A stretch of 64,000 bases of DNA from Halorubrum vacuolatum (lineage in GTDB: Archaea; Halobacteriota; Halobacteria; Halobacteriales; Haloferacaceae), in contig NZ_FZNQ01000010.1 of the NCBI RefSeq assembly GCF_900188065.1, positions 40,353 through 104,352 on the forward strand. The letters are read 5' to 3'. Positions 1-64,000 of the stretch are shown one piece after another. The notes beneath the pieces were generated by a model. It worked only from the letters and a program-made list of their open reading frames with translations, was not told the DNA's origin and did no database searches. The translations under genes were made by a program, and so were the position numbers. Numbering within the stretch: position 1 is the stretch's first letter; every line of letters starts with the position of its first letter.

Positions 1-510
1 GAGCGCGTCGATGGCGGCCAAAAGCGGCTCCGGGTCCGGCTTCCACGTCGATACCGTATCCCGTCCGACGACCGCATCCACCCCGCTCGCGAGGTCGTGT
101 GTCTCCAACGCGATCCGGCAGGCGGCCTCGCAGTTGAGCGAGCAGACGGCGACCGGTGGTCCTTCGGTTCCCGACTCCCGGCCGGATTCGGACGGTGATT
201 CGGATTCCGACGGTGATTCGGATTCCGACGGTCCTTCGAGGAGATCTGCGAGCGGTAGCCGGGTTGACCGTCGGGCACCCTCGCGCTCGTGGGCGGCGAT
301 CGCCTCCTCGACCGCCTCCGCGAGTCCATACTCGTCGGCGGCACCGAGCAACTCCCAGAGGTCGCTGCCGGGCGGTTTGACGGCGTGTTCGGCGTAGACG
401 TCGATGACGTCCGCAGCCACCGCGTTCCAGTCGACCGCGAGGTGCACGAGAGTTCCATCGAGGTCGTAGACGACCGCGTCGTACGCAGCAGGGTCGAACG
501 TCCCTGTCAT
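1..510 (-). CDS. HAD-superfamily hydrolase (phosphatase-like), C-terminus outside window
   Basis: The reading frame is open from the ATG at 510 to the window edge, so only the N-terminal ~170 residues are present. The N-terminal part carries the HAD motif I DLDGTLV (nucleophile and acid Asp), and the frame later reads a VCSLNCEAACR-like segment consistent with motif II. The family includes phosphoglycolate phosphatase-type enzymes; the substrate cannot be told from this. The start overlaps the stop of the upstream acyl-CoA dehydrogenase by 4 bp (ATGA), so the two genes are probably co-transcribed. An acidic Ser-Glu repeat (SESESP twice) is encoded by an 18-bp DNA repeat, probably a halophilic loop expansion. 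Confidence 0.8.
   Translation of the reverse strand, partial: MTGTFDPAAYDAVVYDLDGTLVHLAVDWNAVAADVIDVYAEHAVKPPGSDLWELLGAADEYGLAEAVEEAIAAHEREGARRSTRLPLADLLEGPSESESPSESESPSESGRESGTEGPPVAVCSLNCEAACRIALETHDLASGVDAVVGRDTVSTWKPDPEPLLAAIDAL
184..232. repeat. 18-bp in-frame tandem repeat inside the HAD gene
   Basis: The unit gattcggattccgacggt occurs at 197-214 and 215-232, preceded by a 13-bp partial copy at 184-196. In the minus-strand HAD frame it encodes Ser-Glu-rich SESESP units. It looks like slippage or duplication within an acidic linker. Confidence 0.85.
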
Positions 511-1661
511 TGCTCGTCCAGTACGCCCCGGGCGATGATCTCCTTTTGGATCTCGGTGGTTCCCTCGTAGATCTCCGTGATCTTCGCGTCCCGATAGAGC
601 CGTTCGACGTCGAACTCGGTGACGTAGCCGTAGCCGCCGTGGATCTGGATCGCCTCGTTCGTGGTCGACATGGCCGCGTCGCTCGCGGCGTACTTCGCCC
701 GTGCGGCGGCGACGCGTGCGTCCTCGCCCGCCTCCGTCAGGCGACAGGCCTCCCTGACGAGCAGCCTCGCGGCCTCGACCTCCGTCGACATCTCGGCGAT
801 CTTGTGGCGTATCGTCTGGATCTCCGCGATCGGCTGACCGAACTGCTCGCGCTCGTGTGCGTACTGCCGGGCGGCATCGAGGGCGGCGTCCGCGACGCCC
901 ACGGCCTGTGCGGCGATGCCGATCCGCCCGCCGGTCAGGATCCGAAACGCCGCCGAGAGCCCTTCGCCCTCCTCGGTGAGCCGGTTCGCCGCCGGGATCC
1001 GGCAGCCATCGAGGGTGATCTGCGTCGTATCGGAGGCGCGTAATCCGAGTTTCTCCTCCTTTCGACCGACCATGAAGCCGTCGACGTCCGTCGGGACGAG
1101 GAACTGCGTGATCGACCCGGCGTCGTCGGGGTCCGTTCGGGCGAAGACGATGGCGACGCCGGCGCGCGAGCCGTTGGTGATCCACTGTTTCGTGCCGTCG
1201 AGGACGTACTCGTCGCCCTCGCGCGTCGCCGTCGTCGACATTTCGGCGGGATTCGACCCCGCGTGTGGCTCCGAGAGGCAGAACGCGCCGACCGGACGGC
1301 CGTCGACCATCTCCGGCAGCCACCGCTCCTGCTGGTCCTCGTCGCCGAACGTCGCGATACAGGAGGTCGCGAGACAGTGAACCGAAAGCGCCGTGGCGAC
1401 CGCGAGCGATCCGTACGCGAGCGCTTCGTTAACGACCGCGTACGTCGTCGCCTCGGCGTCGAACCCGCCGTACTGCTCCGGGATGGTCAGGCCCGTCAGG
1501 TCGAGTTCAGCGAGCGCGTCCCAGACGTCCTCCGGGAACGTCTCGGTCTCGTCGGCCTCCCGTGCGCCCGGGCGGATCTCCTCGACCGCGAACTCCCGAA
1601 CGAGGTCCCGAATCGCCGACTCCTCGGCTGAAAGCGCCGATCCGACGCGTGCGCCAGTCAT
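507..1661 (-). CDS. Acyl-CoA dehydrogenase
   Basis: A 384-residue FAD enzyme that oxidises acyl-CoA to trans-2-enoyl-CoA (fatty or branched-chain acid catabolism). The length matches the family. Visible family segments are the substrate and FAD signature LSEPHAGSNP near residue 150, the QIHGGYGY block near 340, and the C-terminal EIYEGTTEIQ motif, where Glu366 is at the position of the catalytic base of short-chain acyl-CoA dehydrogenases. The ATG at 1661 starts the usual N-terminal helical domain. The gene is followed with a 4-bp overlap by a HAD phosphatase. The acyl chain specificity is not determinable here. Confidence 0.95.
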   Translation of the reverse strand: MTGARVGSALSAEESAIRDLVREFAVEEIRPGAREADETETFPEDVWDALAELDLTGLTIPEQYGGFDAEATTYAVVNEALAYGSLAVATALSVHCLATSCIATFGDEDQQERWLPEMVDGRPVGAFCLSEPHAGSNPAEMSTTATREGDEYVLDGTKQWITNGSRAGVAIVFARTDPDDAGSITQFLVPTDVDGFMVGRKEEKLGLRASDTTQITLDGCRIPAANRLTEEGEGLSAAFRILTGGRIGIAAQAVGVADAALDAARQYAHEREQFGQPIAEIQTIRHKIAEMSTEVEAARLLVREACRLTEAGEDARVAAARAKYAASDAAMSTTNEAIQIHGGYGYVTEFDVERLYRDAKITEIYEGTTEIQKEIIARGVLDEQ

Positions 1662-1754
1662 GGATGACGCTTCGATCCCACATGGAAAAAGATGTGCGAT
1701 CGGGAGGGGTATCCCCCTGCTCCGGCGACGCCCCTGATCGGCTTCCCGTTTTGC

Positions 1755-2735
1755 TCACGCCCAGAGCGGATAGCACGCGTCGCGCGGTGCTTCGCGGATC
1801 GTCTCGCCGTCGAGCACCACGGTTCCCGGTTCCTCATCCTCTTTCGGGACCTGAACCTCCCCGATCACGGCTCCGTCGATGCCGGCCGACTTCAAGGCCT
1901 CCAGCGCCTCCTCGGCTCGCCCCTCGGGTACCGCCACGAGCAACGCGCCGGAGCCGAACGTCGCGAGCGGATCGACGTCCATCGCCGTACAGCAGGTCCG
2001 TGTCTCCGGTCGGATCGGGACGCGCTCGCGCTCGACCGAGAGGACGTGTCCGCCCGCGGCGGCCATCTCGACGAGCGCCGAGAGCAACCCGCCCTCGGTC
2101 GGATCGTGCATCGCGCTCGCAACATCCCTGAGGGCCCGGGCGTCCTCGATGACGCTCACCTCGTCGAGAAAGGCGGCCGCCGCATCGAGCGTCTCCGCCG
2201 AGACGCCGGCGTCGAGACAGGCCTCCCGAAAGTCGGTCGCGAGGATCGCCGTCGCCTCGATGGCCGCTCCCTTCGTCAAGAGGAGCCGGTCGCCGGACGA
2301 TGCGCCACCCGTTCGGAGAAACCGCTCCGTCGTACCGAGCGCCGTCATCGAAAGCAGCGGCCGTTCCAACGCCGGCAACACCTCCGTGTGGCCGCCGACG
2401 ATGGCCACCGACGCCTCCCGTGCTGCCCGGTCGACCTGTGTCGCGATCGTCTCCCGTGTCGTCCGGTCGTCGTCCGGCAGAAAGATCGTGTTCGTGAGCC
2501 ACCGTGGATCCGCCCCGCTCGCGGCGACGTCGTTGCAGGCGACGTGTACGGCGAGCCGTCCGACCGCCTCCGCGGCCAACGAGAGCGGGTCCGTGCTGAC
2601 GACGAGGGTTTGATCGCCCAGATCGATCGCGGCCGCGTCCTCGCCGTAGGCGGCACCCTGTATTACCGCCGGATCGTCGACGCCGGTCGCCGAAAGCAGG
2701 TCGCGCAGGGCTGCCGCGTCGATCTTTCCGGTCAT
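1755..2735 (-). CDS. AIR synthase-related protein (PurM/HypE/ThiL fold)
   Basis: 326 residues with the ATP-binding fold shared by PurM, HypE, SelD and ThiL. Typical motifs are an early GEDAAAID (residues ~30-37), CNDVAASGADP (~87-97), IVGGHTEV and a late DPTEGGL. HypE is the carbamoyl-dehydrating hydrogenase maturation factor and the closest by eye, but no other hyp genes are here and the HypE C-terminal Cys tail is absent; the end is DACYPLWA. The true reaction is therefore unknown. It overlaps the alanyl-tRNA editing gene by 4 bp (start 2735 against that gene's stop at 2732), suggesting one transcript. Confidence 0.85.
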   Translation of the reverse strand: MTGKIDAAALRDLLSATGVDDPAVIQGAAYGEDAAAIDLGDQTLVVSTDPLSLAAEAVGRLAVHVACNDVAASGADPRWLTNTIFLPDDDRTTRETIATQVDRAAREASVAIVGGHTEVLPALERPLLSMTALGTTERFLRTGGASSGDRLLLTKGAAIEATAILATDFREACLDAGVSAETLDAAAAFLDEVSVIEDARALRDVASAMHDPTEGGLLSALVEMAAAGGHVLSVERERVPIRPETRTCCTAMDVDPLATFGSGALLVAVPEGRAEEALEALKSAGIDGAVIGEVQVPKEDEEPGTVVLDGETIREAPRDACYPLWA

Positions 2736-4000
2736 TCTCGCTCCCGGAGCCAGTCGACGATCCCCTCCGGATCCGCATCGAGCCCGCCGCCCTGCGCGAA
2801 CGTCGGCCCGCCACCGCCGCCGCCGCCGAACTCGTCCGTGACGGCGTCGACGACCGCCCCCGCCTCGATGTCCGCGGACGCCTCGGGGTCGGCGGCGACG
2901 ACGACGAACGGGGCCGGACCGGGACCGACCGCGACGAGCGCATCCGCCGGTGCGTCCCCGCCATCCCCAACAACCGTCTCGGCCGGTTCCCGGAGGTCGT
3001 TCGGGTCCACTCCGTCCACGGTCCCCACCGCGACACGCGCGCCGTCGACGTCGGTCGTTTCGAACTCGCGGAGCCGAGACGTGAGCCGGGCGGCCGTCGC
3101 TTCCTGGAGTTCCGCCTCCAGCCGTTCGTTCTCCTCCCGTAAGCGATCGATGGACGAAACGAGCCCGTCGATGTCCGAGTTGACTACCTTCGCCGCGTTC
3201 AGGGCGGCGGCGTGGACGGCCGCGTCCCGGTCGATGGCGGTCGGCCCCACGGCGAACTCGACACGCGTCACTCCCTTCCCGGGGTTCGACCGGTCGAGCG
3301 TCTCGATCGTCCCGATCTCGGCGGTGTTTTCGACGTGAGTCCCGCCACAGGCGGCCACGTCCCAGCCCTCGACGGTGACGACGCGGACCCCCTCATCCGT
3401 TGTGCCCTCGCCCGTCGCTCCCTCGCCCGTCGCGCCCTCACCTTCGGCCATCGCCCCTTCCTCGGTCCGATCGTTGAACGCGATCCCCTCGATCGCGCGG
3501 GCCTCCGTGGCCGACATCGTCTCCCATCGCACCGAAAGCGAGTCCCAGACCGCGCGGTTCGCCAGTCGCTCCAACTCGACGAGGTCGTCGTCATCGAGCG
3601 GCTCCTCGGCGGTCAGGTCCACCCGCACCTTCTCCGGGGAGATGTCGAACCCGGCATACCCGAGTCCGTCACAGACCCGACGTGCCGCGCCGTAAAGCAC
3701 GTGTGAAGCCGTGTGTGCCCGCATACAGTAGGTCCGAAAGTGATCGTCGATGACGCCGGCGACGCTGTCGCCGGTTACGACATCGGTCGGCTCCTCGGCG
3801 AGAACGTGGACGACCTCGCCGTCCCGTTCCTGCACGTCGTCGACGACGATCCCGGCGAGGGTCCCCCGGTCGGCCGGCTGGCCGCCCGATTCGGCATAAA
3901 AGTACGTGTCCTCGAGGACTATCTCGTGGCCGTCGACGCGCTCGACGGCGGCTTCGAACTGGCGAACGGTCGGTTCGGCGGGCGCGCGTGAAGCGGTCAT
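2732..4000 (-). CDS. alaX: Alanyl-tRNA editing protein (AlaX-L type) with DHHA1 domain
   Basis: A 422-residue free-standing editing factor that hydrolyses Ser- or Gly-tRNA(Ala) mischarged by AlaRS. Zinc-binding editing residues are present as HTASH (H96 and H100) and CGGTH (C218 and H222), the order seen in AlaRS editing domains. The end carries a DHHA1 domain with a glycine-rich GGGGGGPTFAQGGG segment, as in the AlaRS C-terminus, so this is the long AlaX form. A low-complexity EGEGATGEGATGEG stretch (~186-200) is inserted between the two zinc half-sites. It is first in a two-gene operon with the AIR-synthase-like gene. Confidence 0.92.
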   Translation of the reverse strand: MTASRAPAEPTVRQFEAAVERVDGHEIVLEDTYFYAESGGQPADRGTLAGIVVDDVQERDGEVVHVLAEEPTDVVTGDSVAGVIDDHFRTYCMRAHTASHVLYGAARRVCDGLGYAGFDISPEKVRVDLTAEEPLDDDDLVELERLANRAVWDSLSVRWETMSATEARAIEGIAFNDRTEEGAMAEGEGATGEGATGEGTTDEGVRVVTVEGWDVAACGGTHVENTAEIGTIETLDRSNPGKGVTRVEFAVGPTAIDRDAAVHAAALNAAKVVNSDIDGLVSSIDRLREENERLEAELQEATAARLTSRLREFETTDVDGARVAVGTVDGVDPNDLREPAETVVGDGGDAPADALVAVGPGPAPFVVVAADPEASADIEAGAVVDAVTDEFGGGGGGGPTFAQGGGLDADPEGIVDWLRERE

Positions 4001-4109
4001 ATGTATTCGGGTGTCGCGCGGCGAGTAAATAGTTGGCCGCTGCGCTCGACTCGCTTACATATCGCTCTTCGTTCCTTTTAACGAGGCCACCGCTGTGAAG
4101 ACGAGCCGA

Positions 4110-7100
4110 TCACATGAAGTCGGCGATCCCTGACTGTTTGTTGGTGTCGTCCTCGAAGATCGACTCCAGCGCCTCCTGTAACACATAGAGGCGCTGTTTC
4201 GTGTAGGGTCGACAGTCGAACCGCTCGGCGACCTCGATCGCCGTCTCGACGTACTTGCTCACCGACCCCTTATGAACGGTCAGGTTCACCCGACCGCCAC
4301 ACTCCCGGCAGTCGCCGGTAAGCGGCATCCGTCGGTACTTCTCGCCGCAGTCGAGACAGCGGGTCTCCTGTCTCGCGAACGCCCGAAGGTTACCGATGAT
4401 GTCCGGCAGGAAGTGGTACTCGATGACTCGCTCTGCGACGTCCGTCTCGTCGACCGCACGGAGTTTCCGGGCCAGCTCCAACTGGGCGTCCATCTTCTCC
4501 ATCATGTCGCCGAGGGTCTTGTACGCCGAGAGATCCGGCCCCATCGCGATGTCCGTCGTGTCGTGGGTGTGATCGAAGCCGCGATACTCGTCGTCGGTGC
4601 CCAGGGTGTCCTCGCCGAGCTGTATCAGGTCCTCAACCTCGCCGGGATCGGCCATCCGTCTGCTGGCTTCATACAGTTCGAGGGGATACCGCCTGACGAT
4701 GTCCATGTTGTGCGCCTCGTCGTCGATCTCGGCGGGGTCGATCCGCGAGGACATCACGAGGGGTGCGTCCATTTTTCCACCTCTTTTGTTGGGCAAAAAA
4801 GTCTTTGAGAAGTTCAACAGCCCGTCCATGAGGAGCATCACGCAATCCTCATCGCCGTCGCACTGTCCCACCCACAGTCCGTTCGCCGCGAGCCGGTGGG
4901 TCTCCGCGACGGTGACACAGTACGTGTGATCGACGTCGCTTTCGATGTACTCTACTGCGGCGACGCGATCGGTTCCGACGCCGCCGTCGGCGACGACAGC
5001 GGACACCTCACGCCGTTTTCGAGCCGTCTCCGCGTCACGTGTAGCCGGTTCGGAGCATCTGTTTGAGGGTATTGGTACCGCATCCCCTACAGACAGCTCG
5101 CTCGCGCGGACTTCTTGAAGTGCTCCATCCTCTATTCGAAGCATCGTGTGGTCGGGCGTCACGCGGATCGACCGACCACCCACGGTCTCGATCCGAACGA
5201 GATGCTCATGGCTTCGATGCTTCGACACCGCCGTCACGGGTTGTATCGTCGGTTTTCCTTGATCGTCGATGGAGCGAACGACGACATTGTCATCCAGCTC
5301 CGTGACCAGCGTACCGATAGCATCCGACTCGGGATCAGTCAGCCGCTCCTCGACGAACGTGCGGATCGACGTCGTATGCCATTCGTCGCCGTCGCGATAG
5401 TCGATCGCCGTCTCCGGATGGAAACAGTTCCGCCTTTTGGCCGCATGGAAGTACGGATGCGCGTAGCCGACCGCCGCCGAGGTGAACCCGATCACGCGGC
5501 CGACGGTCGCGGCGCTCGTGTGCGGGGCCATCCCGAAGACGAGTTCGCCGACGAGGTCGTCGCGCTCGTTCAGCTCATAAAAGCGATCGAGCTCGTAGAA
5601 CTGTTCCAGGAGGTCGTCGACGAACGCCGCAGTCCGCATCATGTGTTCGGCCGCCCCGTCCGAGAGCACGATGTCCTGCACCTTCAACTCGACCAGCTGA
5701 TCGTCGTGTCGCAGCGGCTCGCCGTCGATGTCGGTCTCGTAGCCCAGCTCGCGGAAGTGGCCGGCGGTGACGTCGAGCTCGATCGGCCGGACCGCCGTCA
5801 CCGGGAGGTCGGTCATGTCGTAGCGAACCGTCCCGTCCTTGAACGAGGTGACGCCGTTTTTCGCGCGCAACACGCCCTTTTCGATCGCCTCGGGCGTCTT
5901 GTTCCGCGAGGTGAGTCCCTTCACCCCTTTTAATATCTTGAATGAACCCTCCCGCTCGCCGACCGCCTCCAACGCGGAGCGGTAGGCGTCGTTGAGGTCG
6001 ACCACCTGATACGCCGCGGCAGTCACCTCCCACTCACAGCGCGGGCACTCGACCCGGCCGGCTTCGTCAGGCGTACAGACGGTCCCGCAGTCACCGCACT
6101 CGTAGTGCGGTTCGGTGTGTGTCCCGCATTCGGGACAGTCCGCCCGGTAGCTGTGGGCGTCACAGTCGGGACAGCGCCGCTCGTTCACCTCAAGTTCGAG
6201 CCGGCCACGATGGCCCCGATCGTCCATCTGTCGGGCGGCCTTCGCGACGTCCCGTTGGGAGCCGCCCGCCTCGCTGATCGGAAAGAGCGTGTGGACCGCC
6301 GGCGAGAGGTCGCGGCTCTCGGACTTCTCCGGTCGACCCATCCGGTTTCCGATCCGGGTCGGTCCCCGCTCGCGTACGGTAAACGGGGCGACCTCGTTGA
6401 CGGCTTTCATCGCGTTCGCGCCGCCGTCCCACGTGCGGGCCGTCATCGAAAGCTCCGCCCACCCTTTCCGGAGGCCGTCGTCGATCCCGAGCGAACGCGC
6501 GAGCGGTCGCCAGGTCGGGATCCGGATCGCATCGGCGGTTCGCGTGTGTTCGACGAGCAGCGTCTCAAGCGCCGTCGTCGTTTCCGCGGTTCGCTCGATC
6601 GTCAACACCCCCTCGACGATCTCTCCCGCCGCGACCGCATCCGCAAGCGTCTCGAACCGATCGACTGAGAGGTCATGCCAGAGGTAGGTGTACTCGGGGT
6701 GTAACGGGCAGTCGTACTCGCTTGCCCACTCCAATGCGGACTCGACGGACGGTCGTTCGAGGTCGACGTGAGGGTCGTCCGCAAGCGCCTGTACGTCCGC
6801 CCCCGCCGCCTCGAACTCCTGAACCCACCATTCATATACGTACGCCGCCGGCGCGAGCGCGTGGTTGTTCTCGACGAACTCCCCGAAGTTGACGAGGTAC
6901 TCGCCGAGATCGAGGATCCGCTCGATCCCGTTTCGTATCTCCAGCGCCTCCTCCGGATCGTCGATCCGACGCACCTCGCCGGTCGCGAGCCGAACCGTCG
7001 GCCCCGCGATGGAGTCGACCGGCACGACGCCGTGCGCCTTCCCCGGTCGCTCGGTTTTGATCTGCGTGCCGGCCGCGAGGAAGTCGTCGACGATGTGCAT

Positions 7101-8264
7101 CGTTGCGGGGTGCACCCCGCCGGTCGCAAAGCCGTGATTCCGTGCGCGACCGTAACGGAGCCGGAAGCCGCCCGCCTCGGAGGGGTGGGTGAACACCGGC
7201 CGTCCGGCGATGAGGTCCCGGAGGAACTTCTCGGCGGGCTCCGCCCGTGGCGGACCGCCCGGTTCGGATCCGTTTTCCGGGGCCTCATCCGCTTCGTCCG
7301 GCTCGGACGCACCTCCGTCTCGGTTCCCTGCCGACGATTCCGCACCGGCGATGTCGCTCGCGTCCGTATCGTCGTCCTCCGTGGCGCTCGTGTCCTCCTC
7401 CCCGGTATCCGCGTCGCCATCCTCGCCGAGCGTTCCGTCGATCAGGTCCTGCAGCCAGGGCCAGTCCACCTCGTCGAGCTCGCGGGTGTATCGCTGGATC
7501 TTCGGCGCCTTCAACGCGATCCCTTCCGCGGCGACGAGACACATCCCGCCGCGGGCGGAGTTGGTGTCCACCCGCTCTAAATCGCGGTAGCCGGAGACCT
7601 CCTCGTCGCCGGTCGCCTCCCCGTCGAGCATGATGGGGATGTTCCTCGCGATGAACTTCGACTCCTTGTCCTTCGGGCTGTACTGGAGGCCGGTCTCCTT
7701 GTCATAGAGGGCGATCTCCTCCGCGTAGCGTTCGACCTCCTCCTGACGGGGTTGATACTCCTCGATCCCGAGCAACGATCGGGCGTAGTCGGCGACGAGC
7801 ACCGAAAGCGCTTGGGCGGTCCCGCCAGCGGAGCGGATCGGTCCCGCGTAGTAGACGTTGACGAACTCCGTTCCGTCGTCGTTCGTGAGCAGTTCGACGC
7901 GGTCGATCCCCTCGATCGGCGCGGCCACGACACCCTCCGTGAGGAGCGCGACTGCCGTCCGGACTGCCCCCTCGATCTTTCCCTCCCGCGAGTCGTAGTC
8001 GCCGACGGTCCCCTCGACGAAGTCGGTGACGAGCGCGAGGGCGGCCTCCTCGCGCGACATCTCGCCCTCCAACTCCCGGACCCGTTCGGCGACGCCCTCG
8101 ATACCGAGGATGTTCTCCACGCGGTCGGCCATGTCGCGGGCGACCGGGATCTCGATCGCCGGCTCCGGATCCTTCCCTTGACCCTTTGCGGCCTCGGCGA
8201 CCTCGAACGCCTCATCGAGCCGCTCCTCGATCCGCGCGAAATATCTCTCGTCGTCCGGCCTCAT
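4110..8264 (-). CDS. polC: DNA polymerase II (PolD) large subunit DP2, intein-containing
   Basis: A 1384-residue precursor of the catalytic subunit of the euryarchaeal replicative polymerase PolD; it works with the small exonuclease subunit DP1, which is not in this window. Visible are the conserved N-terminus, an acidic low-complexity insert (~280-350), CxxC zinc motifs (RCPDCDAHSYRADCPEC and following), and the catalytic sequence CDGDED. A 188-residue intein interrupts that sequence just before its Cys, so the mature host protein would be 1196 residues. The ATG at 8264 (MRPDDERYFARIEERL) fits the family start. The gene ends 110 bp downstream of the alaX start and lies 37 bp after the PPC-domain gene. 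Confidence 0.97.
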   Translation of the reverse strand: MRPDDERYFARIEERLDEAFEVAEAAKGQGKDPEPAIEIPVARDMADRVENILGIEGVAERVRELEGEMSREEAALALVTDFVEGTVGDYDSREGKIEGAVRTAVALLTEGVVAAPIEGIDRVELLTNDDGTEFVNVYYAGPIRSAGGTAQALSVLVADYARSLLGIEEYQPRQEEVERYAEEIALYDKETGLQYSPKDKESKFIARNIPIMLDGEATGDEEVSGYRDLERVDTNSARGGMCLVAAEGIALKAPKIQRYTRELDEVDWPWLQDLIDGTLGEDGDADTGEEDTSATEDDDTDASDIAGAESSAGNRDGGASEPDEADEAPENGSEPGGPPRAEPAEKFLRDLIAGRPVFTHPSEAGGFRLRYGRARNHGFATGGVHPATMHIVDDFLAAGTQIKTERPGKAHGVVPVDSIAGPTVRLATGEVRRIDDPEEALEIRNGIERILDLGEYLVNFGEFVENNHALAPAAYVYEWWVQEFEAAGADVQALADDPHVDLERPSVESALEWASEYDCPLHPEYTYLWHDLSVDRFETLADAVAAGEIVEGVLTIERTAETTTALETLLVEHTRTADAIRIPTWRPLARSLGIDDGLRKGWAELSMTARTWDGGANAMKAVNEVAPFTVRERGPTRIGNRMGRPEKSESRDLSPAVHTLFPISEAGGSQRDVAKAARQMDDRGHRGRLELEVNERRCPDCDAHSYRADCPECGTHTEPHYECGDCGTVCTPDEAGRVECPRCEWEVTAAAYQVVDLNDAYRSALEAVGEREGSFKILKGVKGLTSRNKTPEAIEKGVLRAKNGVTSFKDGTVRYDMTDLPVTAVRPIELDVTAGHFRELGYETDIDGEPLRHDDQLVELKVQDIVLSDGAAEHMMRTAAFVDDLLEQFYELDRFYELNERDDLVGELVFGMAPHTSAATVGRVIGFTSAAVGYAHPYFHAAKRRNCFHPETAIDYRDGDEWHTTSIRTFVEERLTDPESDAIGTLVTELDDNVVVRSIDDQGKPTIQPVTAVSKHRSHEHLVRIETVGGRSIRVTPDHTMLRIEDGALQEVRASELSVGDAVPIPSNRCSEPATRDAETARKRREVSAVVADGGVGTDRVAAVEYIESDVDHTYCVTVAETHRLAANGLWVGQCDGDEDCVMLLMDGLLNFSKTFLPNKRGGKMDAPLVMSSRIDPAEIDDEAHNMDIVRRYPLELYEASRRMADPGEVEDLIQLGEDTLGTDDEYRGFDHTHDTTDIAMGPDLSAYKTLGDMMEKMDAQLELARKLRAVDETDVAERVIEYHFLPDIIGNLRAFARQETRCLDCGEKYRRMPLTGDCRECGGRVNLTVHKGSVSKYVETAIEVAERFDCRPYTKQRLYVLQEALESIFEDDTNKQSGIADFM
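4863..5426 (-). other. Mini-intein in PolD large subunit (188 residues, no endonuclease)
   Basis: Codons 947-1134 of polC. Block A begins with Cys947 (CFHPETAI). Block B has the Thr-x-x-His motif (RVTPDHTML). Blocks F and G read DHTYCVTVAETHRLAANG then LWVGQ, followed by extein Cys1135. There is no room for a LAGLIDADG endonuclease between B and F, so this is a splicing-only mini-intein. The C-terminal residue is Gln instead of the usual Asn, and the penultimate residue is Gly instead of His. A terminal Gln is known for the Pyrococcus PolII intein; the loss of the penultimate His is a further deviation. Removal rejoins RRN to CDGDED, the polymerase active site. Confidence 0.93.
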
Positions 8265-8301
8265 CGGTCGTGTCCCCGTCGGAACGCCTCCCCGAGACGC
8301 A

Positions 8302-8721
8302 TTACAGCCACAGATCCAGATCCGTTACGGGGTCGTGTTCGCGCTCGAGCGGTTCCGTGAACGCTCGCAGGTGACACTCGCCGGCCCACACGGTCGCCGA
8401 ATCGAGATGTCCGGCGAGTGCCTGGCCGCTCGGCCGCGACAACACTGCGTGCGTGTGCGCGAAGACCTCGCCGTCGAGCAGGGAGACGTTGCCGACGCAC
8501 GCGGCAACCTCCAGCGGCTCATCGAACGTGACCGACCGATATTCGGTTTCCTCCTGATCGTAAAACCAGACGTCGGCGTCTTGAACCGCACCGAGCGCCG
8601 TGAACCAGCCGGCCTCGACGTCCTCGGCGCGCGCGAGCGACTCGATCTCCTCGCGCCAGTCGGCTCCCGTCTCGAACCGTGCGACGTACTCGGCGGTCGG
8701 CTCGACCTCCCGATAGTTCAT
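8302..8721 (-). CDS. PPC (DUF296) domain DNA-binding-like protein
   Basis: A 139-residue single-domain protein of the PPC/DUF296 family, found in plant AT-hook proteins and free-standing in prokaryotes. Matching features are the N-terminal segment followed by WFTALGAVQDADVWFYD (~39-55), LLDGEVFAHTHAVLSR (~82-97), and a closing aromatic WAGECHLRAF. Conserved histidines in FAHTH could bind metal, as in structures of prokaryotic members. The function is unknown. It precedes polC by 37 bp on the same strand. Confidence 0.85.
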   Translation of the reverse strand: MNYREVEPTAEYVARFETGADWREEIESLARAEDVEAGWFTALGAVQDADVWFYDQEETEYRSVTFDEPLEVAACVGNVSLLDGEVFAHTHAVLSRPSGQALAGHLDSATVWAGECHLRAFTEPLEREHDPVTDLDLWL

Positions 8722-8934
8722 AGAGACCGTTCACGACCCACGCAGGCAAAAACCCTTACACTCGCTGGACTGATGCTCGGATATGGATTTCATATCGTGA
8801 AGTGTGGTTTATCAAGCGAAAACCGCTCCGCTCTTGAGTACGCCTTTTCAGCTACGTCGCTTTTCGAGACCCGTTTCCTGATGGTCGGCCGCTTCGCTCT
8901 CCGGGTGTTCGGTTATCGAAAACGCCGTGCCGTC

Positions 8935-9306
8935 TCAGAAGGGGGCCTGCGGTCCTTCGTCGTCCTCGCCGTCGCCCGTGGTTTCACCGGGGAAGGAGGG
9001 CGACATGCCGCCCGTTCCGCCGAGGTCGCCGTCGGCACCGGCACCCATACCGGTGTCGGCGTGGACCGTCTCTATCTCGGGGATCTCTTTCACCATCCGG
9101 GATTTGATCGCCTGGATCGTCATCGGCGAGATCCCGCACCCGGAGCAGGCGCCGCCGAGTTGGATATGAACCTCGCCCGTCTCGCGATCGAGGTGGCTGA
9201 TCGCGGCGCTCCCGCCGTGCATCTGGATCTGCGGGAAGTTCCGCCGCAGGAAGTTCGTGATCCGCTCGCGGAGGTCGTTGTCCGCGTCGGTTGTCTCCGT
9301 ACTCAT
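8935..9306 (-). CDS. NifU-family iron-sulfur scaffold (C-terminal Nfu domain type)
   Basis: A 123-residue protein with the Nfu domain: MHGGSAAISHL, then GEVHIQLGGACSGCGISPMT, where the CxxC holds a bridging Fe-S cluster in this family. It likely delivers Fe-S clusters in the cytoplasm. An acidic and Gly-rich tail (residues ~90-123) follows the domain and looks like a halophilic extension. A TATA-like cagataagaa lies about 27 bp upstream of the ATG at 9306, consistent with a leaderless transcript. Confidence 0.92.
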   Translation of the reverse strand: MSTETTDADNDLRERITNFLRRNFPQIQMHGGSAAISHLDRETGEVHIQLGGACSGCGISPMTIQAIKSRMVKEIPEIETVHADTGMGAGADGDLGGTGGMSPSFPGETTGDGEDDEGPQAPF

Positions 9307-9395
9307 GCCTCCGATTTGGCGGTCGCGGTTCTTATCTGTTTGGTTCAGTCGAACGGTGCAACGGTGTGTCCCCCGAGAACGGGTGAGAGTGGGTG

Positions 9396-9728
9396 CTACG
9401 CTGGGGGGTCCACGTGCAACGTTCGGTGAAGCTCGGTGACGATCCGCTCTCGATAGTCGGCGAGCACCTCCTCGAAGGTCTCCTCGTCGACGGACACACC
9501 CCTGAGACGGGCATGCGGGTTCTCCGGAAGCTCGATGCGGAACGTCCCGTCCTCGTAGAACGGCTCGGACTCGTTGAGCACCATCTGGTCGATGCCGTGG
9601 ATCAGCTCGGAGTCATAGCGCTCGTTCATCTGGTTGAACGCGTTCTTATACGCCCGCTGGAGCTCCGGAAAGTAGTGGACGTATTTGTCCTCGAACTTCT
9701 CGGGGTCGAACTCATCGGCCATGTCCAT
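9396..9728 (-). CDS. Conserved haloarchaeal protein (DUF5783-like)
   Basis: 110 residues from the ATG at 9728 (MDMADEFDPEKFEDKYVHYF), or 108 from the ATG at 9722. A longer in-frame start at 9779 adds a basic, hydrophobic N-terminus not expected for this acidic protein and overlaps the TATA-like sequences at 9765-9790. The sequence is acidic, alpha-helical, with no membrane segment and no recognisable catalytic motif. I recognise it as the haloarchaeal DUF5783 type; the function is unknown. Confidence 0.8.
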   Translation of the reverse strand: MDMADEFDPEKFEDKYVHYFPELQRAYKNAFNQMNERYDSELIHGIDQMVLNESEPFYEDGTFRIELPENPHARLRGVSVDEETFEEVLADYRERIVTELHRTLHVDPPA

Positions 9729-9937
9729 TCCTGTGCGATGGGCGGAAAAAAACCGGTCGATCCGGAATATAAATTTCATGTCGATATATAAAATTCAGCA
9801 ACGCAGCTGGATTCCACAGGTTCGGGGCTCGCTCATGATGTGCGGCACAGTCGAGGACCGGGTCCAAGATGCCTGCACAGCGATGTCTCTCATCCCAGTA
9901 GAATTTGCGAGGGAAGAACGCTCCGAGAGCGCCCTTC

Positions 9938-10081
9938 TGCATTTGCGCGTGGTGACGCGCTCATGCGAGGGGAGGGATTTGAACCACGGTCGCGCCGGAG
10001 GCGCTCCCTGATTCAAATCCTCCCATCGTGCATTCGTGCGCGGTGACGCACTCATGCGAGGGGAGGGATTTGAACCCACGG
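9938..10081. repeat. Direct repeat duplicating the 3' end of tRNA-Leu and its flank (att-like)
   Basis: About 52 bp at 9938-9989 and 53 bp at 10029-10081 are near-identical, 91 bp apart. Each contains tgacgc(g/a)ctcatgcgag and the RNA 3' portion ggggagggatttgaac. The second copy is the real 3' end of the tRNA-Leu gene. The DNA between holds gcgccggaggcgc and an inverted arm attcaaatcctccc that pairs with the ggagggatttgaa of copy 1. This is the arrangement left by integration at a tRNA 3' end, or by a small palindromic insertion. No integrase gene is present. The rest of 9780-9937 shows only TATA-like sequences near 9785. Confidence 0.65.
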
Positions 10082-10138
10082 ACCTCTACAGGAGCGGATC
10101 TTGAGTCCGCCGCCGTTTCCGGGCTTGGCTACCCTCGC
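10055..10138 (-). tRNA. tRNA-Leu (anticodon CAA)
   Basis: An 84-nt class II tRNA. The acceptor stem is GCGAGGG with CCCTCGC plus discriminator A; no CCA is encoded. The anticodon arm is GCGGA-CTCAAGA-TCCGC, giving anticodon CAA, followed by a long variable arm and T loop TTCAAAT. The T stem GTGGG/CCCTC has one T-T mismatch. A 3'-end duplicate lies 91 bp downstream. No intron is seen. Confidence 0.92.
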
Positions 10139-10258
10139 ACGCATCGGTTCGTTCGATCCCCCACAGATTTAACCCTCCGGTTTCGCCCGAACCGTTCGGC
10201 ACCCATCCCGTCGTCCCGGATCGCCAACGGTTAGAGAGCCGGCCGCGTATTCCGGGTC

Positions 10259-10840
10259 ATGGATGAACACACCCGCGATCCCGGGGTTGCGCCACCGCTG
10301 GGAAACCCGACCGGGTGGAACTCCGTCTCCACGGACCGTGATCCGGGTGATCCCTCTGCTGATACGTCGGAGACGCCATCGGAAGGGAGTGGATCGCCCC
10401 CCGACGCCGTGCTCGCTGGCGGCTACTGGGAGCACGCGACCCTTCGTCGGGCGACCGAACACGGTATTCGGCTGTTCAATGCGGGCGCTTTTCATGAGTC
10501 CCACGATTGCTTCGAGGACGAGTGGTACAACTATGGATCGGGGAGTACGGAGTCCGCGTTTCTCCACGGGATGGTGCAGGTCGCCGCCGGCGCGTACAAA
10601 CGCGCGGACTTCGAGAACGACGACGGGATGCGCTCGCTCTTCGAGACCGCACTCCAGTACCTCCACGGCGTTCCCGCGGACTTCTATGGGGTCGACGTGG
10701 AGGACGTCCGCGATCGGCTCCGTCGTGCGCTCGATTCCCCCGCAGCCATCGACGACTGGCGGATCACGCTCGACGGCGCACAGCCGACCGCGTATCCGGC
10801 GGATTACGAGTACGCCGAGCGACTCGAACACGGTCCGTGA
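10259..10840 (+). CDS. DUF309 domain protein
   Basis: 193 residues. The core carries the DUF309 signature [19 protein letters not shown] (~77-95) with the paired His and Glu residues of the family, and [15 protein letters not shown] (~101-115). The first ~55 residues are a disordered acidic and Pro-Ser-rich extension without family support. DUF309 proteins are small helical proteins of unknown function. The ATG at 10259 is preceded by a weak TATA-like ggttagag about 27 bp upstream. Confidence 0.85.
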
Positions 10841-10920
10841 CTCCGGCTGCCGGCTCCGATCGCCACAGCAGAACGCACGCGATCCGAACACCACTTATCC
10901 ATCGCCGTCTACGAAGTCGT

Positions 10921-11736
10921 ATGGACGTCATCGAGTTGGGCGAGGGACGGCCGGAGGTCGCGGTCGTCGGCGCGATCCATGGCGACGAGCCGTGTGGCGC
11001 CCGTGCCATCGACCGACTCATTCGTGAGGGACCGATCGTCGAACGCGCCGTCAAGTTGATCATTGCCAATGAGGAGGCGCTCGCCGAAAACGAGCGCTAC
11101 CTCGATGAGGACTTAAATCGGGCGTTTCCGGGCGATCCGAACGCCGACACACACGAGGGTCGATTGGCACACCGGATCCAATCGGAACTGACGGGCTGTA
11201 CGACCCTCGCGATCCACTCGACGCAGTCGTACGCGGGGCCGTTCGCGGTCGTCGATTCGATGGACGAGGTGGCTCGCGGGATCGCGCCCCATCTCCCGGT
11301 CGACAGCATCATCCAGACCGACGCGTTCACCGAGGGTCGGCTGATCGAACATCCACACACCTTGGAGGCCGAGGCGGGAATACAGGGCTCGGAGACGGCC
11401 GCGGACAACGCGTATCAGCTGGTCCGAGCCTTCCTCGCGGCAACCGGCGCGTTGGCGATGCCCGGAATGGGCGCGGAATCGACCGGCGTCATCGATCTCG
11501 GCACCCGTGAGAAGGTCGAGGTGTTCCGGTTACGGGATCGGATCCCGAAGCCGCCTGCCGAGGAATATGAGGTGTTCGCGAACAACTTCCGGCAAGTGGA
11601 GGACGGCGAGCGCTTCGCGGCCGCCGACGGCGAACCCCTCGTCGCGGAGGAGTCGTTCTATCCGGTGCTGCTCTCGGCGTACGGGTACGCCGATCAGTTC
11701 GGATACGTCGCGGAGAAGGTCGGCGTCGTCCACTGA
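10921..11736 (+). CDS. Succinylglutamate desuccinylase/aspartoacylase-family zinc hydrolase
   Basis: A 271-residue M14-like deacylase. The ATG at 10921 gives the standard family N-terminus ending in GAIHGDEPCG, whose His and Glu (H-x-x-E) are zinc ligands; a third ligand is probably the His of TLAIHSTQSY. LNRAFPGDP is also family-typical. The open frame continues upstream to 10507 but is out of character there and overlaps the DUF309 gene, so I chose the internal start. Members cleave N-acyl amino acids or related amides; the substrate is unknown. Confidence 0.88.
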   Translation: MDVIELGEGRPEVAVVGAIHGDEPCGARAIDRLIREGPIVERAVKLIIANEEALAENERYLDEDLNRAFPGDPNADTHEGRLAHRIQSELTGCTTLAIHSTQSYAGPFAVVDSMDEVARGIAPHLPVDSIIQTDAFTEGRLIEHPHTLEAEAGIQGSETAADNAYQLVRAFLAATGALAMPGMGAESTGVIDLGTREKVEVFRLRDRIPKPPAEEYEVFANNFRQVEDGERFAAADGEPLVAEESFYPVLLSAYGYADQFGYVAEKVGVVH

Positions 11737-11784
11737 CGCCGCCGTCTCCGTGCGTTTTGCGATATGTAACAGATACATCGTAGC

Positions 11785-12915
11785 TCAGGCGATCTTCATC
11801 ATCCGTCTCTCGAACTTCCCGACCCGGACTTTCACCCACCCGGCGAGTTCGGCGTCGAGTTCGGGGTCGTCGGTGTCGACTCTAAGGACGCGAACGGCGT
11901 CGAGTTTGGCCCTGGAGGCGACGATCCGCACGTCACACTCGCGGATCACCGCCGGCGAGAGCTGGGGATTTCCACGGCCGAAGACGAACCCCTGTCCGCC
12001 GATCGGCGAGACGACGATGACGTTCTCCTCGCCGAGTGAATCGAGGATCTCCCGCTCCGTGGCATCCTGTACGATGACCTCGCCGTCCCGCCAGACGTCG
12101 ACGCCGATCGGCGACGGTTCGAAGCCGAGTTCGGCCTTGATCGCCCCGACCGTCGAACCCGGTCCGAGCACGTAGGTGACGCCCGTCCCCGCCCTGATGT
12201 CGGTGGCGACGCCCTCGGCGAGCGACTCGACGGTGCCGCCGCCGAGCTGTTTCGACGATTGGAGATCCTCGGCAACGGGGACGTGTGCGACCGCGCGGAG
12301 CTCCGGATGGACCTCGCCCGCTCGGTACTCGTCCTCGTCGATGTCCATCACTTCCCGGCGTTCCGTCCGCGAGAAGCTTGCGACGACCTCGGCGGCGTCC
12401 TCCGGGGAGACGGCGAAGACGGACGAGTAGACCTTCACGCCGGCCGGCACCCCGAGCATCGGCGTGTCGGTTCCCTCCAGCGCCTCCGCGACGTCCGCGG
12501 CGGTTCCGTCGCCGCCGACGAACCAGACGAGGTCGACGCCGCGGTCGAGAAATCCTCGAACCGCCCGTTTCGTGTGCTCGGCGGTGGTTTCGGGTGCTTC
12601 GTGTGATTCGGTTGCCTCAACCCGGTCGTTCGGTTCGGTTGGCTCGGAGGATTGATCCCCCGTTCCACTATCGATAACTCCAGCGAGGGTGATTCCCGCC
12701 TCACGGACGAGCGAGGCACCCATGGGATCCGCGGCGGCCGTAACCTCGACATCTGGACGGATCGTCGCGAGCCGTGCGAGCGCCCGGCGTGCCCGGTCCG
12801 GTGCCCGTGGCTCTGCACCCCGATCTATCGCCTCCGCGACCTTTCCGTCGGTCCCTTTTAATCCGACCCGGCCGCCCATCCCCGCGATGGGGTTCATCAC
12901 GAACCCGATGTGCAT
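11785..12915 (-). CDS. ATP-NAD kinase family protein (AcoX-like)
   Basis: 376 residues from the ATG at 12915 (MHIGFVMNPIAGMGG). An upstream in-frame ATG at 12948 is less likely, since MHIGFVMNPIAG is the family N-terminus. The kinase motif GGDGTAAD lies at ~134-141. This is the long ATP-NAD/AcoX-type branch rather than canonical PpnK, so phosphorylation of NAD or a related diacylglycerol-kinase-fold substrate is likely but not certain. An acidic insert (~85-115) separates the N-terminal domain from the GGDGT block. It is divergent from the 38-residue membrane-protein gene. Confidence 0.87.
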   Translation of the reverse strand: MHIGFVMNPIAGMGGRVGLKGTDGKVAEAIDRGAEPRAPDRARRALARLATIRPDVEVTAAADPMGASLVREAGITLAGVIDSGTGDQSSEPTEPNDRVEATESHEAPETTAEHTKRAVRGFLDRGVDLVWFVGGDGTAADVAEALEGTDTPMLGVPAGVKVYSSVFAVSPEDAAEVVASFSRTERREVMDIDEDEYRAGEVHPELRAVAHVPVAEDLQSSKQLGGGTVESLAEGVATDIRAGTGVTYVLGPGSTVGAIKAELGFEPSPIGVDVWRDGEVIVQDATEREILDSLGEENVIVVSPIGGQGFVFGRGNPQLSPAVIRECDVRIVASRAKLDAVRVLRVDTDDPELDAELAGWVKVRVGKFERRMMKIA

Positions 12916-13012
12916 GGCTGGCTCTCGCCGCCCGTCGGTAATAAACACGATGCGGCCGACCCGGATCGCGACCGAAGGATCAATCCTTAATAGGGGGCCG
13001 GGATAAGCATCG

Positions 13013-13129
13013 ATGATGATTCCGCTCGCCGTTCAGCCGGAGCCGCTTCCGATCAGCGCGACCGCGACCGTCGTGCTCATCGCGAGCCTGCTCCTCGTCG
13101 TGCTGTGGGTCGCGTACCTGTATCGCTGA
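13013..13129 (+). CDS. 38-residue single-pass membrane micro-protein
   Basis: ATG at 13013, TGA at 13127. The protein is MMIPLAVQPEPLPISATAT followed by one hydrophobic helix of ~19 residues (VVLIASLLLVVLWVAYLY) and a terminal Arg. A TATA-like cttaatag sits 21-28 bp upstream of the ATG, the spacing of a leaderless haloarchaeal gene. It fills the gap between two divergent and convergent neighbours. The hydrophobic core and promoter spacing support a real gene; homologues were not searched. Confidence 0.65.
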   Translation: MMIPLAVQPEPLPISATATVVLIASLLLVVLWVAYLYR

Positions 13130-13183
13130 TCGACTACCGGGCTGTTGCGGCTCTCACCCCCCTTTCGGGTCGAACCGTTTCTT

Positions 13184-13882
13184 TCACCGCCCGCTCCGGG
13201 CCGGCGCCTTCGTTCGTTCCCGCAGCCAGGCGGCGGCCGCCTCGGCCTCGGTCGCGTCCTCGGCGGTGATCTTCACGGTGACGTGCTCGCCGGGATACGA
13301 CCCAACGCGGACCGCGAACCGCTCCTGTATCCCGGTGAAGCGGTCGAGCAGTTCGCTCTCCGGCTCGGCGACGTTGACGGCGACGGTGTGCATCGGCTTT
13401 CCCTCGAACTCGTCGGCGATCGAGTCGAACATCGCTTTCATTTCGGCGGGTACCCCCGGAAGGATATATGCCGATTCGACGACCGCGCCGGGCGCGACGC
13501 CCTCGATGTTCGCGAGTGGTCGGCATCCCGTCGGGAGATGTGTCGTCTCCGCGGTGAGGTCTTCGGCGCTGTAGCCGCGCGCTTCGAGCCACTCGGCGGC
13601 CTGCTCGTTCGGCTCCACGTCGCGTCCGAACGCGGCGGCGACCGCCTCCATGGTCACGTCGTCGTGGGTCGGCCCGAGCCCGCCGGTGACGATCACCGCG
13701 TCGTATTCGGCGTGCTGTTCGTTGACGACGCGGGCGATCTCGGCGATCGAATCGGGGACGACGGTCACCCGACGAACCCGAACCCCTCGCTCCGAAAGCT
13801 GCCGGCAGAGCCACGTCGCGTTCGTGTTCTCGGTGTCCCCGACGAGCAATTCGTCCCCGACGGTGACGATGGCGACGTCCAT
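13184..13882 (-). CDS. CinA/MoaB-like molybdopterin-binding domain protein
   Basis: 232 residues from the ATG at 13882 (MDVAIVTVGDELLVGDTENT). The molybdopterin-binding (MoCF) domain covers the N-terminal ~170 residues, with GDELLVGDTENTNATWL and VTGGLGPTHDD as the binding loops. It resembles the N-terminal domain of competence/damage-inducible CinA; the C-terminal deamidase domain is missing. The role could be nucleotide-metabolite cleanup or pterin binding. The longer frame to 13966 has no family-like sequence. Confidence 0.88.
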   Translation of the reverse strand: MDVAIVTVGDELLVGDTENTNATWLCRQLSERGVRVRRVTVVPDSIAEIARVVNEQHAEYDAVIVTGGLGPTHDDVTMEAVAAAFGRDVEPNEQAAEWLEARGYSAEDLTAETTHLPTGCRPLANIEGVAPGAVVESAYILPGVPAEMKAMFDSIADEFEGKPMHTVAVNVAEPESELLDRFTGIQERFAVRVGSYPGEHVTVKITAEDATEAEAAAAWLRERTKAPARSGR

Positions 13883-14006
13883 ATCCGAACCCACGGGCGG
13901 ATGCCTCAAAAGGCCGCTGGGAACGATTCGAGCGCGGACGTGGCAGCGACGCCGCTGGCGACCCACGAGGTTGTACAGATCATCCTCGGGAAGCCTGCCG
14001 CCGACC

Positions 14007-14064
14007 GACGGCTACGTCCCGTCCTCGACGGCTACGTCCCGTCCTCGACGGCTACGTCCCGTCC
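14007..14064. repeat. 20-bp tandem repeat spanning a gene's stop codon
   Basis: The unit gacggctacgtcccgtcctc occurs at 14007-14026 and 14027-14046, with an 18-bp third partial copy at 14047-14064. The third copy contains the TAG stop (14052-14054) of the DUF5803 gene, and the others continue into the intergenic space, so the gene's last codons were apparently duplicated outward. Confidence 0.88.
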
Positions 14065-14831
14065 CCGTCGTCTTCGTCCTCGTAGACGCCGAGTCCCATC
14101 TCCATCCGCCGCGCCTTCAGCTCCTCGAGTTGTCGACGGAACCGGAGCGTCCCGGCGACGGCGACGATCCCGCCGATGAGCGCGATACCCGCGAAGATGA
14201 CCAGGTCACGTTCACGGTACGACTGGACGACGATCGACCCGCTCGTCACGGAGTCCCAGACGATCCGGTCGCGACCGTCGACCTCCTCGACGGCGTGGCC
14301 CCGCGGGGAGACGTGTCCGACGATCGGAATGTCCGTGCTGAAGCCCTCGGGCAGGGTGACCGCATACGAGCCGTGCACGTAGGTCAACATGGTGAACCGG
14401 CGCGGGGATCCCTCCCCGGAGAGGGCGACCGTACCGCCCTCCATGTCGTCCGCGAAGCGGATCCACACCTCGTCGGGTGTCTGATCGACTTCGCCACCGC
14501 GCTCTCGGAACTCGCTGCCGTTGATCACCGTCCCATCGGGGTACTGATATCGGAACGCCCGGAACTCGAGCGGCTGGTCGCCGGCGTAGACGGTGTCCTG
14601 ATACAGCCTGAGGGAGTCCCGTTCGGAGACGTTATACACCACGGTGTAGGTCCCGTCGGCGGCGAGATCGAAGTCCGCGTCCCGGTCGGTGTCGAAGTCG
14701 TATTCCCGTGGCGGGTCCGCATCGAGGGTTTCGTCCGACATCTCCCCCCCGCCGGTGACGAACGCGAGACACCCGGCGGTCACGACGAGCAGGGCGACAC
14801 AGGCGAGCGCGAGGACGAATCGACGGTTCAC
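14052..14831 (-). CDS. Membrane-anchored lipoprotein (DUF5803-like)
   Basis: 259 residues. The N-terminus has a signal helix ending in a lipobox-like VTAGC (Cys ~21). A large extracellular, acidic beta-rich domain follows, then one transmembrane helix (VIFAGIALIGGIVAVAGTLRF, ~215-235) and a charged cytoplasmic tail. The topology is therefore lipid anchor, outside domain, membrane helix. I recognise it as the haloarchaeal DUF5803 type; no function is known. Confidence 0.82.
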   Translation of the reverse strand: MNRRFVLALACVALLVVTAGCLAFVTGGGEMSDETLDADPPREYDFDTDRDADFDLAADGTYTVVYNVSERDSLRLYQDTVYAGDQPLEFRAFRYQYPDGTVINGSEFRERGGEVDQTPDEVWIRFADDMEGGTVALSGEGSPRRFTMLTYVHGSYAVTLPEGFSTDIPIVGHVSPRGHAVEEVDGRDRIVWDSVTSGSIVVQSYRERDLVIFAGIALIGGIVAVAGTLRFRRQLEELKARRMEMGLGVYEDEDDGDGT

Positions 14832-14878
14832 GGGTGCTCGGTGTGACTCACGGGTCGGATAGGGTTATGCTCACGGTT

Positions 14879-15586
14879 TCAGACGACACATCGCATCTCG
14901 GCCGGCAGGTACCCCCCGATGGCGGCCAACAGTCCCGGCGGGTCGGTCCCCTCCGCACAGACGATGCTCTGTTCGAGCAGCCCGAGCCGCTCGACGGTGA
15001 CGATGTCGCGGGCGTGACCGGCGCGGTTCACCGTCGCACGTACCTCCCCGCGCGTCGCGGAGTTGACGTTGACCCGGCCCGGGCCGCGTTGCCATTCGTA
15101 GAGCCGATCGCGTTCCCCGTCGGCGAGACGGGGTGTCCTCCCGTCCGCGTCGTCGGCAGTATTCCCTTCATCCTCGCCGTGGACGAAGCGCATCGGCAGG
15201 TGCTGGACGAGCCCGAATCGCTCGACGACCTGTTCGGGGGAGCCGACGCCGAGGCCGAGCCGATCGGCGGGGATCCGAACCTCCTCGCCGGCATCGAGGA
15301 CGAAACCGTCGGCGTCCCACGCCTCGAGCGTCCCGACGTACTCCTCGCCGGCTTGGAGTCCCTCGTCGTGTGCGACGATCTCGCCCCACGTCTCCGCGAG
15401 GACGTTCCGGGCGACGGTGGCGTCCTCGCCGGTCACGTCGACCTGCACGAAGTCGTCGCCACGGACGCCGACCTGCCAGTCGACTTCGAGGTCGCCGACC
15501 TCGTTGTCGACGAGTGAGTTCATGCCGTCCAGCGAGCGCTCGCTGGCATCACCTTCGACATAGCACTTGGTTGCAAGCACGACCAT
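14879..15586 (-). CDS. DUF2110 family protein
   Basis: 235 residues, acidic, no membrane segment. It matches the archaeal DUF2110 family, usually found next to tfe, as here: its ATG at 15586 shares one base with the TFE stop codon. The tight coupling suggests co-translation with TFE and perhaps an RNA or transcription-related role; the family has no assigned function. Confidence 0.85.
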   Translation of the reverse strand: MVVLATKCYVEGDASERSLDGMNSLVDNEVGDLEVDWQVGVRGDDFVQVDVTGEDATVARNVLAETWGEIVAHDEGLQAGEEYVGTLEAWDADGFVLDAGEEVRIPADRLGLGVGSPEQVVERFGLVQHLPMRFVHGEDEGNTADDADGRTPRLADGERDRLYEWQRGPGRVNVNSATRGEVRATVNRAGHARDIVTVERLGLLEQSIVCAEGTDPPGLLAAIGGYLPAEMRCVV

Positions 15587-16110
15587 CAGCCGGTCACGTC
15601 CACGTTGAGCTCGTCACGAACCTCCTCGACGCGACGGGCCATCGCCTCACGGAGGCGCTCGTTGTCCATCGCCTCGACGGGCGAGCCGCATTCGGGACAC
15701 TCGAAGCCGAAGTCCATCGCCTCGCCGAACTCGAAGCGGATCGAACACACCTCACAGAGGTAGAACTCGTGGGTCCGCTCGTACTCCTCACGCTCTTCGA
15801 GGGCATCCAACAGCCGGTACAGCTCCTCTTCGAGGTTCTCCGGGATGTTATCGTAGTGGAACGTCCAGAGATACGTCAGCCAGCCCGAATCCTCGTCGCG
15901 GACCCGTCGGTAGGTCGCGAGGTCGTTCTCATAGAGGATGAAAAGCGCCCGACGGACGTCGTTTAACTCCAAGCCAAGCTCCTCGGCCAGCTCCTCGTCG
16001 GTCACCTCGCCTTCGGGTGGTGCCGCAGCGACCGGCATCCCCGTCGGCCCGACCAGCTCGTGGAGGTACTTCTGGATGACGGGGTCGTTCAGCAGGTCCT
16101 CAAAAGCCAT
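15586..16110 (-). CDS. tfe: Transcription initiation factor TFE (TFIIE alpha)
   Basis: 174 residues from the ATG at 16110 (MAFEDLLNDPVIQKYLHEL). The N-terminal winged helix (~1-100) helps open promoter DNA with RNA polymerase, TBP and TFB. A C-terminal zinc ribbon reads FYLCEVCSIRF then FECPECGSPV, four cysteines in two CxxC pairs. Length and domain order match archaeal TFE. The frame extends to 16176 but the additional 22 residues are not family-like. It is the first gene of the tfe-DUF2110 operon. Confidence 0.96.
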   Translation of the reverse strand: MAFEDLLNDPVIQKYLHELVGPTGMPVAAAPPEGEVTDEELAEELGLELNDVRRALFILYENDLATYRRVRDEDSGWLTYLWTFHYDNIPENLEEELYRLLDALEEREEYERTHEFYLCEVCSIRFEFGEAMDFGFECPECGSPVEAMDNERLREAMARRVEEVRDELNVDVTG

Positions 16111-16278
16111 TGCCGGAAATTCGGACAGCAGCGGGGTTAAAAGCTCCGGAAGGTCGACGTGTCCGTCGATGCGCACCGATCCGCGGCGCTGATCGATCCA
16201 TCCCCGAGCGTGTCCAACTCGATGCCCCGGCGGCTCCTCCGGCAGACCTTTATTCCGATCGACCGACGACCATCACGT

Positions 16279-17355
16279 ATGTCGGATACGGGGACGGATC
16301 CCGCAGGCGAACCGGCCGACAGCCCCGCGCCCCGCTCGTCGACGGAGGCGACCGATTCGGCCGCGCAATCCGACCCCGATCCGCCTTCGGACCCGATCCC
16401 TGCTTCGATCACGTCCCTGCTTACCGAGCCGTCGCGCAGGCGATCGGCTCTCGGCCTCCTCGCGTTCGTGCTCGTTCCGGTCGTTCTCGCGACGCCCGTT
16501 GCCGTCCCGATCGCGCTCCTCGCCGGGTTCGGCCCGCTCGTCGGCCTCCTGCTCGCGCTCGTCGGGGGTCCCGCCGTCTCGGCCGCGGTCGGGCCGATCC
16601 TCCTCGATCGGCGGATCGATCGCCTCCCGGCGGCCGACCTCGAGGACCGGCCATCGGCGTTCATCGAACACCGCGTCTCCGAACTCGCCGGGTCGGTGGG
16701 CGTCGAGCCCCCGACGGTGCGGATCGTCCGTGGCACCGCGGCGAACGTCGCGGTCGCGGACGGCTATCGGGGAGCCACCCTCGTCGTCTCGACTCGCCTG
16801 CTCTCGTTGCCGCAGGACGACCGCGATGCCGCGTTACGACACGCCCTCGTGCGATTACAACGCCGGGAGGTCGCGATCACGACCGCGCTGTTACCGGCCG
16901 CCGTGGCCGTGGAGACGCTGGCGATCGTGGCGACGCTGCTCGTCGGGCGGCGAAACGATCGGGGCGATACCGACCGTCGTGTCAACCGGATTCACGGGTA
17001 TGAACCGGAACGGGGGCGTGTCCCCGGTCCAGTCGCGGCCGCGGCCGGCGTGCTCCTGTGGATCCTTATCCTTCCGGCGTGGCTCCCGTTCGTCGTCGCC
17101 GACCGCTTCCACGTCGCCGAGGGGCGTCGTGCGGCGGACGTCGCCGTTTCGCGAGTCGGCAAGCCGGAGCGCGACGGCCTGGCGAACGCGCTCTCGTTCG
17201 CCCGCGAAGCCGCCGGTGCCGCCGACTGGCCCCCGCTTTTCGACCGACTCTCGCTTCTCTCCATGGCCGACGAGACGACGGATCGCGTTCGCGGGACGAC
17301 CCCCCAGGAGACGCGGATCCGCCTCGCACGGCTCCGTTCGAAGCGGGCCGTGTGA
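16279..17355 (+). CDS. Catalytically degenerate HtpX-like (M48) membrane protein
   Basis: 358 residues from the ATG at 16279. An acidic disordered N-terminus (~1-50) is followed by two membrane helices (~55-105), a domain aligning with HtpX, and further helices (~198-220, ~255-278). The stretch TLVVSTRLLSLPQDDRDAAL aligns with HtpX's TVAVTTGILRTLNTEELEGV, but the zinc motif HExxH has become HALVR at 188-192: only the first His remains. It is therefore predicted to be a non-proteolytic pseudo-enzyme. A true HtpX lies ~0.8 kb away on the other strand. Confidence 0.75.
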   Translation: MSDTGTDPAGEPADSPAPRSSTEATDSAAQSDPDPPSDPIPASITSLLTEPSRRRSALGLLAFVLVPVVLATPVAVPIALLAGFGPLVGLLLALVGGPAVSAAVGPILLDRRIDRLPAADLEDRPSAFIEHRVSELAGSVGVEPPTVRIVRGTAANVAVADGYRGATLVVSTRLLSLPQDDRDAALRHALVRLQRREVAITTALLPAAVAVETLAIVATLLVGRRNDRGDTDRRVNRIHGYEPERGRVPGPVAAAAGVLLWILILPAWLPFVVADRFHVAEGRRAADVAVSRVGKPERDGLANALSFAREAAGAADWPPLFDRLSLLSMADETTDRVRGTTPQETRIRLARLRSKRAV

Positions 17356-17464
17356 GGCGTTCGCTCTACGCGCAATGTGAAGCGGTCGCTGATGCGGGCC
17401 ATCTGCATCCCGTGTCCCCCCTATCGGGGAGACCCCGTCCTGACGCTTCCCACCGCTCCCACGG

Positions 17465-18049
17465 TTATTCGTCGTCGCGCTCGTCGTTATTCGCCCCTTT
17501 GACCTCGTTTTGAGCGTCCACAACCCGTTTTCCGGTCGCCATCGGGACGACCCGTCGGTCGGCGTCAACCCACTCGCGATCGAGTTCGGCACCCTGAAAG
17601 AGCCGGTCGAGGAGGACGGCGAGTCCAGCGACCTCCGAGTGTGGTTGGTTCGTCACGGCGACGTTGAAATCCGCCCGCTCGTACAGCTCCCACGGTACCT
17701 TCTCGCCGCCGACGACGACGAGGAGGTCCGCCGATGGGCGACGATGGGTCTCGCGGATCGATGCCTCGACGGTCTGGATCGGCTCGCCGTACATCGTCAG
17801 GTGGACGACGGTCCCCCCGAAGTTCCGGACGGCCGCCTTCTGATCCGCGCGTAACTCGACCTCGAAGGGCCCCCCGAATCGATCGGTGATGTCGCGGATC
17901 GTCTCGGCGGGGCCGCCCGCGTTGTCCGGCAGCACCACGCGGTCGGCGCCGAGCGCGCGGGCGGTCAACCCGACGTGTGTCGTCATCCGGTCGTCGCGGC
18001 CCGGCCGGTGACCGTACCGGAGGACGACGACCTCGCCTCCATCGTGCAT
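17465..18049 (-). CDS. trm56: tRNA (cytidine(56)-2'-O)-methyltransferase
   Basis: A 194-residue SPOUT-class enzyme that 2'-O-methylates C56 in the T loop of tRNAs, an archaea-specific modification. Family segments are VLRYGHRPGRDDRMTTHVGL at the N-terminus and the SAM-knot region LLVVVGGEKVPWELYERAD then VTNQPHSEVAGLAVLLDRL. The start at 18049 includes a short MHDGGE leader. Length matches the family. Confidence 0.94.
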   Translation of the reverse strand: MHDGGEVVVLRYGHRPGRDDRMTTHVGLTARALGADRVVLPDNAGGPAETIRDITDRFGGPFEVELRADQKAAVRNFGGTVVHLTMYGEPIQTVEASIRETHRRPSADLLVVVGGEKVPWELYERADFNVAVTNQPHSEVAGLAVLLDRLFQGAELDREWVDADRRVVPMATGKRVVDAQNEVKGANNDERDDE

Positions 18050-18136
18050 ACCCGCCGTGCGTGAGCGAGGCGGGTGGACCTTTCGGTCCGGCGGGCGGGT
18101 GTGAGTTCCAATGAGAAACCGATGGCTGCGGCCGGT

Positions 18137-19009
18137 TCAGGCCGTCGCCATCTCCTTTTCGAGCTCGCGGAGGCGCTCGATGCGCTTCTCGGTGGAGGGG
18201 TGCGTCGAGGCGAGCTTGCCGATGAACCCGGAGCGGATCGGGATGATGAAGAAGGCGTTCATCTCGGCCTCCTCGCGGAGGTCCTCCTTCGGCACCTTGT
18301 CCATCCTGCCACTGATGCTGACCAGCGCGGAGGCGAGCGCACCGGGGTTACCCGTGATGAGCGCCGCGCCGCGGTCCGCGGAGTACTCGCGGTACCGCGA
18401 GAGCGCGCGGATCAGGAGGAACGAGATGATCCAGACGGCAAGCGAGACGGCGATGGCGACCCAAACCGGGGGCGCGTTGCGGTCGTTGCCCGCGAAGAGC
18501 CAGCCCCAGCGGACGATGAAGAAGGCGATGGTCGAGAGGAACGAGGCGATGGTCATCACCATGACGTCGCGGTTTTTGATGTGTGCGAGCTCGTGTGCGA
18601 GCACGCCCTCCAGTTCCTCCGTGTTGAGCGTGCGGAGGATGCCGGTCGTCACGGCGACGGTCGCGTTCTTCTGGTTCCGGCCGGTCGCGAACGCGTTCGG
18701 GACCTGCGAGTCGGCGACGGCGACCTTCGGCTTCGGGAGGTCGGCCTGCTGGCTCAGCCGTTCGATCTGGCGGTGCAACTCGGGATACTCGTCGGCGGTG
18801 ACCTCACGGGCGCCCATGCTGCGGAGCGCGAGCTTGTCGCTGAAGAAGTACTGGACGAGCGAGAACCCGCCGAGCATGATCAACACGGTGAGCATCCCCG
18901 CGTTGAACATCTGGACCAGAATGCCGACGAACACGAGGTAGAGGGCGAACAACAGGAACATCGTGAACGCCATGCGCCCACGCAGTCCCCAGTCCGTGTT
19001 CCATTGCAT
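18137..19009 (-). CDS. htpX: HtpX-type membrane zinc metalloprotease (M48B)
   Basis: 290 residues. Two N-terminal helices (~15-33, ~38-55), catalytic AHELAH (H139, E140, H143), two more helices (~155-172, ~182-200), and the third zinc ligand Glu208 in REYSADRGAA. It degrades damaged or misassembled membrane proteins. The start MQWNTDWGLRGRM is family-typical. Ends 88 bp before the trm56 start. Confidence 0.96.
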   Translation of the reverse strand: MQWNTDWGLRGRMAFTMFLLFALYLVFVGILVQMFNAGMLTVLIMLGGFSLVQYFFSDKLALRSMGAREVTADEYPELHRQIERLSQQADLPKPKVAVADSQVPNAFATGRNQKNATVAVTTGILRTLNTEELEGVLAHELAHIKNRDVMVMTIASFLSTIAFFIVRWGWLFAGNDRNAPPVWVAIAVSLAVWIISFLLIRALSRYREYSADRGAALITGNPGALASALVSISGRMDKVPKEDLREEAEMNAFFIIPIRSGFIGKLASTHPSTEKRIERLRELEKEMATA

Positions 19010-19134
19010 ACATCGGGGTAGCCGTTGAGCGGCTTAAAAGCTGCCGGAGGCGGTCAGGTCGGGCGGGGCGTCCCCTCGGCGGTCGGCGCTTTTATATGGT
19101 CGTTTGGCATGCGGCGACGCCCGGTTCGGTCGGA

Positions 19135-19344
19135 TCAGTACCGGTACTCGTTGAACCAGACGGCGTGCCCCTCGAGGATCGGCACCCGGCCGTCTCCGGC
19201 GGTTTCGCCGTGTTCGCCGGTTTCGCCGTGTTCGCCGGTTTCGCCGTCCTCGGTGTCGTCGCCGGCGTCGTCATGCTTGCCCGGCATGTCGCCGCCGGTG
19301 ATCAACCCGCGCGACGCCGCACCATGGTTGTTAACGCCTCTCAC
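19135..19344 (-). CDS. Small acidic haloarchaeal protein, GTG start
   Basis: 69 residues from GTG at 19344, or 50 from the ATG at 19287 (MPGKHDDAGDD). A TATA-like tttataag at 19366-19373 is ~26 bp upstream of the GTG, fitting a leaderless start there. The centre is a GEHGETGEHGET repeat encoded by a short tandem DNA repeat; the C-terminus RVPILEGHAVWFNEYRY is not low-complexity and looks conserved. No function can be given. Confidence 0.5.
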   Translation of the reverse strand: MRGVNNHGAASRGLITGGDMPGKHDDAGDDTEDGETGEHGETGEHGETAGDGRVPILEGHAVWFNEYRY

Positions 19345-19415
19345 AGCCGGGTAGAGGAAACGATTGCTTATAAATATTCATGCTTCCCGGGCGTCAGGTC
19401 GTTTCTTCGGCCTCC

Positions 19416-19517
19416 GTCTCGCCCGTTCGGTCGTATCCGTGCAGTCTCGCCCGTTCGGTCGTATCCGTGCAGTCTCGCCCGTTCGGTCGTATCCGTGCAG
19501 TCTCGCCCGTTCAGTCG
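19416..19517. repeat. 28-bp tandem repeat (3 full units plus a degenerate partial)
   Basis: Units start with gtctcgcccgttcggtcg and end with tatccgtgca, at 19416-19443, 19444-19471 and 19472-19499 (identical), then a partial, mutated copy at 19500-19517. Units are contiguous, with no spacers, so this is not a CRISPR array. It lies immediately downstream (on the minus strand) of structured element A. Confidence 0.92.
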
Positions 19518-19531
19518 CCCTCGGCCTCGGT

Positions 19532-19640
19532 CCTCCCCAGCCTCGGCGGGCGGGCGCCGGGTGGTCCGGCGCCCGCCCACCTCCCTCGCGCGGTTGCTCC
19601 TCGCGCCCGTCCATACGGGCGCTCGGAGGCGCGCGCCGAC
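19532..19640 (-). repeat. Structured intergenic element, copy A (two-hairpin family)
   Basis: Read on the minus strand: gtcggcgcgc (19640-19631), hairpin 1 with an 8-bp stem GCGCCCGT/ACGGGCGC (19603-19622), the conserved strand GCGCGAGGGAGG (19591-19580), hairpin 2 with a perfect 13-bp stem and 5-nt loop (19548-19578), then CGAGGCTGGGGAGG (19545-19532). Two further copies (57571-57686 and 60571-60674) share order and conserved strands but have different stems. TATA-like ttatatac (19669-19676) lies upstream and could drive transcription. The remainder of the 19345-19745 gap holds the tandem repeat and another TATA-like sequence near 19710. Confidence 0.7.
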
Positions 19641-19745
19641 TGCGCTCGCTGGATTGCGCTAGCTGAGGTTATATACCTCGTTCGAGCTGTTATACACGCT
19701 CCCCGCGGGTTTATATACCGCCTCGGCCACGGACGTCGCTCCGGC

Positions 19746-20525
19746 TTATCCGATCACGCGGTCGATCTCGCCGAGATGGTCGAGGACGTAATCCGGCTGG
19801 AGTTCGCTTTTCGCCAGCGTCTCCTCGTCGGTGATCCCCGACCGGACGAGCACCGTGGTCATGCCCGCGCGCTCGCCCAGCGCGATATCGGTGTCGAGCC
19901 GATCGCCGACGACGAGGCAGGCTTCCGGCGGGTGGGCGAGCCGCTCTCGGACGAACTCGACCGTGGGCTCGGAGGGCTTTCCGAGGACGATATCCGGTGC
20001 GCGGTCGGCGACGGCCGCCACGGATCGGATCATCGCCCCGGAGCCGGGCACGTCGCCCTCGGGCGCGGGAATGACGAGGTCCCGGTCCGTGCCGATAAAT
20101 GGGATCCCCCGATCGAGCGCCCACAGCGCCGTTCGGAGGTCGTCGTAGCCGAACTCGCGGTCGATGGAGACGACGAGCGCGTCGGCGTCGCTGTGGGTGT
20201 CGGTGAGCGAGAGGCCTGCCGCCGTGAGCTGGTCCAAAAGCCCCTCCTCGCCGATCACGAGCAGGTCGTCCTCAGCATGATACTCCCTCAAGTACTTCGT
20301 CGTGAGCGTGCCCGCGGTGAACACGCGGTCGGCGTCGACATCGTATCCGGCCCGGCCGAGCCGATCGATGTACGCCGTCGCCGGCTTCGTCGGGTTGTTC
20401 GAGACGAAAAGCGGGTCGATACCCGCCCGCGTGAGCCGATCGAAGCCCTCGGGTGCGCCCGGGATCGGGTCGTTCCCGCGGACGACCGTGCCGTCCACGT
20501 CGAGGACCGCGCCACGGTATTCCAT
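19746..20525 (-). CDS. HAD-superfamily phosphatase, NagD-like (class IIA)
   Basis: 259 residues from the ATG at 20525 (MEYRGAVLDVDGTVVRG). HAD motif I is DVDGTVVRG, motif II is the Ser/Thr of FVSNNPTKP, the C2 cap sits between residues ~75 and 175, and the end carries GKPSEPTVEF and VGDRLDTDIALGERAGM (motifs III and IV). Members dephosphorylate sugar phosphates, nucleotides or glycerol phosphates. The extra 55 codons upstream to 20690 overlap RNase HII and are not family-like. Confidence 0.9.
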   Translation of the reverse strand: MEYRGAVLDVDGTVVRGNDPIPGAPEGFDRLTRAGIDPLFVSNNPTKPATAYIDRLGRAGYDVDADRVFTAGTLTTKYLREYHAEDDLLVIGEEGLLDQLTAAGLSLTDTHSDADALVVSIDREFGYDDLRTALWALDRGIPFIGTDRDLVIPAPEGDVPGSGAMIRSVAAVADRAPDIVLGKPSEPTVEFVRERLAHPPEACLVVGDRLDTDIALGERAGMTTVLVRSGITDEETLAKSELQPDYVLDHLGEIDRVIG

Positions 20526-20629
20526 GTTCCGTTTTGGGGTGGATGCGACCTGAGGGTTCCGACTCGGCGGTCCCACCCGACCCCGACACCGCGCGTCGCT
20601 CGCCGCATCGCCCCCATGCGATCGGCCAG

Positions 20630-21415
20630 TTAAAAATCGCCGAGCCCGGCCTGCTCGTTCGCCGCGAGCACGTCCGCACAGGTCGACCACGACCGTCTGG
20701 CACAGTCGGGGACGTCTCCGTGGTCGGCCACGTACGCCTCGAGGAAGCGACGTGTCGTCGGGTCGCTCGGGTAGCCGCTCCCAACGCCGTCATAGGCCGG
20801 GTACGCCGCGTCGATGGCGGCCATCCGGTCGTCCCGTACGACCTTCGCGACGACGCTGGCGGCCGCGACCACGGGATCGTCGGCGTCCGCGCCGTGTCGA
20901 GCGGTCACGTCGACGGTTCCTTTGGGGGCCGGGATCGGTTCGTCCGGGTCGGCCGCTGACCTTTCGGGGGTGTCGCGGCCGTGGCTCTCGACCGCCACGA
21001 ACCGCTGGAGTACGGTCGCGCTGTCGGACGGTTCTGTGTCACCCGCTCCACCCTCGCCGATTACGTGGTCGCGAAGCCGCCGGGCGAACCGGTTCTCGCT
21101 CGTGTCGCCCGCGTCGGCGATCACGCGATCTTCCGGGTCCGCGACACTCCGCACAGCGGCCGCCTGTGCGAGGACGGTGAGCGTGTTCATGTCGGTCTCC
21201 GGCGAGTCGATAGCGGCCGGTTCGACGGTCGCGACGGCGACTCGCACGGTTGACCGACCGCGAAGTTCGGCGTCGATCGCCTCGCGTCTCGCGGGTGCGA
21301 CACGCTTTGAATCGTCCACGTCATCCGGAAGATCGGCGGGATCCGCACGGACGGCGGCGGCGATCATCGGCCCGAGCACCGGTCCCTTTCCGGCCTCGTC
21401 GACTCCGATATACAC
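20630..21415 (-). CDS. rnhB: Ribonuclease HII
   Basis: Cleaves RNA in RNA-DNA hybrids. The N-terminus YIGVDEAGKGPVLGPM contains the catalytic Asp-Glu pair, DDSKRVAP follows, and the late Asp lies in VIADAGDTSENRF. I place the start at GTG 21415: the TATA-like ctatatatt (21446-21438) is then ~27 bp upstream and the N-terminus is the short one usual for the family. The GTG at 21430 is in frame and adds five residues but is only ~10 bp from the TATA. An acidic insert (~125-165) is halophile-specific. The 3' end is ~105 bp from the NagD-like start. Confidence 0.92.
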   Translation of the reverse strand: MYIGVDEAGKGPVLGPMIAAAVRADPADLPDDVDDSKRVAPARREAIDAELRGRSTVRVAVATVEPAAIDSPETDMNTLTVLAQAAAVRSVADPEDRVIADAGDTSENRFARRLRDHVIGEGGAGDTEPSDSATVLQRFVAVESHGRDTPERSAADPDEPIPAPKGTVDVTARHGADADDPVVAAASVVAKVVRDDRMAAIDAAYPAYDGVGSGYPSDPTTRRFLEAYVADHGDVPDCARRSWSTCADVLAANEQAGLGDF

Positions 21416-21437
21416 GTCATTTGCGTACACACCGCGG

Positions 21438-21446
21438 AATATATAG
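21438..21446. promoter_or_regulatory. Shared TATA-like element between rnhB and rtcB
   Basis: The sequence aatatatag reads as a TATA box in both directions. On the minus strand it is ~27 bp upstream of the chosen rnhB GTG; on the plus strand transcription would begin near 21470, giving rtcB a ~45-nt leader. Confidence 0.5.
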
Positions 21447-21515
21447 CTTCAGATGGGCGATCGGTGTTCGCTGCCGGACGCAACGCCCTTGAGTTCGGCC
21501 GGCGAACGCCGACGT

Positions 21516-23024
21516 ATGACCACACGCGAGTTCGACGGGATCCGACTGGAGAAGGTGCGCGAGCATGTCTGGGAGATCCCCCGCGAGGGAGGAATGAACG
21601 TGCCCGCACGCGTGCTCGCCAGCGAGCAGCTCCTGGAGGCCATCGCCGACGACAAGACCCTCCAGCAGCTTCGAAACGCGACCCATCTCCCCGGTATCGT
21701 CGAACCGGCCATTTGCATGCCCGACGGCCACCAAGGCTACGGCTTCCCCGTCGGCGGGGTTGGGGCGATCGACGCCGAGGTCGGCTGTATCTCGCCCGGC
21801 GCGATCGGCTACGACATCAACTGTGGCGTCCGGATGGTTCGAACGGACCTGACCTACGACGATGTCCGGGGACGCGAGGACGAACTGGTCGAGGCGCTCT
21901 TCGAGGCGGTCCCCTCCGGGCTCGGCGGCGGTGGCGTCATCACCGGCACCGCGGACGCGATCGACGGCGCGCTCGAACGCGGCGTGGAGTGGGCCGTGGA
22001 GGCCGGCTACGGGATCGAATCCGACTGCACCAACTGTGAGGACGGCGGCCGCCGTCCGGACGCTCGCCCCGAGTTCGTCTCCCAGAAGGCGAAAGACCGC
22101 GGGCGCAACCAGATGGGGTCGCTCGGCTCGGGCAACCACTTCCTGGAGGTCCAGCGCGTCACCGACGTCTTCCGCCCGGACGTCGCCGAGGCCTACGGCC
22201 TCGCTGCCGACGGGATCGTCGTCCTGATCCACTGCGGCAGCCGTGGACTCGGCCATCAGACCTGCAACGACTACCTCCGACGGATCGAACAGACACACGG
22301 CGACCTCCTCGCGGAGCTTCCGGACAAGGAGCTCGCGGCCGCGCCCGCCGGCTCGGACCTCGCCGAGGAGTACTACGGCGCGATGGGCGCGTGTATCAAC
22401 TTCGCGTGGGTGAACCGCCAGCTGATCACCCACCGCACGCGCGAGGTCTTCGGCGAGGTCTTCGACGCCGATCCGATCGACGATCTCGGAATGACGCTCC
22501 TCTATGACGTCGCCCACAACATCGGCAAAAAGGAGACCCACGAGGTCGGCGTCGGCCCCGACGGCCTCCCCGCCGTCGGTAACGCGGTCGTCGACCGGAC
22601 CGAACGCGATCTCTACGTCCATCGGAAGGGCGCGACTCGGGCGTTCCCGGCGGGCCACGAGGACGTCCCCGCGGCCTATCGCGAGGTCGGCCAGCCCGTC
22701 ATCATTCCGGGCAGCATGGGCGCGGGTTCGTACGTCCTTCGCGGCGGCGCGGCGTCGATGGACGTCTCGTTCGGCTCGACCGCCCACGGTGCCGGCCGCC
22801 TCATGAGCCGAACGCAGGCGAAACGGGAGTTCCAGGGCGGCGACGTTCGACGGGAGCTCAGGGACGGGCAGGCGATCCACGTGAAAGCGCAGTCGGGTGC
22901 AACGATCGCCGAGGAGGCACCCGGCGTCTACAAAGACGTCGACGAGGTCGTCCGCGTCAGCGACGACCTCGGCATCGGCGACAAGGTCGTGCGCACGTTC
23001 CCCGTCTGTAACATCAAAGGTTGA
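21516..23024 (+). CDS. rtcB: tRNA-splicing ligase RtcB
   Basis: 502 residues from the ATG at 21516. It joins 2',3'-cyclic-phosphate and 5'-OH RNA ends, for example tRNA exon halves, using GTP and Mn2+. Visible are CMPDGHQGYGFPVGGV, GYDINCGVRM (Asp100 and Cys103, metal ligands), GSLGSGNHFLEVQ, HCGSRGLGHQ, and FGSTAHGAGRLMSRTQAK, whose His is the guanylylated residue. The C-terminus FPVCNIKG is canonical. No intein is present. Its partner archease is ~7 kb downstream at 29833. The in-frame ATG at 21453 adds a non-family leader. Confidence 0.97.
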   Translation: MTTREFDGIRLEKVREHVWEIPREGGMNVPARVLASEQLLEAIADDKTLQQLRNATHLPGIVEPAICMPDGHQGYGFPVGGVGAIDAEVGCISPGAIGYDINCGVRMVRTDLTYDDVRGREDELVEALFEAVPSGLGGGGVITGTADAIDGALERGVEWAVEAGYGIESDCTNCEDGGRRPDARPEFVSQKAKDRGRNQMGSLGSGNHFLEVQRVTDVFRPDVAEAYGLAADGIVVLIHCGSRGLGHQTCNDYLRRIEQTHGDLLAELPDKELAAAPAGSDLAEEYYGAMGACINFAWVNRQLITHRTREVFGEVFDADPIDDLGMTLLYDVAHNIGKKETHEVGVGPDGLPAVGNAVVDRTERDLYVHRKGATRAFPAGHEDVPAAYREVGQPVIIPGSMGAGSYVLRGGAASMDVSFGSTAHGAGRLMSRTQAKREFQGGDVRRELRDGQAIHVKAQSGATIAEEAPGVYKDVDEVVRVSDDLGIGDKVVRTFPVCNIKG

Positions 23025-23081
23025 GCGTCCGCTCGCCCGAGCGACCTTTTATATCCGATACCGCGGCCAGTCCTGCCCGTC

Positions 23082-23813
23082 ATGTCCAGCACATCCGCCG
23101 GTTCGCCGGATCCGTCGGTCGCCTCAGCCATCGAAACCCCCTCACGTCGCACCGTTCTCGCCACCGGTGCCGGGTTCCTCGGTCTCGGAGGCGCGGGGAT
23201 GGCGACGCTCGCGACAGTCCCCACTCCCGCGGTCGCCGTCGAGGGCGACCCGGCCGCCTTCGAGGTCGGGGAGGCACCGACGGTGACGAGCAACGAGGGA
23301 CGGATCTCCTCGGTATATCTCTCCCCCGAGATCGCCGTCACGTGGACGGACTTCAGCGACGGCGTGGAGACGGTCGAGGTGACCCTCGCGGCCGGCACCG
23401 ACGAGGGTATCGACGTTATCTACGAGGAGACGCTCCATGCCGAACGGCCGGATGCGACCCCCGGCGATGTCGGTTCGATCTCGCCGCTGGAGGACGCCTT
23501 CGAGGATCCCGACGATCCCTCCATTCCCGATCTCGCAGCGGCGTTCGACGCCGTCGACGGTGGGATCGTCGTCACCCTTGACCGTGCGGACGTGACCGAA
23601 CGCGGCGAGACGGTCACAAGCGACGCGCTGAGCGACGCCACCCTCGCGGGCGGGGAGTCGACGGCGACCGAACTCGACATCGTGTTGCGTGTGACCGTCC
23701 AGGGCGGCGAGGACGAAGCGAGCGTCGTCGAAACCTCGACGGTGGAGGTCGGCGTCACCAACCCCGCGGGCGACGTCGACGCGGGCGGGACGGTGGGGGT
23801 GGACGCCTCCTGA
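23082..23813 (+). CDS. Tat-exported protein of unknown function
   Basis: 243 residues. The N-terminus has a twin-arginine signal: polar ~20 residues, then SRRTVLATGAGFLGLGG and a hydrophobic stretch ending near AVAVEG (~53). The mature part is acidic and beta-rich, with no Cys or metal motif I recognise. A TATA-like tttatatcc (~23047) sits ~30 bp before the ATG, fitting a leaderless transcript. The protein is probably secreted or cell-surface attached. Confidence 0.72.
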   Translation: MSSTSAGSPDPSVASAIETPSRRTVLATGAGFLGLGGAGMATLATVPTPAVAVEGDPAAFEVGEAPTVTSNEGRISSVYLSPEIAVTWTDFSDGVETVEVTLAAGTDEGIDVIYEETLHAERPDATPGDVGSISPLEDAFEDPDDPSIPDLAAAFDAVDGGIVVTLDRADVTERGETVTSDALSDATLAGGESTATELDIVLRVTVQGGEDEASVVETSTVEVGVTNPAGDVDAGGTVGVDAS

Positions 23814-23883
23814 CGGTGGACGCTCCCGTCGGTGGCTGTCCCCTGACGGTTGTCGTCCCCTCACCCAGGACGTTCCACAGCAC

Positions 23884-24204
23884 TCACTCGCCATCCCGTC
23901 CGCTGCGGGCTTCGCGACCGAGATGTTCCTCGACGGCGGCGACCTTGTCCGCGGCGGTCGTCTCGGCGGTCCGTTTGTCGTCGACCTTTAAATACGTCGA
24001 GACGCGGTCGCCGTCGACCGCCTTGTGTGCGGCCGCGACCGCCGCGAGCAGGGTATCGATGTCGTCGGCTTCGATCACGGTTCCCATCGGATTCGTCTCG
24101 TAGGTGATGTCGAACTCGTCGAGGGCGGCCACCGCCTTGGCCACCTCGCCGGACATGCTCCCCTCGATAACCGGTGCAACGCTCAACAGGGCGACGACGG
24201 TCAT
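23884..24204 (-). CDS. MTH1187-family thiamine-binding protein
   Basis: 106 residues from the ATG at 24204 (MTVVALLSVAPVIEG). The ferredoxin-like fold of the MTH1187/YkoF group is indicated by FDITYETNPMGTVIEADD (~32-49) and the helix that follows. Members bind thiamine or hydroxymethylpyrimidine. The C-terminal tail is charged. The frame extends upstream to 24408 without family similarity. Confidence 0.87.
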   Translation of the reverse strand: MTVVALLSVAPVIEGSMSGEVAKAVAALDEFDITYETNPMGTVIEADDIDTLLAAVAAAHKAVDGDRVSTYLKVDDKRTAETTAADKVAAVEEHLGREARSGRDGE

Positions 24205-24295
24205 GTCGGGATCGAGGCGTTCCGGGGGTAAAATCGTTGCCAGCGGCGGTGGATGATACCCGTCCCGCCGCCCTTCGCGGTCGGCGTGTCGCGGC

Positions 24296-25234
24296 TCACT
24301 CGCGATCGAAGACGTCCCGGAGGAACGAGAGCTGGTGGCCGACCGCCGGCTCGAAATCCGCGCCGAACGCCGAGAAGTGGTCCATCGGCATCGAGACGAA
24401 CGTCCCACGGTCGAGCCGCTCGGCCGCCTCGGCGACCCGTTCGGCGGGTGCGACCGGATCGTCGGTGCCGGCGAGCAGGAGCGTCGGCACGGTCACCTCC
24501 TCGACCCGTTCGATCGGCCGGTGTCCGAGCAGGCCGAGAAGCGATCTCGCGGGGGTCTCGTTCCGCCAGCGCGACTCCCGGTCGACGAGGTCGAGATAGC
24601 CGCGTTGTGTTCCGGGCTCGGTGAGGAGCGCGAACTCCTCGGTCCCGCCGACGACGGGAACCGACCCGCCGCGGCCGATCCGTCGCCCGAGTCGGTCACG
24701 AACCCCCGTGAGAACCCCGCCGGCCACGTAGCGTCCGCCCCGCGAGCGACCCAGCTGACGGCCGTCGAGCAGCGGGGCGACCCCGATCACGGCATCGACG
24801 TCACGGCGCTCGACGGCGAGCGAGATGGCGGTGCCGCCGGAAAGCGACGTTCCCCAGAGCACGCGTTTGGACCCCAGCGCGTCGACCCGGGAGAGTCGAT
24901 CCAGCGCGGCCGCCTGATCCTCCCGGTGACGCGCCGGCGAGACGGTTTGGTCGTCGCCGTCGGAGTCCCCGAACCCGCGATGATCGAAAGAGAAGGCGGC
25001 GTAGCCGGCGTCGGCGAACCGCTCGGCGACGGCCGGATAGCCGAAGACCCGCTCGGCGGCGAGCCCCGGAGCCATCACGATCGTCGGCGGATCGTCGGTT
25101 CCGGGCGGCAGATACAGCGTTCCCCGCGCCGTCTCGCCGTCGACGTCGAACGCGAGGGATCTGGTGGCGAATCGCTCGCGCGGCGGTCGTTCCACCCGGC
25201 GCTGGGCGCGGTTAACGGGTACTCGTCGGGTCAC
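24296..25234 (-). CDS. Alpha/beta hydrolase
   Basis: 312 residues from GTG at 25234, chosen because it overlaps the upstream gene's stop as GTGA. Hydrolase features are an oxyanion region MAPGLAAER, FSFDHRGFGDSDG, the nucleophile elbow GTSLSG (Ser), a late Asp in AGTDDPVAP and the catalytic His in MDHFSAF. The order matches serine hydrolases of the dienelactone hydrolase/esterase type. It is the second gene of a two-gene unit. Confidence 0.87.
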   Translation of the reverse strand: MTRRVPVNRAQRRVERPPRERFATRSLAFDVDGETARGTLYLPPGTDDPPTIVMAPGLAAERVFGYPAVAERFADAGYAAFSFDHRGFGDSDGDDQTVSPARHREDQAAALDRLSRVDALGSKRVLWGTSLSGGTAISLAVERRDVDAVIGVAPLLDGRQLGRSRGGRYVAGGVLTGVRDRLGRRIGRGGSVPVVGGTEEFALLTEPGTQRGYLDLVDRESRWRNETPARSLLGLLGHRPIERVEEVTVPTLLLAGTDDPVAPAERVAEAAERLDRGTFVSMPMDHFSAFGADFEPAVGHQLSFLRDVFDRE

Positions 25235-25599
25235 GGATCGGATCCCTCCTCGTCGACGTGGGTCAGCGTCTGCAGTACCCGCGTCGAGAACTCCACCTCG
25301 GTCAACTCGCCGTCGATCAACGCCTCGAACCACTCGCCTTCGGCGGCCCACTCGCCGAGCACGTCACCCGGTGACCGTACCACCGTCGCCTCCACACGGG
25401 TCGGCTCCCAGGCGCCGGCCTCCGCGCGCTCGATGAGCGCGTTGAGCGCCCGTCCCACCTCACGACGATGGACCTCCCGGCCGGGAAACGCGGTCATGTA
25501 CGTCAGCTCCAGCGGGTCCTCGTTCGCGATCGACTCGACGCTGATCCCGTAGCTTCGGAGGGTCGGCTCCACATCGGCCGTGGACTCGTCGCCGGTCAT
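25231..25599 (-). CDS. Conserved haloarchaeal protein of unknown function
   Basis: 122 acidic residues, no membrane segment, no motif I recognise. A TATA-like cgatttatccc (25621-25630) lies ~26 bp upstream of the ATG at 25599, fitting leaderless transcription. Its stop overlaps the GTG start of the hydrolase, so it may modulate or simply be co-expressed with it. Confidence 0.75.
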   Translation of the reverse strand: MTGDESTADVEPTLRSYGISVESIANEDPLELTYMTAFPGREVHRREVGRALNALIERAEAGAWEPTRVEATVVRSPGDVLGEWAAEGEWFEALIDGELTEVEFSTRVLQTLTHVDEEGSDP

Positions 25600-25742
25600 A
25601 CCGATCGGTCGTCGGGGTGGGATAAATCGATACCGGCGCGGCCGACGCTCGTCGTCTCAAGAAAGCCGCAGACGGGCGACCGCCAAACGGCGGCCGGGAT
25701 CGGTTCTGTCAGAGGCACACGATGTTCCCGTGCGGCCGATCG

Positions 25743-25758
25743 ATACACCGCGGTGTAT
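25743..25758. promoter_or_regulatory. 16-bp perfect palindrome overlapping a TATA-like sequence
   Basis: ATACACCG/CGGTGTAT is a perfect inverted repeat and abuts tatataaataaa (25757-25768). On the minus strand it would sit directly after the TATA, where a repressor would block initiation. The 25600-25939 gap otherwise holds no gene I can support; it is the 3' flank of the rhodopsin gene and the 5' flank of the 122-residue protein gene. Confidence 0.5.
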
Positions 25759-25939
25759 ATAAATAAAGCATTGGTGAATTAAAGTTCACTCGAATAGTTG
25801 ATAATTTACGTCGGCGGTTCGTTCGTCATCCCCCCCATGACTGTGGCTACGTCGGCGCGCTCCAGCACTCCGGATGGCGGCCGTCCAGCGTTCGCCGCCG
25901 TCCAGCGTTTGTCGTCGTTCAACTCGCTAGCGTCCCGTT

Positions 25940-26707
25940 TCAGTCCGCTCCCGTCGGTTCGTGGCCGGCACGGTCGCGTGATGGGACGGATCCCACCCCG
26001 TCCTCCGGTGTGTGTATCTCGTCACGAAGGTATGCGAGCGCGTCGATCCCCGCGACCGCGACGACGACGAACCCGACCTTCGAGACGACATCGAGATAGA
26101 CGTAGACGAGCATCTCCGTCGAGGTCGTCAACAGGCCGAGGCCGGTCGGCGCGAGCACCCAGACGATCGGATAGAGCGTCCACAGCACGATGGTGATGTT
26201 CCGCAGCGTGCCGAACACCGCACGAACGCGGTCGTCTTTCGCGCTCGCCGCCGCCGGCAGCTTCACCAACAACCCGTAGACGAGCCCGAGGTACGCGGCG
26301 ACGCCCACGGCGAACGCCCCCCACGAGAGCGGTCCGGTCGTGAGGACCGCGACGGCCCCGGCGACGATGATCAGCACGTCGATGATTATCAGCGTCGCCA
26401 ACACCCGCTGTGACGGCTGCGCGAGCAGCACGAGGTACAACAACAACAGCGGCGTCGTCAGGAGCCAGTCGACGTAGCGGGCGGTCTCCAGCGTACCGAC
26501 GGCGGTGACGATCGTTCCGATGTCGAGCGCCATGAACACGTACGCCACGGCCGCGATCCCCGTGATCCCGACGAGCGTCGCGTAGTGTATCGCCTCGCCG
26601 GGTCGATCGTCCCCCGAGCGGGTGAACCAGATCCAAAGCGGCGGCACCGTTCCGGCGGCCATCGTGAGGACGCCGAGCCACGCCCAGAGGGTGGTATCGA
26701 CCGGCAT
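25940..26707 (-). CDS. sop2: Sensory rhodopsin II (phoborhodopsin)
   Basis: A 255-residue seven-helix retinal protein. Helix C reads ARYVDWLLTTPLLLLYL: Arg77 and counter-ion Asp80 are kept, while the proton-donor position is Tyr91, so it is a sensor rather than a pump. Retinal Lys210 lies in YLDVVSKVGF. Tyr179 and Tyr204 match Tyr174 and Tyr199 of Natronomonas SRII; the position of Thr204 is Ser209. The transducer gene is immediately upstream (1-bp gap), the normal htrII-sopII order. It mediates repellent response to blue-green light. Confidence 0.92.
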   Translation of the reverse strand: MPVDTTLWAWLGVLTMAAGTVPPLWIWFTRSGDDRPGEAIHYATLVGITGIAAVAYVFMALDIGTIVTAVGTLETARYVDWLLTTPLLLLYLVLLAQPSQRVLATLIIIDVLIIVAGAVAVLTTGPLSWGAFAVGVAAYLGLVYGLLVKLPAAASAKDDRVRAVFGTLRNITIVLWTLYPIVWVLAPTGLGLLTTSTEMLVYVYLDVVSKVGFVVVAVAGIDALAYLRDEIHTPEDGVGSVPSRDRAGHEPTGAD

Positions 26708-26708
26708 C

Positions 26709-28337
26709 TCAGTTCACCCCCTCCTCGTCCGCGCCACCGTCCGGGACGGCAGACGATCGCTCGGCTCCAGCCGTTACGCTCGGAGGCTGACCGCCGTTCC
26801 CATCGACGATCGTTCCGTCCGCCTGATATGTGAAGTCCTCGACGGCGACCCGAAGTGCGGCCGCACGGTCCGACAGCGACCCGGCCGCGTTCTCGACGGC
26901 GGTCAGGGTCTGCTCCTGTTCGTCGACCGCTCCCGTGACGTCGCCGGCGGCGCTCGCCGTCTGCGCGCTGATCGCGGCGACGTCCTCGACGTGACCCACG
27001 ACCGCGTCGACGGAGTCGGCCTGCGCTTCCGTGGCGCGGGTGATCTCCGTCATGCTCGTGTCGGTCCGCTCGGAGGCCTCCGCGAGCCGTTCGAGCGCGT
27101 CGATGGACGTCTCGACGGTCTCCACGCCGGCGACGATCCGCTCTTCGGTCCGCTCCATCGAGTCGACGCCCGTCTCCGCACGCTCTTGGACCGCGTGGAT
27201 CCGCGCTTCGATCTCCGCCGCCGACTCCTTCGTCTCCTCGGCCAGCTCCTTCACCTGCTCGGCGACGACGGCGAACCCGGCGCCGTCCGCGCCCGAACGG
27301 GCGGCCTCGATGGAGGCGTTGAGCGCGAGCAGGTTCGTCTGCTCGGCGATATCGGAGATGGTGTCGACGACCTCGCCGATCTCCTCGACCTCCGCGGCGA
27401 GCGCCTCGACTTCGGCGGTCGTCTCGGCGGTCCGATCCTCGATGGCGTCCATCTCGGCGAGCGCTTCCTCCGCGGCCTCCCGGCCCTCATCGCCGACTGA
27501 TGCCGCGTGTTCGGCGGTTTCGGCCACGTCGGCGACCGTCGCTGCGACCTCCTCGGCGGAGGACGCCAGCGTCTCGGCCTCGTCCGTCGCGGCCGTAAGG
27601 TCGTCGCGCTGTGCGCGGGCCCCGTCGGCGATCTCCTCGACGGCGCCGGAGACGGTTCCGGTCGTCGAGCGGAGGCTGTCGGTGCGGGCGTCGACGGTTC
27701 CGGCGACGTCGGCGGTCTCCTCCGCGACGGTCGCGACCGACGCGACAGTATCCTCGAGTTCCGCGACCATCCCGTTGAACGCGACGCCGACGCGGGACAT
27801 GGGATCGTTCTCACAGTCCGTCTCGACCCGCTTTGTGAGATCGCCCGCCGCGACCGCTCGCATCGCCTCCTCGTATTCCGTCGCCTTTCGTTCGACCGTC
27901 GCTGCACGCTGTGCGGCATCCCCGCGTGCCTCTTCGGCGTCCTTCCGAGCGGCCTGTGCCTCCTCGATCTCCGTCCGGAGCGACTCGCGCATCGAGTCGA
28001 AGGCGACGAACAGCCGGCCGATCTCGTCGGTTCGGCCCGTCCGCAACTCGACATCTAAGTCGCCGTCGGCCATCCGATCGGCTTTGTTCGTCAGCTGTCG
28101 GAGCGAGATGATCGTGTTCGATCCGACGGTGACGCCGATGAGCGCCAACCCGATGACGGTTAAAAGGGTCATGCCGATCAATCCCGATCGGACCTCGGCG
28201 CCGACCTCACCCGTCCCTGCAGCCTGCACGTAGACGAGTACTCCATACGCCACGGAGATACCCATGACGCCGATCAGCGACAGCGCGAGTTTCGCGCCGT
28301 AACTGGACCGAACCCGGGAAAATGGACCGTATTGCAT
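26709..28337 (-). CDS. htr2: Halobacterial transducer for sensory rhodopsin II (HtrII)
   Basis: 542 residues from the ATG at 28337 (MQYGPFSRVRSSYGAKL); a TATA-like gttataca is ~30 bp upstream. Two transmembrane helices (~15-37 and ~50-72) are joined by a very short extracellular loop, so there is no ligand-binding domain. A HAMP region follows (MADGDLDVELRTGRTDEIG), a second HAMP-like block (AAGDLTKRVETD), and a coiled-coil signalling domain with hairpin tip EQTNLLALNASIEAARSG. It signals to CheA/CheW in the cytoplasm. The N-terminus resembles Natronomonas HtrII. Confidence 0.93.
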   Translation of the reverse strand: MQYGPFSRVRSSYGAKLALSLIGVMGISVAYGVLVYVQAAGTGEVGAEVRSGLIGMTLLTVIGLALIGVTVGSNTIISLRQLTNKADRMADGDLDVELRTGRTDEIGRLFVAFDSMRESLRTEIEEAQAARKDAEEARGDAAQRAATVERKATEYEEAMRAVAAGDLTKRVETDCENDPMSRVGVAFNGMVAELEDTVASVATVAEETADVAGTVDARTDSLRSTTGTVSGAVEEIADGARAQRDDLTAATDEAETLASSAEEVAATVADVAETAEHAASVGDEGREAAEEALAEMDAIEDRTAETTAEVEALAAEVEEIGEVVDTISDIAEQTNLLALNASIEAARSGADGAGFAVVAEQVKELAEETKESAAEIEARIHAVQERAETGVDSMERTEERIVAGVETVETSIDALERLAEASERTDTSMTEITRATEAQADSVDAVVGHVEDVAAISAQTASAAGDVTGAVDEQEQTLTAVENAAGSLSDRAAALRVAVEDFTYQADGTIVDGNGGQPPSVTAGAERSSAVPDGGADEEGVN

Positions 28338-28489
28338 CTCTCGGCATGTGATCGTCCGCCCAAATGTATAACTGTCAGTCGCCAATTTTTGAAAATGATA
28401 CTCGGTTCGGCCGCTTCGACTGGGATCCGTTCTATCCTCCCGTCATCGGGTCCGGAACGGTTTTTCACCCCGACCGGTGAGGGGAAGAC

Positions 28490-29329
28490 ATGGACCTCGT
28501 TCAGGCGTTCCGCGCGACTGACGCCGCGCTCGCGGTCGTCGGCGCCGGCGGCAAGAAAACGACGCTGTATGCGCTCGCCGATCGACTCGACGGGGCCGTC
28601 GTCACGGCGACGGTTCGGATCCCCATCTTCGATCACGCCGTCGACGCCGTCCGGGTCACCCCGGATCCCGTCACGGCCGCCCGGGAGGCATTTGTTGACG
28701 GCGATGGGCTCGTCGAGGAAACGGCCGGTTCGGGGCCGATACCGGCCGACGGATCCCTCGGCCTCGTCCCCGAACGTGAGCGGTCGGATCGCTATCGTGG
28801 CTACGATGTGACGGGCGTCGACGATCTGATCGCGGCACACGACGGGCCGGTACTCATCAAAGCCGATGGGGCCCGTCTCCGGGAGTTCAAGGCTCCAAAT
28901 GAACGTGAACCACAGATCCCCTCCCGCACGGATGTCGTCGTGCCTATCGTCTCCGCGAACGTCGTTGGCGAGCCGCTCGACGAGGCGGTCGTCCATCGGC
29001 CGGAGCGGGTTGTCTCCGTCGCGCGCGCCGCCGGACTCGACGTCTCGCTCGGGGACCCGATCACGGCCGAACTCGTCGGGACGGTGCTCGCCAGCCCCGA
29101 CGGGGGGCTCCGTGGCGTCCCCGAGGGGGCGGTCGCGATCCCGCTCTGTAACAAGGTCGATGACGACGAACGGGCGGAGACGGCCCGGGCGATCGCGACG
29201 ACGTTCCGCCGACGTTACGACGCGCTCGCGACCGACTCGACCGACGCGTCACGTGTTTCGGTGCCGCACGTCGTCCTCGGTCGGCTGATCGATGGGACCG
29301 TCGTCGACGTGGTACCGGTTCAGGGGTGA
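28490..29329 (+). CDS. yqeC: YqeC-like putative selenium/molybdenum cofactor protein
   Basis: 279 residues. An N-terminal P-loop-like VVGAGGKKTTLYALADRL (~17-34), then LIKADGARLREFKAPNEREP (~121-140), the signature of the YqeC family, associated with selenium-dependent molybdenum hydroxylases. No selenium genes are in this window, so the role here may be a general molybdenum cofactor one. Starts at ATG 28490, divergent from htr2. Confidence 0.85.
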   Translation: MDLVQAFRATDAALAVVGAGGKKTTLYALADRLDGAVVTATVRIPIFDHAVDAVRVTPDPVTAAREAFVDGDGLVEETAGSGPIPADGSLGLVPERERSDRYRGYDVTGVDDLIAAHDGPVLIKADGARLREFKAPNEREPQIPSRTDVVVPIVSANVVGEPLDEAVVHRPERVVSVARAAGLDVSLGDPITAELVGTVLASPDGGLRGVPEGAVAIPLCNKVDDDERAETARAIATTFRRRYDALATDSTDASRVSVPHVVLGRLIDGTVVDVVPVQG

Positions 29330-29422
29330 TTGCCGGAGCGACCCGATCGGTCGAATCCACCCGCTTGGGCGGCTCCGTCCCGAGTCGAACGGTTCAAGTA
29401 TTCGCTGGCTGTCCGTTACGAT

Positions 29423-29794
29423 ATGAAAGATCAGGGACGCTCCACGCGCAAGCGAACCGGCGGTCGATTGAAACACGCCTCGAACAAGAAACGCCACCAA
29501 CTCGGCCGCGAGCCGGCGGAGACGACCGTCGGCGAGCCGCGTATCCAGTACATCGACTCCCGCGGCAACGATAAGAAGGTCCGCGCGCTCTCGACGAACG
29601 TCGCACAGGTCGCCGACGGCGGCGAGGTCGTCGAAGCGACGATCGAGAACGTCGTCGAGAACCCCTCGAACGTCAACTACGTCCGCCGGAACATCATCAC
29701 GAAGGGGGCCATCATCGAGACCTCCGAGGGTCGTGCCCGCGTCACCTCCCGCCCCGGACAGACCGGCGGCGTCAACGCTGTCCTCCTCGAATAG
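29423..29794 (+). CDS. rps8e: 30S ribosomal protein S8e
   Basis: 123 residues from the ATG at 29423 (MKDQGRSTRKRTGGRLKHAS). Family-wide segments are GGRLKHASNKKRHQLGREPAET, cut here by the length rule to its first part, and the later RRNIITKGAIIETSEG. Length matches archaeal S8e. The upstream in-frame extension to 29330 has no ribosomal similarity. Confidence 0.97.
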   Translation: MKDQGRSTRKRTGGRLKHASNKKRHQLGREPAETTVGEPRIQYIDSRGNDKKVRALSTNVAQVADGGEVVEATIENVVENPSNVNYVRRNIITKGAIIETSEGRARVTSRPGQTGGVNAVLLE

Positions 29795-29832
29795 ACGGCG
29801 TCTCTTCCCGTCAGCGTTCATAAACGCCCTTC

Positions 29833-30369
29833 TCACACGTCGAAGACGACGTACGCGTACCAGCCGCCGTCACGGCGTTCGAGCGTCATCTCCGAGTAGG
29901 TCACGGCCTTGATTTCGCGTGCGTCCAGCTCGGCAAGCGGGACTCCGCGGGCGGTCGCGGTTATCTCCCACCGGTGACCGGACTCATCGACGGCGGCCCC
30001 GTGACCGGACTCATCGACGGTCACTTCGTGATCGGAACCGTCGACGGTCACCTCGTGGTCGACCGGGAGCACGAGCCGGACGTCGCGCTCGTAGATCAAC
30101 TCGTCGAGATATTCGAAGAGGGCGGCCTCCCGGCTCTCGGCCGTGACGGTCAGCTCGAATCGCTCGCCACCGTCGGGGACGGCCTCACAGCTCGCGGCCG
30201 TGAACCCCTCGGCGACGGCCGCAAAGACGCCCGCGAGCGTCGGCGCGCTCGCCTCGACGGCGACGTCCGCCGTGTGCTCCCGTAGCTGATAGCTCACGTC
30301 GGGGCTTGCGCTCGTGACGACTTCGCGCTTTCCATCCGCATCCATCGCTGTCGAGGGGGTTATGCGCAT
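29833..30369 (-). CDS. Archease (RtcB activator)
   Basis: 178 residues from the ATG at 30369, chosen because a TATA-like sequence at 30389-30398 is ~25 bp upstream; an internal ATG at 30345 is possible. Archease speeds multiple-turnover ligation by RtcB. Visible are REHTADVAVEASAPTL (the Asp binds metal), the FEYLDELIYERD block, and AREIKAVTYSEM near the end. A repeat of four VTVDGSDHE-like units (~114-140), encoded by a degenerate 30-bp DNA repeat, lengthens one loop. Earlier residues of the same long open frame (up to 32691) belong to antisense shadow. Confidence 0.92.
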   Translation of the reverse strand: MRITPSTAMDADGKREVVTSASPDVSYQLREHTADVAVEASAPTLAGVFAAVAEGFTAASCEAVPDGGERFELTVTAESREAALFEYLDELIYERDVRLVLPVDHEVTVDGSDHEVTVDESGHGAAVDESGHRWEITATARGVPLAELDAREIKAVTYSEMTLERRDGGWYAYVVFDV

Positions 30370-30388
30370 GCTCCGGCATGGCGGTGGA

Positions 30389-30398
30389 GTTATATTCA
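30389..30398. promoter_or_regulatory. Bidirectional TATA-like box for archease and a GNAT gene
   Basis: The single sequence agttatattc (minus: gaatataact) is ~25 bp upstream of the archease ATG at 30369 and ~27 bp upstream of the GNAT GTG at 30421. The two starts are only 51 bp apart and no other clear TATA lies between them, so one element could serve both leaderless genes. Confidence 0.55.
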
Positions 30399-30420
30399 GC
30401 GCGCGTGTTATCTCCTCACA

Positions 30421-30894
30421 GTGAGCATCAACGTGCGGAAACGGACGGATCCGCCCGGTCACGCGGACCACGTCACGGCCGCGTGGGAGCTGAAAGAGCG
30501 GATTCGCCGGGAGGAAGGCGTCCTCCGACAGCGACGTGGCTTTTTCACCGATGCCTATCGACGCTCGATGACACACCTCCTCTTCGAGAACGGTCGCCTC
30601 GTCGCCTTCGCGTCCGTCCGCCGCGACGGCTACGTCCTCTTTCTCGCGGTCGATTCCGACTGCCGTGGCCGTGGATACGCCGCGAGCCTCATCGCCGACG
30701 TCGCCGACGAACATCGAACCGTGACGTGTCACGCCCGCGTGACGAACGAGTCCGCGCTCGGCTTTTATGACCATCTCGGCTTCGAGGTGAAACGCCGGAT
30801 CGACTCCTATTATGAGGACGGCGGCGACGCCGTCTACCTCGTGCTCGGAGAGGATAGCCTCCGTGAGCGCCTCTCGGCGTTCGTTCGTGGGTAG
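30421..30894 (+). CDS. GNAT-family N-acetyltransferase
   Basis: 157 residues from GTG at 30421. Acetyl-CoA-binding motif A reads FLAVDSDCRGRGYAASLI (~77-94, RGRGYA as R/Q-x-x-G-x-G/A), and motif B includes NESALGFYDHLGFEV (~108-122). It may acetylate a protein N-terminus or small amine; specificity is unknown. It is divergent from archease across a 51-bp gap. Confidence 0.9.
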   Translation: MSINVRKRTDPPGHADHVTAAWELKERIRREEGVLRQRRGFFTDAYRRSMTHLLFENGRLVAFASVRRDGYVLFLAVDSDCRGRGYAASLIADVADEHRTVTCHARVTNESALGFYDHLGFEVKRRIDSYYEDGGDAVYLVLGEDSLRERLSAFVRG

Positions 30895-30993
30895 CCTTCT
30901 TTGGCATCGTCTTTCACCGGCCCCCTCTCGGTCACGGAGGCGGGATCCACACAAACCGACAGCCATTAGCGCCCGCCGCGAGGAGTCGGGCGC

Positions 30994-32214
30994 ATGACCG
31001 AGACCACGGCGGAGGCGCTCGCCGACCGGGTTCGTGCGGGCGAGCTCCGTCTCCACGAGCTCGAGGAACACGCGGCTGCCGACGTGGCCACGGCGGCCCG
31101 CCGGCTGCTCGTCGCCGAGACGGTCGACGCCGACGTCGACGTCCTCGGCGAGTATGCCTTCGACGCCGCCGCGGCCGACGCCAACATCGAGAACATGATC
31201 GGGGCGGTTCAGGTCCCGCTCGGCGTCGCCGGGCCGGTTGCGGTCGACGGCGACGCGCTCTCCGGGGACCGGTACCTCCCGCTCGCGACGACGGAGGGGG
31301 CGCTCGTCGCCTCGATCAATCGCGGCTGTTCGGTGCTCAACGACGCCGGCGGGGCGACCGCGCGGGTGACGAAACGGGGGATGACCCGGGCGCCGGTCTT
31401 CCGCGTCGCCGACGTCGCGGCGGCGACCGCACTCGTCGAGTGGGTCGATGACAACATTTCCGAGCTTCGGGCGGCCGCCGAGGCGACGACGAACCACGGC
31501 GAACTCGTCGACGTGACGCCGTACGTCGTCGGCAACAACGTCTACCTCCGGTTCCGCTACGACACGAAGGACGCGATGGGGATGAACATGGCCACCATCG
31601 CCACCGGCGAGGCCTGTGCGCTGATCGAAGCCGAGACCGACGCCTCGCTCGTCGCGCTCTCGGGCAACCTCTGTTCGGACAAGAAACCCGCCGCGGTCAA
31701 CGCGGTCGAGGGCCGCGGGCGGTCGGTCTCCGCCGACGTCACGATCCCGCGCGAGATCGTCGAGGAGCGTCTCCATACGACGCCGGCGGCGATCGCCGAG
31801 ATCAACACGCGAAAGAACCTCGTCGGCTCCGCGAAGGCCGGCTCGCTCGGGTTCAACGCCCACGTCGCCAACGCGGTCGCCGCGATGTTCCTCGCGACCG
31901 GCCAGGACGAGGCACAGGTCGTCGAGGGGGCGAACGCGATCACGACCGCGGAGACGACCCCCGAGGGCGACCTCTACTGTTCGGTCTCGCTGGCGAGCCT
32001 CGAGGTCGGGACCGTCGGCGGCGGCACTCGGCTGCCGACACAGGCGGCCGGGTTGGAGATCCTCGGCGTCCGTGGCGGCGGCGACCCCGCGGGGACGAAC
32101 GCCGACGCGCTCGCGGAGGCGATCGCGGTCGGCGCGCTGGCGGGCGAGCTTTCGCTGTTGGCGGCGCTCGGCTCGCGGCACCTCTCCTCGGCTCACGCCG
32201 ACCTCGGGCGGTGA
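30994..32214 (+). CDS. hmgA: 3-hydroxy-3-methylglutaryl-CoA reductase (NADPH)
   Basis: 406 residues, class I. It reduces HMG-CoA to mevalonate, the first committed step to archaeal isoprenoid lipids. Motifs are ENMIGAVQVPLGVAGP (~66-81, catalytic Glu), DAMGMNM, SDKKPAAVN with the catalytic Lys, GQDEAQVVEGAN (Asp), GTVGGGTRLPTQ, and the C-terminal RHLSSAHADL (catalytic His). All key residues are present. This gene is the target of statins used as haloarchaeal selection markers. Confidence 0.97.
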   Translation: MTETTAEALADRVRAGELRLHELEEHAAADVATAARRLLVAETVDADVDVLGEYAFDAAAADANIENMIGAVQVPLGVAGPVAVDGDALSGDRYLPLATTEGALVASINRGCSVLNDAGGATARVTKRGMTRAPVFRVADVAAATALVEWVDDNISELRAAAEATTNHGELVDVTPYVVGNNVYLRFRYDTKDAMGMNMATIATGEACALIEAETDASLVALSGNLCSDKKPAAVNAVEGRGRSVSADVTIPREIVEERLHTTPAAIAEINTRKNLVGSAKAGSLGFNAHVANAVAAMFLATGQDEAQVVEGANAITTAETTPEGDLYCSVSLASLEVGTVGGGTRLPTQAAGLEILGVRGGGDPAGTNADALAEAIAVGALAGELSLLAALGSRHLSSAHADLGR

Positions 32215-32297
32215 GACGCGGACGGCGGCCGCGATCGTCATCCACACGAACGCGGCCGCGATAAGCTCCCGACACGGACGGCGACCTCCGGTCGATC

Positions 32298-32675
32298 CTA
32301 CGCGGGCGGCCGCCGCCGATCGATCCGCCGTCTCGTGCTGTGGAGGACCCACACCCCGCCGATACCGGCGAGTACCACACCGGCCCAGACGCCGACCCCG
32401 TCGCCGGCGACCGCGGCGACGCCGAGCCCGACCCCGGCAAGGCCGTGTGCCCACGCTAGCCCGTCCTTCCGGCCGACGGCGTACCGCACGGCGGCGACGA
32501 ACAGCACGATCCCACAGCAGAGAGGCAGGAGCCTGACGGCCCCGACCCCAACGGCGGTCCTGACGGCCGGTGTCCCCACGCCGACGGCGAACGCGACGGC
32601 AAGCGACATCCCCACGGGTTCGATGGCGAGGGCTCCGCCGAGGGGCCGCCCGCCGCGCCGTCCGGTCGGGGTCAT
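32298..32675 (-). CDS. Small integral membrane protein of unknown function
   Basis: 125 residues from the ATG at 32675 (MTPTGRRGG). About four hydrophobic helices (~20-40, ~44-62, ~70-86, ~88-108) are visible; the C-terminus is Arg-rich. No family is recognised. The ORF opens to 32705 but the internal ATG better precedes the first polar segment. Tail-to-tail with hmgA. Confidence 0.65.
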   Translation of the reverse strand: MTPTGRRGGRPLGGALAIEPVGMSLAVAFAVGVGTPAVRTAVGVGAVRLLPLCCGIVLFVAAVRYAVGRKDGLAWAHGLAGVGLGVAAVAGDGVGVWAGVVLAGIGGVWVLHSTRRRIDRRRPPA

Positions 32676-32844
32676 CGACACCGGGATCCATTCGTGGGCG
32701 TCCACAAAAGTGTCAGTCAGACGATTGTCGGGTAGGCGTCGGACATCGTGGTTCCGGTCCCGGGACGAGCGGTATTACGCGAACGGGGGTGTCACCCACG
32801 CGGGGGCGTTCGGACGGCGACGTTCCGTGGTCGACACCCTGTGA

Positions 32845-33129
32845 TCAGGTCCCATGGAGGGCATCGTGTCCGGGATCGGTGATCCGATAGATGACCTCGC
32901 CGCTAACCGGCTCGAGGAACCCCGCCGCGGCCAGCATCGCGATCCGCTTTTCGACGTATGCGACGTGGAGACCGGTGTTGCCCGCCACGAGGGCTGGATA
33001 GTCCGGGCCGGCGCGGTCGAGATAGGCGAGAATACGCTCATCGGCTGCGGTGAGGTCCAACCCCGTCACCGCCTCTCCGAGCTCCACCGACCGATCGTCA
33101 CGTTCGGGCAGGCCGTCCGAGGTCGACAT
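32845..33129 (-). CDS. Small winged-helix protein (PhiH1-repressor-like)
   Basis: 94 residues. The centre is a winged-helix domain: TAADERILAYLDRAGPDYPA, then a recognition-helix-like VAYVEKRIAMLAAAGFLEP and a wing VIYRITDPGHDAL. It resembles the haloarchaeal PhiH1-repressor group of DNA-binding proteins. A TATA-like ctttacgtt is ~25 bp upstream of the ATG at 33129. The regulated target is unknown. Confidence 0.78.
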   Translation of the reverse strand: MSTSDGLPERDDRSVELGEAVTGLDLTAADERILAYLDRAGPDYPALVAGNTGLHVAYVEKRIAMLAAAGFLEPVSGEVIYRITDPGHDALHGT

Positions 33130-33251
33130 AGATCATGGTAACGTAAAGCACACTCAAGACTGCTTCGACGATTCCGAACGTTCGGGAACGGAAATCGGTT
33201 CGCGATCGTTCACGATCCGTTGCCGTTCCTGATCGACCCGTCGGTTCGGTT

Positions 33252-33322
33252 GCGTTCCGATCGGGTTCGCTCTGGTGGCGTTCCGGCCGGGTTCGCTCTG
33301 GTGGCGTTCCGATCGGGTTCGC
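33252..33322. repeat. 26-bp tandem repeat in the cofH 3' flank
   Basis: Units beginning gcgttccgatcgggttcg occur at 33252-33277, 33278-33303 (with two base changes) and a 19-bp partial at 33304-33322. They sit directly after the cofH stop (33326 on the minus strand). No ORF with family support covers them. Confidence 0.85.
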
Positions 33323-33325
33323 CTC

Positions 33326-34717
33326 TTAATCGTCCGCATGCGCGGAGCGCCGGGACCCCGTCCCGTCCTGATCGGCGAGCATGGGTGTTCCGTCGGCACG
33401 AGGGCCGAGCATCGGGCCGTGGGGACCGTCATCGGGATCGATCCGCCGCTGGCTTCGGTAGTCCGTCGAGCGTTCGACCGGAACCCGACCGATGGCGGTG
33501 ATCAGCTCGACGTAGTCGTCGAAGGAGCGATACTCCCCGTACTCGCCGCCGGCCCGGCTGGTGATCTCCTCGGAGAGGATCGTCCCCATGAAGTCGTCCG
33601 CGCCGCAGTTGAGCAGCTTGAGCCCGTGTGCGTCGCCGGATTTGACCCACGACGCCTGGATGTGATCGACGTTGTCGAGAAAGAGGCGGGCGACGGCGAC
33701 GACCAGTTCGTCCTCGTCGCGCGAGGGGCCTCCCTCGACGATCCCCCGGCGGTACAGCGGGGTGTTTCGATGGATGAACGAGAGCGGAACGAACTCGGTT
33801 ATCCCGCCGGTTCGGTCCTGGAGGTCGCGGATCACGCCCAGATGCTCGGCGCGATGGGCGACCGTCTCGACGTGGCCGTACATCATCGTCGAGGTCACGT
33901 CCAACCCGGCGGCGATCGCCCCCTCCATCGCGGCGACCCAGTCATCCGTTCGGATCTTCCCCGGACAGATCACGTCCCGGACCTCGTCGACGAGGATCTC
34001 GGCGGCCGTGCCGGGTGCCGAATCGAGCCCCGCGTCGGCGAGTTCGCGGTAGACCTGCTCGTAGCTCCAGTCGGTCCCACGCCGGGCGTGATAGGCCTCC
34101 TCCGGCGTCATCGAGTGGAGATGGACGCCGCCGACGGCCATCGCACGCAGCTGTTCGCGGTACGTTCCCGGATCGGTCACGTATCGCTCCGGCGGTTTGT
34201 AGTTCACCTCGCTCGCGGGGTCGTCGTGGGCGGCGAGGATCTCGTGGTGTTCGGCGTTCAACGCGAAGGCCGGGTGGAGCCCGGAGACCGAACAGACCTC
34301 GTAGATCCCCAACTCGAGCGCCTCCTCGACGATCGCCCGTGACTCCTCGGGCGTCTTCGTGAAACCGGGATGGTCGACGTCGGCGTCGACCTCGAAGGCG
34401 TGTGCGGCGTCCTTGAAGTTACAGAAGAGACAGCCCGTGTTGCAGGCGGTCGTCACGTTGTTGTTCAGGTTCGCGACGAAGGTGACCCCCTCGCCGACGG
34501 TTTCGGCCCGGCGGCGGTCGGCGGCCTCCAGGACGGCCTCCTTTCGCTCGGGATCGATCCCGTCGGTATCGGTGCCCGTCGCGAGCAGCTCCGTCGCGTC
34601 CGCGACGGTGAGCCGGAGGCCGTCACGGGCCTTCGCGAGCGCGTTCTCGAAGGGCTGATCGGTCTCGGGCTCCTCGAACCCGAACCCGTTCCGATCGAAC
34701 TCACGCGCCGCGGTCAT
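33326..34717 (-). CDS. cofH: FO synthase subunit CofH
   Basis: A 463-residue radical-SAM enzyme which, with CofG, makes the deazaflavin FO (7,8-didemethyl-8-hydroxy-5-deazariboflavin) for coenzyme F420. The [4Fe-4S]-binding CNTGCLFC (C92, C96, C99) is present, and AVGGVHLHSMTPEEAYHAR and ICPGKIRTDDW are family segments. CofG is not in this window. The last ~40 residues are a polar halophilic tail. CofD lies ~22 kb away at 56480. Confidence 0.95.
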   Translation of the reverse strand: MTAAREFDRNGFGFEEPETDQPFENALAKARDGLRLTVADATELLATGTDTDGIDPERKEAVLEAADRRRAETVGEGVTFVANLNNNVTTACNTGCLFCNFKDAAHAFEVDADVDHPGFTKTPEESRAIVEEALELGIYEVCSVSGLHPAFALNAEHHEILAAHDDPASEVNYKPPERYVTDPGTYREQLRAMAVGGVHLHSMTPEEAYHARRGTDWSYEQVYRELADAGLDSAPGTAAEILVDEVRDVICPGKIRTDDWVAAMEGAIAAGLDVTSTMMYGHVETVAHRAEHLGVIRDLQDRTGGITEFVPLSFIHRNTPLYRRGIVEGGPSRDEDELVVAVARLFLDNVDHIQASWVKSGDAHGLKLLNCGADDFMGTILSEEITSRAGGEYGEYRSFDDYVELITAIGRVPVERSTDYRSQRRIDPDDGPHGPMLGPRADGTPMLADQDGTGSRRSAHADD

Positions 34718-34835
34718 GATCGGAGAGTCCCCGCTCCGGGCTTAAAAACAAGGCGGTCACGTCAACGGTGACCGGCGTTCAGGCGATCCGCATCGTTTAG
34801 CCGCTGGGCGCCGAAACTGCCCCCGTACCTTCCCC

Positions 34836-35198
34836 ATGTACCTCTCACATCCGGTTCGGCGGATTCGCGACGACCCGGACCCGGACGCCACCGTCGCGCT
34901 CGTGATCGAACTCACCGGGGACGGCGATGCGACCGAACACGATCCGCTCGAATCCCTCTCGGTCGCCGTCGCGGACGACGGTGGCCGGATCGTTCGTGAC
35001 CTCGGGTTCGACTGTCACCTCGTGGTCGTTCCCGAGCCGACCGTCGAAACCCTCTGTGCGCTCGACGGGATCGAACGGATCGAAACCGACGCGACCGTGT
35101 CGCGCTCCTTCGAGACCTCGACGGCGGAACCCGTCGAGGACACCGGCACGACGGCGGAGACGCTCCGGGAGCACGTCGCGGAGCGCTCAGATCGATGA
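34836..35198 (+). CDS. Conserved haloarchaeal protein of unknown function
   Basis: 120 residues, acidic, no membrane helix. The core VALVIELTGDGD and LGFDCHLVVVPEPTVETLCAL suggests a small alpha/beta domain; the final ~30 residues are low-complexity. No family is recognised. It ends 9 bp from the stop of the convergent STAS-like gene. Confidence 0.65.
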   Translation: MYLSHPVRRIRDDPDPDATVALVIELTGDGDATEHDPLESLSVAVADDGGRIVRDLGFDCHLVVVPEPTVETLCALDGIERIETDATVSRSFETSTAEPVEDTGTTAETLREHVAERSDR

Positions 35199-35207
35199 CC
35201 CGTCCAT

Positions 35208-35591
35208 TTAGGGGGTGGGTGGCATCGTCTCGGCGATCCACGAGGTGGCGGGCTCCGTCCCGTTGAAGGTCTCGACTTCGATCCCGTCGACGTCGACGCT
35301 GCGCTCGAGATAGCGACGTTTCGGCCGCTCCGCGACGAGCGCCCACCGATCGATCTCGTGTGCCATCCCCAGCTGTACCGCCCGACGGAGGGCCTCACGG
35401 CCGGCATCCGAACACGACCGGCTCGTGTGGACGACCATCACGACGCCATCGATCTCCGTCTCAGTGAAATGTACCCGCAGTCGGTCGACGAGCGCCGAGC
35501 CGGCCTTCGGACTGATGACCGTTCCCCGTGCGAACTCGACGACGAGGACGGTACGTTCCGTTCGGAGCGACCATCCGTACTCGTCGTTCAT
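35208..35591 (-). CDS. Small STAS/SpoIIAA-fold-like protein
   Basis: 127 residues. The alternation of strands and helices (TVLVVEFARG, LVDRLRVHF, GVVMVVHTS, ALRRAVQLGM, RWALVAER) resembles the SpoIIAA/STAS-like fold of haloarchaeal signal proteins; the phosphorylatable Ser of anti-anti-sigma factors cannot be assigned. The assignment is by pattern only. Starts at ATG 35591. Confidence 0.55.
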   Translation of the reverse strand: MNDEYGWSLRTERTVLVVEFARGTVISPKAGSALVDRLRVHFTETEIDGVVMVVHTSRSCSDAGREALRRAVQLGMAHEIDRWALVAERPKRRYLERSVDVDGIEVETFNGTEPATSWIAETMPPTP

Positions 35592-35680
35592 ACACGGGGA
35601 TACCGCGAACGGGTTATAAGCGTTCTCGCTCTTTTTATCAAAGATGATAATTCATGGCGGGGTGGCTGTCAAGCGCGAAG

Positions 35681-37540
35681 TCACTCGAGGACGACGAGGG
35701 GATCGCCCATGTCGACGCTGTCACCCTCGGCGATGTGGACGCTGGTCACGGTGCCGCCGCGTTCGGTCACGATGTCGTTTTCCATCTTCATCGCCTCCAA
35801 CACGCAGACGACCTCGCCGGCGTCGACCGCCTCGCCCTCCTCGACGGCGACCGAGAGGATCGTCCCCTGCATCTCGGCTTCGACGACCTCGCCGCCCTCG
35901 GCCACGTCGACGTCACTGGACCCGCCGCTCCCGCCGCCGTCGGCGCCGTTACCACCGGAACCCGCTGACGGCGGTCTCGAGGGGCCGCCCGACGATGCTG
36001 TTCCCGGTGCGGCGATGGGCGGGGCTCCACGCTCCTCGAGGTCGACCTCGAAGCGCTTCCCGTTCACCTCGACCGTGAAGGTTCGCTCCGTGACCGGCTC
36101 GTCGTCCTCGCCGGCGTCGGTCTCGCTCCCCCATCGCGCTTGCGCGTCGGCGATCCGGTCGGCATCGAGCTCCTCGTCGAGATATTTGGTCGTGTGCAAG
36201 CCGTCGACGAACCGGTCGTCCGAGCACATCAACCGGTGGAAGGGGATGATCGTGACGACGCCCTCCAGATCGTACTCCGCGAGCGCGCGGCGTGAACGGG
36301 CGAGACACGCCTCGCGATCCGGTCCCCACACGATCAGCTTCGCGATCATCGAGTCGTAGTCGGTGACGAGTTCGTCGCCCTGCCGGAGGGCGTCGTCGAC
36401 CCGGACGCCGATGCCACCCGGCGGGTCGTACGTCCCCAGCCGCCCCTCGTTCGCGGGCCGGAAGCTCTCGGCGGCGTTCTCGGCGTTTATCCGGAACTCG
36501 ATGGCGTGCCCGTCGAGTTCGACGTCCGCCTGGCTCACCGTGAGCCCCTCGCCGGCGGCGATCCGGAGCTGTTCTTTCACGATGTCGATCCCGGTCAGCT
36601 CCTCGGTGACGGTGTGTTCGACCTGAATGCGGGTGTTGACCTCGAGGAAGTAGAACGGGGTCTCCGGGCCGAGCGGCTCCGCCGGGTCGCGATCGGGGTC
36701 CTCCTCGACGAGGAACTCGACGGTCCCCGCGTTCCGATAGTCGGCAGCCGCGACGCCGCGGCGGGCCGCCTCGCCGATCCGCTCGCGCAACTCGTCCGCA
36801 AGCGCCGGCGAGGGTCCCTCCTCGATCACCTTCTGATGGCGTCGCTGCAGCGAACAGTCGCGCTCGCCGAGGTGAACCACCGCCTCGTCGTCGGCGAGGA
36901 TCTGGACCTCGACGTGTCGCGGGGTTTCGAGGTAGCGTTCGAGGTAGACCGAGTCGTTCGAGAAGTACGCCTCGCCCTCCCGTTTCGCCGAGGCCAGTTT
37001 CTCCTCGGCCTCCGCGGCGGACTCGACGACCTTCATGCCGCGGCCGCCGCCGCCGCCCTCGGCTTTGATCGCGACCGGATAGCCGTGCTCCTCGCCGAAG
37101 GCGACGACCTCCTCGACGTCGGTCACGGGCTCCGTCGTCCCGGGCACGATCGGGACGTCGGCGTCGTCCATCACGCGACGGGCGTGGGTCTTCTCGCCGA
37201 GTCGCTCCATCGATTCGCTCGACGGACCGATCCAGGTGATCCCGGCGGCGGCTTCGACCCGCGCGGCGAAGTCGGCGTTCTCCGCGAGGAAGCCGTAGCC
37301 CGGATGGATCGCGTCCGCGTCCGCCTTCCGTGCCGTCTCGACGATCGTCTCGCCGTCGAGATAGGAGTCGGCCGCGCGGGCCGGACCGACGTTGTACGCC
37401 TCGTCGGCGTACCTGACGTGCCCCCCGTGTTTGTCGGCCTCGCTGTAGACGGCGACGGTGTCGACCCCGAGTTCCTCGCAGGCGCGCATCACCCGCACCG
37501 CGATCTCGCCGCGGTTGGCGACAAGGACCTTCTCGAACAT
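35681..37540 (-). CDS. Biotin carboxylase/BCCP fusion subunit of acyl-CoA carboxylase
   Basis: 619 residues from the ATG at 37540 ([19 protein letters not shown]). Domains: biotin carboxylase (~1-450) with [27 protein letters not shown] for ATP, and [18 protein letters not shown]; a Gly/Ser-rich linker (~525-545); and a BCCP domain whose biotinyl Lys585 lies in EAMKMEND. It carboxylates biotin for a carboxyltransferase that makes malonyl- or methylmalonyl-CoA; in haloarchaea this subunit usually serves propionyl-CoA carboxylase. The partner subunit is not adjacent. Confidence 0.95.
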
Positions 37541-37666
37541 TCTTGACGGTCGTTCACCCAAGAGCTACCTGATTCTGTCGGTCTGGACCGATCGGCGGGA
37601 GCCGGCGATCCTGTTCGGACTGCATCTTCGCGAGTATTTAAGGGGGAACGACGACCAGTTTCGTCC

Positions 37667-37990
37667 ATGCTCTCGGCAGGCAACCCATACGTCCTGCCCG
37701 CCGTGCTCGTCGCGGCGGCGGCGTACCTCGGATTGACGGTGCTGACCGATCTCTCGATCCTCGTCCGCGTCGGCGTGTTGTTCGGCGTCGGGATCGTGCT
37801 CCCGATCGGTTTAAACAAGCTGATCGGCGGGGGGCAGACCGCGACGGCTGACGAGGTGGACGGCGGGACGGATGACGACGAGGCGGCCGGCGGGACGGAT
37901 GACGACGAGGCGGCCGGCGGGACGGATGACGACGAGGCGGCCGGCGGGACGGATGAAGATGGAACGGACGAGGAGCCGACGAACCGCTGA
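37667..37990 (+). CDS. Small two-helix membrane protein with acidic repeat tail
   Basis: 107 residues. Two hydrophobic helices (~8-26 and ~31-52) precede an acidic tail made of GGTDDDEAA repeats, encoded by a perfect 27-bp DNA repeat at 37862-37942 (three copies plus a partial). The length of the tail is likely to vary between strains by slippage. No function is known. Starts at ATG 37667. Confidence 0.7.
37862..37950. repeat. 27-bp in-frame tandem repeat
   Basis: Three identical units, each starting ggcgggacggatgacgac and ending gaggcggcc, at 37862-37888, 37889-37915 and 37916-37942, then the first bases of a fourth. It encodes the GGTDDDEAA tail of the membrane protein. Confidence 0.9.
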
Positions 37991-38073
37991 CGCGATCGAT
38001 TCCATCATCCCGGGTCGCCCGCGCCACATCCGCGAACGCGGCCCTTTTAAGCGACATCGACGAACCCGCATCC

Positions 38074-39195
38074 ATGGAGATCGAGGAGGGCGGCGTCGAG
38101 ATCACGGTCCCGGAGGCGCGTGACGGCGCGAGCGAGGGTACCGGCGGCGGGGTCTTTTTCAACCCGACACAGGAGTTGAACCGGGACGTCACCGTCGCCA
38201 CGTTGCGCGCGTATCGCGAGCGGGAGCCGCGTGCCGACACCTACCTCGACGCCATGGCGGCCTCGGGGATCCGTGGCGTCCGCGCCGCCGCGGAAGGGTA
38301 CGACGTCACCTGCGCCGACGTCGACCCCGACGCGGTCGCGCTCGCGGAGGCGAACCTCGCGGCCAACGACCTCGCCGGCGAGGCGGTTCATCGCGACGTC
38401 AACGCCCTGTTATACGACGCCGGTCCGTTCGACGTCGTCGACCTCGACCCGTACGGCACGCCGATGCCCTTCGCGGATCCCGCGTTCGCGAACGCGCGCA
38501 ACCTCGTCTGTGTCACCGCGACCGACACCGCGCCGCTCTGTGGCGCACACCTCAAAAGCGGGATCCGAAAGTACGGCGCGGTGCCACGTAACACGGACTT
38601 CCACCCCGAGATGGGGCTGCGGACGCTGATCTCCGCGCTCGTCCGATCGGCCGCACGGTACGACACGGCCGCCCGCCCGATCCTCTCACACGTCACGCGT
38701 CACTACGCGCGTACCTACCTCGAACTCGACTCCGGCGCGCGGGCCGCGGACCGCTGCGTCGACGAACTCGGCTACGTCGACGCCTGCGAGGACTGCCTCT
38801 GGCGGGAGGCGACTCACGGCCTGATCGCGGACCCCGTCGAGACCTGTCCCGACTGTGCGGGCGAGCGCGTTCTCACCGCGGGGCCGATCTGGCTCGGAGC
38901 CGTCGCCGAGCCTGAGTTCACGCGCGCCGTGTCCGACCACGTCACTGATGATATGGGGCGCGCCGACCGCGCCCGCCGGCTGCTCTCGACGGTCGCTACA
39001 GAACTTGACGAGCCGACCCACTACGACCAGCACCGACTATATAAACTGTGGGGCGAACCGGCGATCGGGATGGACGAGTTCATCGACGAACTCCGCGGCG
39101 CCGGCTACGAGGCGAGCCGAGCGCACTACCGTGGGACGGCCGTGAAGACGACCGCATCGATCCCCGAGATGCGTGCGGTCGTCGTGGACGACTGA
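38074..39195 (+). CDS. trm1: tRNA (guanine(26)-N2)-dimethyltransferase
   Basis: A 373-residue enzyme that dimethylates G26 of tRNAs. SAM-binding [17 protein letters not shown] (~57-73), catalytic [12 protein letters not shown] (~121-132), [11 protein letters not shown] and a C-terminal zinc-like pair CEDCLW and CPDCAGE are visible. Start at ATG 38074 ([18 protein letters not shown]). Length and order match archaeal Trm1. Confidence 0.96.
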
Positions 39196-39224
39196 AGGGG
39201 GCGGACAGTCGGCGAAACACCGTG

Positions 39225-40364
39225 TTAGTCCTCCGGGGGCGCACAGTCGATCGACTCGGCGACGGCGATCTGCTCGTCGACGGACGCCGAGCCGCCGACG
39301 ATGTAGAGGAACTCACCACACTCCCAGTGGACGGCGGTGCCGCCGTGTGTCTCGAGCACCGTCCCCTCCCGTCCATCGATGTCGACGCTCACGCCGACGG
39401 GGTCGAATCTGCGTTCGGGCTCGACGGTGACGCTCATCCACTCGTCCTCGTCGGCGTATCTGACCGAGAGCGCGGCGCTCTCCTCGGTCGGGCGAACGCT
39501 GGCCTCCCGGAACGTATAGTCATCCGGGAGCGTCGGATCGGGGACGGCGTACGGGACCGCCTCGCCGGCGGCCGTAAGCGAATCGTACTCGTCCCAGGTC
39601 GGCGGTTCGCTCACTTCGGCGTCCGCCGGGGGATCGAATTCGAAGACCGAGTCGTCGGGAACGGCCTCGAACTCGACGTGTTCGAACTCCCGGATCAATA
39701 CGACCGATTCGTCGTCCGCCCCCGTGATCGTCGTCCGCTCCTTAAGTGGATGGGCGTACTCGGCGTCGATCCAGAGACGGTGCTCCGTGACGACGAGCGG
39801 TCCATCGATCGTGGCCGCGGCGATCTCGTACTCCGTCTCCCCGACGATCAGTTCCAGTGCGGCCGACGCCTCCGCCTCCGGCGGCGTGAGACGGAGTTCA
39901 TGCGTCTCACGGTCCAACACCTCCGTCGTGCCGTGATGTTCCACGGTGAACGTCTCGGCCGCGTCCGCGTAGGTGTCGAACTCGATGGCCGGGACGACGA
40001 TGGAGAGTTCGTCGGTGTCGACCCGCTGGACTTCTTCATCAGCCTCGTCATAGAGCCAACTGACGGTCTCGTTTTCGACGATGGTGGCGTTGCCGTCGCT
40101 GCCCTCGATGTGTACCCGTCGTTCGTCCGTTTCCGGACGATCAGTCATCTCGTAGGTCCGCCGATCGACGACCGTGTCGTTGTGTCGGACGACCGTTTGA
40201 AGCGTGCCGTCGATCGCGTCGGGATGTTCGTTCACCGTCTCGTTGATCAGCTGATTCGGGTCGTCCTCGGCGCTCTGTGCGGGTTCGAGAAGGTGAAATC
40301 CGAATCCTACGCCCGCGAGAAGAGCCACAGTTAGCAGGAGGGCAAACGTGGATCGCTCGATCAT
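39225..40364 (-). CDS. Exported LolA-like/DUF4367-type protein
   Basis: 379 residues. An N-terminal hydrophobic signal or anchor helix (~7-28) is followed by a large acidic, beta-rich extracellular domain with FTVEHHGTTEVLDRETHEL and LWIDAEYAHPLKERTTI, the pattern of LolA/LppX-fold proteins, and a C-terminal DUF4367-like part. Haloarchaeal members probably bind lipids at the cell surface; no lipobox Cys is seen at the helix end. Starts at ATG 40364. Confidence 0.75.
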   Translation of the reverse strand: MIERSTFALLLTVALLAGVGFGFHLLEPAQSAEDDPNQLINETVNEHPDAIDGTLQTVVRHNDTVVDRRTYEMTDRPETDERRVHIEGSDGNATIVENETVSWLYDEADEEVQRVDTDELSIVVPAIEFDTYADAAETFTVEHHGTTEVLDRETHELRLTPPEAEASAALELIVGETEYEIAAATIDGPLVVTEHRLWIDAEYAHPLKERTTITGADDESVVLIREFEHVEFEAVPDDSVFEFDPPADAEVSEPPTWDEYDSLTAAGEAVPYAVPDPTLPDDYTFREASVRPTEESAALSVRYADEDEWMSVTVEPERRFDPVGVSVDIDGREGTVLETHGGTAVHWECGEFLYIVGGSASVDEQIAVAESIDCAPPED

Positions 40365-40475
40365 CTTTTTGGGGACTATTTTGCCGGGTTTTTGGGAATG
40401 GACTTATATATATCGATCCATCCGCCGTCGGCCGGAAGGGTTTCGGTCCGGACCCCCGAGAGGGACGGACGAGAC

Positions 40476-41252
40476 ATGCACGAAGGGAACACAGTTTTAC
40501 AGGCGATCGCTGCCGATCGGCCCGCCTTCGGCGTGGCCGCCGAGACCCGATCCCCGATCGCCGTCGAGACGTTAGGAGCCGTCGGCTTCGATTTCGTCTG
40601 GGTCGACCTCGAACACGGCGGTCCGAGTCCGCTCGATGCGCCGGCGCTCGATGAGCTCGTGCGGGCGGCGGCGCTCGCCGGCACGGAGCTCTTCGTTCGG
40701 TTGCCCTCCGGCGAGCCCCACGTCATCCGAAAGGCGCTCGATGCCGGCGTCCGGACGCTGCTCGTCCCCCGGGTCGAGACGGCCACCGAGGTCGAACGCG
40801 CCGCGCGGGCGACCCGGTACGTCTACGACGGCGAACCGGGCGATCGGGGGATCGGCGACGGGCGTGACACCCGCTGGGGGGCCGACCTCGCGGGAGCGGT
40901 CGCCGACGAGGAAGTGTGTCTCGGCGTCATGATCGAGACGGCCGCGGCCGTCGAGCACCTCGAGGCGATCTGTGCGATCCCCGGACTCGACTTCGCGTTC
41001 GTCGGACCCGCCGACCTCTCGGTGTCGCTCGGGCATCCACTGGAAACGGACCATCCCGAGGTCCGGGCGGCCGTCTCCACGGTCGAGACGACCGTCGCCG
41101 CCTCCGACGTCGCGCTCGGCGGCATTCGGAACGATCCCGAAGCCGCGGCCGCGGCGATCGACGACGGCTATCGCGTGCTCCGCGTCGGCGGTCAACTCGC
41201 GGCCGCACGGGAGACCCTCGCGGAGCGACTTGACGCGCTCAGCACGGAGTGA
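40476..41252 (+). CDS. HpcH/HpaI-type aldolase
   Basis: 258 residues from the ATG at 40476. A metal-dependent class II aldolase of the 2-keto-3-deoxy acid group. Visible are VGFDFVWVDLEHGGP (active-site His near 48), FVRLPSGEPHVIRKALDAG, LVPRVETATEVE, and the metal-binding Glu/Asp in VMIETAAAVEHLEAI and GLDFAFVGPADLSVSLG. The substrate cannot be inferred. A TATA-like ttatatatat lies ~70 bp upstream at 40404, so a leader of ~45 nt is possible. Confidence 0.9.
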   Translation: MHEGNTVLQAIAADRPAFGVAAETRSPIAVETLGAVGFDFVWVDLEHGGPSPLDAPALDELVRAAALAGTELFVRLPSGEPHVIRKALDAGVRTLLVPRVETATEVERAARATRYVYDGEPGDRGIGDGRDTRWGADLAGAVADEEVCLGVMIETAAAVEHLEAICAIPGLDFAFVGPADLSVSLGHPLETDHPEVRAAVSTVETTVAASDVALGGIRNDPEAAAAAIDDGYRVLRVGGQLAAARETLAERLDALSTE

Positions 41253-41273
41253 ACGCTCGCCGGCCCCCTCGTC

Positions 41274-41331
41274 TTTTTATACACGCTTTGACGGGGTCCC
41301 TCGGTTTTTTATACACGCTTTGACGGGGTCC
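41274..41331. repeat. 26-bp duplication carrying a TATA-like sequence
   Basis: Two copies beginning tttttatacacgctttga and ending cggggtcc, at 41274-41299 and 41306-41331, differ in no base of the 26. Each contains ttttatac, so the duplication gives the downstream gene (start 41402) two tandem TATA-like boxes. It lies in the aldolase to BrkB gap. Confidence 0.8.
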
Positions 41332-41401
41332 ATCGACCGCGTTAAATTCACTGCGCGCCGTTCCCCGGATCCTTTTGGTCGTCTCGGGCGAATCGCCCAT
41401 C

Positions 41402-42718
41402 GTGACCGCCACATCCACGTCGGCGGTGGACGTCGCACGGAGCGTCCTCACCGCCGCACAGGACCAGCAGGTGACGTTTCTCTCCGCGAGCGTCGCCTAC
41501 TACGCGTTCGTCTCGCTGATCCCCGCCATGCTCCTGCTCGTCGTCGCCGCGAGCACCGTCCTCGGCGACGCGGTCGCCGAACGGATCCTCGTGGCGACCG
41601 GCGACTTCCTCACGCCCGCCGGCGAGGAGGCGATCGCGACCGCGGTGGACTCCGCACAGGGACGGGCGGGTGCGACCCTCCTCGGCGTTGTCTTCCTCCT
41701 CTGGTCGACGCTCAAGGTGTTCCGTGGGCTCGATACGGCGTTTTTGCAGGTGTACGGCGTCGAGGAATCCGTCTCCTTTCTCGACCAGCTCGTCGACGCG
41801 CTCTCGGTCCTCGTCGCCATCGGCGTCGGTATCGGGGTGATGGTGGTCGTCGGGGCGGTCGTCGGCGCGCTCGACGTCATCCCGCTCGTCAGCACGCTGA
41901 GCGTGGTGTTGCTCCCGGCGCTCCTCACGGTCGTCTTTCTCCCGATGTACTACCTGCTCCCGTATCCGCAGGTGACGATCCGCGAGGCGCTCCCCGGCGC
42001 GGCGTTCGCCGCGACCGGCTGGACCGTGTTGCAGGCGGGCTTTCAGGTGTACGCCGCGACCGCCGGCCAGTATCAGGTCTACGGCGTCATCGGCGGGGTG
42101 TTGCTGCTCGTCACGTGGCTGTATATCGCCGCCATCGTCGTCGTGCTCGGTGCCGTGATCAACGTCGTGCTCGCGGAGGGACACGAACCGGAGTTCCTCG
42201 AGGATTCGGACGGGCTCCGATCGGGCGCAACTGGGACATCCGACGGACCGGACCGGCAGTTACAACACGGACGCGGTCGAGTATCGGATATGAACGGAGA
42301 GTCGGACCGCCCGGACGCGGCGGGCGAGGAGGACCCCCGGGGCGCGCCGGACGTCGCGGCCCTGCAGGCGGAGGTCGAACGGCTCCGCGCGGAGTTCGAC
42401 GAGTTCGAGGACGACGTTCAGCGCCGAACCGTCGAGCGGCCGGCGCTCGAATCGGAGCTCAAAGCCTACGTTCGCTCCCGTATGCGCCGCGGCCACGCCC
42501 GTGGCTGGGGTCCGTATCTCGTGCTCCTCTATGGAACGATCCTCACGCTTGGCGCGTTCACCTATCTCGACGGCATCTACGCCATCGCGGCGATGATCAT
42601 CCTCGGGCTATCGACGCTCGGGCTCTACACCCTCTTCATCCTCGTCGGTATCGGGCTCAACCTGATCGAGACGCCGATGAAGGCCGTCGATTACGCGCGT
42701 AGCCGCCGTGACGACTGA
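41402..42718 (+). CDS. BrkB/YihY-family membrane protein fused to a coiled-coil membrane domain
   Basis: 438 residues from GTG at 41402 (a TTG at 41375 is in frame). The first ~265 residues are a BrkB/YihY domain: VTFLSASVAYYAFVSLIP, FLLWSTLKVFRGLDTAF, about six helices. Residues ~295-438 hold a coiled coil (AALQAEVERLRAEFDEFEDD) and two helices (~378-397, ~402-425). I recall the second part as a separate small haloarchaeal gene often mis-named bZIP. An internal ATG at 42291 (MNGESDRPD) could start it separately, but no stop codon intervenes. Confidence 0.78.
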   Translation: MTATSTSAVDVARSVLTAAQDQQVTFLSASVAYYAFVSLIPAMLLLVVAASTVLGDAVAERILVATGDFLTPAGEEAIATAVDSAQGRAGATLLGVVFLLWSTLKVFRGLDTAFLQVYGVEESVSFLDQLVDALSVLVAIGVGIGVMVVVGAVVGALDVIPLVSTLSVVLLPALLTVVFLPMYYLLPYPQVTIREALPGAAFAATGWTVLQAGFQVYAATAGQYQVYGVIGGVLLLVTWLYIAAIVVVLGAVINVVLAEGHEPEFLEDSDGLRSGATGTSDGPDRQLQHGRGRVSDMNGESDRPDAAGEEDPRGAPDVAALQAEVERLRAEFDEFEDDVQRRTVERPALESELKAYVRSRMRRGHARGWGPYLVLLYGTILTLGAFTYLDGIYAIAAMIILGLSTLGLYTLFILVGIGLNLIETPMKAVDYARSRRDD

Positions 42719-42767
42719 GCCGACGGGATCGACGCACACGAACGCATGACGCTCACGGTAGGTCCCG

Positions 42768-43739
42768 ATGACGCGTGATGTCGGCGAGTTCGCGGTCGTC
42801 GAGACGCTTCCAGACGCCCTCATCGTCCTCCTCGCGGCGCTCACCCACCTCGCAGATCCGTGGTTCCTCTTCGGCCTGCTTGCGGCGTTCTACTGGTTCG
42901 GCGACGATCGGCTGAGCGCCTCGCCGCGGCGCTCCGGCGCGACCGCCATCGCGTTCGTGACGTGTGCGTACGCCGCGGTCGCGCTCGGCAAGGCCGTCTT
43001 CGGGTTTCCCCGGCCACCCGGGGCCGATCCTGCGGCGGTGACTGCCGCGGACATCCCGAACTGGCTCCCCTCGCTTCTCGCGGTGTGGTTTGAGGGACAA
43101 CTCACGAGCGACGGCTTCGGCTTTCCGAGCGGCCACGCGACCGGTGCAGTCGTCGCGTACGGCAGTCTCGCGCTCCTCGCCGACCGGCTCTGGAGCCGAC
43201 GTCGGCGGATCGCCCTCGCCACGTTCATCGCGGTCGTCGTGGCCATCTCGCGTGTCGCCATCGAGGTTCACTATCTCGCGGACGTCGCCGCCGGCGGGGT
43301 GCTCGGGATCGCCGTGATCGGGAGTGGGTTGTGGCTCGCGGGTGCGTCGGATCGTTTTCGAGCCTCCTGGGTGGGTCGTATCGAGCCGCCGTGGACGGTC
43401 CAAACCCCGCCGGAGCCACTGCCGATCTTCCTCCTTGCGGCCGGCGTCTCCCTCCTCGCGGCGGGTGTCGCGGCCGGCGGCGGCCATTCCGGCGAGGTCG
43501 TCGAGGCATCGATCGGGATCGGCACGGGCCTCGGCGGAGCGCTCGGCTGGGCGCTCGTCTCCGGGAAGGAGCCGACGGTTCCGCTCGGGATCGCCGTGCC
43601 GGCCCTCCTCGTCACCGGCGGCGTCTGGGCCGCGACCTTCGGGCTCGACGCTGGACCCATCCTCGCCGTGCTCGCCACCGGGGTCGCCGTCGCGACGGTC
43701 CTCGCGTTGCCGTCGCTCGCGACGTGGGTCGGTGAATAA
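42768..43739 (+). CDS. PAP2-superfamily phosphatase
   Basis: A 323-residue membrane phosphatase. The three catalytic motifs are KAVFGFPRPP (K-x6-RP), GFPSGHATGA (PSGH) and SRVAIEVHYLADVAAG (SR-x5-H-x3-D), with membrane helices around them and four more helices in the C-terminal third. It likely removes phosphate from a lipid phosphate or polyprenyl diphosphate outside the cell. Starts at ATG 42768. Confidence 0.92.
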   Translation: MTRDVGEFAVVETLPDALIVLLAALTHLADPWFLFGLLAAFYWFGDDRLSASPRRSGATAIAFVTCAYAAVALGKAVFGFPRPPGADPAAVTAADIPNWLPSLLAVWFEGQLTSDGFGFPSGHATGAVVAYGSLALLADRLWSRRRRIALATFIAVVVAISRVAIEVHYLADVAAGGVLGIAVIGSGLWLAGASDRFRASWVGRIEPPWTVQTPPEPLPIFLLAAGVSLLAAGVAAGGGHSGEVVEASIGIGTGLGGALGWALVSGKEPTVPLGIAVPALLVTGGVWAATFGLDAGPILAVLATGVAVATVLALPSLATWVGE

Positions 43740-43772
43740 AAATGCGCGATTCGGTTGTGGTTCGCCGCCCGC

Positions 43773-45140
43773 TTAGAACGTCTCGAGGTAGCGGTCCTTC
43801 TCCCAGTCCGAGACCTGGGTGAGGTATTCGCTGAACTCCTGGCTCTTCGCTTCGGCGAACTTCTCGGAGACGTGTGGGCCGAGCGCGTCGCTGACGACTT
43901 CGTCGGCTTCGAGCGCTTCGACGGCCGCGCCGAGGTTCGGCGGCAGCGTCTCGATGCCGTACTCCTCGCGTTTCTCGTCGTCGAACTCGTAGATGTCCTC
44001 GCGGACCGGGTCGCCGGGATCGGCGTCCGTCTCGATGCCGTGGAGTCCGGCAGCGATGAGTGCGGCGTATCCGAGGTACGGGTTGCAGGACGGATCGGGG
44101 CTGCGAACCTCGAAGCGCGCGGAGATACCGGCGGCATCGGGGACGCGAACGAGCGCCGAGCGGTTCGTATCGGACCACGCGACGTAGATCGGGGCCTCGT
44201 AGCCGGGCACCAGCCGCTTGTAGGAGTTCACCGTCGGGTTCGTGACGGCCGTGAACGCCGGCGCGTGGTTCAGGATGCCGCCCATGAACTGGTAGGCCGT
44301 CTCGCTCAGGTTGAACTCGTCGGAGTCGTCGGCGAACGCGTTGCCGTCCTCGTCGAACAGCGAGATGTGGCTGTGCATCCCCGAGCCGTTGATCTCCGCG
44401 ATCGGCTTGGGCATGAACGTCGCGTGCAGGTCGTGCTGGGCCGCAACGGCGCGGACGACGGCGCGGAACGTCGCGATGTTGTCCGCGGTCGTGAGCGCGT
44501 CGTCGTACTTGAAGTTGATCTCGTGTTGTCCCTCAGCGACCTCGTGGTGGGAGGCTTCGATCTCGAAGCCCATCTTCTCCAGCGTGAAGATGATCTCCTT
44601 GCGCACGTCGCTCGCGAGGTCCTTCGGCGCGAGATCGAAGTAGCCACCGCTGTCGTGGGGGATCGTCGTCGCGTTCCCCTCGTCGTCGGTTTTAAACAGG
44701 AAGAACTCCGGCTCCGGGCCGATGGAGACGGAGTAGCCCATCTCCTCGGCTTTCGCGAGGACGCTTTTGAGCACCTGACGTGGACCGCCGACGAACGGCT
44801 CGCCGTCCGTATCGACGATATCACAGATCAGCCGGCCTGCGGCCGAGCCGTCCTCGCCGCTGCGCCACGGGAGCACCGCGAACGTCTCGGGGTCGGGGAC
44901 GAGTCGCATGTCCGACTCCTGGATGCGGACGAACCCCTCGATCGAGGAGCCGTCGAAGTAGATCCCCTCGGTGAACGCCTTCTCGGCCTGATGGGCCGGT
45001 ACGGAGACGTTCTTTACGACGCCGAGGATGTCGGTAAATTGGAGCCGGAGGAAGTCGACGTTGCGCTCGTCGATCTCGTCGAGTACCGCCTGCTCTTCCT
45101 TGCTGAGTCCGCCGTCAGTCAGTGTGTGTTCGTCCGTCAT
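43773..45140 (-). CDS. glnA: Glutamine synthetase type I
   Basis: 455 residues. It makes glutamine from glutamate, ammonia and ATP. Family motifs are [36 protein letters not shown] (metal and glutamate binding), [17 protein letters not shown] and [19 protein letters not shown]-like ctttatac (~45170-45177) is ~32 bp upstream of the ATG at 45140. It is divergent from an lrp gene, the arrangement known from Halobacterium. Confidence 0.97.
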
Positions 45141-45266
45141 GTTCTGGACGGTTAGTCACTTATCACCCAGTATAAAGGCCTTGTCGCTTGGTGCATGATC
45201 CGCCACGGATCGCGCTTCGGTGGACGTTCGTAAAATTCTAATCCCCCCACAACGTGGATGGGTGTA

Positions 45267-45724
45267 ATGACGTACGAAAACCTCGACGCCAAACTCGTAA
45301 ATTCACTCCTGGGCAACGGCCGCGCCAGCCTCCGCAGCCTCGGTGAGGAGCTCGACGTGTCGGTCACGACGGTCTCGAATCACCTCCGCGACCTCGAAGA
45401 CGAGGACGTCGTGCGGGGTACACCCCGATCGTCGATTACGACAAACTCGGCTACGACGTGACGGCCGTGCTCCAGTTGAAAGTCGAGGGGAACGCGCTGC
45501 CGGAGGTTACGGAGAAGCTTCGGGCGGAAAAACAGATGGTGAGCGTCTACGAGGTCACCGGCGATTACGACGTCATCGCCATCGGGAAGTTCACCGACAC
45601 CGACGGGATGAACGATCAGATCAAGGCGCTGCTCTCCGATGAGAACATCCGCGAATCGAACACGAGCGTCGTCCTGAACGCCGTCACCGAGAACGAACAG
45701 TTCGAACTCGACATCAACGAATAG
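45267..45724 (+). pseudogene. lrp: Lrp/AsnC-family regulator, single-base frameshift
   Basis: ATG at 45267 starts [20 protein letters not shown] and the winged-helix DNA-binding domain. After Arg50 the frame reads GTPRSSITT and stops at 45461. The expected continuation [20 protein letters not shown] is intact in the frame shifted by one base, from ~45417 through the AsnC/RAM ligand domain to the stop at 45724. One extra G in the run at 45415-45418 would restore a full 152-residue protein. The cause could be a real deletion, a sequencing error in a homopolymer, or recoding. A TATA-like attctaatcc is ~27 bp upstream. Lrp regulates glnA in Halobacterium. Confidence 0.88.
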
Positions 45725-45779
45725 ACGCCTTTCACGCCCCTCGGACTCGTTTTATACTCCGGCGACCGTCCCCACAGCT

Positions 45780-46352
45780 ATGCGAACGGGCACACGCACG
45801 GCCGGCCCGATCGAGCGGCGGGAACTCCTCGCGATGATCGCCGCCGCGGTCGCGGTCAACCTCGTCGGCGCGCTCGGCGTTCCCTTCACGGATCCGGGCG
45901 GCGCGTGGTTCGCCACGTTGGCGCTTCCCGCCTTCTATCCGCCGAACTGGGCGTTTGGCGTCGTCTGGCCGATCCTGTATGCGCTCATGGGCGTCGCCGC
46001 GGTACTCGTCTATCGTGAGGGTCGCGCACGCGACGCGGCTCGTCCGTTGAATGGAGGCGGCCTCCTCCCGGCGAACCGCCCGACGCGCGTCGCGCTCGGG
46101 CTCTTCGCCGTGCAGCTCGTCGTCAACGTCGCGTGGTCGCCGGTCTTTTGGGGGCTCCAGCGCCCGGACCTCGGGCTCGGCGTGCTGCTCGCGCTGCTCC
46201 CGCTCGTCGTGGCGACCATCGTCGCGTTCGATCGCCTCGACCGACGTGCGGCCGTCTGTCTCGTCCCGTATCTCGCGTGGGTGCTGTTCGCGACCGTGCT
46301 CAACTACGGGATCTGGTCGGTAACCGATCCCTGCCTACTTCGCTCGGTCTGA
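45780..46352 (+). CDS. tspO: TspO/MBR-family membrane protein
   Basis: 190 residues with five membrane helices. The tryptophan-rich family signature PAFYPPNWAFGVVWPILYALMG is visible across helices 2-3 (first 20 residues quoted: PAFYPPNWAFGVVWPILYAL), and WSPVFWGLQRPDLG and LNYGIWSV also match. TspO binds porphyrins and related ligands and is linked to oxygen or light response. Starts at ATG 45780. Confidence 0.93.
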   Translation: MRTGTRTAGPIERRELLAMIAAAVAVNLVGALGVPFTDPGGAWFATLALPAFYPPNWAFGVVWPILYALMGVAAVLVYREGRARDAARPLNGGGLLPANRPTRVALGLFAVQLVVNVAWSPVFWGLQRPDLGLGVLLALLPLVVATIVAFDRLDRRAAVCLVPYLAWVLFATVLNYGIWSVTDPCLLRSV

Positions 46353-46637
46353 CGACCTCGCTCGTTGAGGGAGGGGCTTTGATGTGGGACTCGCCGTCAG
46401 TTGTCGCCGGGGAGGAAGGTCGTTCCTCGCCCGTACCGAACGACCTTCGGGGTCGGCGTCCCCACCATTCGGGGCCGGGCTACTGCGGCCCGTGATACCG
46501 GCGACTTGTGCGACGGTATCACTGATTATTTGTAGGGCGGCCTCCCGAAAAAGTGTATCGGATAGCGAGTCGGCTGGCAGAAACCACAGTGTCTGTTTCC
46601 CATCATGTCGGTTTCCTCCACCTCGAAAGATGCTGAA
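46353..46637. other. Convergent intergenic region with no supported gene
   Basis: 285 bp between the stops of tspO and a GNAT gene. It contains ccgggctactgcggcccg (near 46474-46491) and other inverted stretches. A minus-strand frame ends MMGNRHCGFCQPTRYPIHFF and a plus-strand frame runs 46384-46641; neither has a family signature. I regard it as a possible gene or element remnant, without proof. Confidence 0.35.
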
Positions 46638-47252
46638 TTAGCCGCGTCCTTCTCCAGGCGGCTCCGCGCCCTCACGCTCGTGCAGGAACGCTTCCACCGC
46701 GCCGTCCAGGTCACGCTCGCGAAACCGATCGAGCCCGTCCTGGTACCGCTCGATGTCGTCATGGATCGGCGACGGCGCGTCGATCGGTCGCGACAGCTCC
46801 AACTCGGCGATCCCCGTCCGCTCGCCGTCGTAGGCGAAGCCCGATTTATAAAGGGCCTCGTAGGCGAACGGGTTGTTGACGGCGATCCGGACGGTCTCAT
46901 ATCCCCGATCGGCGAGGCGCGGCACGAGCCGGTCGATCAGCCTCGGGCCGTGCCCCTCGCCGCGTCGGGCCCGATGCACGGTGACGTATCGGAGCCGACA
47001 GCATCCGGGGTCGGTTCGGTCCGGCGAGAAGGCGACGGCCGCGAGCACGTCCCGGTCGAATTCGTCCGGATCGACGGTCTCGGGCAGCGGTTCGGCCGGC
47101 TCCCAGTCGGGGACCGCTCGCGAGCCGTCGACCGTCCGCCAGACCGCCTTCCCGGGCGCGCCGACCACGAACTTCCCGGCGTACGCGAACGCCCGGTAAT
47201 CCAGCCGGAGGGTGCTCCCCTCGCCCGGCCAGCCGATCACGGCGAACTCCAT
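46638..47252 (-). CDS. GNAT-family N-acetyltransferase with an acyl-CoA-binding core
   Basis: 204 residues from the ATG at 47252 (MEFAVIGWPGEGSTLRLDY). The GNAT core is central: LRYVTVHRARRGEGHGPRLI (~108-127, motif A with RRGEGHG) and VRIAVNNPFAYEALYKSGFAY (~142-162; motif B NPFAYEALYKSGF). The N-terminal ~90 residues are an extra beta-rich part. The stop is at 46638-46640. The ligand is unknown. Divergent from a methyltransferase with a 52-bp gap. Confidence 0.86.
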   Translation of the reverse strand: MEFAVIGWPGEGSTLRLDYRAFAYAGKFVVGAPGKAVWRTVDGSRAVPDWEPAEPLPETVDPDEFDRDVLAAVAFSPDRTDPGCCRLRYVTVHRARRGEGHGPRLIDRLVPRLADRGYETVRIAVNNPFAYEALYKSGFAYDGERTGIAELELSRPIDAPSPIHDDIERYQDGLDRFRERDLDGAVEAFLHEREGAEPPGEGRG

Positions 47253-47304
47253 GTGGCGTCGTAGGACCCCGACACATATCAGTAATCCCGTCGAATCGAC
47301 GGCT

Positions 47305-47922
47305 ATGTTCGGACCCGGTGACCTCGGTTTCTTCGAGCGGGTCGCCCCGCTGTATGACCTCGTGATGCCCCCCGCGAGCGGGACGGCGCTCGCCGACGGG
47401 CTTGCCCACGCGGAGCGACCGATCGAGCGCCTCCTTGACGTTGGCGGCGGCTCCGGCCGCGCCGCGGCGGCCATCACCGGTCCCGAGGTGACCGTCGTCG
47501 ACGCCTCTCCTCGGATGCTCGGCCGCGCTCGTCGCGTTCGTGGGCTGGACGCGATGGCGGGCGACGCCTCCCGACTTCCGGTCCGCGACGACGCCGTCGA
47601 CGCCGTGATGATCGTCGACGCCCTCCATCACTTCCCCGACGCCGACGCCACGCTCGCGGAGGTCGCTCGCGTCCTCGCGCCCGGCGGCGTCCTCGTCGTT
47701 CGTGAGTTCGATCCGACCCATCCACTGGGGCGGGCGATCGAACTCGGCGAGGAACTGGTCGGGATGCAGTCGACGTTCTTCTCCCCTGACAGGCTCGCGG
47801 ACGACTTGGCCCCGCACGGTTTCCGGCCGTCCGTGATCGAGCGGGGCTTCGGCTACACGGTCGTCGGCGTGCGGCTGGACGGATCGATGTCGGTCGGATC
47901 GATGTCGGTCGGATCGAAGTAG
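47305..47922 (+). CDS. Class I SAM-dependent methyltransferase (UbiE/MenG-like)
   Basis: 205 residues from the ATG at 47305. Motif I LLDVGGGSGRAAAAI (~43-57), motif II VTVVDASPRML, AGDASRLPVRDDAVDAVMIVD and LHHFPDADATLAEVARVLAPGG are visible. The last residues are a duplicated SMSVG unit (GSMSVGSMSVGSK), encoded by a short tandem DNA repeat. The substrate may be a quinone precursor but is not proven. Confidence 0.88.
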   Translation: MFGPGDLGFFERVAPLYDLVMPPASGTALADGLAHAERPIERLLDVGGGSGRAAAAITGPEVTVVDASPRMLGRARRVRGLDAMAGDASRLPVRDDAVDAVMIVDALHHFPDADATLAEVARVLAPGGVLVVREFDPTHPLGRAIELGEELVGMQSTFFSPDRLADDLAPHGFRPSVIERGFGYTVVGVRLDGSMSVGSMSVGSK

Positions 47923-47963
47923 ATCGACGTTGATCGACCGGATGCGTGAAAAGTTCCGCCCGC

Positions 47964-49436
47964 TCAGTCGTCGGCGCGATCCTGTGGCGTCGGCCGGTCG
48001 GGATCGTCGTGGCTCCCGTGGTCGTGGTCGCCGTGGGCATGATCGTGGTCGCCGTGGGCATGATCGTGGTCATGGCCATGCTCGCCGTGACCGCCTCCGC
48101 CGCGGTCGGAGCCGTTCGTTCCGCCCATGATCTCGGCCCCTTCGCCGTCGATCATGTCCATGTTTTTCAGGTTGTCCCGCTCCTCGAAGTCGGCGACGGC
48201 CTCCATCACGTCCTCCTGGGTGATCGTCATCCGATCCTCGGTGAGCGCGCCGAGGACGGCCTCACGAAGCACCATCCGGAGGTCCGATCCGGTCAGCCCG
48301 CTCGTCCGGTCGGCGACCTCCTCGGGGTCAAAGTCGGCGATCTCCATCCGCTTCGTGACGACTCGGAGGATGTCGGCGCGCATGTCGCGGTCGGGCTTGG
48401 GGAAGTTGACGATCTCGTCGAACCGCCGCCATGCGGCGGCATCGAGCTGATCGGGATGGTTGGTCGCGCCGATCAGTAACACCTCGTCGCGGACGAGCGA
48501 CACCTCGTCTATCGATTTCAGCAGGGTGTTCACGGCCCGCTTGAGCGCGGCGTGTTCGTCCGAGCGACGGGTCTTCGCGACGGAGTCGAACTCGTCGATG
48601 AAGAGGATACACGGCGAGAGCCGCTTTGCGACCTCGAAGCTCTTATCCACGTTCTTCGCCGTCTCGCCGAGGTACTGGCTCGTGATCATCGAGAGTTTCA
48701 CCTCGACGAACGGGAGGCCGAGTTCGTGGGCGAGCGCCCGCGAGATGGTCGTCTTCCCGGTGCCGGGCGGGCCGACGAAGAGCAGCTTGCCGATCTCACG
48801 GAGCCCGATGCTGGCGAGGTGCTCACGGTATTCGATCGCTTTGACGATCTTCTGTATCTCACGCTCCTGATCTCCCGTGAGCACGAGGTCCGCGAGCGTC
48901 GTCTCGATCTCCTCGGGCGCTTTGACGTTGACGAGGTCGAGCATCTCGGCGTCCTCCTCCTCGTCGAAATACTGCTCGAGCAGCGCGTCGATCCAGACCC
49001 GATCGGCCTGTATGGGGCGGACGTCCGCACGCGCTTGCTCGTGGGTGACGGGAGCCGTGAGGTCATCCGCCGCCTCGAAGGCGGCCACGAGCGTCGGATT
49101 GGAGGCGAGTCGCTCGTCCTCGGCGTGTTTTTCGACCCATTCGAGCGCCATCTCCGGTTGTGTGAGCGTGATCTCCCCGGAGAAGTCCGTCCGCTGGGTG
49201 AAAAGCAGGTCGGAGACGGCCTCCCAGGGCCGCTCGACTCCCGTCGCGGTGGTGGTCACGCCGTCGGTCGCCTTGAGGGGACGCTCGATCCCGCCGGGCG
49301 CGTCCTCGCCCGGCGTTTCGGTCCAGAACACCTGTCTAAACCGTGGCGGGAGGTCGTTCTCGTCGAGGTCGCGGTTCTCGGTGTAGAGGTGGGCGGTTAA
49401 GACGAACTCGACCACGTCGAGCGCCGGGTCACTCAT
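47964..49436 (-). CDS. AAA-type ATPase with a histidine-rich C-terminal tail
   Basis: 490 residues from the ATG at 49436 (MSDPALDVVEFVLTAHLY). The N-terminal ~200 residues are unclassified. The AAA module has Walker A GPPGTGKTT, Walker B CILFIDEFDS, sensor 1 IGATNHPD, and arginine-finger-region RRFDEIV. The last ~35 residues carry 12 His mixed with Asp and Gly (HGDHDHAHGDHDH), a likely metal-binding tail. It resembles proteasome-associated or CDC48-like ATPases in sequence order but lacks a second domain. Confidence 0.9.
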   Translation of the reverse strand: MSDPALDVVEFVLTAHLYTENRDLDENDLPPRFRQVFWTETPGEDAPGGIERPLKATDGVTTTATGVERPWEAVSDLLFTQRTDFSGEITLTQPEMALEWVEKHAEDERLASNPTLVAAFEAADDLTAPVTHEQARADVRPIQADRVWIDALLEQYFDEEEDAEMLDLVNVKAPEEIETTLADLVLTGDQEREIQKIVKAIEYREHLASIGLREIGKLLFVGPPGTGKTTISRALAHELGLPFVEVKLSMITSQYLGETAKNVDKSFEVAKRLSPCILFIDEFDSVAKTRRSDEHAALKRAVNTLLKSIDEVSLVRDEVLLIGATNHPDQLDAAAWRRFDEIVNFPKPDRDMRADILRVVTKRMEIADFDPEEVADRTSGLTGSDLRMVLREAVLGALTEDRMTITQEDVMEAVADFEERDNLKNMDMIDGEGAEIMGGTNGSDRGGGGHGEHGHDHDHAHGDHDHAHGDHDHGSHDDPDRPTPQDRADD

Positions 49437-49553
49437 CCCCGCGAGGTAGCAGTGGCGCGCGTTTAAGCCCGTCGAAGACGCGGTCGGCGGGTCGATCGCC
49501 GACGCGCTCGCCGCGGAACTTTTGCCCGGTGACCGCCACGGGTCGATCATCGA

Positions 49554-51698
49554 ATGACGAGACGTACTGCCTCCCGACTGGACGCACGCGACGGCGTCCG
49601 AACGACGTGCATGCGGTGTGCCGTCGGGTGTGGACTCCGCCAGCGCCCCACCGCCGACGGAAACGGCTTGGCGACGGTCCGTGGCGACCCATCACACGTC
49701 GTCAGCCGTGGGCAGGCCTGTGCGCGAGGGGTGGACGAAACAGCGGATCCACGCGGTGACCGGCTCACCCGCCCGCTCGTGCGTCGGGGTGGCGACCTCG
49801 TCGAAACGACCTGGGACGTCGCGCTCGACCGGGCAATCTCGGGATTCGAGTCGGCGGTCGGTCTCGATGAAGACGCCTCAACCGGGGCCGATCCGGACGC
49901 ACTCGCGGTTATCGGGAGCGGACAACAGACGAACGAGGCGGCCTACGCGCTCGGGAAGGTCGCCCGCGGCGGCGTCGGGACCGAACGGTACGACGCCAAC
50001 ACCACCCTCTGTATGGCGAGCGCGGTGCGCGCCTACCTCGACGCGTTCGGCAGCGACGCCCCGCCGCCGACCTACGACGACATCCCCGAGGCGGCGGTCC
50101 ACCTGATCTGGGGCGCGAACCCGGCGGTCGCCCATCCCGTTCTCTTTCGATGGATCGCCGACGCCGCGGCCGAGGCGGGCCGTGAGCTGATCGTCGTCGA
50201 CCCGGTCGAGACGGCGACGGCGAGGCGGGCGGACCGCCACGTTCGGCCGGCCTTCGGCGGCGATCATGCGCTTGCACGCGCGATCCTCGCGCGACTCGTC
50301 GAGGACGACCGCGTCGATCGGGAGTTCATCGACGCGTACACGACCGGTTTCGAGGCGGTTCGTGAGTCGCTTTCGGATCCGGAGTCGGCCGCCGAGGCCG
50401 CCGGGGTCGACCTCGAAACGGTTGACCGGCTGGCGGCCGCCTTCGAGCGACGGACGCTCGTCTACTGGGGCATGGGCGTCAACCAGAGCGTGCGTGGGAC
50501 GGCGACCGCCGGCGCGTTGATCGACTGTTGTCTCGCGACCGGGAACCTCGGTCCGGGCTGCGGGCCGTTTTCGATCACCGGACAGGCGAACTCGATGGGC
50601 GCACGCCTCTGTGCGTCCACGGGAACCTGGCCGGGCCATCGCGAGTTCACCGATCCCACCCACCGTCGTGCGGTCGCATCGGCGTGGGACGTGCCCGTCT
50701 CACGGCTGCCGGATTCCTCGGGCCCGGGACCGGTCGGGATCCTCTCGCGCCGACCGACGGCGCTCTGGACGGTGGCGACGAACCCGGCGGCGGGCCTTCC
50801 GGCGGCCGGCGACGCCCGCGAGGTGCTCTCGGAGACGTTTCTCGTCGTGCAGGACGCTTTCCGAACGGAGACGGTCGAATTCGCGGACGTCGTCCTGCCG
50901 GCGGCGACGTGGGGGGAGACGGTGGGAACGACGACGAACATGGAGCGCCGCATCTCGCGGATCCGTGCGGCGACGGACCCGCCGGGGGACGCGCGAACGG
51001 ACCTCGAGATCATCGTCGCGATCGGCGAGCGGCTCGCGCCCGGGCTGTTCGACGGGACGGGTGCCGACCCGGAAGCCGTCTTCGAGGAACTCACCGCCCT
51101 GACCGCGGGGACACCGGCGGACTGCTCGGGCATCACGTATCCGCGGCTGGAGGAGGGTGCGGTCCGCTGGCCGGCGGCCGACCCGGCGGCGGAGGCGGGA
51201 TACCGCTACCTGGTCGACGCCGAGCCCGAGAGCGATGACGACACCCGCGCGACAGGTCGCTTCGTGTTTCCGACCCCGTCCGGTCAAGCCCGATTTTCGA
51301 CCCATGCGGCGGCCCCACTTCCGGAGCCGGTCGATGACGCGTACGATCTCCTGTTGACGACCGCCCGGGAGCCGGACGGCTACAACACCGGGATCCGCTC
51401 CCGGGACGACGATCCGGACCCACCGCTCGCGCGGATCAATCCTCGAACGGCCGCCGAGAGTCTTGCAGTGGAGGAAGTGGCATCGAACCGCTCCGACGGC
51501 TCCCCGATCGACATCGTCTCACGGCGCGGACGTGTTCGAGCGATCCTCGAGCCCGACCCCGCCGTCCCCGAGGGCGCGGTGTGGCTCCCCATCCACCACC
51601 CCGCGGCGAACGACCTGACGGTCGATGCGACCGATCCGTTCTCGGACGAGCCGAACTACAAACAGTGTGCGGTTCGTATCGAACGGCCGACATACTGA
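49554..51698 (+). CDS. nasA: Assimilatory nitrate reductase-type molybdopterin oxidoreductase (NasA)
   Basis: 714 residues. The N-terminal [4Fe-4S] ligands are Cys19, Cys22, Cys26 and Cys56. The Mo-ligand region reads YDANTTLCMASAVRAYLDAF, the Cys-containing sequence of cyanobacterial and haloarchaeal assimilatory nitrate reductases. Mo-bis-MGD contacts follow (GVNQSVRGTATAG, TGQANSMGARL, NMERRISRI) and the end has WLPIHHPAANDLTVDATDPF. It reduces nitrate to nitrite in the cytoplasm. No nitrite reductase or nitrate transporter gene is adjacent. Confidence 0.88.
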   Translation: MTRRTASRLDARDGVRTTCMRCAVGCGLRQRPTADGNGLATVRGDPSHVVSRGQACARGVDETADPRGDRLTRPLVRRGGDLVETTWDVALDRAISGFESAVGLDEDASTGADPDALAVIGSGQQTNEAAYALGKVARGGVGTERYDANTTLCMASAVRAYLDAFGSDAPPPTYDDIPEAAVHLIWGANPAVAHPVLFRWIADAAAEAGRELIVVDPVETATARRADRHVRPAFGGDHALARAILARLVEDDRVDREFIDAYTTGFEAVRESLSDPESAAEAAGVDLETVDRLAAAFERRTLVYWGMGVNQSVRGTATAGALIDCCLATGNLGPGCGPFSITGQANSMGARLCASTGTWPGHREFTDPTHRRAVASAWDVPVSRLPDSSGPGPVGILSRRPTALWTVATNPAAGLPAAGDAREVLSETFLVVQDAFRTETVEFADVVLPAATWGETVGTTTNMERRISRIRAATDPPGDARTDLEIIVAIGERLAPGLFDGTGADPEAVFEELTALTAGTPADCSGITYPRLEEGAVRWPAADPAAEAGYRYLVDAEPESDDDTRATGRFVFPTPSGQARFSTHAAAPLPEPVDDAYDLLLTTAREPDGYNTGIRSRDDDPDPPLARINPRTAAESLAVEEVASNRSDGSPIDIVSRRGRVRAILEPDPAVPEGAVWLPIHHPAANDLTVDATDPFSDEPNYKQCAVRIERPTY

Positions 51699-51776
51699 CA
51701 CACTCGATACGTTCACGTGTACGGATCGCTTTAGCCGACGCTCGGAGCGTGGCGGTTGAGGAAAAACGGTCTCGTT

Positions 51777-52043
51777 CTACAGCCGGCCGACGTTCTCGAC
51801 GGCGACGGACTCGACGCCGTCGACCTCCGCGAACGCCTCCTCGACGGCTTCGGTGCCGCCCGCGCCGTCGGGGACGATGACGGTCGGCAACAGCGCGACG
51901 AGGCCGAACGCGACGTCCTCTTTTCCGAACCCACGGATCGTCGCGCCCTCTGGCAGCGACGCTGCGAGGCGGTCCTCGAGCTCGTCGAGATCGAGCTCCG
52001 GGCTGTTCGGCATGACCTTGATCTTGGCGGCGACGTCCCCCAT
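51777..52043 (-). CDS. ef1b: Translation elongation factor aEF1B (EF-1 beta)
   Basis: 88 residues from the ATG at 52043 ([20 protein letters not shown]), the archaeal EF1B length. [20 protein letters not shown] is a core family segment. It is the guanine nucleotide exchange factor for aEF1A. A 1-bp gap separates it from the upstream zinc micro-protein, so they are co-transcribed. Confidence 0.96.
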
Positions 52044-52044
52044 G

Positions 52045-52224
52045 TTAGGGCCCCCGGAAGCTGCAGTCGGGACACTCATACAGGTTGCTCTGTTTGCGGC
52101 ACTTCGAGCACCGGTGGATGGTCGTTCCGCAGTCCGGGCAGGCGAACGTCGCGGCCGTCATGCCGGCCACCTGGATCCCACAGGAGACGCACTTCTTGGC
52201 GGCTCCGGATTCACTCTTGCTCAT
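52045..52224 (-). CDS. HVO_2753-like zinc-finger micro-protein
   Basis: 59 residues from the ATG at 52224 ([12 protein letters not shown]). Four CxxC pairs (CVSCG, CPDCG, CSKC, CPDC) give eight zinc ligands for two zinc ions, the pattern of Haloferax volcanii HVO_2753, a structurally characterised 59-residue protein linked to motility and biofilm. It lies directly upstream of aEF1B. Confidence 0.92.
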
Positions 52225-52305
52225 ACCCGTTCTCACCGGCGCGTGACTTTTAACCGTTGTTCTTTGCCCGCGCTGCGGCTCGCACGGCGAACACGTGTGT
52301 CCGAC

Positions 52306-53541
52306 TCACCAGAGCATCAACGGCCCGATGAGCACGCCCATCAGGTGCACCCGTCGCGCCCCAAACCGCGGCGGCACGAGCCCGAGCAGCGCGGAGACGA
52401 CGAACACGCCGACGCCGAAGGCCCCCGCGAAGGCGTACGAGAGTCCGACGAGGAGGAGCAGTACCGTCACCGACAGCCGTGTGTAGTCCGCGTTGCCGAC
52501 GACCCGCAGATACGCGTCGCCGAGGAGCAACACGAGCGTGAATCCACACAGGGCCGCGATGGCGACCGCGACCAACAGGACGGGCATCGCGAGCGGCACC
52601 GCCGCACGCTCCACCGCGACGGTCACCCCCGTTCTGGGCGTCCCGAGCGCCGCGAGCGCGAACAGCGCGAAGACGGTATTCGCCGTGTTGGCCCCGCTCG
52701 TGGCGACGACGAACCCGCGGTCGGCCTCCCGACGTGGCACGGCCGGAAGCGCCGCGATGGCGGCGATCGCCGCGGAGACGCCGGGGATGTACCCGACGAT
52801 CGCGCCCGCGATCGATCCGGCGCCCGCCGTCACCCCGAGGTCGCGTTTTCCCATCGTGAGCCGGGCGTCGGACTGTGGCGGCACGCCGTCGCCGCCGATC
52901 GCGTCGATCAGCACGGGTGCGCCGAACAGTCCGGTGAAAAGCGGGGCGAGGATCCCGCCGGCATCGAGCGGCGCGTCCGGATCGATATCGAGCGTCGCCA
53001 TCCCGAGGGCGGCACTCGCGAGGAACGCCGCAAAACCCACGACCGCGCCCCGCCGTGAGGACTCAGTGATGACGAGGAAGACGACGACGCCCGCGAGCAG
53101 CCACGGCAGGTTCGCTCTCACCGTTGGATACCAGCGGATCATCGCCCACGTGATCGGGATGGCGAGCGGGACCGCGAGCGCGACCGCGATCCCAGACCCG
53201 ACCGCCGAGAGCCGAAGCGCCTCGCGGCCGCGACCCGCGACGACCAGCCGATGGCCGGGAAGCGCTGCGACCGCGGTCGCCGCGTCGGGTACGCCGAGCG
53301 CGAGCGCCGGGACGATGTCGAGGAAGGAGTGAACCACGCCGGCCGCGAGGATCGCGATCCCGACGAGCAGCGGGTCGGCCGGGATCGACGGGGCGATCCC
53401 CGCGAGCAACAGCGCGAAGTTATTGGCGTGGAGCCCCGGAACCAGCCCGCTTATCGTCCCGAGGGCAGCCCCGCCGATGAGGAACGCCAGCGCCTGCAGG
53501 GTAAAGCCCGGATCGACGACGGGGTGGACCAGTGCGTCCAT
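52306..53541 (-). CDS. TctA-like tripartite tricarboxylate transporter permease
   Basis: A 411-residue polytopic protein with ~10-12 helices. Two family repeats begin ISGLVPGLHANNFALLLAGI and VGYIPGVSAAIAAIAAL (gating/substrate loops of the TctA/DUF112 family). The C-terminus ends in a membrane helix. No TctB or TctC binding protein is nearby; haloarchaeal TctA-only loci are common and the substrate is unknown. Confidence 0.85.
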   Translation of the reverse strand: MDALVHPVVDPGFTLQALAFLIGGAALGTISGLVPGLHANNFALLLAGIAPSIPADPLLVGIAILAAGVVHSFLDIVPALALGVPDAATAVAALPGHRLVVAGRGREALRLSAVGSGIAVALAVPLAIPITWAMIRWYPTVRANLPWLLAGVVVFLVITESSRRGAVVGFAAFLASAALGMATLDIDPDAPLDAGGILAPLFTGLFGAPVLIDAIGGDGVPPQSDARLTMGKRDLGVTAGAGSIAGAIVGYIPGVSAAIAAIAALPAVPRREADRGFVVATSGANTANTVFALFALAALGTPRTGVTVAVERAAVPLAMPVLLVAVAIAALCGFTLVLLLGDAYLRVVGNADYTRLSVTVLLLLVGLSYAFAGAFGVGVFVVSALLGLVPPRFGARRVHLMGVLIGPLMLW

Positions 53542-53663
53542 CGCGACGAGGTGGCCGCGGCTTCACTCATAAGGTGTACGCCAGCGTAGGTGCTTATAGC
53601 GTGTACGGCAGCGTTGGCACTCACAACGTGGACGCCGCGTGGGACGCGATGTGAGAAACGAAC

Positions 53664-53861
53664 TTACGCCGCCTGAGCCGCCTGTGACGCCTTCTTTCGG
53701 GTAATGTAGCCGGCGATTCGGTTGCGAACGCCCTTCGATTCGACGGTGGTGAGCGCCGTGACGCTCTCCTTGTTCGTTTCGAAGTCTGTGTTGAACGAGT
53801 CCGGATAGCGCTCCAAGAGCACGTTCGCGAGCTGTTTGATGTACTTGGGCTTGATGGCCAT
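53664..53861 (-). CDS. rps17e: 30S ribosomal protein S17e
   Basis: 65 residues with the family sequence [20 protein letters not shown] and [20 protein letters not shown]. The C-terminal AAQAA is family-typical. The gene is 86 bp downstream of the DUF447 gene on the same strand. Confidence 0.97.
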
Positions 53862-53947
53862 ACCGAGCGATACCGCCGGGCCGAACTAAAAGGAATCGTT
53901 CCCGCGACGGTGCCGTCGTGGCCGTCACTCGGGCCGTTTTGGGAGAT

Positions 53948-54640
53948 TCACCGTCGCGCCCGCCAGTCGGTCACCTCGTCGATCCGGGCGAAGGCCTCAC
54001 GTTCGCGGGGGCCCCCGCAGCGGTCGACGACGTCCGCGAAGTACGCGAGGCGATCCAGGAGGACATCGGTCGAATACGTCGGGACGTCGAGTCGCGAGGC
54101 CGCGACGGTCGCGTCGATCACCGCACCGAATCCACGGTTGATCGTCTGCACATGGGTCCGCTCGACGGCACAGTCGACCGGCTCCAGCATCCACGTCCGG
54201 ATCGTCGTGTCACCCTCCGTTCGCGCCTCACGCTCTTCGACGCGCACCTCGACCCACGCGTCGGCCGACGGGAGCACGGGCTCGTCGACCTCATGGACGG
54301 TTAACGCCGCCTCGACGAAGGTCCGCGGGTCGGTGACGAACTGGACGAACCCACCACCGCGTTCCGTGAAATTCCGCCACGTTCTGGTTCGTCCGTAGGT
54401 TCGAGCGGTGACGGGCGGTTCCGTTCCCTCGGCGGCATCGCTCGTCTCGGTCGTCTCACTCGCCGTGTCGGCTCCGCCCGACGCGTCGGATGCGTCCGGC
54501 GCGTGGAGCCCAAGCGCGGCGGCGTTCCACCGGCCGTTCGGTCCGAGCGTCGTCACGACGGACTCCGTCACTCCATGCAACTCGACCGGCCAGCCGGAGG
54601 GTGATCCGGACGTTCGGTTCCTCCCGTCGTCCCCGCTCAT
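53948..54640 (-). CDS. DUF447 family protein (FMN-binding split-barrel type)
   Basis: 230 residues. The DUF447 core is GVTESVVTTLGPNGRWNAAALG (~24-45), ARTYGRTRTWRNFTERGGGF (~79-98), and TVAASRLDVPTYSTDVLLDRLAYFADVV near the end. An acidic linker (~48-75) is a halophilic insert. It is the last of a four-gene operon (cofD, DUS, citG-like, DUF447) whose neighbours all overlap by 4 bp. DUF447 is also found in the methylotroph tetrahydromethanopterin gene cluster. Confidence 0.87.
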   Translation of the reverse strand: MSGDDGRNRTSGSPSGWPVELHGVTESVVTTLGPNGRWNAAALGLHAPDASDASGGADTASETTETSDAAEGTEPPVTARTYGRTRTWRNFTERGGGFVQFVTDPRTFVEAALTVHEVDEPVLPSADAWVEVRVEEREARTEGDTTIRTWMLEPVDCAVERTHVQTINRGFGAVIDATVAASRLDVPTYSTDVLLDRLAYFADVVDRCGGPREREAFARIDEVTDWRARR

Positions 54641-55599
54641 GCCCGAACCTCCAGCCCACGACGAAGCGCGACGTAGAGGCCCGCACAGACGAGGTCCGCG
54701 GTCGTACCGGGGTTTATCCCCCCGTCGACGAACGCCTCGGCCAGCGTCGTTGCGGCCGCGAGATCGACGTGGTCCGCGAGCGGGTCGGGGGGGTCAGCCG
54801 CCTCGTCGTCCGAGGACGCATCGATCCCCTCGATCACCGAGGCCGCCCGGCGGCTCGTCTCGCGAGCCACGTCGGCGTCATGGTTCGTCGCCACGAGCGT
54901 GTCCGGCTCGCGGGCGAGCTGATAGATAAACGCCCGTGCCGCCCGATCCGTCACCGCCCCCTCGTCTGCGAGGATCCGCTCCGCGATCCGGACGGTTCGG
55001 GGGAAGCCCTCGACCCACTCCTGAGCGTTGCGATCGGGGATTCCGCCCGGTTCCGCACCGAGTTCCATCACCTCACGGAGCGTTACGCCGCGCTCTCGGA
55101 GCGTGGAGGCGGCGCTCCCTCCGCGTCGAACGTCGAGCGCGTCGGCCGCCACCGGTGGGTCGTCGACGGCGACGTCGACGTGTTCGAAGGCGGTATAAAA
55201 AGCGACCGCGTCCGCGACGGTCGTCCGTCGCACCACCCGATCGACCGCCTCTGGAGTGACGGTCCCGCTGGGCGCGACGGTGTCGTCGACCGTCGCCGCG
55301 AGTAGCGGGGTGAGCAGCAATAGACAGCCGAACTGGGTGTTCGTCCCCGCCCGGTCGGCCATCCCCCGGACTGCCCGCTCGAAGGAAGGACCGAGTGGCT
55401 CGCCGCGAGCGGCCGATTCGAGCCCGGCCCGTGCGCCGATCGACCCGCCGAGAAACGATTCGAATCGGAGATCGGTGAGGTCGCGCTCGCGGTCGACGTT
55501 TCCGGGCTTCGGGGTCCCTGCGACCTCCAGCAGGAGCGCGAGCGTCGCGTCGTCCACGGGATCACGGCCGTCGGGATCGCCGTTCGGCCGCCCCGTCAT
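54637..55599 (-). CDS. CitG/MdcB-family triphosphoribosyl-dephospho-CoA synthase-like
   Basis: 320 residues. Family segments are TPKPGNVDRERDLTDLRFES (N-terminal) and FGCLLLLTPLLAA plus the C-terminal FVDGGINPGTTADLV. In bacteria this fold makes the prosthetic group of citrate or malonate lyase. No such lyase genes are here, so the archaeal role is different and unknown. Overlaps DUF447 and the DUS gene by 4 bp each. Confidence 0.85.
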   Translation of the reverse strand: MTGRPNGDPDGRDPVDDATLALLLEVAGTPKPGNVDRERDLTDLRFESFLGGSIGARAGLESAARGEPLGPSFERAVRGMADRAGTNTQFGCLLLLTPLLAATVDDTVAPSGTVTPEAVDRVVRRTTVADAVAFYTAFEHVDVAVDDPPVAADALDVRRGGSAASTLRERGVTLREVMELGAEPGGIPDRNAQEWVEGFPRTVRIAERILADEGAVTDRAARAFIYQLAREPDTLVATNHDADVARETSRRAASVIEGIDASSDDEAADPPDPLADHVDLAAATTLAEAFVDGGINPGTTADLVCAGLYVALRRGLEVRA

Positions 55600-56483
55600 C
55601 GCGTCCCCCTCGGCGCGTCGGCCTCGCCCGGGAGCCGGCCAGTCCGCCAGTCGGCGATCGCGTCGGCGACCGCACGGATCGCCTCCGGGTCGGCTGGGCG
55701 GAACGGCCGCCCGACCCCCGCCGAACGGGTCGGGCGGGCGATGCTCACCGCGTCGGCTCCGTATGCCGCGTACTCGGTGACCGTCCGGCGGTCACGGACC
55801 CCGTTGTTGGCGACGAGGGTGAGCCCGAGGTCCTCGCCGTCGATCGCCTCCCGCAACTCGGCGATGGTGGCTTCGGAGTCCATCGCGTCGACGTGGATCC
55901 AGTCGGCACCGGCCCGCGCGATCGTCCGCGCGACGGCGACGAGGTCGACGCCGGACACCTCCGCGCGCACCTTGACGCTCGTCGTCGCGCCCGTGTCGGT
56001 GGCTGCCTTGACGTGTTCGTGAAGCCGTTCGTCGTCGCGGAGGAGCGACTCCCCGCACCCGGCAGCCCGAAGCTCCGGCTGTCGGCAGTGGGCGTTCACC
56101 TCACAGATCGCTCCATGGGCGGCACAGACGGCGGCGGCCTCACGGATCGGCGCCGGCGTGGCGCTTCGGAGGTTGAATCCGGGGCGGGGGGTCGTGTCTT
56201 CCCCTCGTTCGTCCCGTCCCCCGGCCACCGCCGAGAGCTGCTCGTCGATGAACCGGATCGGCGAGTCGGGGAGGAACTCGTTTCTGTCGCGTGCGACGAG
56301 TTCCTCGGCCGCACCTCTGCTTTTGGCGTCGAGCGCGATCCCGCCGAGGATCGCGACGTCGACGTGGGGTGCGAGCCCGCGGGCCCACGCCGCGTCCGAC
56401 TCGCCGCTGAGGCTGGCGGCCACGAGGAACGGGGTTGGCGGGGTGGAATCGTGCATGCGACCGCCGCCAGCGTCCGCGCTCAT
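55596..56483 (-). CDS. tRNA-dihydrouridine synthase-like (TIM-barrel FMN) protein
   Basis: 295 residues from the ATG at 56483, or 286 from the ATG at 56456 ([18 protein letters not shown]). The DUS catalytic sequence is present as [20 protein letters not shown] (~128-147): the Asn-x-x-x-Cys arrangement is altered to NAHCRQPEL, and the rest reads [14 protein letters not shown] and [13 protein letters not shown]. This is the divergent archaeal DUS type, seen in cofactor gene clusters. It overlaps cofD and the citG-like gene by 4 bp. Confidence 0.78.
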
Positions 56484-57475
56484 GCGACCGCCTCCAGCGC
56501 CCGATCGCAGGCACGGGCGACGCGCTCGGCGTCGTCGGGACCGTCGATCCGCGTGTCGGTTCGCTCGACGTGGCGGGCGAGGTCGGTCGGATCCGACTCG
56601 TCGAGGACGAACGCGTCCGCGAACGGGTACGCCTCGGCGACGCCCGCCGTCGACGGCTCGTAGCCGACGCCCTCCATCAACTCTGCGGCGGGTCCCGAAA
56701 AGACCCGATCGCCGACGAACGGCGAAACCGCGACGACCGGGGTGGCCTCCAGCGCAGCCTCGAATCCCGGAAGCGCGAGCATCGGGCCGATGCTCGTCAC
56801 GGGGTTTGACGGGCCGATCACGACCGGGTTCACCAAGGCCTCCCGGACCGCCTCGGTCGGCTCCGCACGCTCCGCGCCGCGGAACTCCACGTCGTCGACG
56901 GCGGGCTCGGCCCGCCGGGCGACCCAGTACTCCTGAAAGTGGATCGTCCCGCCCGCCTCGGTGTGGATGAGCGTGGCGACGGGATCGTCGGACATCGGGA
57001 GGAGCGTATAGTCGAGTCCGAACGCCCGCGCGAGCGTCCGGGTGACGGCCGTGAGCGTGTGGCCCTCATCGAGGAGGCCGGTTCGGGTGAGGTGGACCGC
57101 GCGGTCGCGGTCGCCGATCTCCATGAACTCGGCGACGCCCGAGAATCGTCGCCAGCGGGCGATCTCCCGGCCCGACGTTTGGGCTGCCTCGTCGAGATAG
57201 CGGGGACCACTCTCCAAGCCTGCAGCCTCCGCAAGTCGCGAGAGCTCCGTGTGCGTCTCCGTGGTGTCGCCGTCGATCCCCCACCACCGGTCGCGGTCGA
57301 GGACGTCGCCGCCGGCGAAGAGGACGGTGTCGACGTCCGGGCAGACGAGGTGGCCGGCCAGCTCGACGTCGTCGCCGGTGTTGGCGACGACGGTCAGCTC
57401 GTCGGCCGGATACAGGCGCGCCGCGCCGTCGAGCAGCTTCGGCGTTCCCGTTCCCCCCGCAAGGAACGTGATCAT
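56480..57475 (-). CDS. cofD: 2-phospho-L-lactate transferase CofD
   Basis: 331 residues from the ATG at 57475 ([20 protein letters not shown]). It transfers the phosphoenolpyruvyl or 2-phospholactyl group onto FO, forming F420-0. [30 protein letters not shown] and [18 protein letters not shown] are family motifs. A TATA-like tatataaac (57537-57529, minus) is ~55 bp upstream. First gene of the cofD-DUS-citG-DUF447 operon. Confidence 0.95.
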
Positions 57476-57570
57476 GGAGAATGAAAAGCGACCCCGGGGT
57501 TTGTATCCTCGGCTCCGTGTCGGCGAGCGTTTATATACGCAGGTTCGCCCCGATCGCCCCGACCACGACC

Positions 57571-57686
57571 GCCGGCGCGCCCGCTCGGGCCTTTTCAAAG
57601 GTCCGAGCGGAGCGCGAGGGAGGGTGGCTGCGGCCGCGGGATTGCACCGCGGCCGCAGACGCCCGAGGCTGGGGAGGCGTGAGGCT
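57571..57686 (+). repeat. Structured intergenic element, copy B (two-hairpin family)
   Basis: gccggcgcgc (57571-57580); hairpin 1 with a 13-bp stem including one G-T wobble (57582-57609, CGCTCGGGCCTTT arm); GCGCGAGGGAG (57612-57622); hairpin 2, a perfect 12-bp stem CTGCGGCCGCGG with its complement (57628-57658, 7-nt loop); CGAGGCTGGGGAGG (57664-57677); then cgtgaggct. A TATA-like tttatata (57530-57537) lies ~41 bp upstream. Another TATA-like tttatata sits near 57735 between inverted arms cggtat/ataccg. These fill the 57476-57839 gap. Confidence 0.72.
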
Positions 57687-57839
57687 CGCGCTGACCCGTG
57701 GTCGTTTCGCGATGGGGGGCCTCTCCGGCGACGGTATTTATATACCGGCCTCGGCGATCGGTGATCCCAATCTCCGGGACACAGCGACCAGCAGCAGTGT
57801 TTGACATCCTCCGCCTCGATCCGCCGCTCCCTGATCTCC

Positions 57840-58736
57840 TTACTCGTCCACGGCGACACTCGTCTGCATCGCGTCCGTATTAAACGCGCTTCCCGCGCCG
57901 TCCGCGTCGAGGACGATGACGCCCGCGCCCGACCCCGTCACCGCATCGAACTCCTCGATCGCCAACTCGGCGGCCGTCTGCGCGTCGAGCCCAGATTCCA
58001 GGTACGAGACCGCCCGCTCGGTCAACGTCACGCGGGCGATATCCTCGCCCGCGCCGGTCGCGCTCGCGCCACCCGCGTCGGTACAAAAGAATCCCGAGCC
58101 GACCTGCGGCACGTCGCCGACGCGGCCCGCGAGCGCGAACGATCGGCCGCCGGTGGAGGTCGCGGCCGCGAACGTCTCACCGTCGCCGGCGACCGCGCCG
58201 ACGGTGTCGTGATCGGGGGCCTCGCGTTCGGAGCGCTCCCCCGCGTCGTCATCCCCCGACCCGAACCGGCTCGCGAGCCAGTCGAGGTGCGCCTCGATCC
58301 CCTCGTTCGGCGGGTCCTCCGACTCGTAGCGCTCGCGCTTTTCGTCCGTGAGCAGGTCCACGCCTGTCTCGATCCCGAACGCGTCCGCGAGGGCGACGGC
58401 GTGCTCGCCGGCGACGAAGATATGGGGCGTCTCCTCCGCGACGACGCGGGCGACCGAGACGGCGTGCTCGACGCCGGGCATCGAACAGACCGCGCCGATC
58501 CGCCGGTCCGCGGTCATCACGCCGGCGTCCGTGCGGACGACGCCGTCCGATTGCACCGCGCCGCCGACGCCCGCGTTGAACCGCGGGCTCGATTCGAGCA
58601 CCCGAACCGCCGCTTCCACCGCATCGAGCGGGGTCCCGGCCGCTGCGCCCGCCTTGGCCGCCTCGTCGAGCACCGCTTGCCGCGGTTCCGGTTGCTCGGG
58701 GGCACTCCCGGCACCGCCGTGGACGATCACGCGCAT
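57840..58736 (-). CDS. Isoaspartyl peptidase/L-asparaginase (Ntn hydrolase)
   Basis: 298 residues. It cleaves isoaspartyl peptides or asparagine after self-cleaving before Thr178 (sequence [10 protein letters not shown]), which becomes the N-terminal nucleophile. N-terminal [11 protein letters not shown] and C-terminal [28 protein letters not shown] are family segments. The gene is on the opposite strand to copy B and ends 153 bp past it. Confidence 0.93.
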
Positions 58737-58939
58737 GGCTGTGGGTCCGCCGACGGTGAGTTAAAAGGGTCGAAAGTGGCGGCCCGGAAACACGCCGTCG
58801 ACGGGTGGGGTGATCGAACCTCCGGCAATCGTTGCACCGATCCACCGAAACCGGGGGATGGCGGTCGGATCGTCGTCGTCGTGCGACCTAGGGGAAAACG
58901 GCAGGCACTTTAGGTCGGTACGAGAAGCCACGAACGTTC

Positions 58940-60202
58940 ATGAGCTACGACAAAGTCGAAGTCCCCGAGGACGGTGAGGCCATCACGCTCGCCGACGAGG
59001 AGACCGGCGAGTTGGACGTCCCGGAGAACCCCATCATCCCGATCATCCACGGCGACGGGATCGGCACGGACGTCGGCCCCGCCGCCCAGCAGGTGCTCGA
59101 TGCGGCCGCCGAGGCCACCGGGCGCTCCATCGCGTGGATGCGCGTTTACGCCGGCGCCTCCGCCCGAGACAAGTACGGCGAGAACCTCCCCGAGGACACC
59201 GTCTCCGCGATCCGCGAACACCGCGTCGCGATCAAGGGCCCGCTCACGACCCCCGTCGGATCCGGGTTCCGCTCGCTCAACGTCGCGCTGCGAAAGACGC
59301 TCGACGCGTACGCGAACGTCCGACCGACCTACTACCTCGATGGCGTCCCCTCGCCGGTCAAAGCGCCCGAGAAGATGGACATGGTCATCTTCCGTGAGAA
59401 CACCGAGGACGTGTACGCCGGGATCGAGTGGGAGGCCGGCACCGACGAGGTCGAGACGGTGCGTGCGTTCGTCGAGGACGAGATGGGCGTCGATGACGTC
59501 ATCCACGACGGCCCGGTCGGCATCGGGATCAAGCCGATCACCGAGTTCGGATCCAAGCGGCTCATCCGTGAGGCGTTCGATTACGCGCTTGAGAACGACC
59601 GTGACTCCGTCACGCTCGTCCACAAGGGGAACATCATGAAGTTCACCGAGGCGGCGTTCCGCGACTGGGGCTACGAGCTCGCCGAGGAGGAGTACGGCGA
59701 CGAACTCATCACCGAGGACGAACTGTGGGACGAGCACGACGGCGACCAGCCCGAGGGGACGGTCGTGGTGAAAGACCGGATCGCGGACAACATGCTCCAG
59801 CAGGTGCTGACCCGGACCGATGAGTACGACGTGATCGCGACGATGAACCTGAACGGCGACTACTTCTCCGATGCCGCTGGCGCACAGATCGGCGGACTCG
59901 GTATCGCGCCCGGGATCAACCGCGGACACGGTCGTGCGCTCGCCGAGCCGGTTCACGGCTCCGCGCCCAAGTACGCCGGCGAGGACAAGGTGAACCCGAC
60001 CGCGATGATCCTCTCAGGTCGCGAGATGCTCGATTACCTCGGCTGGAAGGACGCCGCGGACCTCGTCCGTGACGCCGTCGAGGAGACCATCTCCTCGGGG
60101 AAGGTCACCTACGACCTCCACCGCCAGATCGACGGCGGCGAGAAGCTCGCGACGAGCGAGTTCGCCGACGCCATCGTCGAAAATATCGAAAAGCTGTCGT
60201 AG
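58940..60202 (+). CDS. icd: Isocitrate dehydrogenase (NADP)
   Basis: 420 residues. It oxidises isocitrate to 2-oxoglutarate in the TCA cycle. IIPIIHGDGIGTDV, KGPLTTPVGSGFRSLNVALR (substrate Ser and Arg residues), FRENTEDVYAGIEW, and ANLNGDYFSDAAGAQIGGLG-like C-terminal metal-binding (MNLNGDYFSDAAGAQIGGLG) are visible. The length is standard. A hairpin and T-run lie just after the stop. Confidence 0.96.
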   Translation: MSYDKVEVPEDGEAITLADEETGELDVPENPIIPIIHGDGIGTDVGPAAQQVLDAAAEATGRSIAWMRVYAGASARDKYGENLPEDTVSAIREHRVAIKGPLTTPVGSGFRSLNVALRKTLDAYANVRPTYYLDGVPSPVKAPEKMDMVIFRENTEDVYAGIEWEAGTDEVETVRAFVEDEMGVDDVIHDGPVGIGIKPITEFGSKRLIREAFDYALENDRDSVTLVHKGNIMKFTEAAFRDWGYELAEEEYGDELITEDELWDEHDGDQPEGTVVVKDRIADNMLQQVLTRTDEYDVIATMNLNGDYFSDAAGAQIGGLGIAPGINRGHGRALAEPVHGSAPKYAGEDKVNPTAMILSGREMLDYLGWKDAADLVRDAVEETISSGKVTYDLHRQIDGGEKLATSEFADAIVENIEKLS

Positions 60203-60206
60203 ACAG

Positions 60207-60232
60207 CCTTTTTCGCTCCCAGCATAGCTGGG
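60207..60232 (+). terminator. Possible icd terminator (T-run plus hairpin)
   Basis: ccttttt at 60207-60213 is followed by the hairpin CCCAGC-ATA-GCTGGG (60218-60232). Archaeal termination mainly needs the T-run, so the hairpin is supportive only. Confidence 0.45.
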
Positions 60233-60570
60233 ACAACCGCCCTCGATGGTTATTTGCCTCACCGAGCCACCTCGCGGGCGCGTTCTATCAGGCTTGATCG
60301 CTATCTATCTCTATTGTTGTTACATCGACACTTATACCGATCGAACGCTGTGTGCTATTCGGTGACAAACCACTAATGTACGAATCCGAGCCGATCCACA
60401 CCAGCACGCGGATACCCCCTGCCACATCGATCGACCGATCGAACCAGCGCCCCGACGCAGCGTCCTCGCGCGATGACGCTCCCGTCGCCGTCAGCCGAAT
60501 CGTTCCCTCCGTACGGGACTGAGTCGATGGCGACACCCCCGTTCTCGTTTTTATAAACTGACCACTGGCG

Positions 60571-60674
60571 GTCGGCGCGCTCCGGTGAGCGCCCGGAGGG
60601 CGCGACACCGAGCGCGAGGGAGCCCACGGCTGGTTGATAAACCAGCCGTGGCGAGGCTGGGGAGGTGTGAGGCT
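60571..60674 (+). repeat. Structured intergenic element, copy C (two-hairpin family)
   Basis: gtcggcgcgc (60571-60580); hairpin 1, 10 bp with a 2-nt bulge (60576-60604); agcgcgagggag (60611-60622); hairpin 2, a perfect 12-bp stem CCACGGCTGGTT with its complement and GATA loop (60624-60651); CGAGGCTGGGGAGG (60652-60665); tgtgaggct (60666-60674). A TATA-like tttttataaa (60548-60557) lies just upstream. The rest of the 60233-60917 gap has several TATA-like sequences (60730, 60765, 60850, 60862) and a small hairpin (60822-60837), but no supported gene. Confidence 0.72.
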
Positions 60675-60917
60675 GGGGTGCTCACTCCTCGCTCGTCGCT
60701 CCACCGGCTACTCCGGGTCACCGTCACCACTTATAAACACCAACACGACCCCTCAAGACTGATTATACACAACCCGAGCAACCAACCGCTCAATTTGCAC
60801 GCTTCAGCGGCCGGGTGTTTTAGACGAGGATTCGTCTGAACTACACTATTTAAATGGGAGTTTATAAATAGTCGTCAGCCCACGACGCCACCCGATACCG
60901 TCGCCGACGGCGCTCGC

Positions 60918-62519
60918 CTACCGAACGGTGAGCAGCCGCCGGAGGATGTCGCCGTATGCCGGCCGGGTGATGAGCACGCCGATGAGCACGCCGAGGATGG
61001 TGAAGATGGCGAACCCGGAGAGGTCACCGAGGCTCAACACCATGAGCGGCGACATCGCGATGATCGTCGTGGCGGCGGCTGCGCCGATCACCCAGAAGGC
61101 ACGTCTGAACCGTGAGTCGAACACCTTCCGGGATTTGACCTCGCCCTCGCTCATCACCTCGTCGGCGATGATCACGAGGTCGTCCACCCCCGTGCCGACC
61201 ACGGCGATGAAGCCCGCGATGACCGCTAACTCGATCGGATAGCCGACGAGCGCGGCGAACCCGAGCAGCGCGTACACCTCCGCGAGCGCCGTGACGATCA
61301 TCGGCAGCGCGACCTTCGGCTCCCGGTAGCGGAGGAAGACCATCCCGGCCACCGCGAAGATGGCGAAGACGCCGGTGATCATCGCGTAGAACCGGAAGTT
61401 CTCACCCTGCGTGGGCGAGATGAACGCGGAGGTCCCCTCGCCGGCGATATCGAGTTCGGCCGGGAGCGCACCGGCGCGCAGGTTGATCGACACCTGCTGG
61501 GCGTCCTCGAAGGAGGTCGTGGTCAGCCGGAAGTTGCCGGAGTCCGCCCACGTTCCGCCGACCATGCTCTCCGCGAGCCCGTCGTCCATCCCGAACGCGT
61601 TGACGACCTCGCCGTCGACGACGAGCAGGAGACACGGCTCGTTCGTCTCCCCGACCGGGTCCTCCATGTAGGTACAGCGGGCCCCACCCGTGTCGGAGGC
61701 TACCCCGCGATCGACCACGGCGTCCTGGAAGCGGTGTGCCGGCGACTGCTCGCCCTCGGGCGCCTCGTTGATCACCGAGACGGGAACGTACGGCTGGTCG
61801 TTCTCGTCGCGGCTGGCGGTCCCGATGTTCTCGAAGTCGTCCTGAACGAGCACTTCCTCTTCGACGCCGAGACCGTCTTCGGCATCCTCATCGGGATAGC
61901 CGATGTCGATCTGGACGGTCCCACGGTCTTCGAGCAGGTCGATCACGTCCTGGCGTCCCTCGCCGGGCACCTCGACGAGCATGAACCACTCGCCGGTGAT
62001 CGACTGGACCTGCTGGACGCTCCCCCCGGAGAGACCGGCCTCGTTGATCGTTCCGCGAATGACGGACTCGGCGGCCTCTCGGGTTTCAGCGGTGACGCCA
62101 CGTCTGATGTCGTTGTAGGCGTAGCCGGAGGCGTCCATCGCGGACCGGAACTCGTCCTCGGTGACGTCGGGGTCGGTCACCTCGACCTCGCCGCCCTGTT
62201 CGTCCAACTCTTCGGCGTTCACCTCCCTCGCGGAGACGCCCTCGAGCTGCTCGGCGACGTTCGCGGCCACCTCGCTTGGGTTGTCCCCATCGAACTCAAC
62301 GCCTGTGGCGGTGTAGCCGATCAACGGGGCGCGGATGCGTGTCCCGCCGGCCAGATCGAGCCCGTACTGGAGGTTCGTCAGTCCCTGCCGGGCCTCATCA
62401 GGGTCCTCACCCGGTGCGGTGTCGGGTGCGAACTGCGGCGCGAAGAGCGCGACGGACGCGGCGATGATCACGACGACGAGCAACAGGACGCGCCAGTTTT
62501 GCTTGATCGGGTCCAACAT
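60918..62519 (-). CDS. secD: Protein translocase subunit SecD
   Basis: 533 residues. One N-terminal helix (~12-31), a large extracellular domain (~35-370) with LQYGLDLAGGTRIRAPL and GALPAELDI, then five helices including VIAGFIAVVGTGVDDLVIIA. With SecF it uses the proton or ion gradient to aid late export through SecYE. Overlaps the SecF stop by 1 bp. Confidence 0.95.
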   Translation of the reverse strand: MLDPIKQNWRVLLLVVVIIAASVALFAPQFAPDTAPGEDPDEARQGLTNLQYGLDLAGGTRIRAPLIGYTATGVEFDGDNPSEVAANVAEQLEGVSAREVNAEELDEQGGEVEVTDPDVTEDEFRSAMDASGYAYNDIRRGVTAETREAAESVIRGTINEAGLSGGSVQQVQSITGEWFMLVEVPGEGRQDVIDLLEDRGTVQIDIGYPDEDAEDGLGVEEEVLVQDDFENIGTASRDENDQPYVPVSVINEAPEGEQSPAHRFQDAVVDRGVASDTGGARCTYMEDPVGETNEPCLLLVVDGEVVNAFGMDDGLAESMVGGTWADSGNFRLTTTSFEDAQQVSINLRAGALPAELDIAGEGTSAFISPTQGENFRFYAMITGVFAIFAVAGMVFLRYREPKVALPMIVTALAEVYALLGFAALVGYPIELAVIAGFIAVVGTGVDDLVIIADEVMSEGEVKSRKVFDSRFRRAFWVIGAAAATTIIAMSPLMVLSLGDLSGFAIFTILGVLIGVLITRPAYGDILRRLLTVR

Positions 62520-63409
62520 CAGCGGCTCACCCCCTCGAATTTGTACCAGCGGAGCAGGGTCACGTTCATCAGATACGTGTTCATCAGGTCCGCACAGAGC
62601 CCGATCGCGAGGATGATCCCGATGTCTCGGAGCAGGTCGATCCCGAAGAGCGTCGCGATGATCGCCATCACGATCATCGCCGCCATCGACGTGACGGTCA
62701 TCGTTACCCCGGTCCGCATCGCCCGGCTCACGGACTCATAGAAGTCGCCGGTTCGGCGTAACACCGAGTTGTTCAACAGGATGTCCGAGTCGACGCTGTA
62801 TCCGATGATCATGAGCAGCGCCGCGACCGTCCCGAGCGTCATCTCGATCCCGAGCAGGTTCATCGCCGCGATCGGGATGATGATGTCCGAAAAGGCGGAC
62901 GCGACGACCGCGATGGAGGGGACGAACGTCCGGAACAGCGCGAAGACGAGAACGCTCATTCCGAGGAAGGCGATGGCGACGCCGAACAGCGCGGTCTGTG
63001 CCGTATCCGCGGCGAAGGATGCGGAGACCTGATCGACGGCGTCGATGGTCAGCCCACCGGCTTCGGCTTGGTCCTCGAGGTCGCTCGCCATATCCCCCGT
63101 CTCCTCACCGCCCGGATCGGCCCGGAAGGTGACGACGACGACGTCGTCCGCGGGGATCGCTCGGACGGAATCCGGCTCCTGTTCGAACGCCGCGTCGATG
63201 CGTTCCTGCATGTCCCCTTCGCCGTCGTCGGCGAGCCTGATCTCCACGCCGCCGGTGAACTCGAGCCCCAGATTCGCCGGGGCACCCGTCATGAGGTACC
63301 ACCCGCCGATGATCGCGAGCGCCAACGCGAGCACCGCCAGCGGAACCAGCACGAGCTGCCGGTTCGTGTAGTCGGTGTAATCGACTTCCGGCACCTCGAT
63401 CGATCTCAT
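62519..63409 (-). CDS. secF: Protein translocase subunit SecF
   Basis: 296 residues. Helix 1 (~20-42), extracellular domain starting LGLEFTGGVEIRLA, then five helices with IIGYSVDSDILLNNSVLRRT, the SecD/F helix-4 signature. It is first in the secF-secD pair, the usual haloarchaeal order. Starts at ATG 63409 (MRSIEVPEVDYTDYTN). Confidence 0.95.
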   Translation of the reverse strand: MRSIEVPEVDYTDYTNRQLVLVPLAVLALALAIIGGWYLMTGAPANLGLEFTGGVEIRLADDGEGDMQERIDAAFEQEPDSVRAIPADDVVVVTFRADPGGEETGDMASDLEDQAEAGGLTIDAVDQVSASFAADTAQTALFGVAIAFLGMSVLVFALFRTFVPSIAVVASAFSDIIIPIAAMNLLGIEMTLGTVAALLMIIGYSVDSDILLNNSVLRRTGDFYESVSRAMRTGVTMTVTSMAAMIVMAIIATLFGIDLLRDIGIILAIGLCADLMNTYLMNVTLLRWYKFEGVSR

Positions 63410-63567
63410 TGAAACGGCTTCGTCCGTCAGGGTGAATAAGCCTTCTTATCTCTTGAGTGGGCGGATGGCCCGCTCCGCCGCGGTTGCGGTTGCGGATGCG
63501 TGGAAAAACGAGCGGGACGCACGATCGCGGCGAAACGGGTTTGTCGCTGCGCGTACGCCGTTACCAT

Positions 63568-63903
63568 ATGACACTACCGATCGCCTCCCGTGTCGTCCTC
63601 TCGTACCCGAACGGGCTGAGCACGTGGGGCCGTGATCAGATCGGGACGGACCGCTATCGTGGCTACTTCCGCCGTGTCCTCGGCGAGGTGGCCGTCGGCG
63701 ACGAGCGCGAGGAGTTCGTCGACATCGGCTGTTGTGGCGACAGCCTCGACATCCCGTTCCGCATCGAACGGATCGAGGACGCCGAGGGCCGCTCGCTCGA
63801 CCGTGCCGTCGTCGACGCCGACACCGAGGTCGTCTACACGACCCACGACGGCGACGTCGAGGGGGGCTGGCTCGTCCAGAGCGCGGCCGGTCCACAGGAG
63901 TGA
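63568..63903 (+). CDS. Conserved haloarchaeal protein of unknown function
   Basis: 111 residues from the ATG at 63568 (MTLPIASRVVLSYPNGL). It is acidic, without membrane helices, and contains DIGCCGDSLDIPF, a vicinal Cys pair. No motif is recognised. The TGA (63901-63903) directly abuts the end of an IS200/IS605-type element. Confidence 0.75.
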   Translation: MTLPIASRVVLSYPNGLSTWGRDQIGTDRYRGYFRRVLGEVAVGDEREEFVDIGCCGDSLDIPFRIERIEDAEGRSLDRAVVDADTEVVYTTHDGDVEGGWLVQSAAGPQE

Positions 63904-63950
63904 GGTTGACATCCTCCCCGCCCTAAAGGGCGAGGATTCCCGAGCGTTGG
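63904..63950 (-). mobile_element. Right end of an IS200/IS605-family (IS1341/tnpB) element
   Basis: gttgacatcctccccgccct and aaagggcgaggattcc form a terminal imperfect hairpin: ATCCT, a CCC bulge, CGCCC, TAAA loop, GGGCG, AGGAT (63911-63937). This is the characteristic right-end stem of haloarchaeal tnpB elements and overlaps the 3' part of the guide (omega) RNA. The rest of the element is beyond the window. Confidence 0.8.
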
Positions 63951-63954
63951 GATA

Positions 63955-64000
63955 TTAAGATTCGCAACCCACCTGTTCTCTCGGGTGGAACAACCCGGAG
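63955..64000 (-). CDS. tnpB: TnpB (RNA-guided nuclease/transposon protein) C-terminal tip, partial
   Basis: In the frame that ends with TAA at 63955-63957, the last residues read SGLFHPREQVGCES, a C-terminal ending I recognise from haloarchaeal IS1341-type TnpB proteins. The N-terminal bulk lies past the window edge, so the nuclease motifs cannot be checked. Confidence 0.72.
   Translation of the reverse strand, partial: SGLFHPREQVGCES

Follow-up and report, generated by a model that had tools for sequence, protein, structure and literature searches.

Bacterial genomes carry several families of short, palindromic, intergenic and non-coding repeats, such as REP/BIME, ERIC and BOX, which occur in tens to hundreds of copies. 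What is recognised in integron attC sites, in turn, is a single strand in its folded form, with stems that vary in sequence. Many of the repeats described in haloarchaea lack a transposase, contain palindromes and leave no target duplication, among them the SMR and PATE of Haloquadratum walsbyi: SMR-A is about 110 bp long, reaches up to 54 copies per genome and has an unexplained mobilisation, one element may lie inside another, and SMR copies are commonly >95% identical and bounded by inverted terminal repeats (excerpt of PMC3119063). The Frpo/ssi single-strand promoters of bacterial conjugative plasmids are hairpin DNA upstream of a gene for a single-stranded-DNA-binding protein (excerpt of PMC11541004). 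Here we describe a repeat of Halorubrum, for which we found no published description, starting from three copies in the window, by which we mean the whole stretch of 64,000 nucleotides of Halorubrum vacuolatum that was analysed.

A two-hairpin repeat in the window and across Halorubrum

The original prediction placed three copies of a two-hairpin module with complementary stems in the window, and their places, strands and stem pairing were all confirmed in the sequence. Copy A (19532..19640, minus strand) is matched by model R1 at 19522-19642 (E 4.5e-8) and is itself one of the 44 rows from which that model was built; copy B (57571..57686, plus) is matched at 57569-57687 (E 4e-7) and is also seen at orthologous sites, and copy C (60571..60674, plus) at 60569-60675 (E 1.3e-12). 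All parts lie on the strand of their copy. Folding places hairpin 1 at 19587..19635 in copy A, where it holds a GA/GA internal loop, at 57576..57616 in copy B and at 60576..60616 in copy C, and hairpin 2 at 19546..19580, 57623..57663 and 60623..60651, respectively. The conserved strand GCGCGAGGGAG takes up 19581..19591 (A), 57612..57622 (B) and 60612..60622 (C) by motif position, and CGAGGCTGGGGAGG takes up 19532..19545, 57664..57677 and 60652..60665, read directly in the sequence as well for copies B and C. Copy A comes after a HAD hydrolase gene (19746-20690, minus), copy B is flanked by a CofD gene and an asparaginase gene, and copy C lies at a synteny break, flanked by convergent isocitrate dehydrogenase and SecD/F genes. 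Among the nine proteins scanned, no gene with a Pfam family overlaps any of the copies, and the frame at 19467-20633, which does overlap copy A, has no Pfam family. In RNA folding, the three copies beat 200 of 200 dinucleotide shuffles (z -6.1, -5.8 and -4.8 for A, B and C), and in DNA folding 1, 0 and 0 of 200 shuffles equalled or exceeded them (z -4.3, -7.0 and -6.8); the opposite strands also fold well because the copies are palindromes.

To speak of a three-copy family was an undercount: the genome of Halorubrum vacuolatum contains 28 exact copies of CGAGGCTGGGGAGG and none of the reversed pattern, and both upstream conserved strands accompany it in all 28. The family is real and extends to all related genomes tested: this 14-base strand has 12-163 exact copies per genome in 35/35 Halorubrum genomes (reversed control 0-2). 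Model R1 found matches in 31/31 Halorubrum genomes drawn and in 8/211 other Halobacteria (E<=1e-5, strict filters, 15 candidates scored per genome); relatives occur in other families of Halobacteria, the layout is common to several families, and the genus g26 uses different loops, as judged by eye. In the genome G019, 62 of 69 copies fall outside predicted genes, and the 69 show no fixed orientation relative to the neighbouring genes. Searches of phages gave no match for copy C at E<=1e-5 or for the longer Halorubrum element at E<=1e-3, and the plasmid set gave none for copy C at E<=1e-5. Occurrence in viruses was considered and set aside: among the matches listed for the bare 14-mer, 2 of 120 stretches had GAGGGAG upstream, which looked like chance, and tightening the pattern, with one gap range, left a single stretch that matches by chance and lacks the module.

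In most copies read in other Halorubrum genomes, the two-hairpin module known from the window is followed by a third hairpin, shaped like a rod, and the unit is longer, with a median of about 250 nt (medians 242.5 and 254.5 nt). Two-hairpin mini-cassettes are nested inside the element, with 33 of 45 matches lying <=400 bp from an element that was detected, where a palindromic place counts once for each strand. One type of nested cassette occurs in both orientations, and by eye the cassettes appear to be inserted between a purine and C.

Kept pairing, exchanged stems and the nature of the folded strand

The original prediction that changes on both sides of a stem keep its pairing holds across the alignment: 92.0% of cells are paired, compared with 72.8% after shuffling, and the covariation score is 0.471 against 0.165, values reached by 0/500 shuffles in each case, so that the covariation is beyond chance. 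Hairpin 2 has 42 distinct arms among 76, and in the rod 17 of 28 predicted pairs have at least one sequence in which both sides changed and the pair was kept. Pairing kept through two-sided changes is what would be expected of a structured RNA or single-stranded DNA element. The plus strand, the one drawn in the original prediction, is the more stable in 106/106 modules with RNA parameters and 102/106 with DNA parameters, and in 83/90 and 74/90 rods, respectively.

Stems are also exchanged wholesale. Of 20 other Halorubrum genomes, 9 hold the element at the site of copy B, in the same orientation and with different stems, and the spacer without it measures 51 bp in G062 and 78 bp in G020; at one L244 site it is present in one of five genomes. 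Such presence and absence at orthologous sites is as expected of a mobile element, and stems at orthologous copies are swapped en bloc. The earlier suggestion of a palindromic mobile element suits this gain and loss at intergenic sites and the nested cassettes. It fits better than a promoter-driven non-coding RNA family, since the element does not in general include a TATA promoter. TATA-like boxes can indeed be seen 5' of copies A, B and C (at 57530..57538 and 60550..60558, both plus, for B and C), but the census does not bear out that a promoter generally belongs to the unit. A TATA-like hexamer starting at -50 to -15 accompanies 15/23 copies in the window's genome, 13/28 in other species and only 1/55 in G019, where 55 copies of one complete chromosome were counted, and the wider range of -60 to -8 gives 16/23, 16/28 and 3/55. 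A promoter-driven family of non-coding or small RNA genes was accordingly rejected as a general rule.

We tentatively regard the element as a dispersed modular fold-back repeat whose presence varies between species, and one of whose strands probably stays foldable because it is single-stranded DNA when the element spreads or acts. Mobility, rather than repeated loss, would lie behind the presence/absence pattern, and the element may spread via a single-stranded intermediate with the help of some enzyme. Several observations count against this explanation: about half of the copies outside G019 have TATA boxes, no insertion boundary or target duplication could be fixed for the main element, its orthologous spacers being too diverged, and no enzyme that would spread it was found. 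The Y1 transposase (PF01797) is present in 9/12 genomes and was not found in G002, G004 and G005, which hold 63-98 copies; a REP-type repeat with a RAYT (Y1) transposase was rejected on this ground. IS605-like ends were noticed by eye beside copies L001 and L030.

Selection on the folded strand could concern its DNA or its RNA form, and here a role as single-stranded DNA is given a cautious preference. DNA lends unusual stability to GNA triloops and to tandem G-A pairs of the PyGAPu type, and the apical loops of hairpins 1 and 2 are GNA triloops in 109 of 217 cases and GNRA tetraloops in 8. Counting against DNA are the absence of GNA loops from all 23 copies of hairpin 2 in the window's genome, the other loops of g26, and the 36 strict inverted repeats inside elements, with GNA in 11 and TNC in 9. 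A general single-mismatch scan was dominated by chance and was replaced by a later count. G-T exceeds A-C among odd pairs in the two hairpins (27 vs 7) and in aligned rods (38 vs 11), which also counts against DNA, RNA tolerating G-T best; rods folded singly have 27 G-T and 43 A-C.

These odd pairs, like the strong covariation, the two-sided changes in the rod, the TATA boxes in the window's genome and elsewhere, and a layout common to several families of Halobacteria, would suit a multi-copy structured RNA, with transcription of every copy, or of the rod where copies are longer, and a function for the plus-strand RNA. We consider this somewhat unlikely, given the near absence of TATA-like boxes in G019, the wholesale replacement of stems between orthologous copies, the up to 163 copies per genome and the lack of an Rfam family. 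In Rfam 15, only a tRNA, at 10055-10138, reaches a gathering score in the window, a permissive search that covered copies B and C overlapped them at no better than E 7.3 and 2.7, respectively, and ten loci with longer elements gave no match at E<=0.1. Less probable still, the element could be a non-autonomous repeat that is in decay and no longer has a function. Template switching inside palindromes is an arm-correcting mechanism, and copying of arm onto arm would keep the stems perfect; some palindromes are indeed perfect with almost no loop, and the en-bloc replacement of stems agrees with this. Such correction would, however, remove the unpaired GA/GA and GGG/GGG purine loops, which stay while the adjoining stems change, and the exact 14-base strand in 35/35 genomes and the better folding of one strand nearly throughout also speak against it. 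A remnant of IS200/IS605-type transposons, akin to haloarchaeal PATE or SMR, seems very improbable. In its favour, similar transposase-free palindromic repeats are abundant in haloarchaea, IS605-like ends were seen by eye beside two copies and most of the genomes tested hold Y1; against it, Y1 was not found in three repeat-rich ones, no shared terminal sequence was demonstrated and SMR copies are commonly >95% identical while Halorubrum stems are unrelated (excerpt of PMC3119063).

The rod on haloarchaeal plasmids

On many haloarchaeal plasmids, the rod occurs alone 400-620 bp upstream of a divergent RPA-like gene, a label based on matches below curated cut-offs and one solved domain; the product is a probable single-stranded-DNA-binding protein. 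Among the 19 plasmid records listed by both searches, the rod lies 458-618 bp upstream of this gene in 14, always divergent, and among inspected records the arrangement is present in 7/15 and 7/10 and absent in 11/25. Typing for MPF_T (type IV transfer) was positive in 11/14 inspected records with the arrangement vs 2/11 without it. In the ssb-linked plasmid spacers, no convincing two-hairpin module turned up: the best match, of 29.6 bits, is on L406 but falls outside the spacer, and the others score 22 bits. It is therefore the rod on which the link to plasmids is based. TATA-like hexamers number 1 in 8738 nt of plasmid spacer (14 spacers) vs 1 in 10382 nt of other GC-rich spacers; their absence was dropped as evidence of a single-strand promoter because those other spacers lack TATA too.

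The plasmid rod would serve a single-stranded stage, as a priming site, single-strand promoter or processing signal, and the copies dispersed over chromosomes, which keep to no particular partner gene, may be relatives of it. More speculatively, and we think this unlikely, the rod could be the first archaeal single-strand initiation signal: the entering strand of conjugative megaplasmids would fold 5' of the RPA-like gene and drive its early expression or else priming. The Halorubrum repeats, the two-hairpin copies of the window among them, would then have radiated on chromosomes from this same folding machinery and would spread as single-stranded DNA by swapping hairpin cassettes. We know of no account of how haloarchaeal plasmids handle a single-stranded stage, and the rod, which points to a conserved fold-rich locus adjoining an RPA-like gene, offers a specific sequence with which to test it. 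A repeat that retains its fold while its stems are exchanged, with as many as 163 exact copies in one genome and an occurrence in all Halorubrum genomes tested, offers a natural experiment in how nucleic-acid structure is selected.

Comparison with known systems

Judged from its sequence context, the plasmid rod has the placement of Frpo/ssi, as hairpin DNA 5' of a putative single-stranded-DNA-binding protein gene whose template would be the folded rod strand; it differs in being archaeal, in having a gene that is RPA-like by weak matches and in its chromosomal copies without a fixed gene partner, and the TATA search did not find the promoter bases in the folded duplex that are expected of Frpo/ssi (excerpt of PMC11541004). 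The Halorubrum repeat resembles attC sites in that stems vary in sequence, but no integrase or gene cassettes were seen near the copies read, and the conserved bases differ. With SMR/PATE, compared by description, it has in common the transposase-free state and the occurrence of one element within another; SMR copies are near-identical with terminal inverted repeats, whereas the Halorubrum stems are unrelated and no such ends were seen (excerpt of PMC3119063). Membership in the Haloquadratum SMR was rejected, since 42 distinct hairpin-2 arms among 76 are not near-identical. Like REP/BIME, ERIC and BOX, the Halorubrum repeat is short, palindromic, intergenic, multi-copy and non-coding; unlike them, it combines variable stems with invariant intervening strands and nested hairpin cassettes.

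A genus-wide fold-back repeat

The window (C48:40353-104352, from a 3.48 Mb draft genome of 72 contigs) carries the family of two-hairpin modules put forward in the original prediction, and reading of the sequence confirmed copies A (19532-19640, minus strand), B (57571-57686, plus strand) and C (60571-60674, plus strand) together with their motifs. None of the three overlaps a gene having a Pfam family. Folded as RNA, each beats 200 of 200 dinucleotide shuffles, while as DNA 1, 0 and 0 of 200 shuffles, respectively, fold equally well or better. The H. vacuolatum genome contains 28 exact occurrences of the conserved strand CGAGGCTGGGGAGG and none of the reversed pattern, and each of the 28 is preceded by the GGCGCG start and by the strand GCGCGAGG. 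With at most one mismatch to CGAGGCTGGGGAGG there are 34 places, versus 5 for a control; two of the six one-mismatch places were read, L029 being without the module and L030 resembling a worn copy.

Several features adjoin individual copies. Directly downstream of copy A (window 19440-19520), a 28-bp unit whose minus strand reads ACGGGCGAGACTGCACGGATACGACCGA occurs about three times in tandem. Sequences resembling IS200/IS605 ends (GACATCC...) are found just 5' of the element at L001 and L030 and at about window position 57802, and the copies L027 and L028 have identical stems in different flanks.

The fold-back repeat is real and genus-wide. Exact copies of CGAGGCTGGGGAGG number 12-163 per genome in 35/35 genomes of the genus (0-2 for the control), and outside it they occur in 1/24 genomes, with three copies. 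Model R1, built from 44 module rows including copy A, detects the module at E<=1e-5 and with strict filters in 31/31 genus genomes and in 8/211 other Halobacteria; a looser limit gives 1-38 matches in ten outside genomes chosen by earlier matches or kinship. The 24 outside loci that were read have the layout known from Halorubrum, a layout which model R1 itself favours. A published description of the repeat was not found in the open-licence literature, beyond which a paper may exist; as far as searched, the repeat is undescribed.

In H. vacuolatum the order of parts, with small variation, is GGTCGGCGCG, hairpin 1 (frequently with a GA/GA internal loop), GCGCGAGGGAG, hairpin 2, CGAGGCTGGGGAGG, two bases and TGAGG or CGAGG. 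As a rule, copies in other species continue past the module into a spacer and a third hairpin, the rod, bordered by ACTCAAAGGGGCAG and CTGGGGCTTTGG or near variants. A rod follows the module in 46/55 copies of the near-complete genome G019, in 20/27 copies of other species and in 0/28 of H. vacuolatum, whose copies are thus the two-hairpin module alone; the median unit including the rod measures 242.5 nt in G019 and 254.5 nt in the other species. Two additional hairpins are inserted in one H. vacuolatum copy (L020), and short tandem arrays follow the conserved strand at L060 (GTTGCGGTGCGG units, downstream of the module) and at L022 (repeated CGTGGCTGGGGAGGGCTGAGGCGGAGGAGAG).

Pairing and the folding strand

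The stems are kept paired within copies. In alignment A2, where 44 copies were scored at nine hairpin 1 pairs, 92.0% of cells are paired versus 72.8% after shuffling, and the covariation score is 0.471 versus 0.165; neither value was reached by any of 500 shuffles, a count that is not a probability since the shuffles ignore relatedness among copies. Sliding the partner causes a sharp drop in both measures. The number of hairpin 1 pairs with two-sided change (six) is not unusual, being reached by 126/500 shuffles. In hairpin 2, a copy's own arms agree at 8.84 of 10 positions versus 6.77 when an arm is borrowed from another copy (based on 76 of 83 hairpins, with the best register permitted and a few misread segments included). 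In a set of 18 rods (11 plasmid, 7 chromosomal), a change on both sides that preserves pairing occurs at least once at 17 of the 28 predicted pairs. The plus strand, as drawn, folds better in 106/106 modules and 83/90 rods with RNA parameters, and in 102/106 modules and 74/90 rods with DNA parameters.

Selection for the folding of one strand as single-stranded DNA is the reading we favour, short of proof. Both GNA triloops and tandem G-A pairs of the PyGAPu type have exceptional stability in DNA. Of 217 apical loops, 109 are GNA triloops and 8 GNRA tetraloops, and GNA loops close 11/36 strict inverted repeats within elements versus 1/50 outside, both of which count for DNA. Against it stand the lack of GNA loops in all 23 hairpin 2 of H. 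vacuolatum, the 9/36 strict loops within elements that are TNC, and another genus which, by eye, has other loops. A folded RNA is in turn suggested by the odd pairs, where G-T exceeds A-C in the two hairpins (27 vs 7) and in aligned rods (38 vs 11, or 23 vs 11 without one helix-end pair); in rods folded singly the counts are G-T 27 and A-C 43. The TATA boxes noticed upstream of the three copies did not prove to be a general part of the element: among 106 of 107 copies with sufficient flank, a TATA-like hexamer starts between -50 and -15 in 15/23 copies of H. vacuolatum, 13/28 elsewhere and 1/55 of G019 (16, 16 and 3 in the wider range of -60 to -8), and its scarcity in G019 counts against promoter-driven RNA.

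Probable mobility and nested cassettes

The interpretation that fits the repeat best is a modular, mobile element under selection for the folding of one strand. The site of copy B holds a same-orientation element, with the conserved strand intact and the stems different, in 9/20 other genomes, and remnants recognized by eye in two more (L217 and L224); in G062 and G020 just 51 and 78 bp are present. Four G019 sites were compared with those of four relatives; at one of them only G019 has an element, and the relatives have 17-56 bp separating the flanking matches. Over 800 kb of G019, selected around known copies, 62/69 elements lie outside predicted genes, and the 69 have no constant orientation to their neighbours (22 convergent, 11 divergent and 36 tandem settings). 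At one site, G014 (inferred to be H. halodurans) carries a G011-like element with three extra inserts of two short hairpins each. Six patterns of such cassette types, with borders set by eye, matched 45 places, some palindromic ones being counted on both strands, and 33 of the 45 are no more than 400 bp from a detected element. The 12 type B matches comprise eight at one rod site, two near hairpin 2 and two that are chance-like; type A is found in both orientations (3 and 4).

Further features were seen at particular loci. Copy C lies at a synteny break (window 60202-60918): its two flanks, isocitrate dehydrogenase and SecD/F, map apart from each other in the other listed Halorubrum genomes. 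At the copy B site of G059 (L211), 5-6 TTATAAAC-like boxes about 25 bp apart occupy the spacer downstream of the orthologous element, and the type E two-hairpin cassette also occurs within rods of two other genera (L410, L316).

Rods beside RPA-like genes

One full Halorubrum element as query found 15 plasmid records in ten name groups; all were opened, and seven have an upstream divergent gene for a protein of 288-299 aa. Four of the seven proteins match OB-fold families in Pfam, all under the curated cut-off, and three have no match; two of the seven, run in NCBIfam, match replication factor A under its cut-off, and one has a match to a solved chain bearing just the title 'Conserved protein'. 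With a plasmid rod as query 113 records were found, and with the RPA-like protein, a putative single-stranded-DNA-binding protein, 196. The 60 listed per search have 19 in common, in 14 of which the RPA-like gene has the rod upstream at 458-618 bp, divergent every time; one of the other five has the rod 2.5 kb off and four are undecidable from the matches listed. Seven of ten further rod records, picked from the list rather than at random, have the arrangement, and the distance in the 14 opened records with it is about 400 to 550 bp. The absence of TATA boxes from the rod-gene spacers was dropped as evidence, other GC-rich spacers being equally without them. MPF_T was assigned to 11/14 opened records with the RPA-like gene versus 2/11 without, the records being partly non-independent (DL1 and DL31, and GDY1 and H. 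marina, are near-identical).

In Halorubrum genomes the rod accompanies the plasmid-type RPA-like gene in 3/11 loci, within the stretch examined. Chromosomal RPA-like genes of the weaker-matching kind have an element upstream, in divergent orientation, in 4/9 loci (L427, L429, L431, L432); the one protein tested, from the H. vacuolatum locus L427, proved to be replication factor A with 484 bits (cut-off 353). Frpo sequences are situated upstream of SSB genes, according to PMC11541004, and the plasmid rod resembles Frpo in arrangement only.
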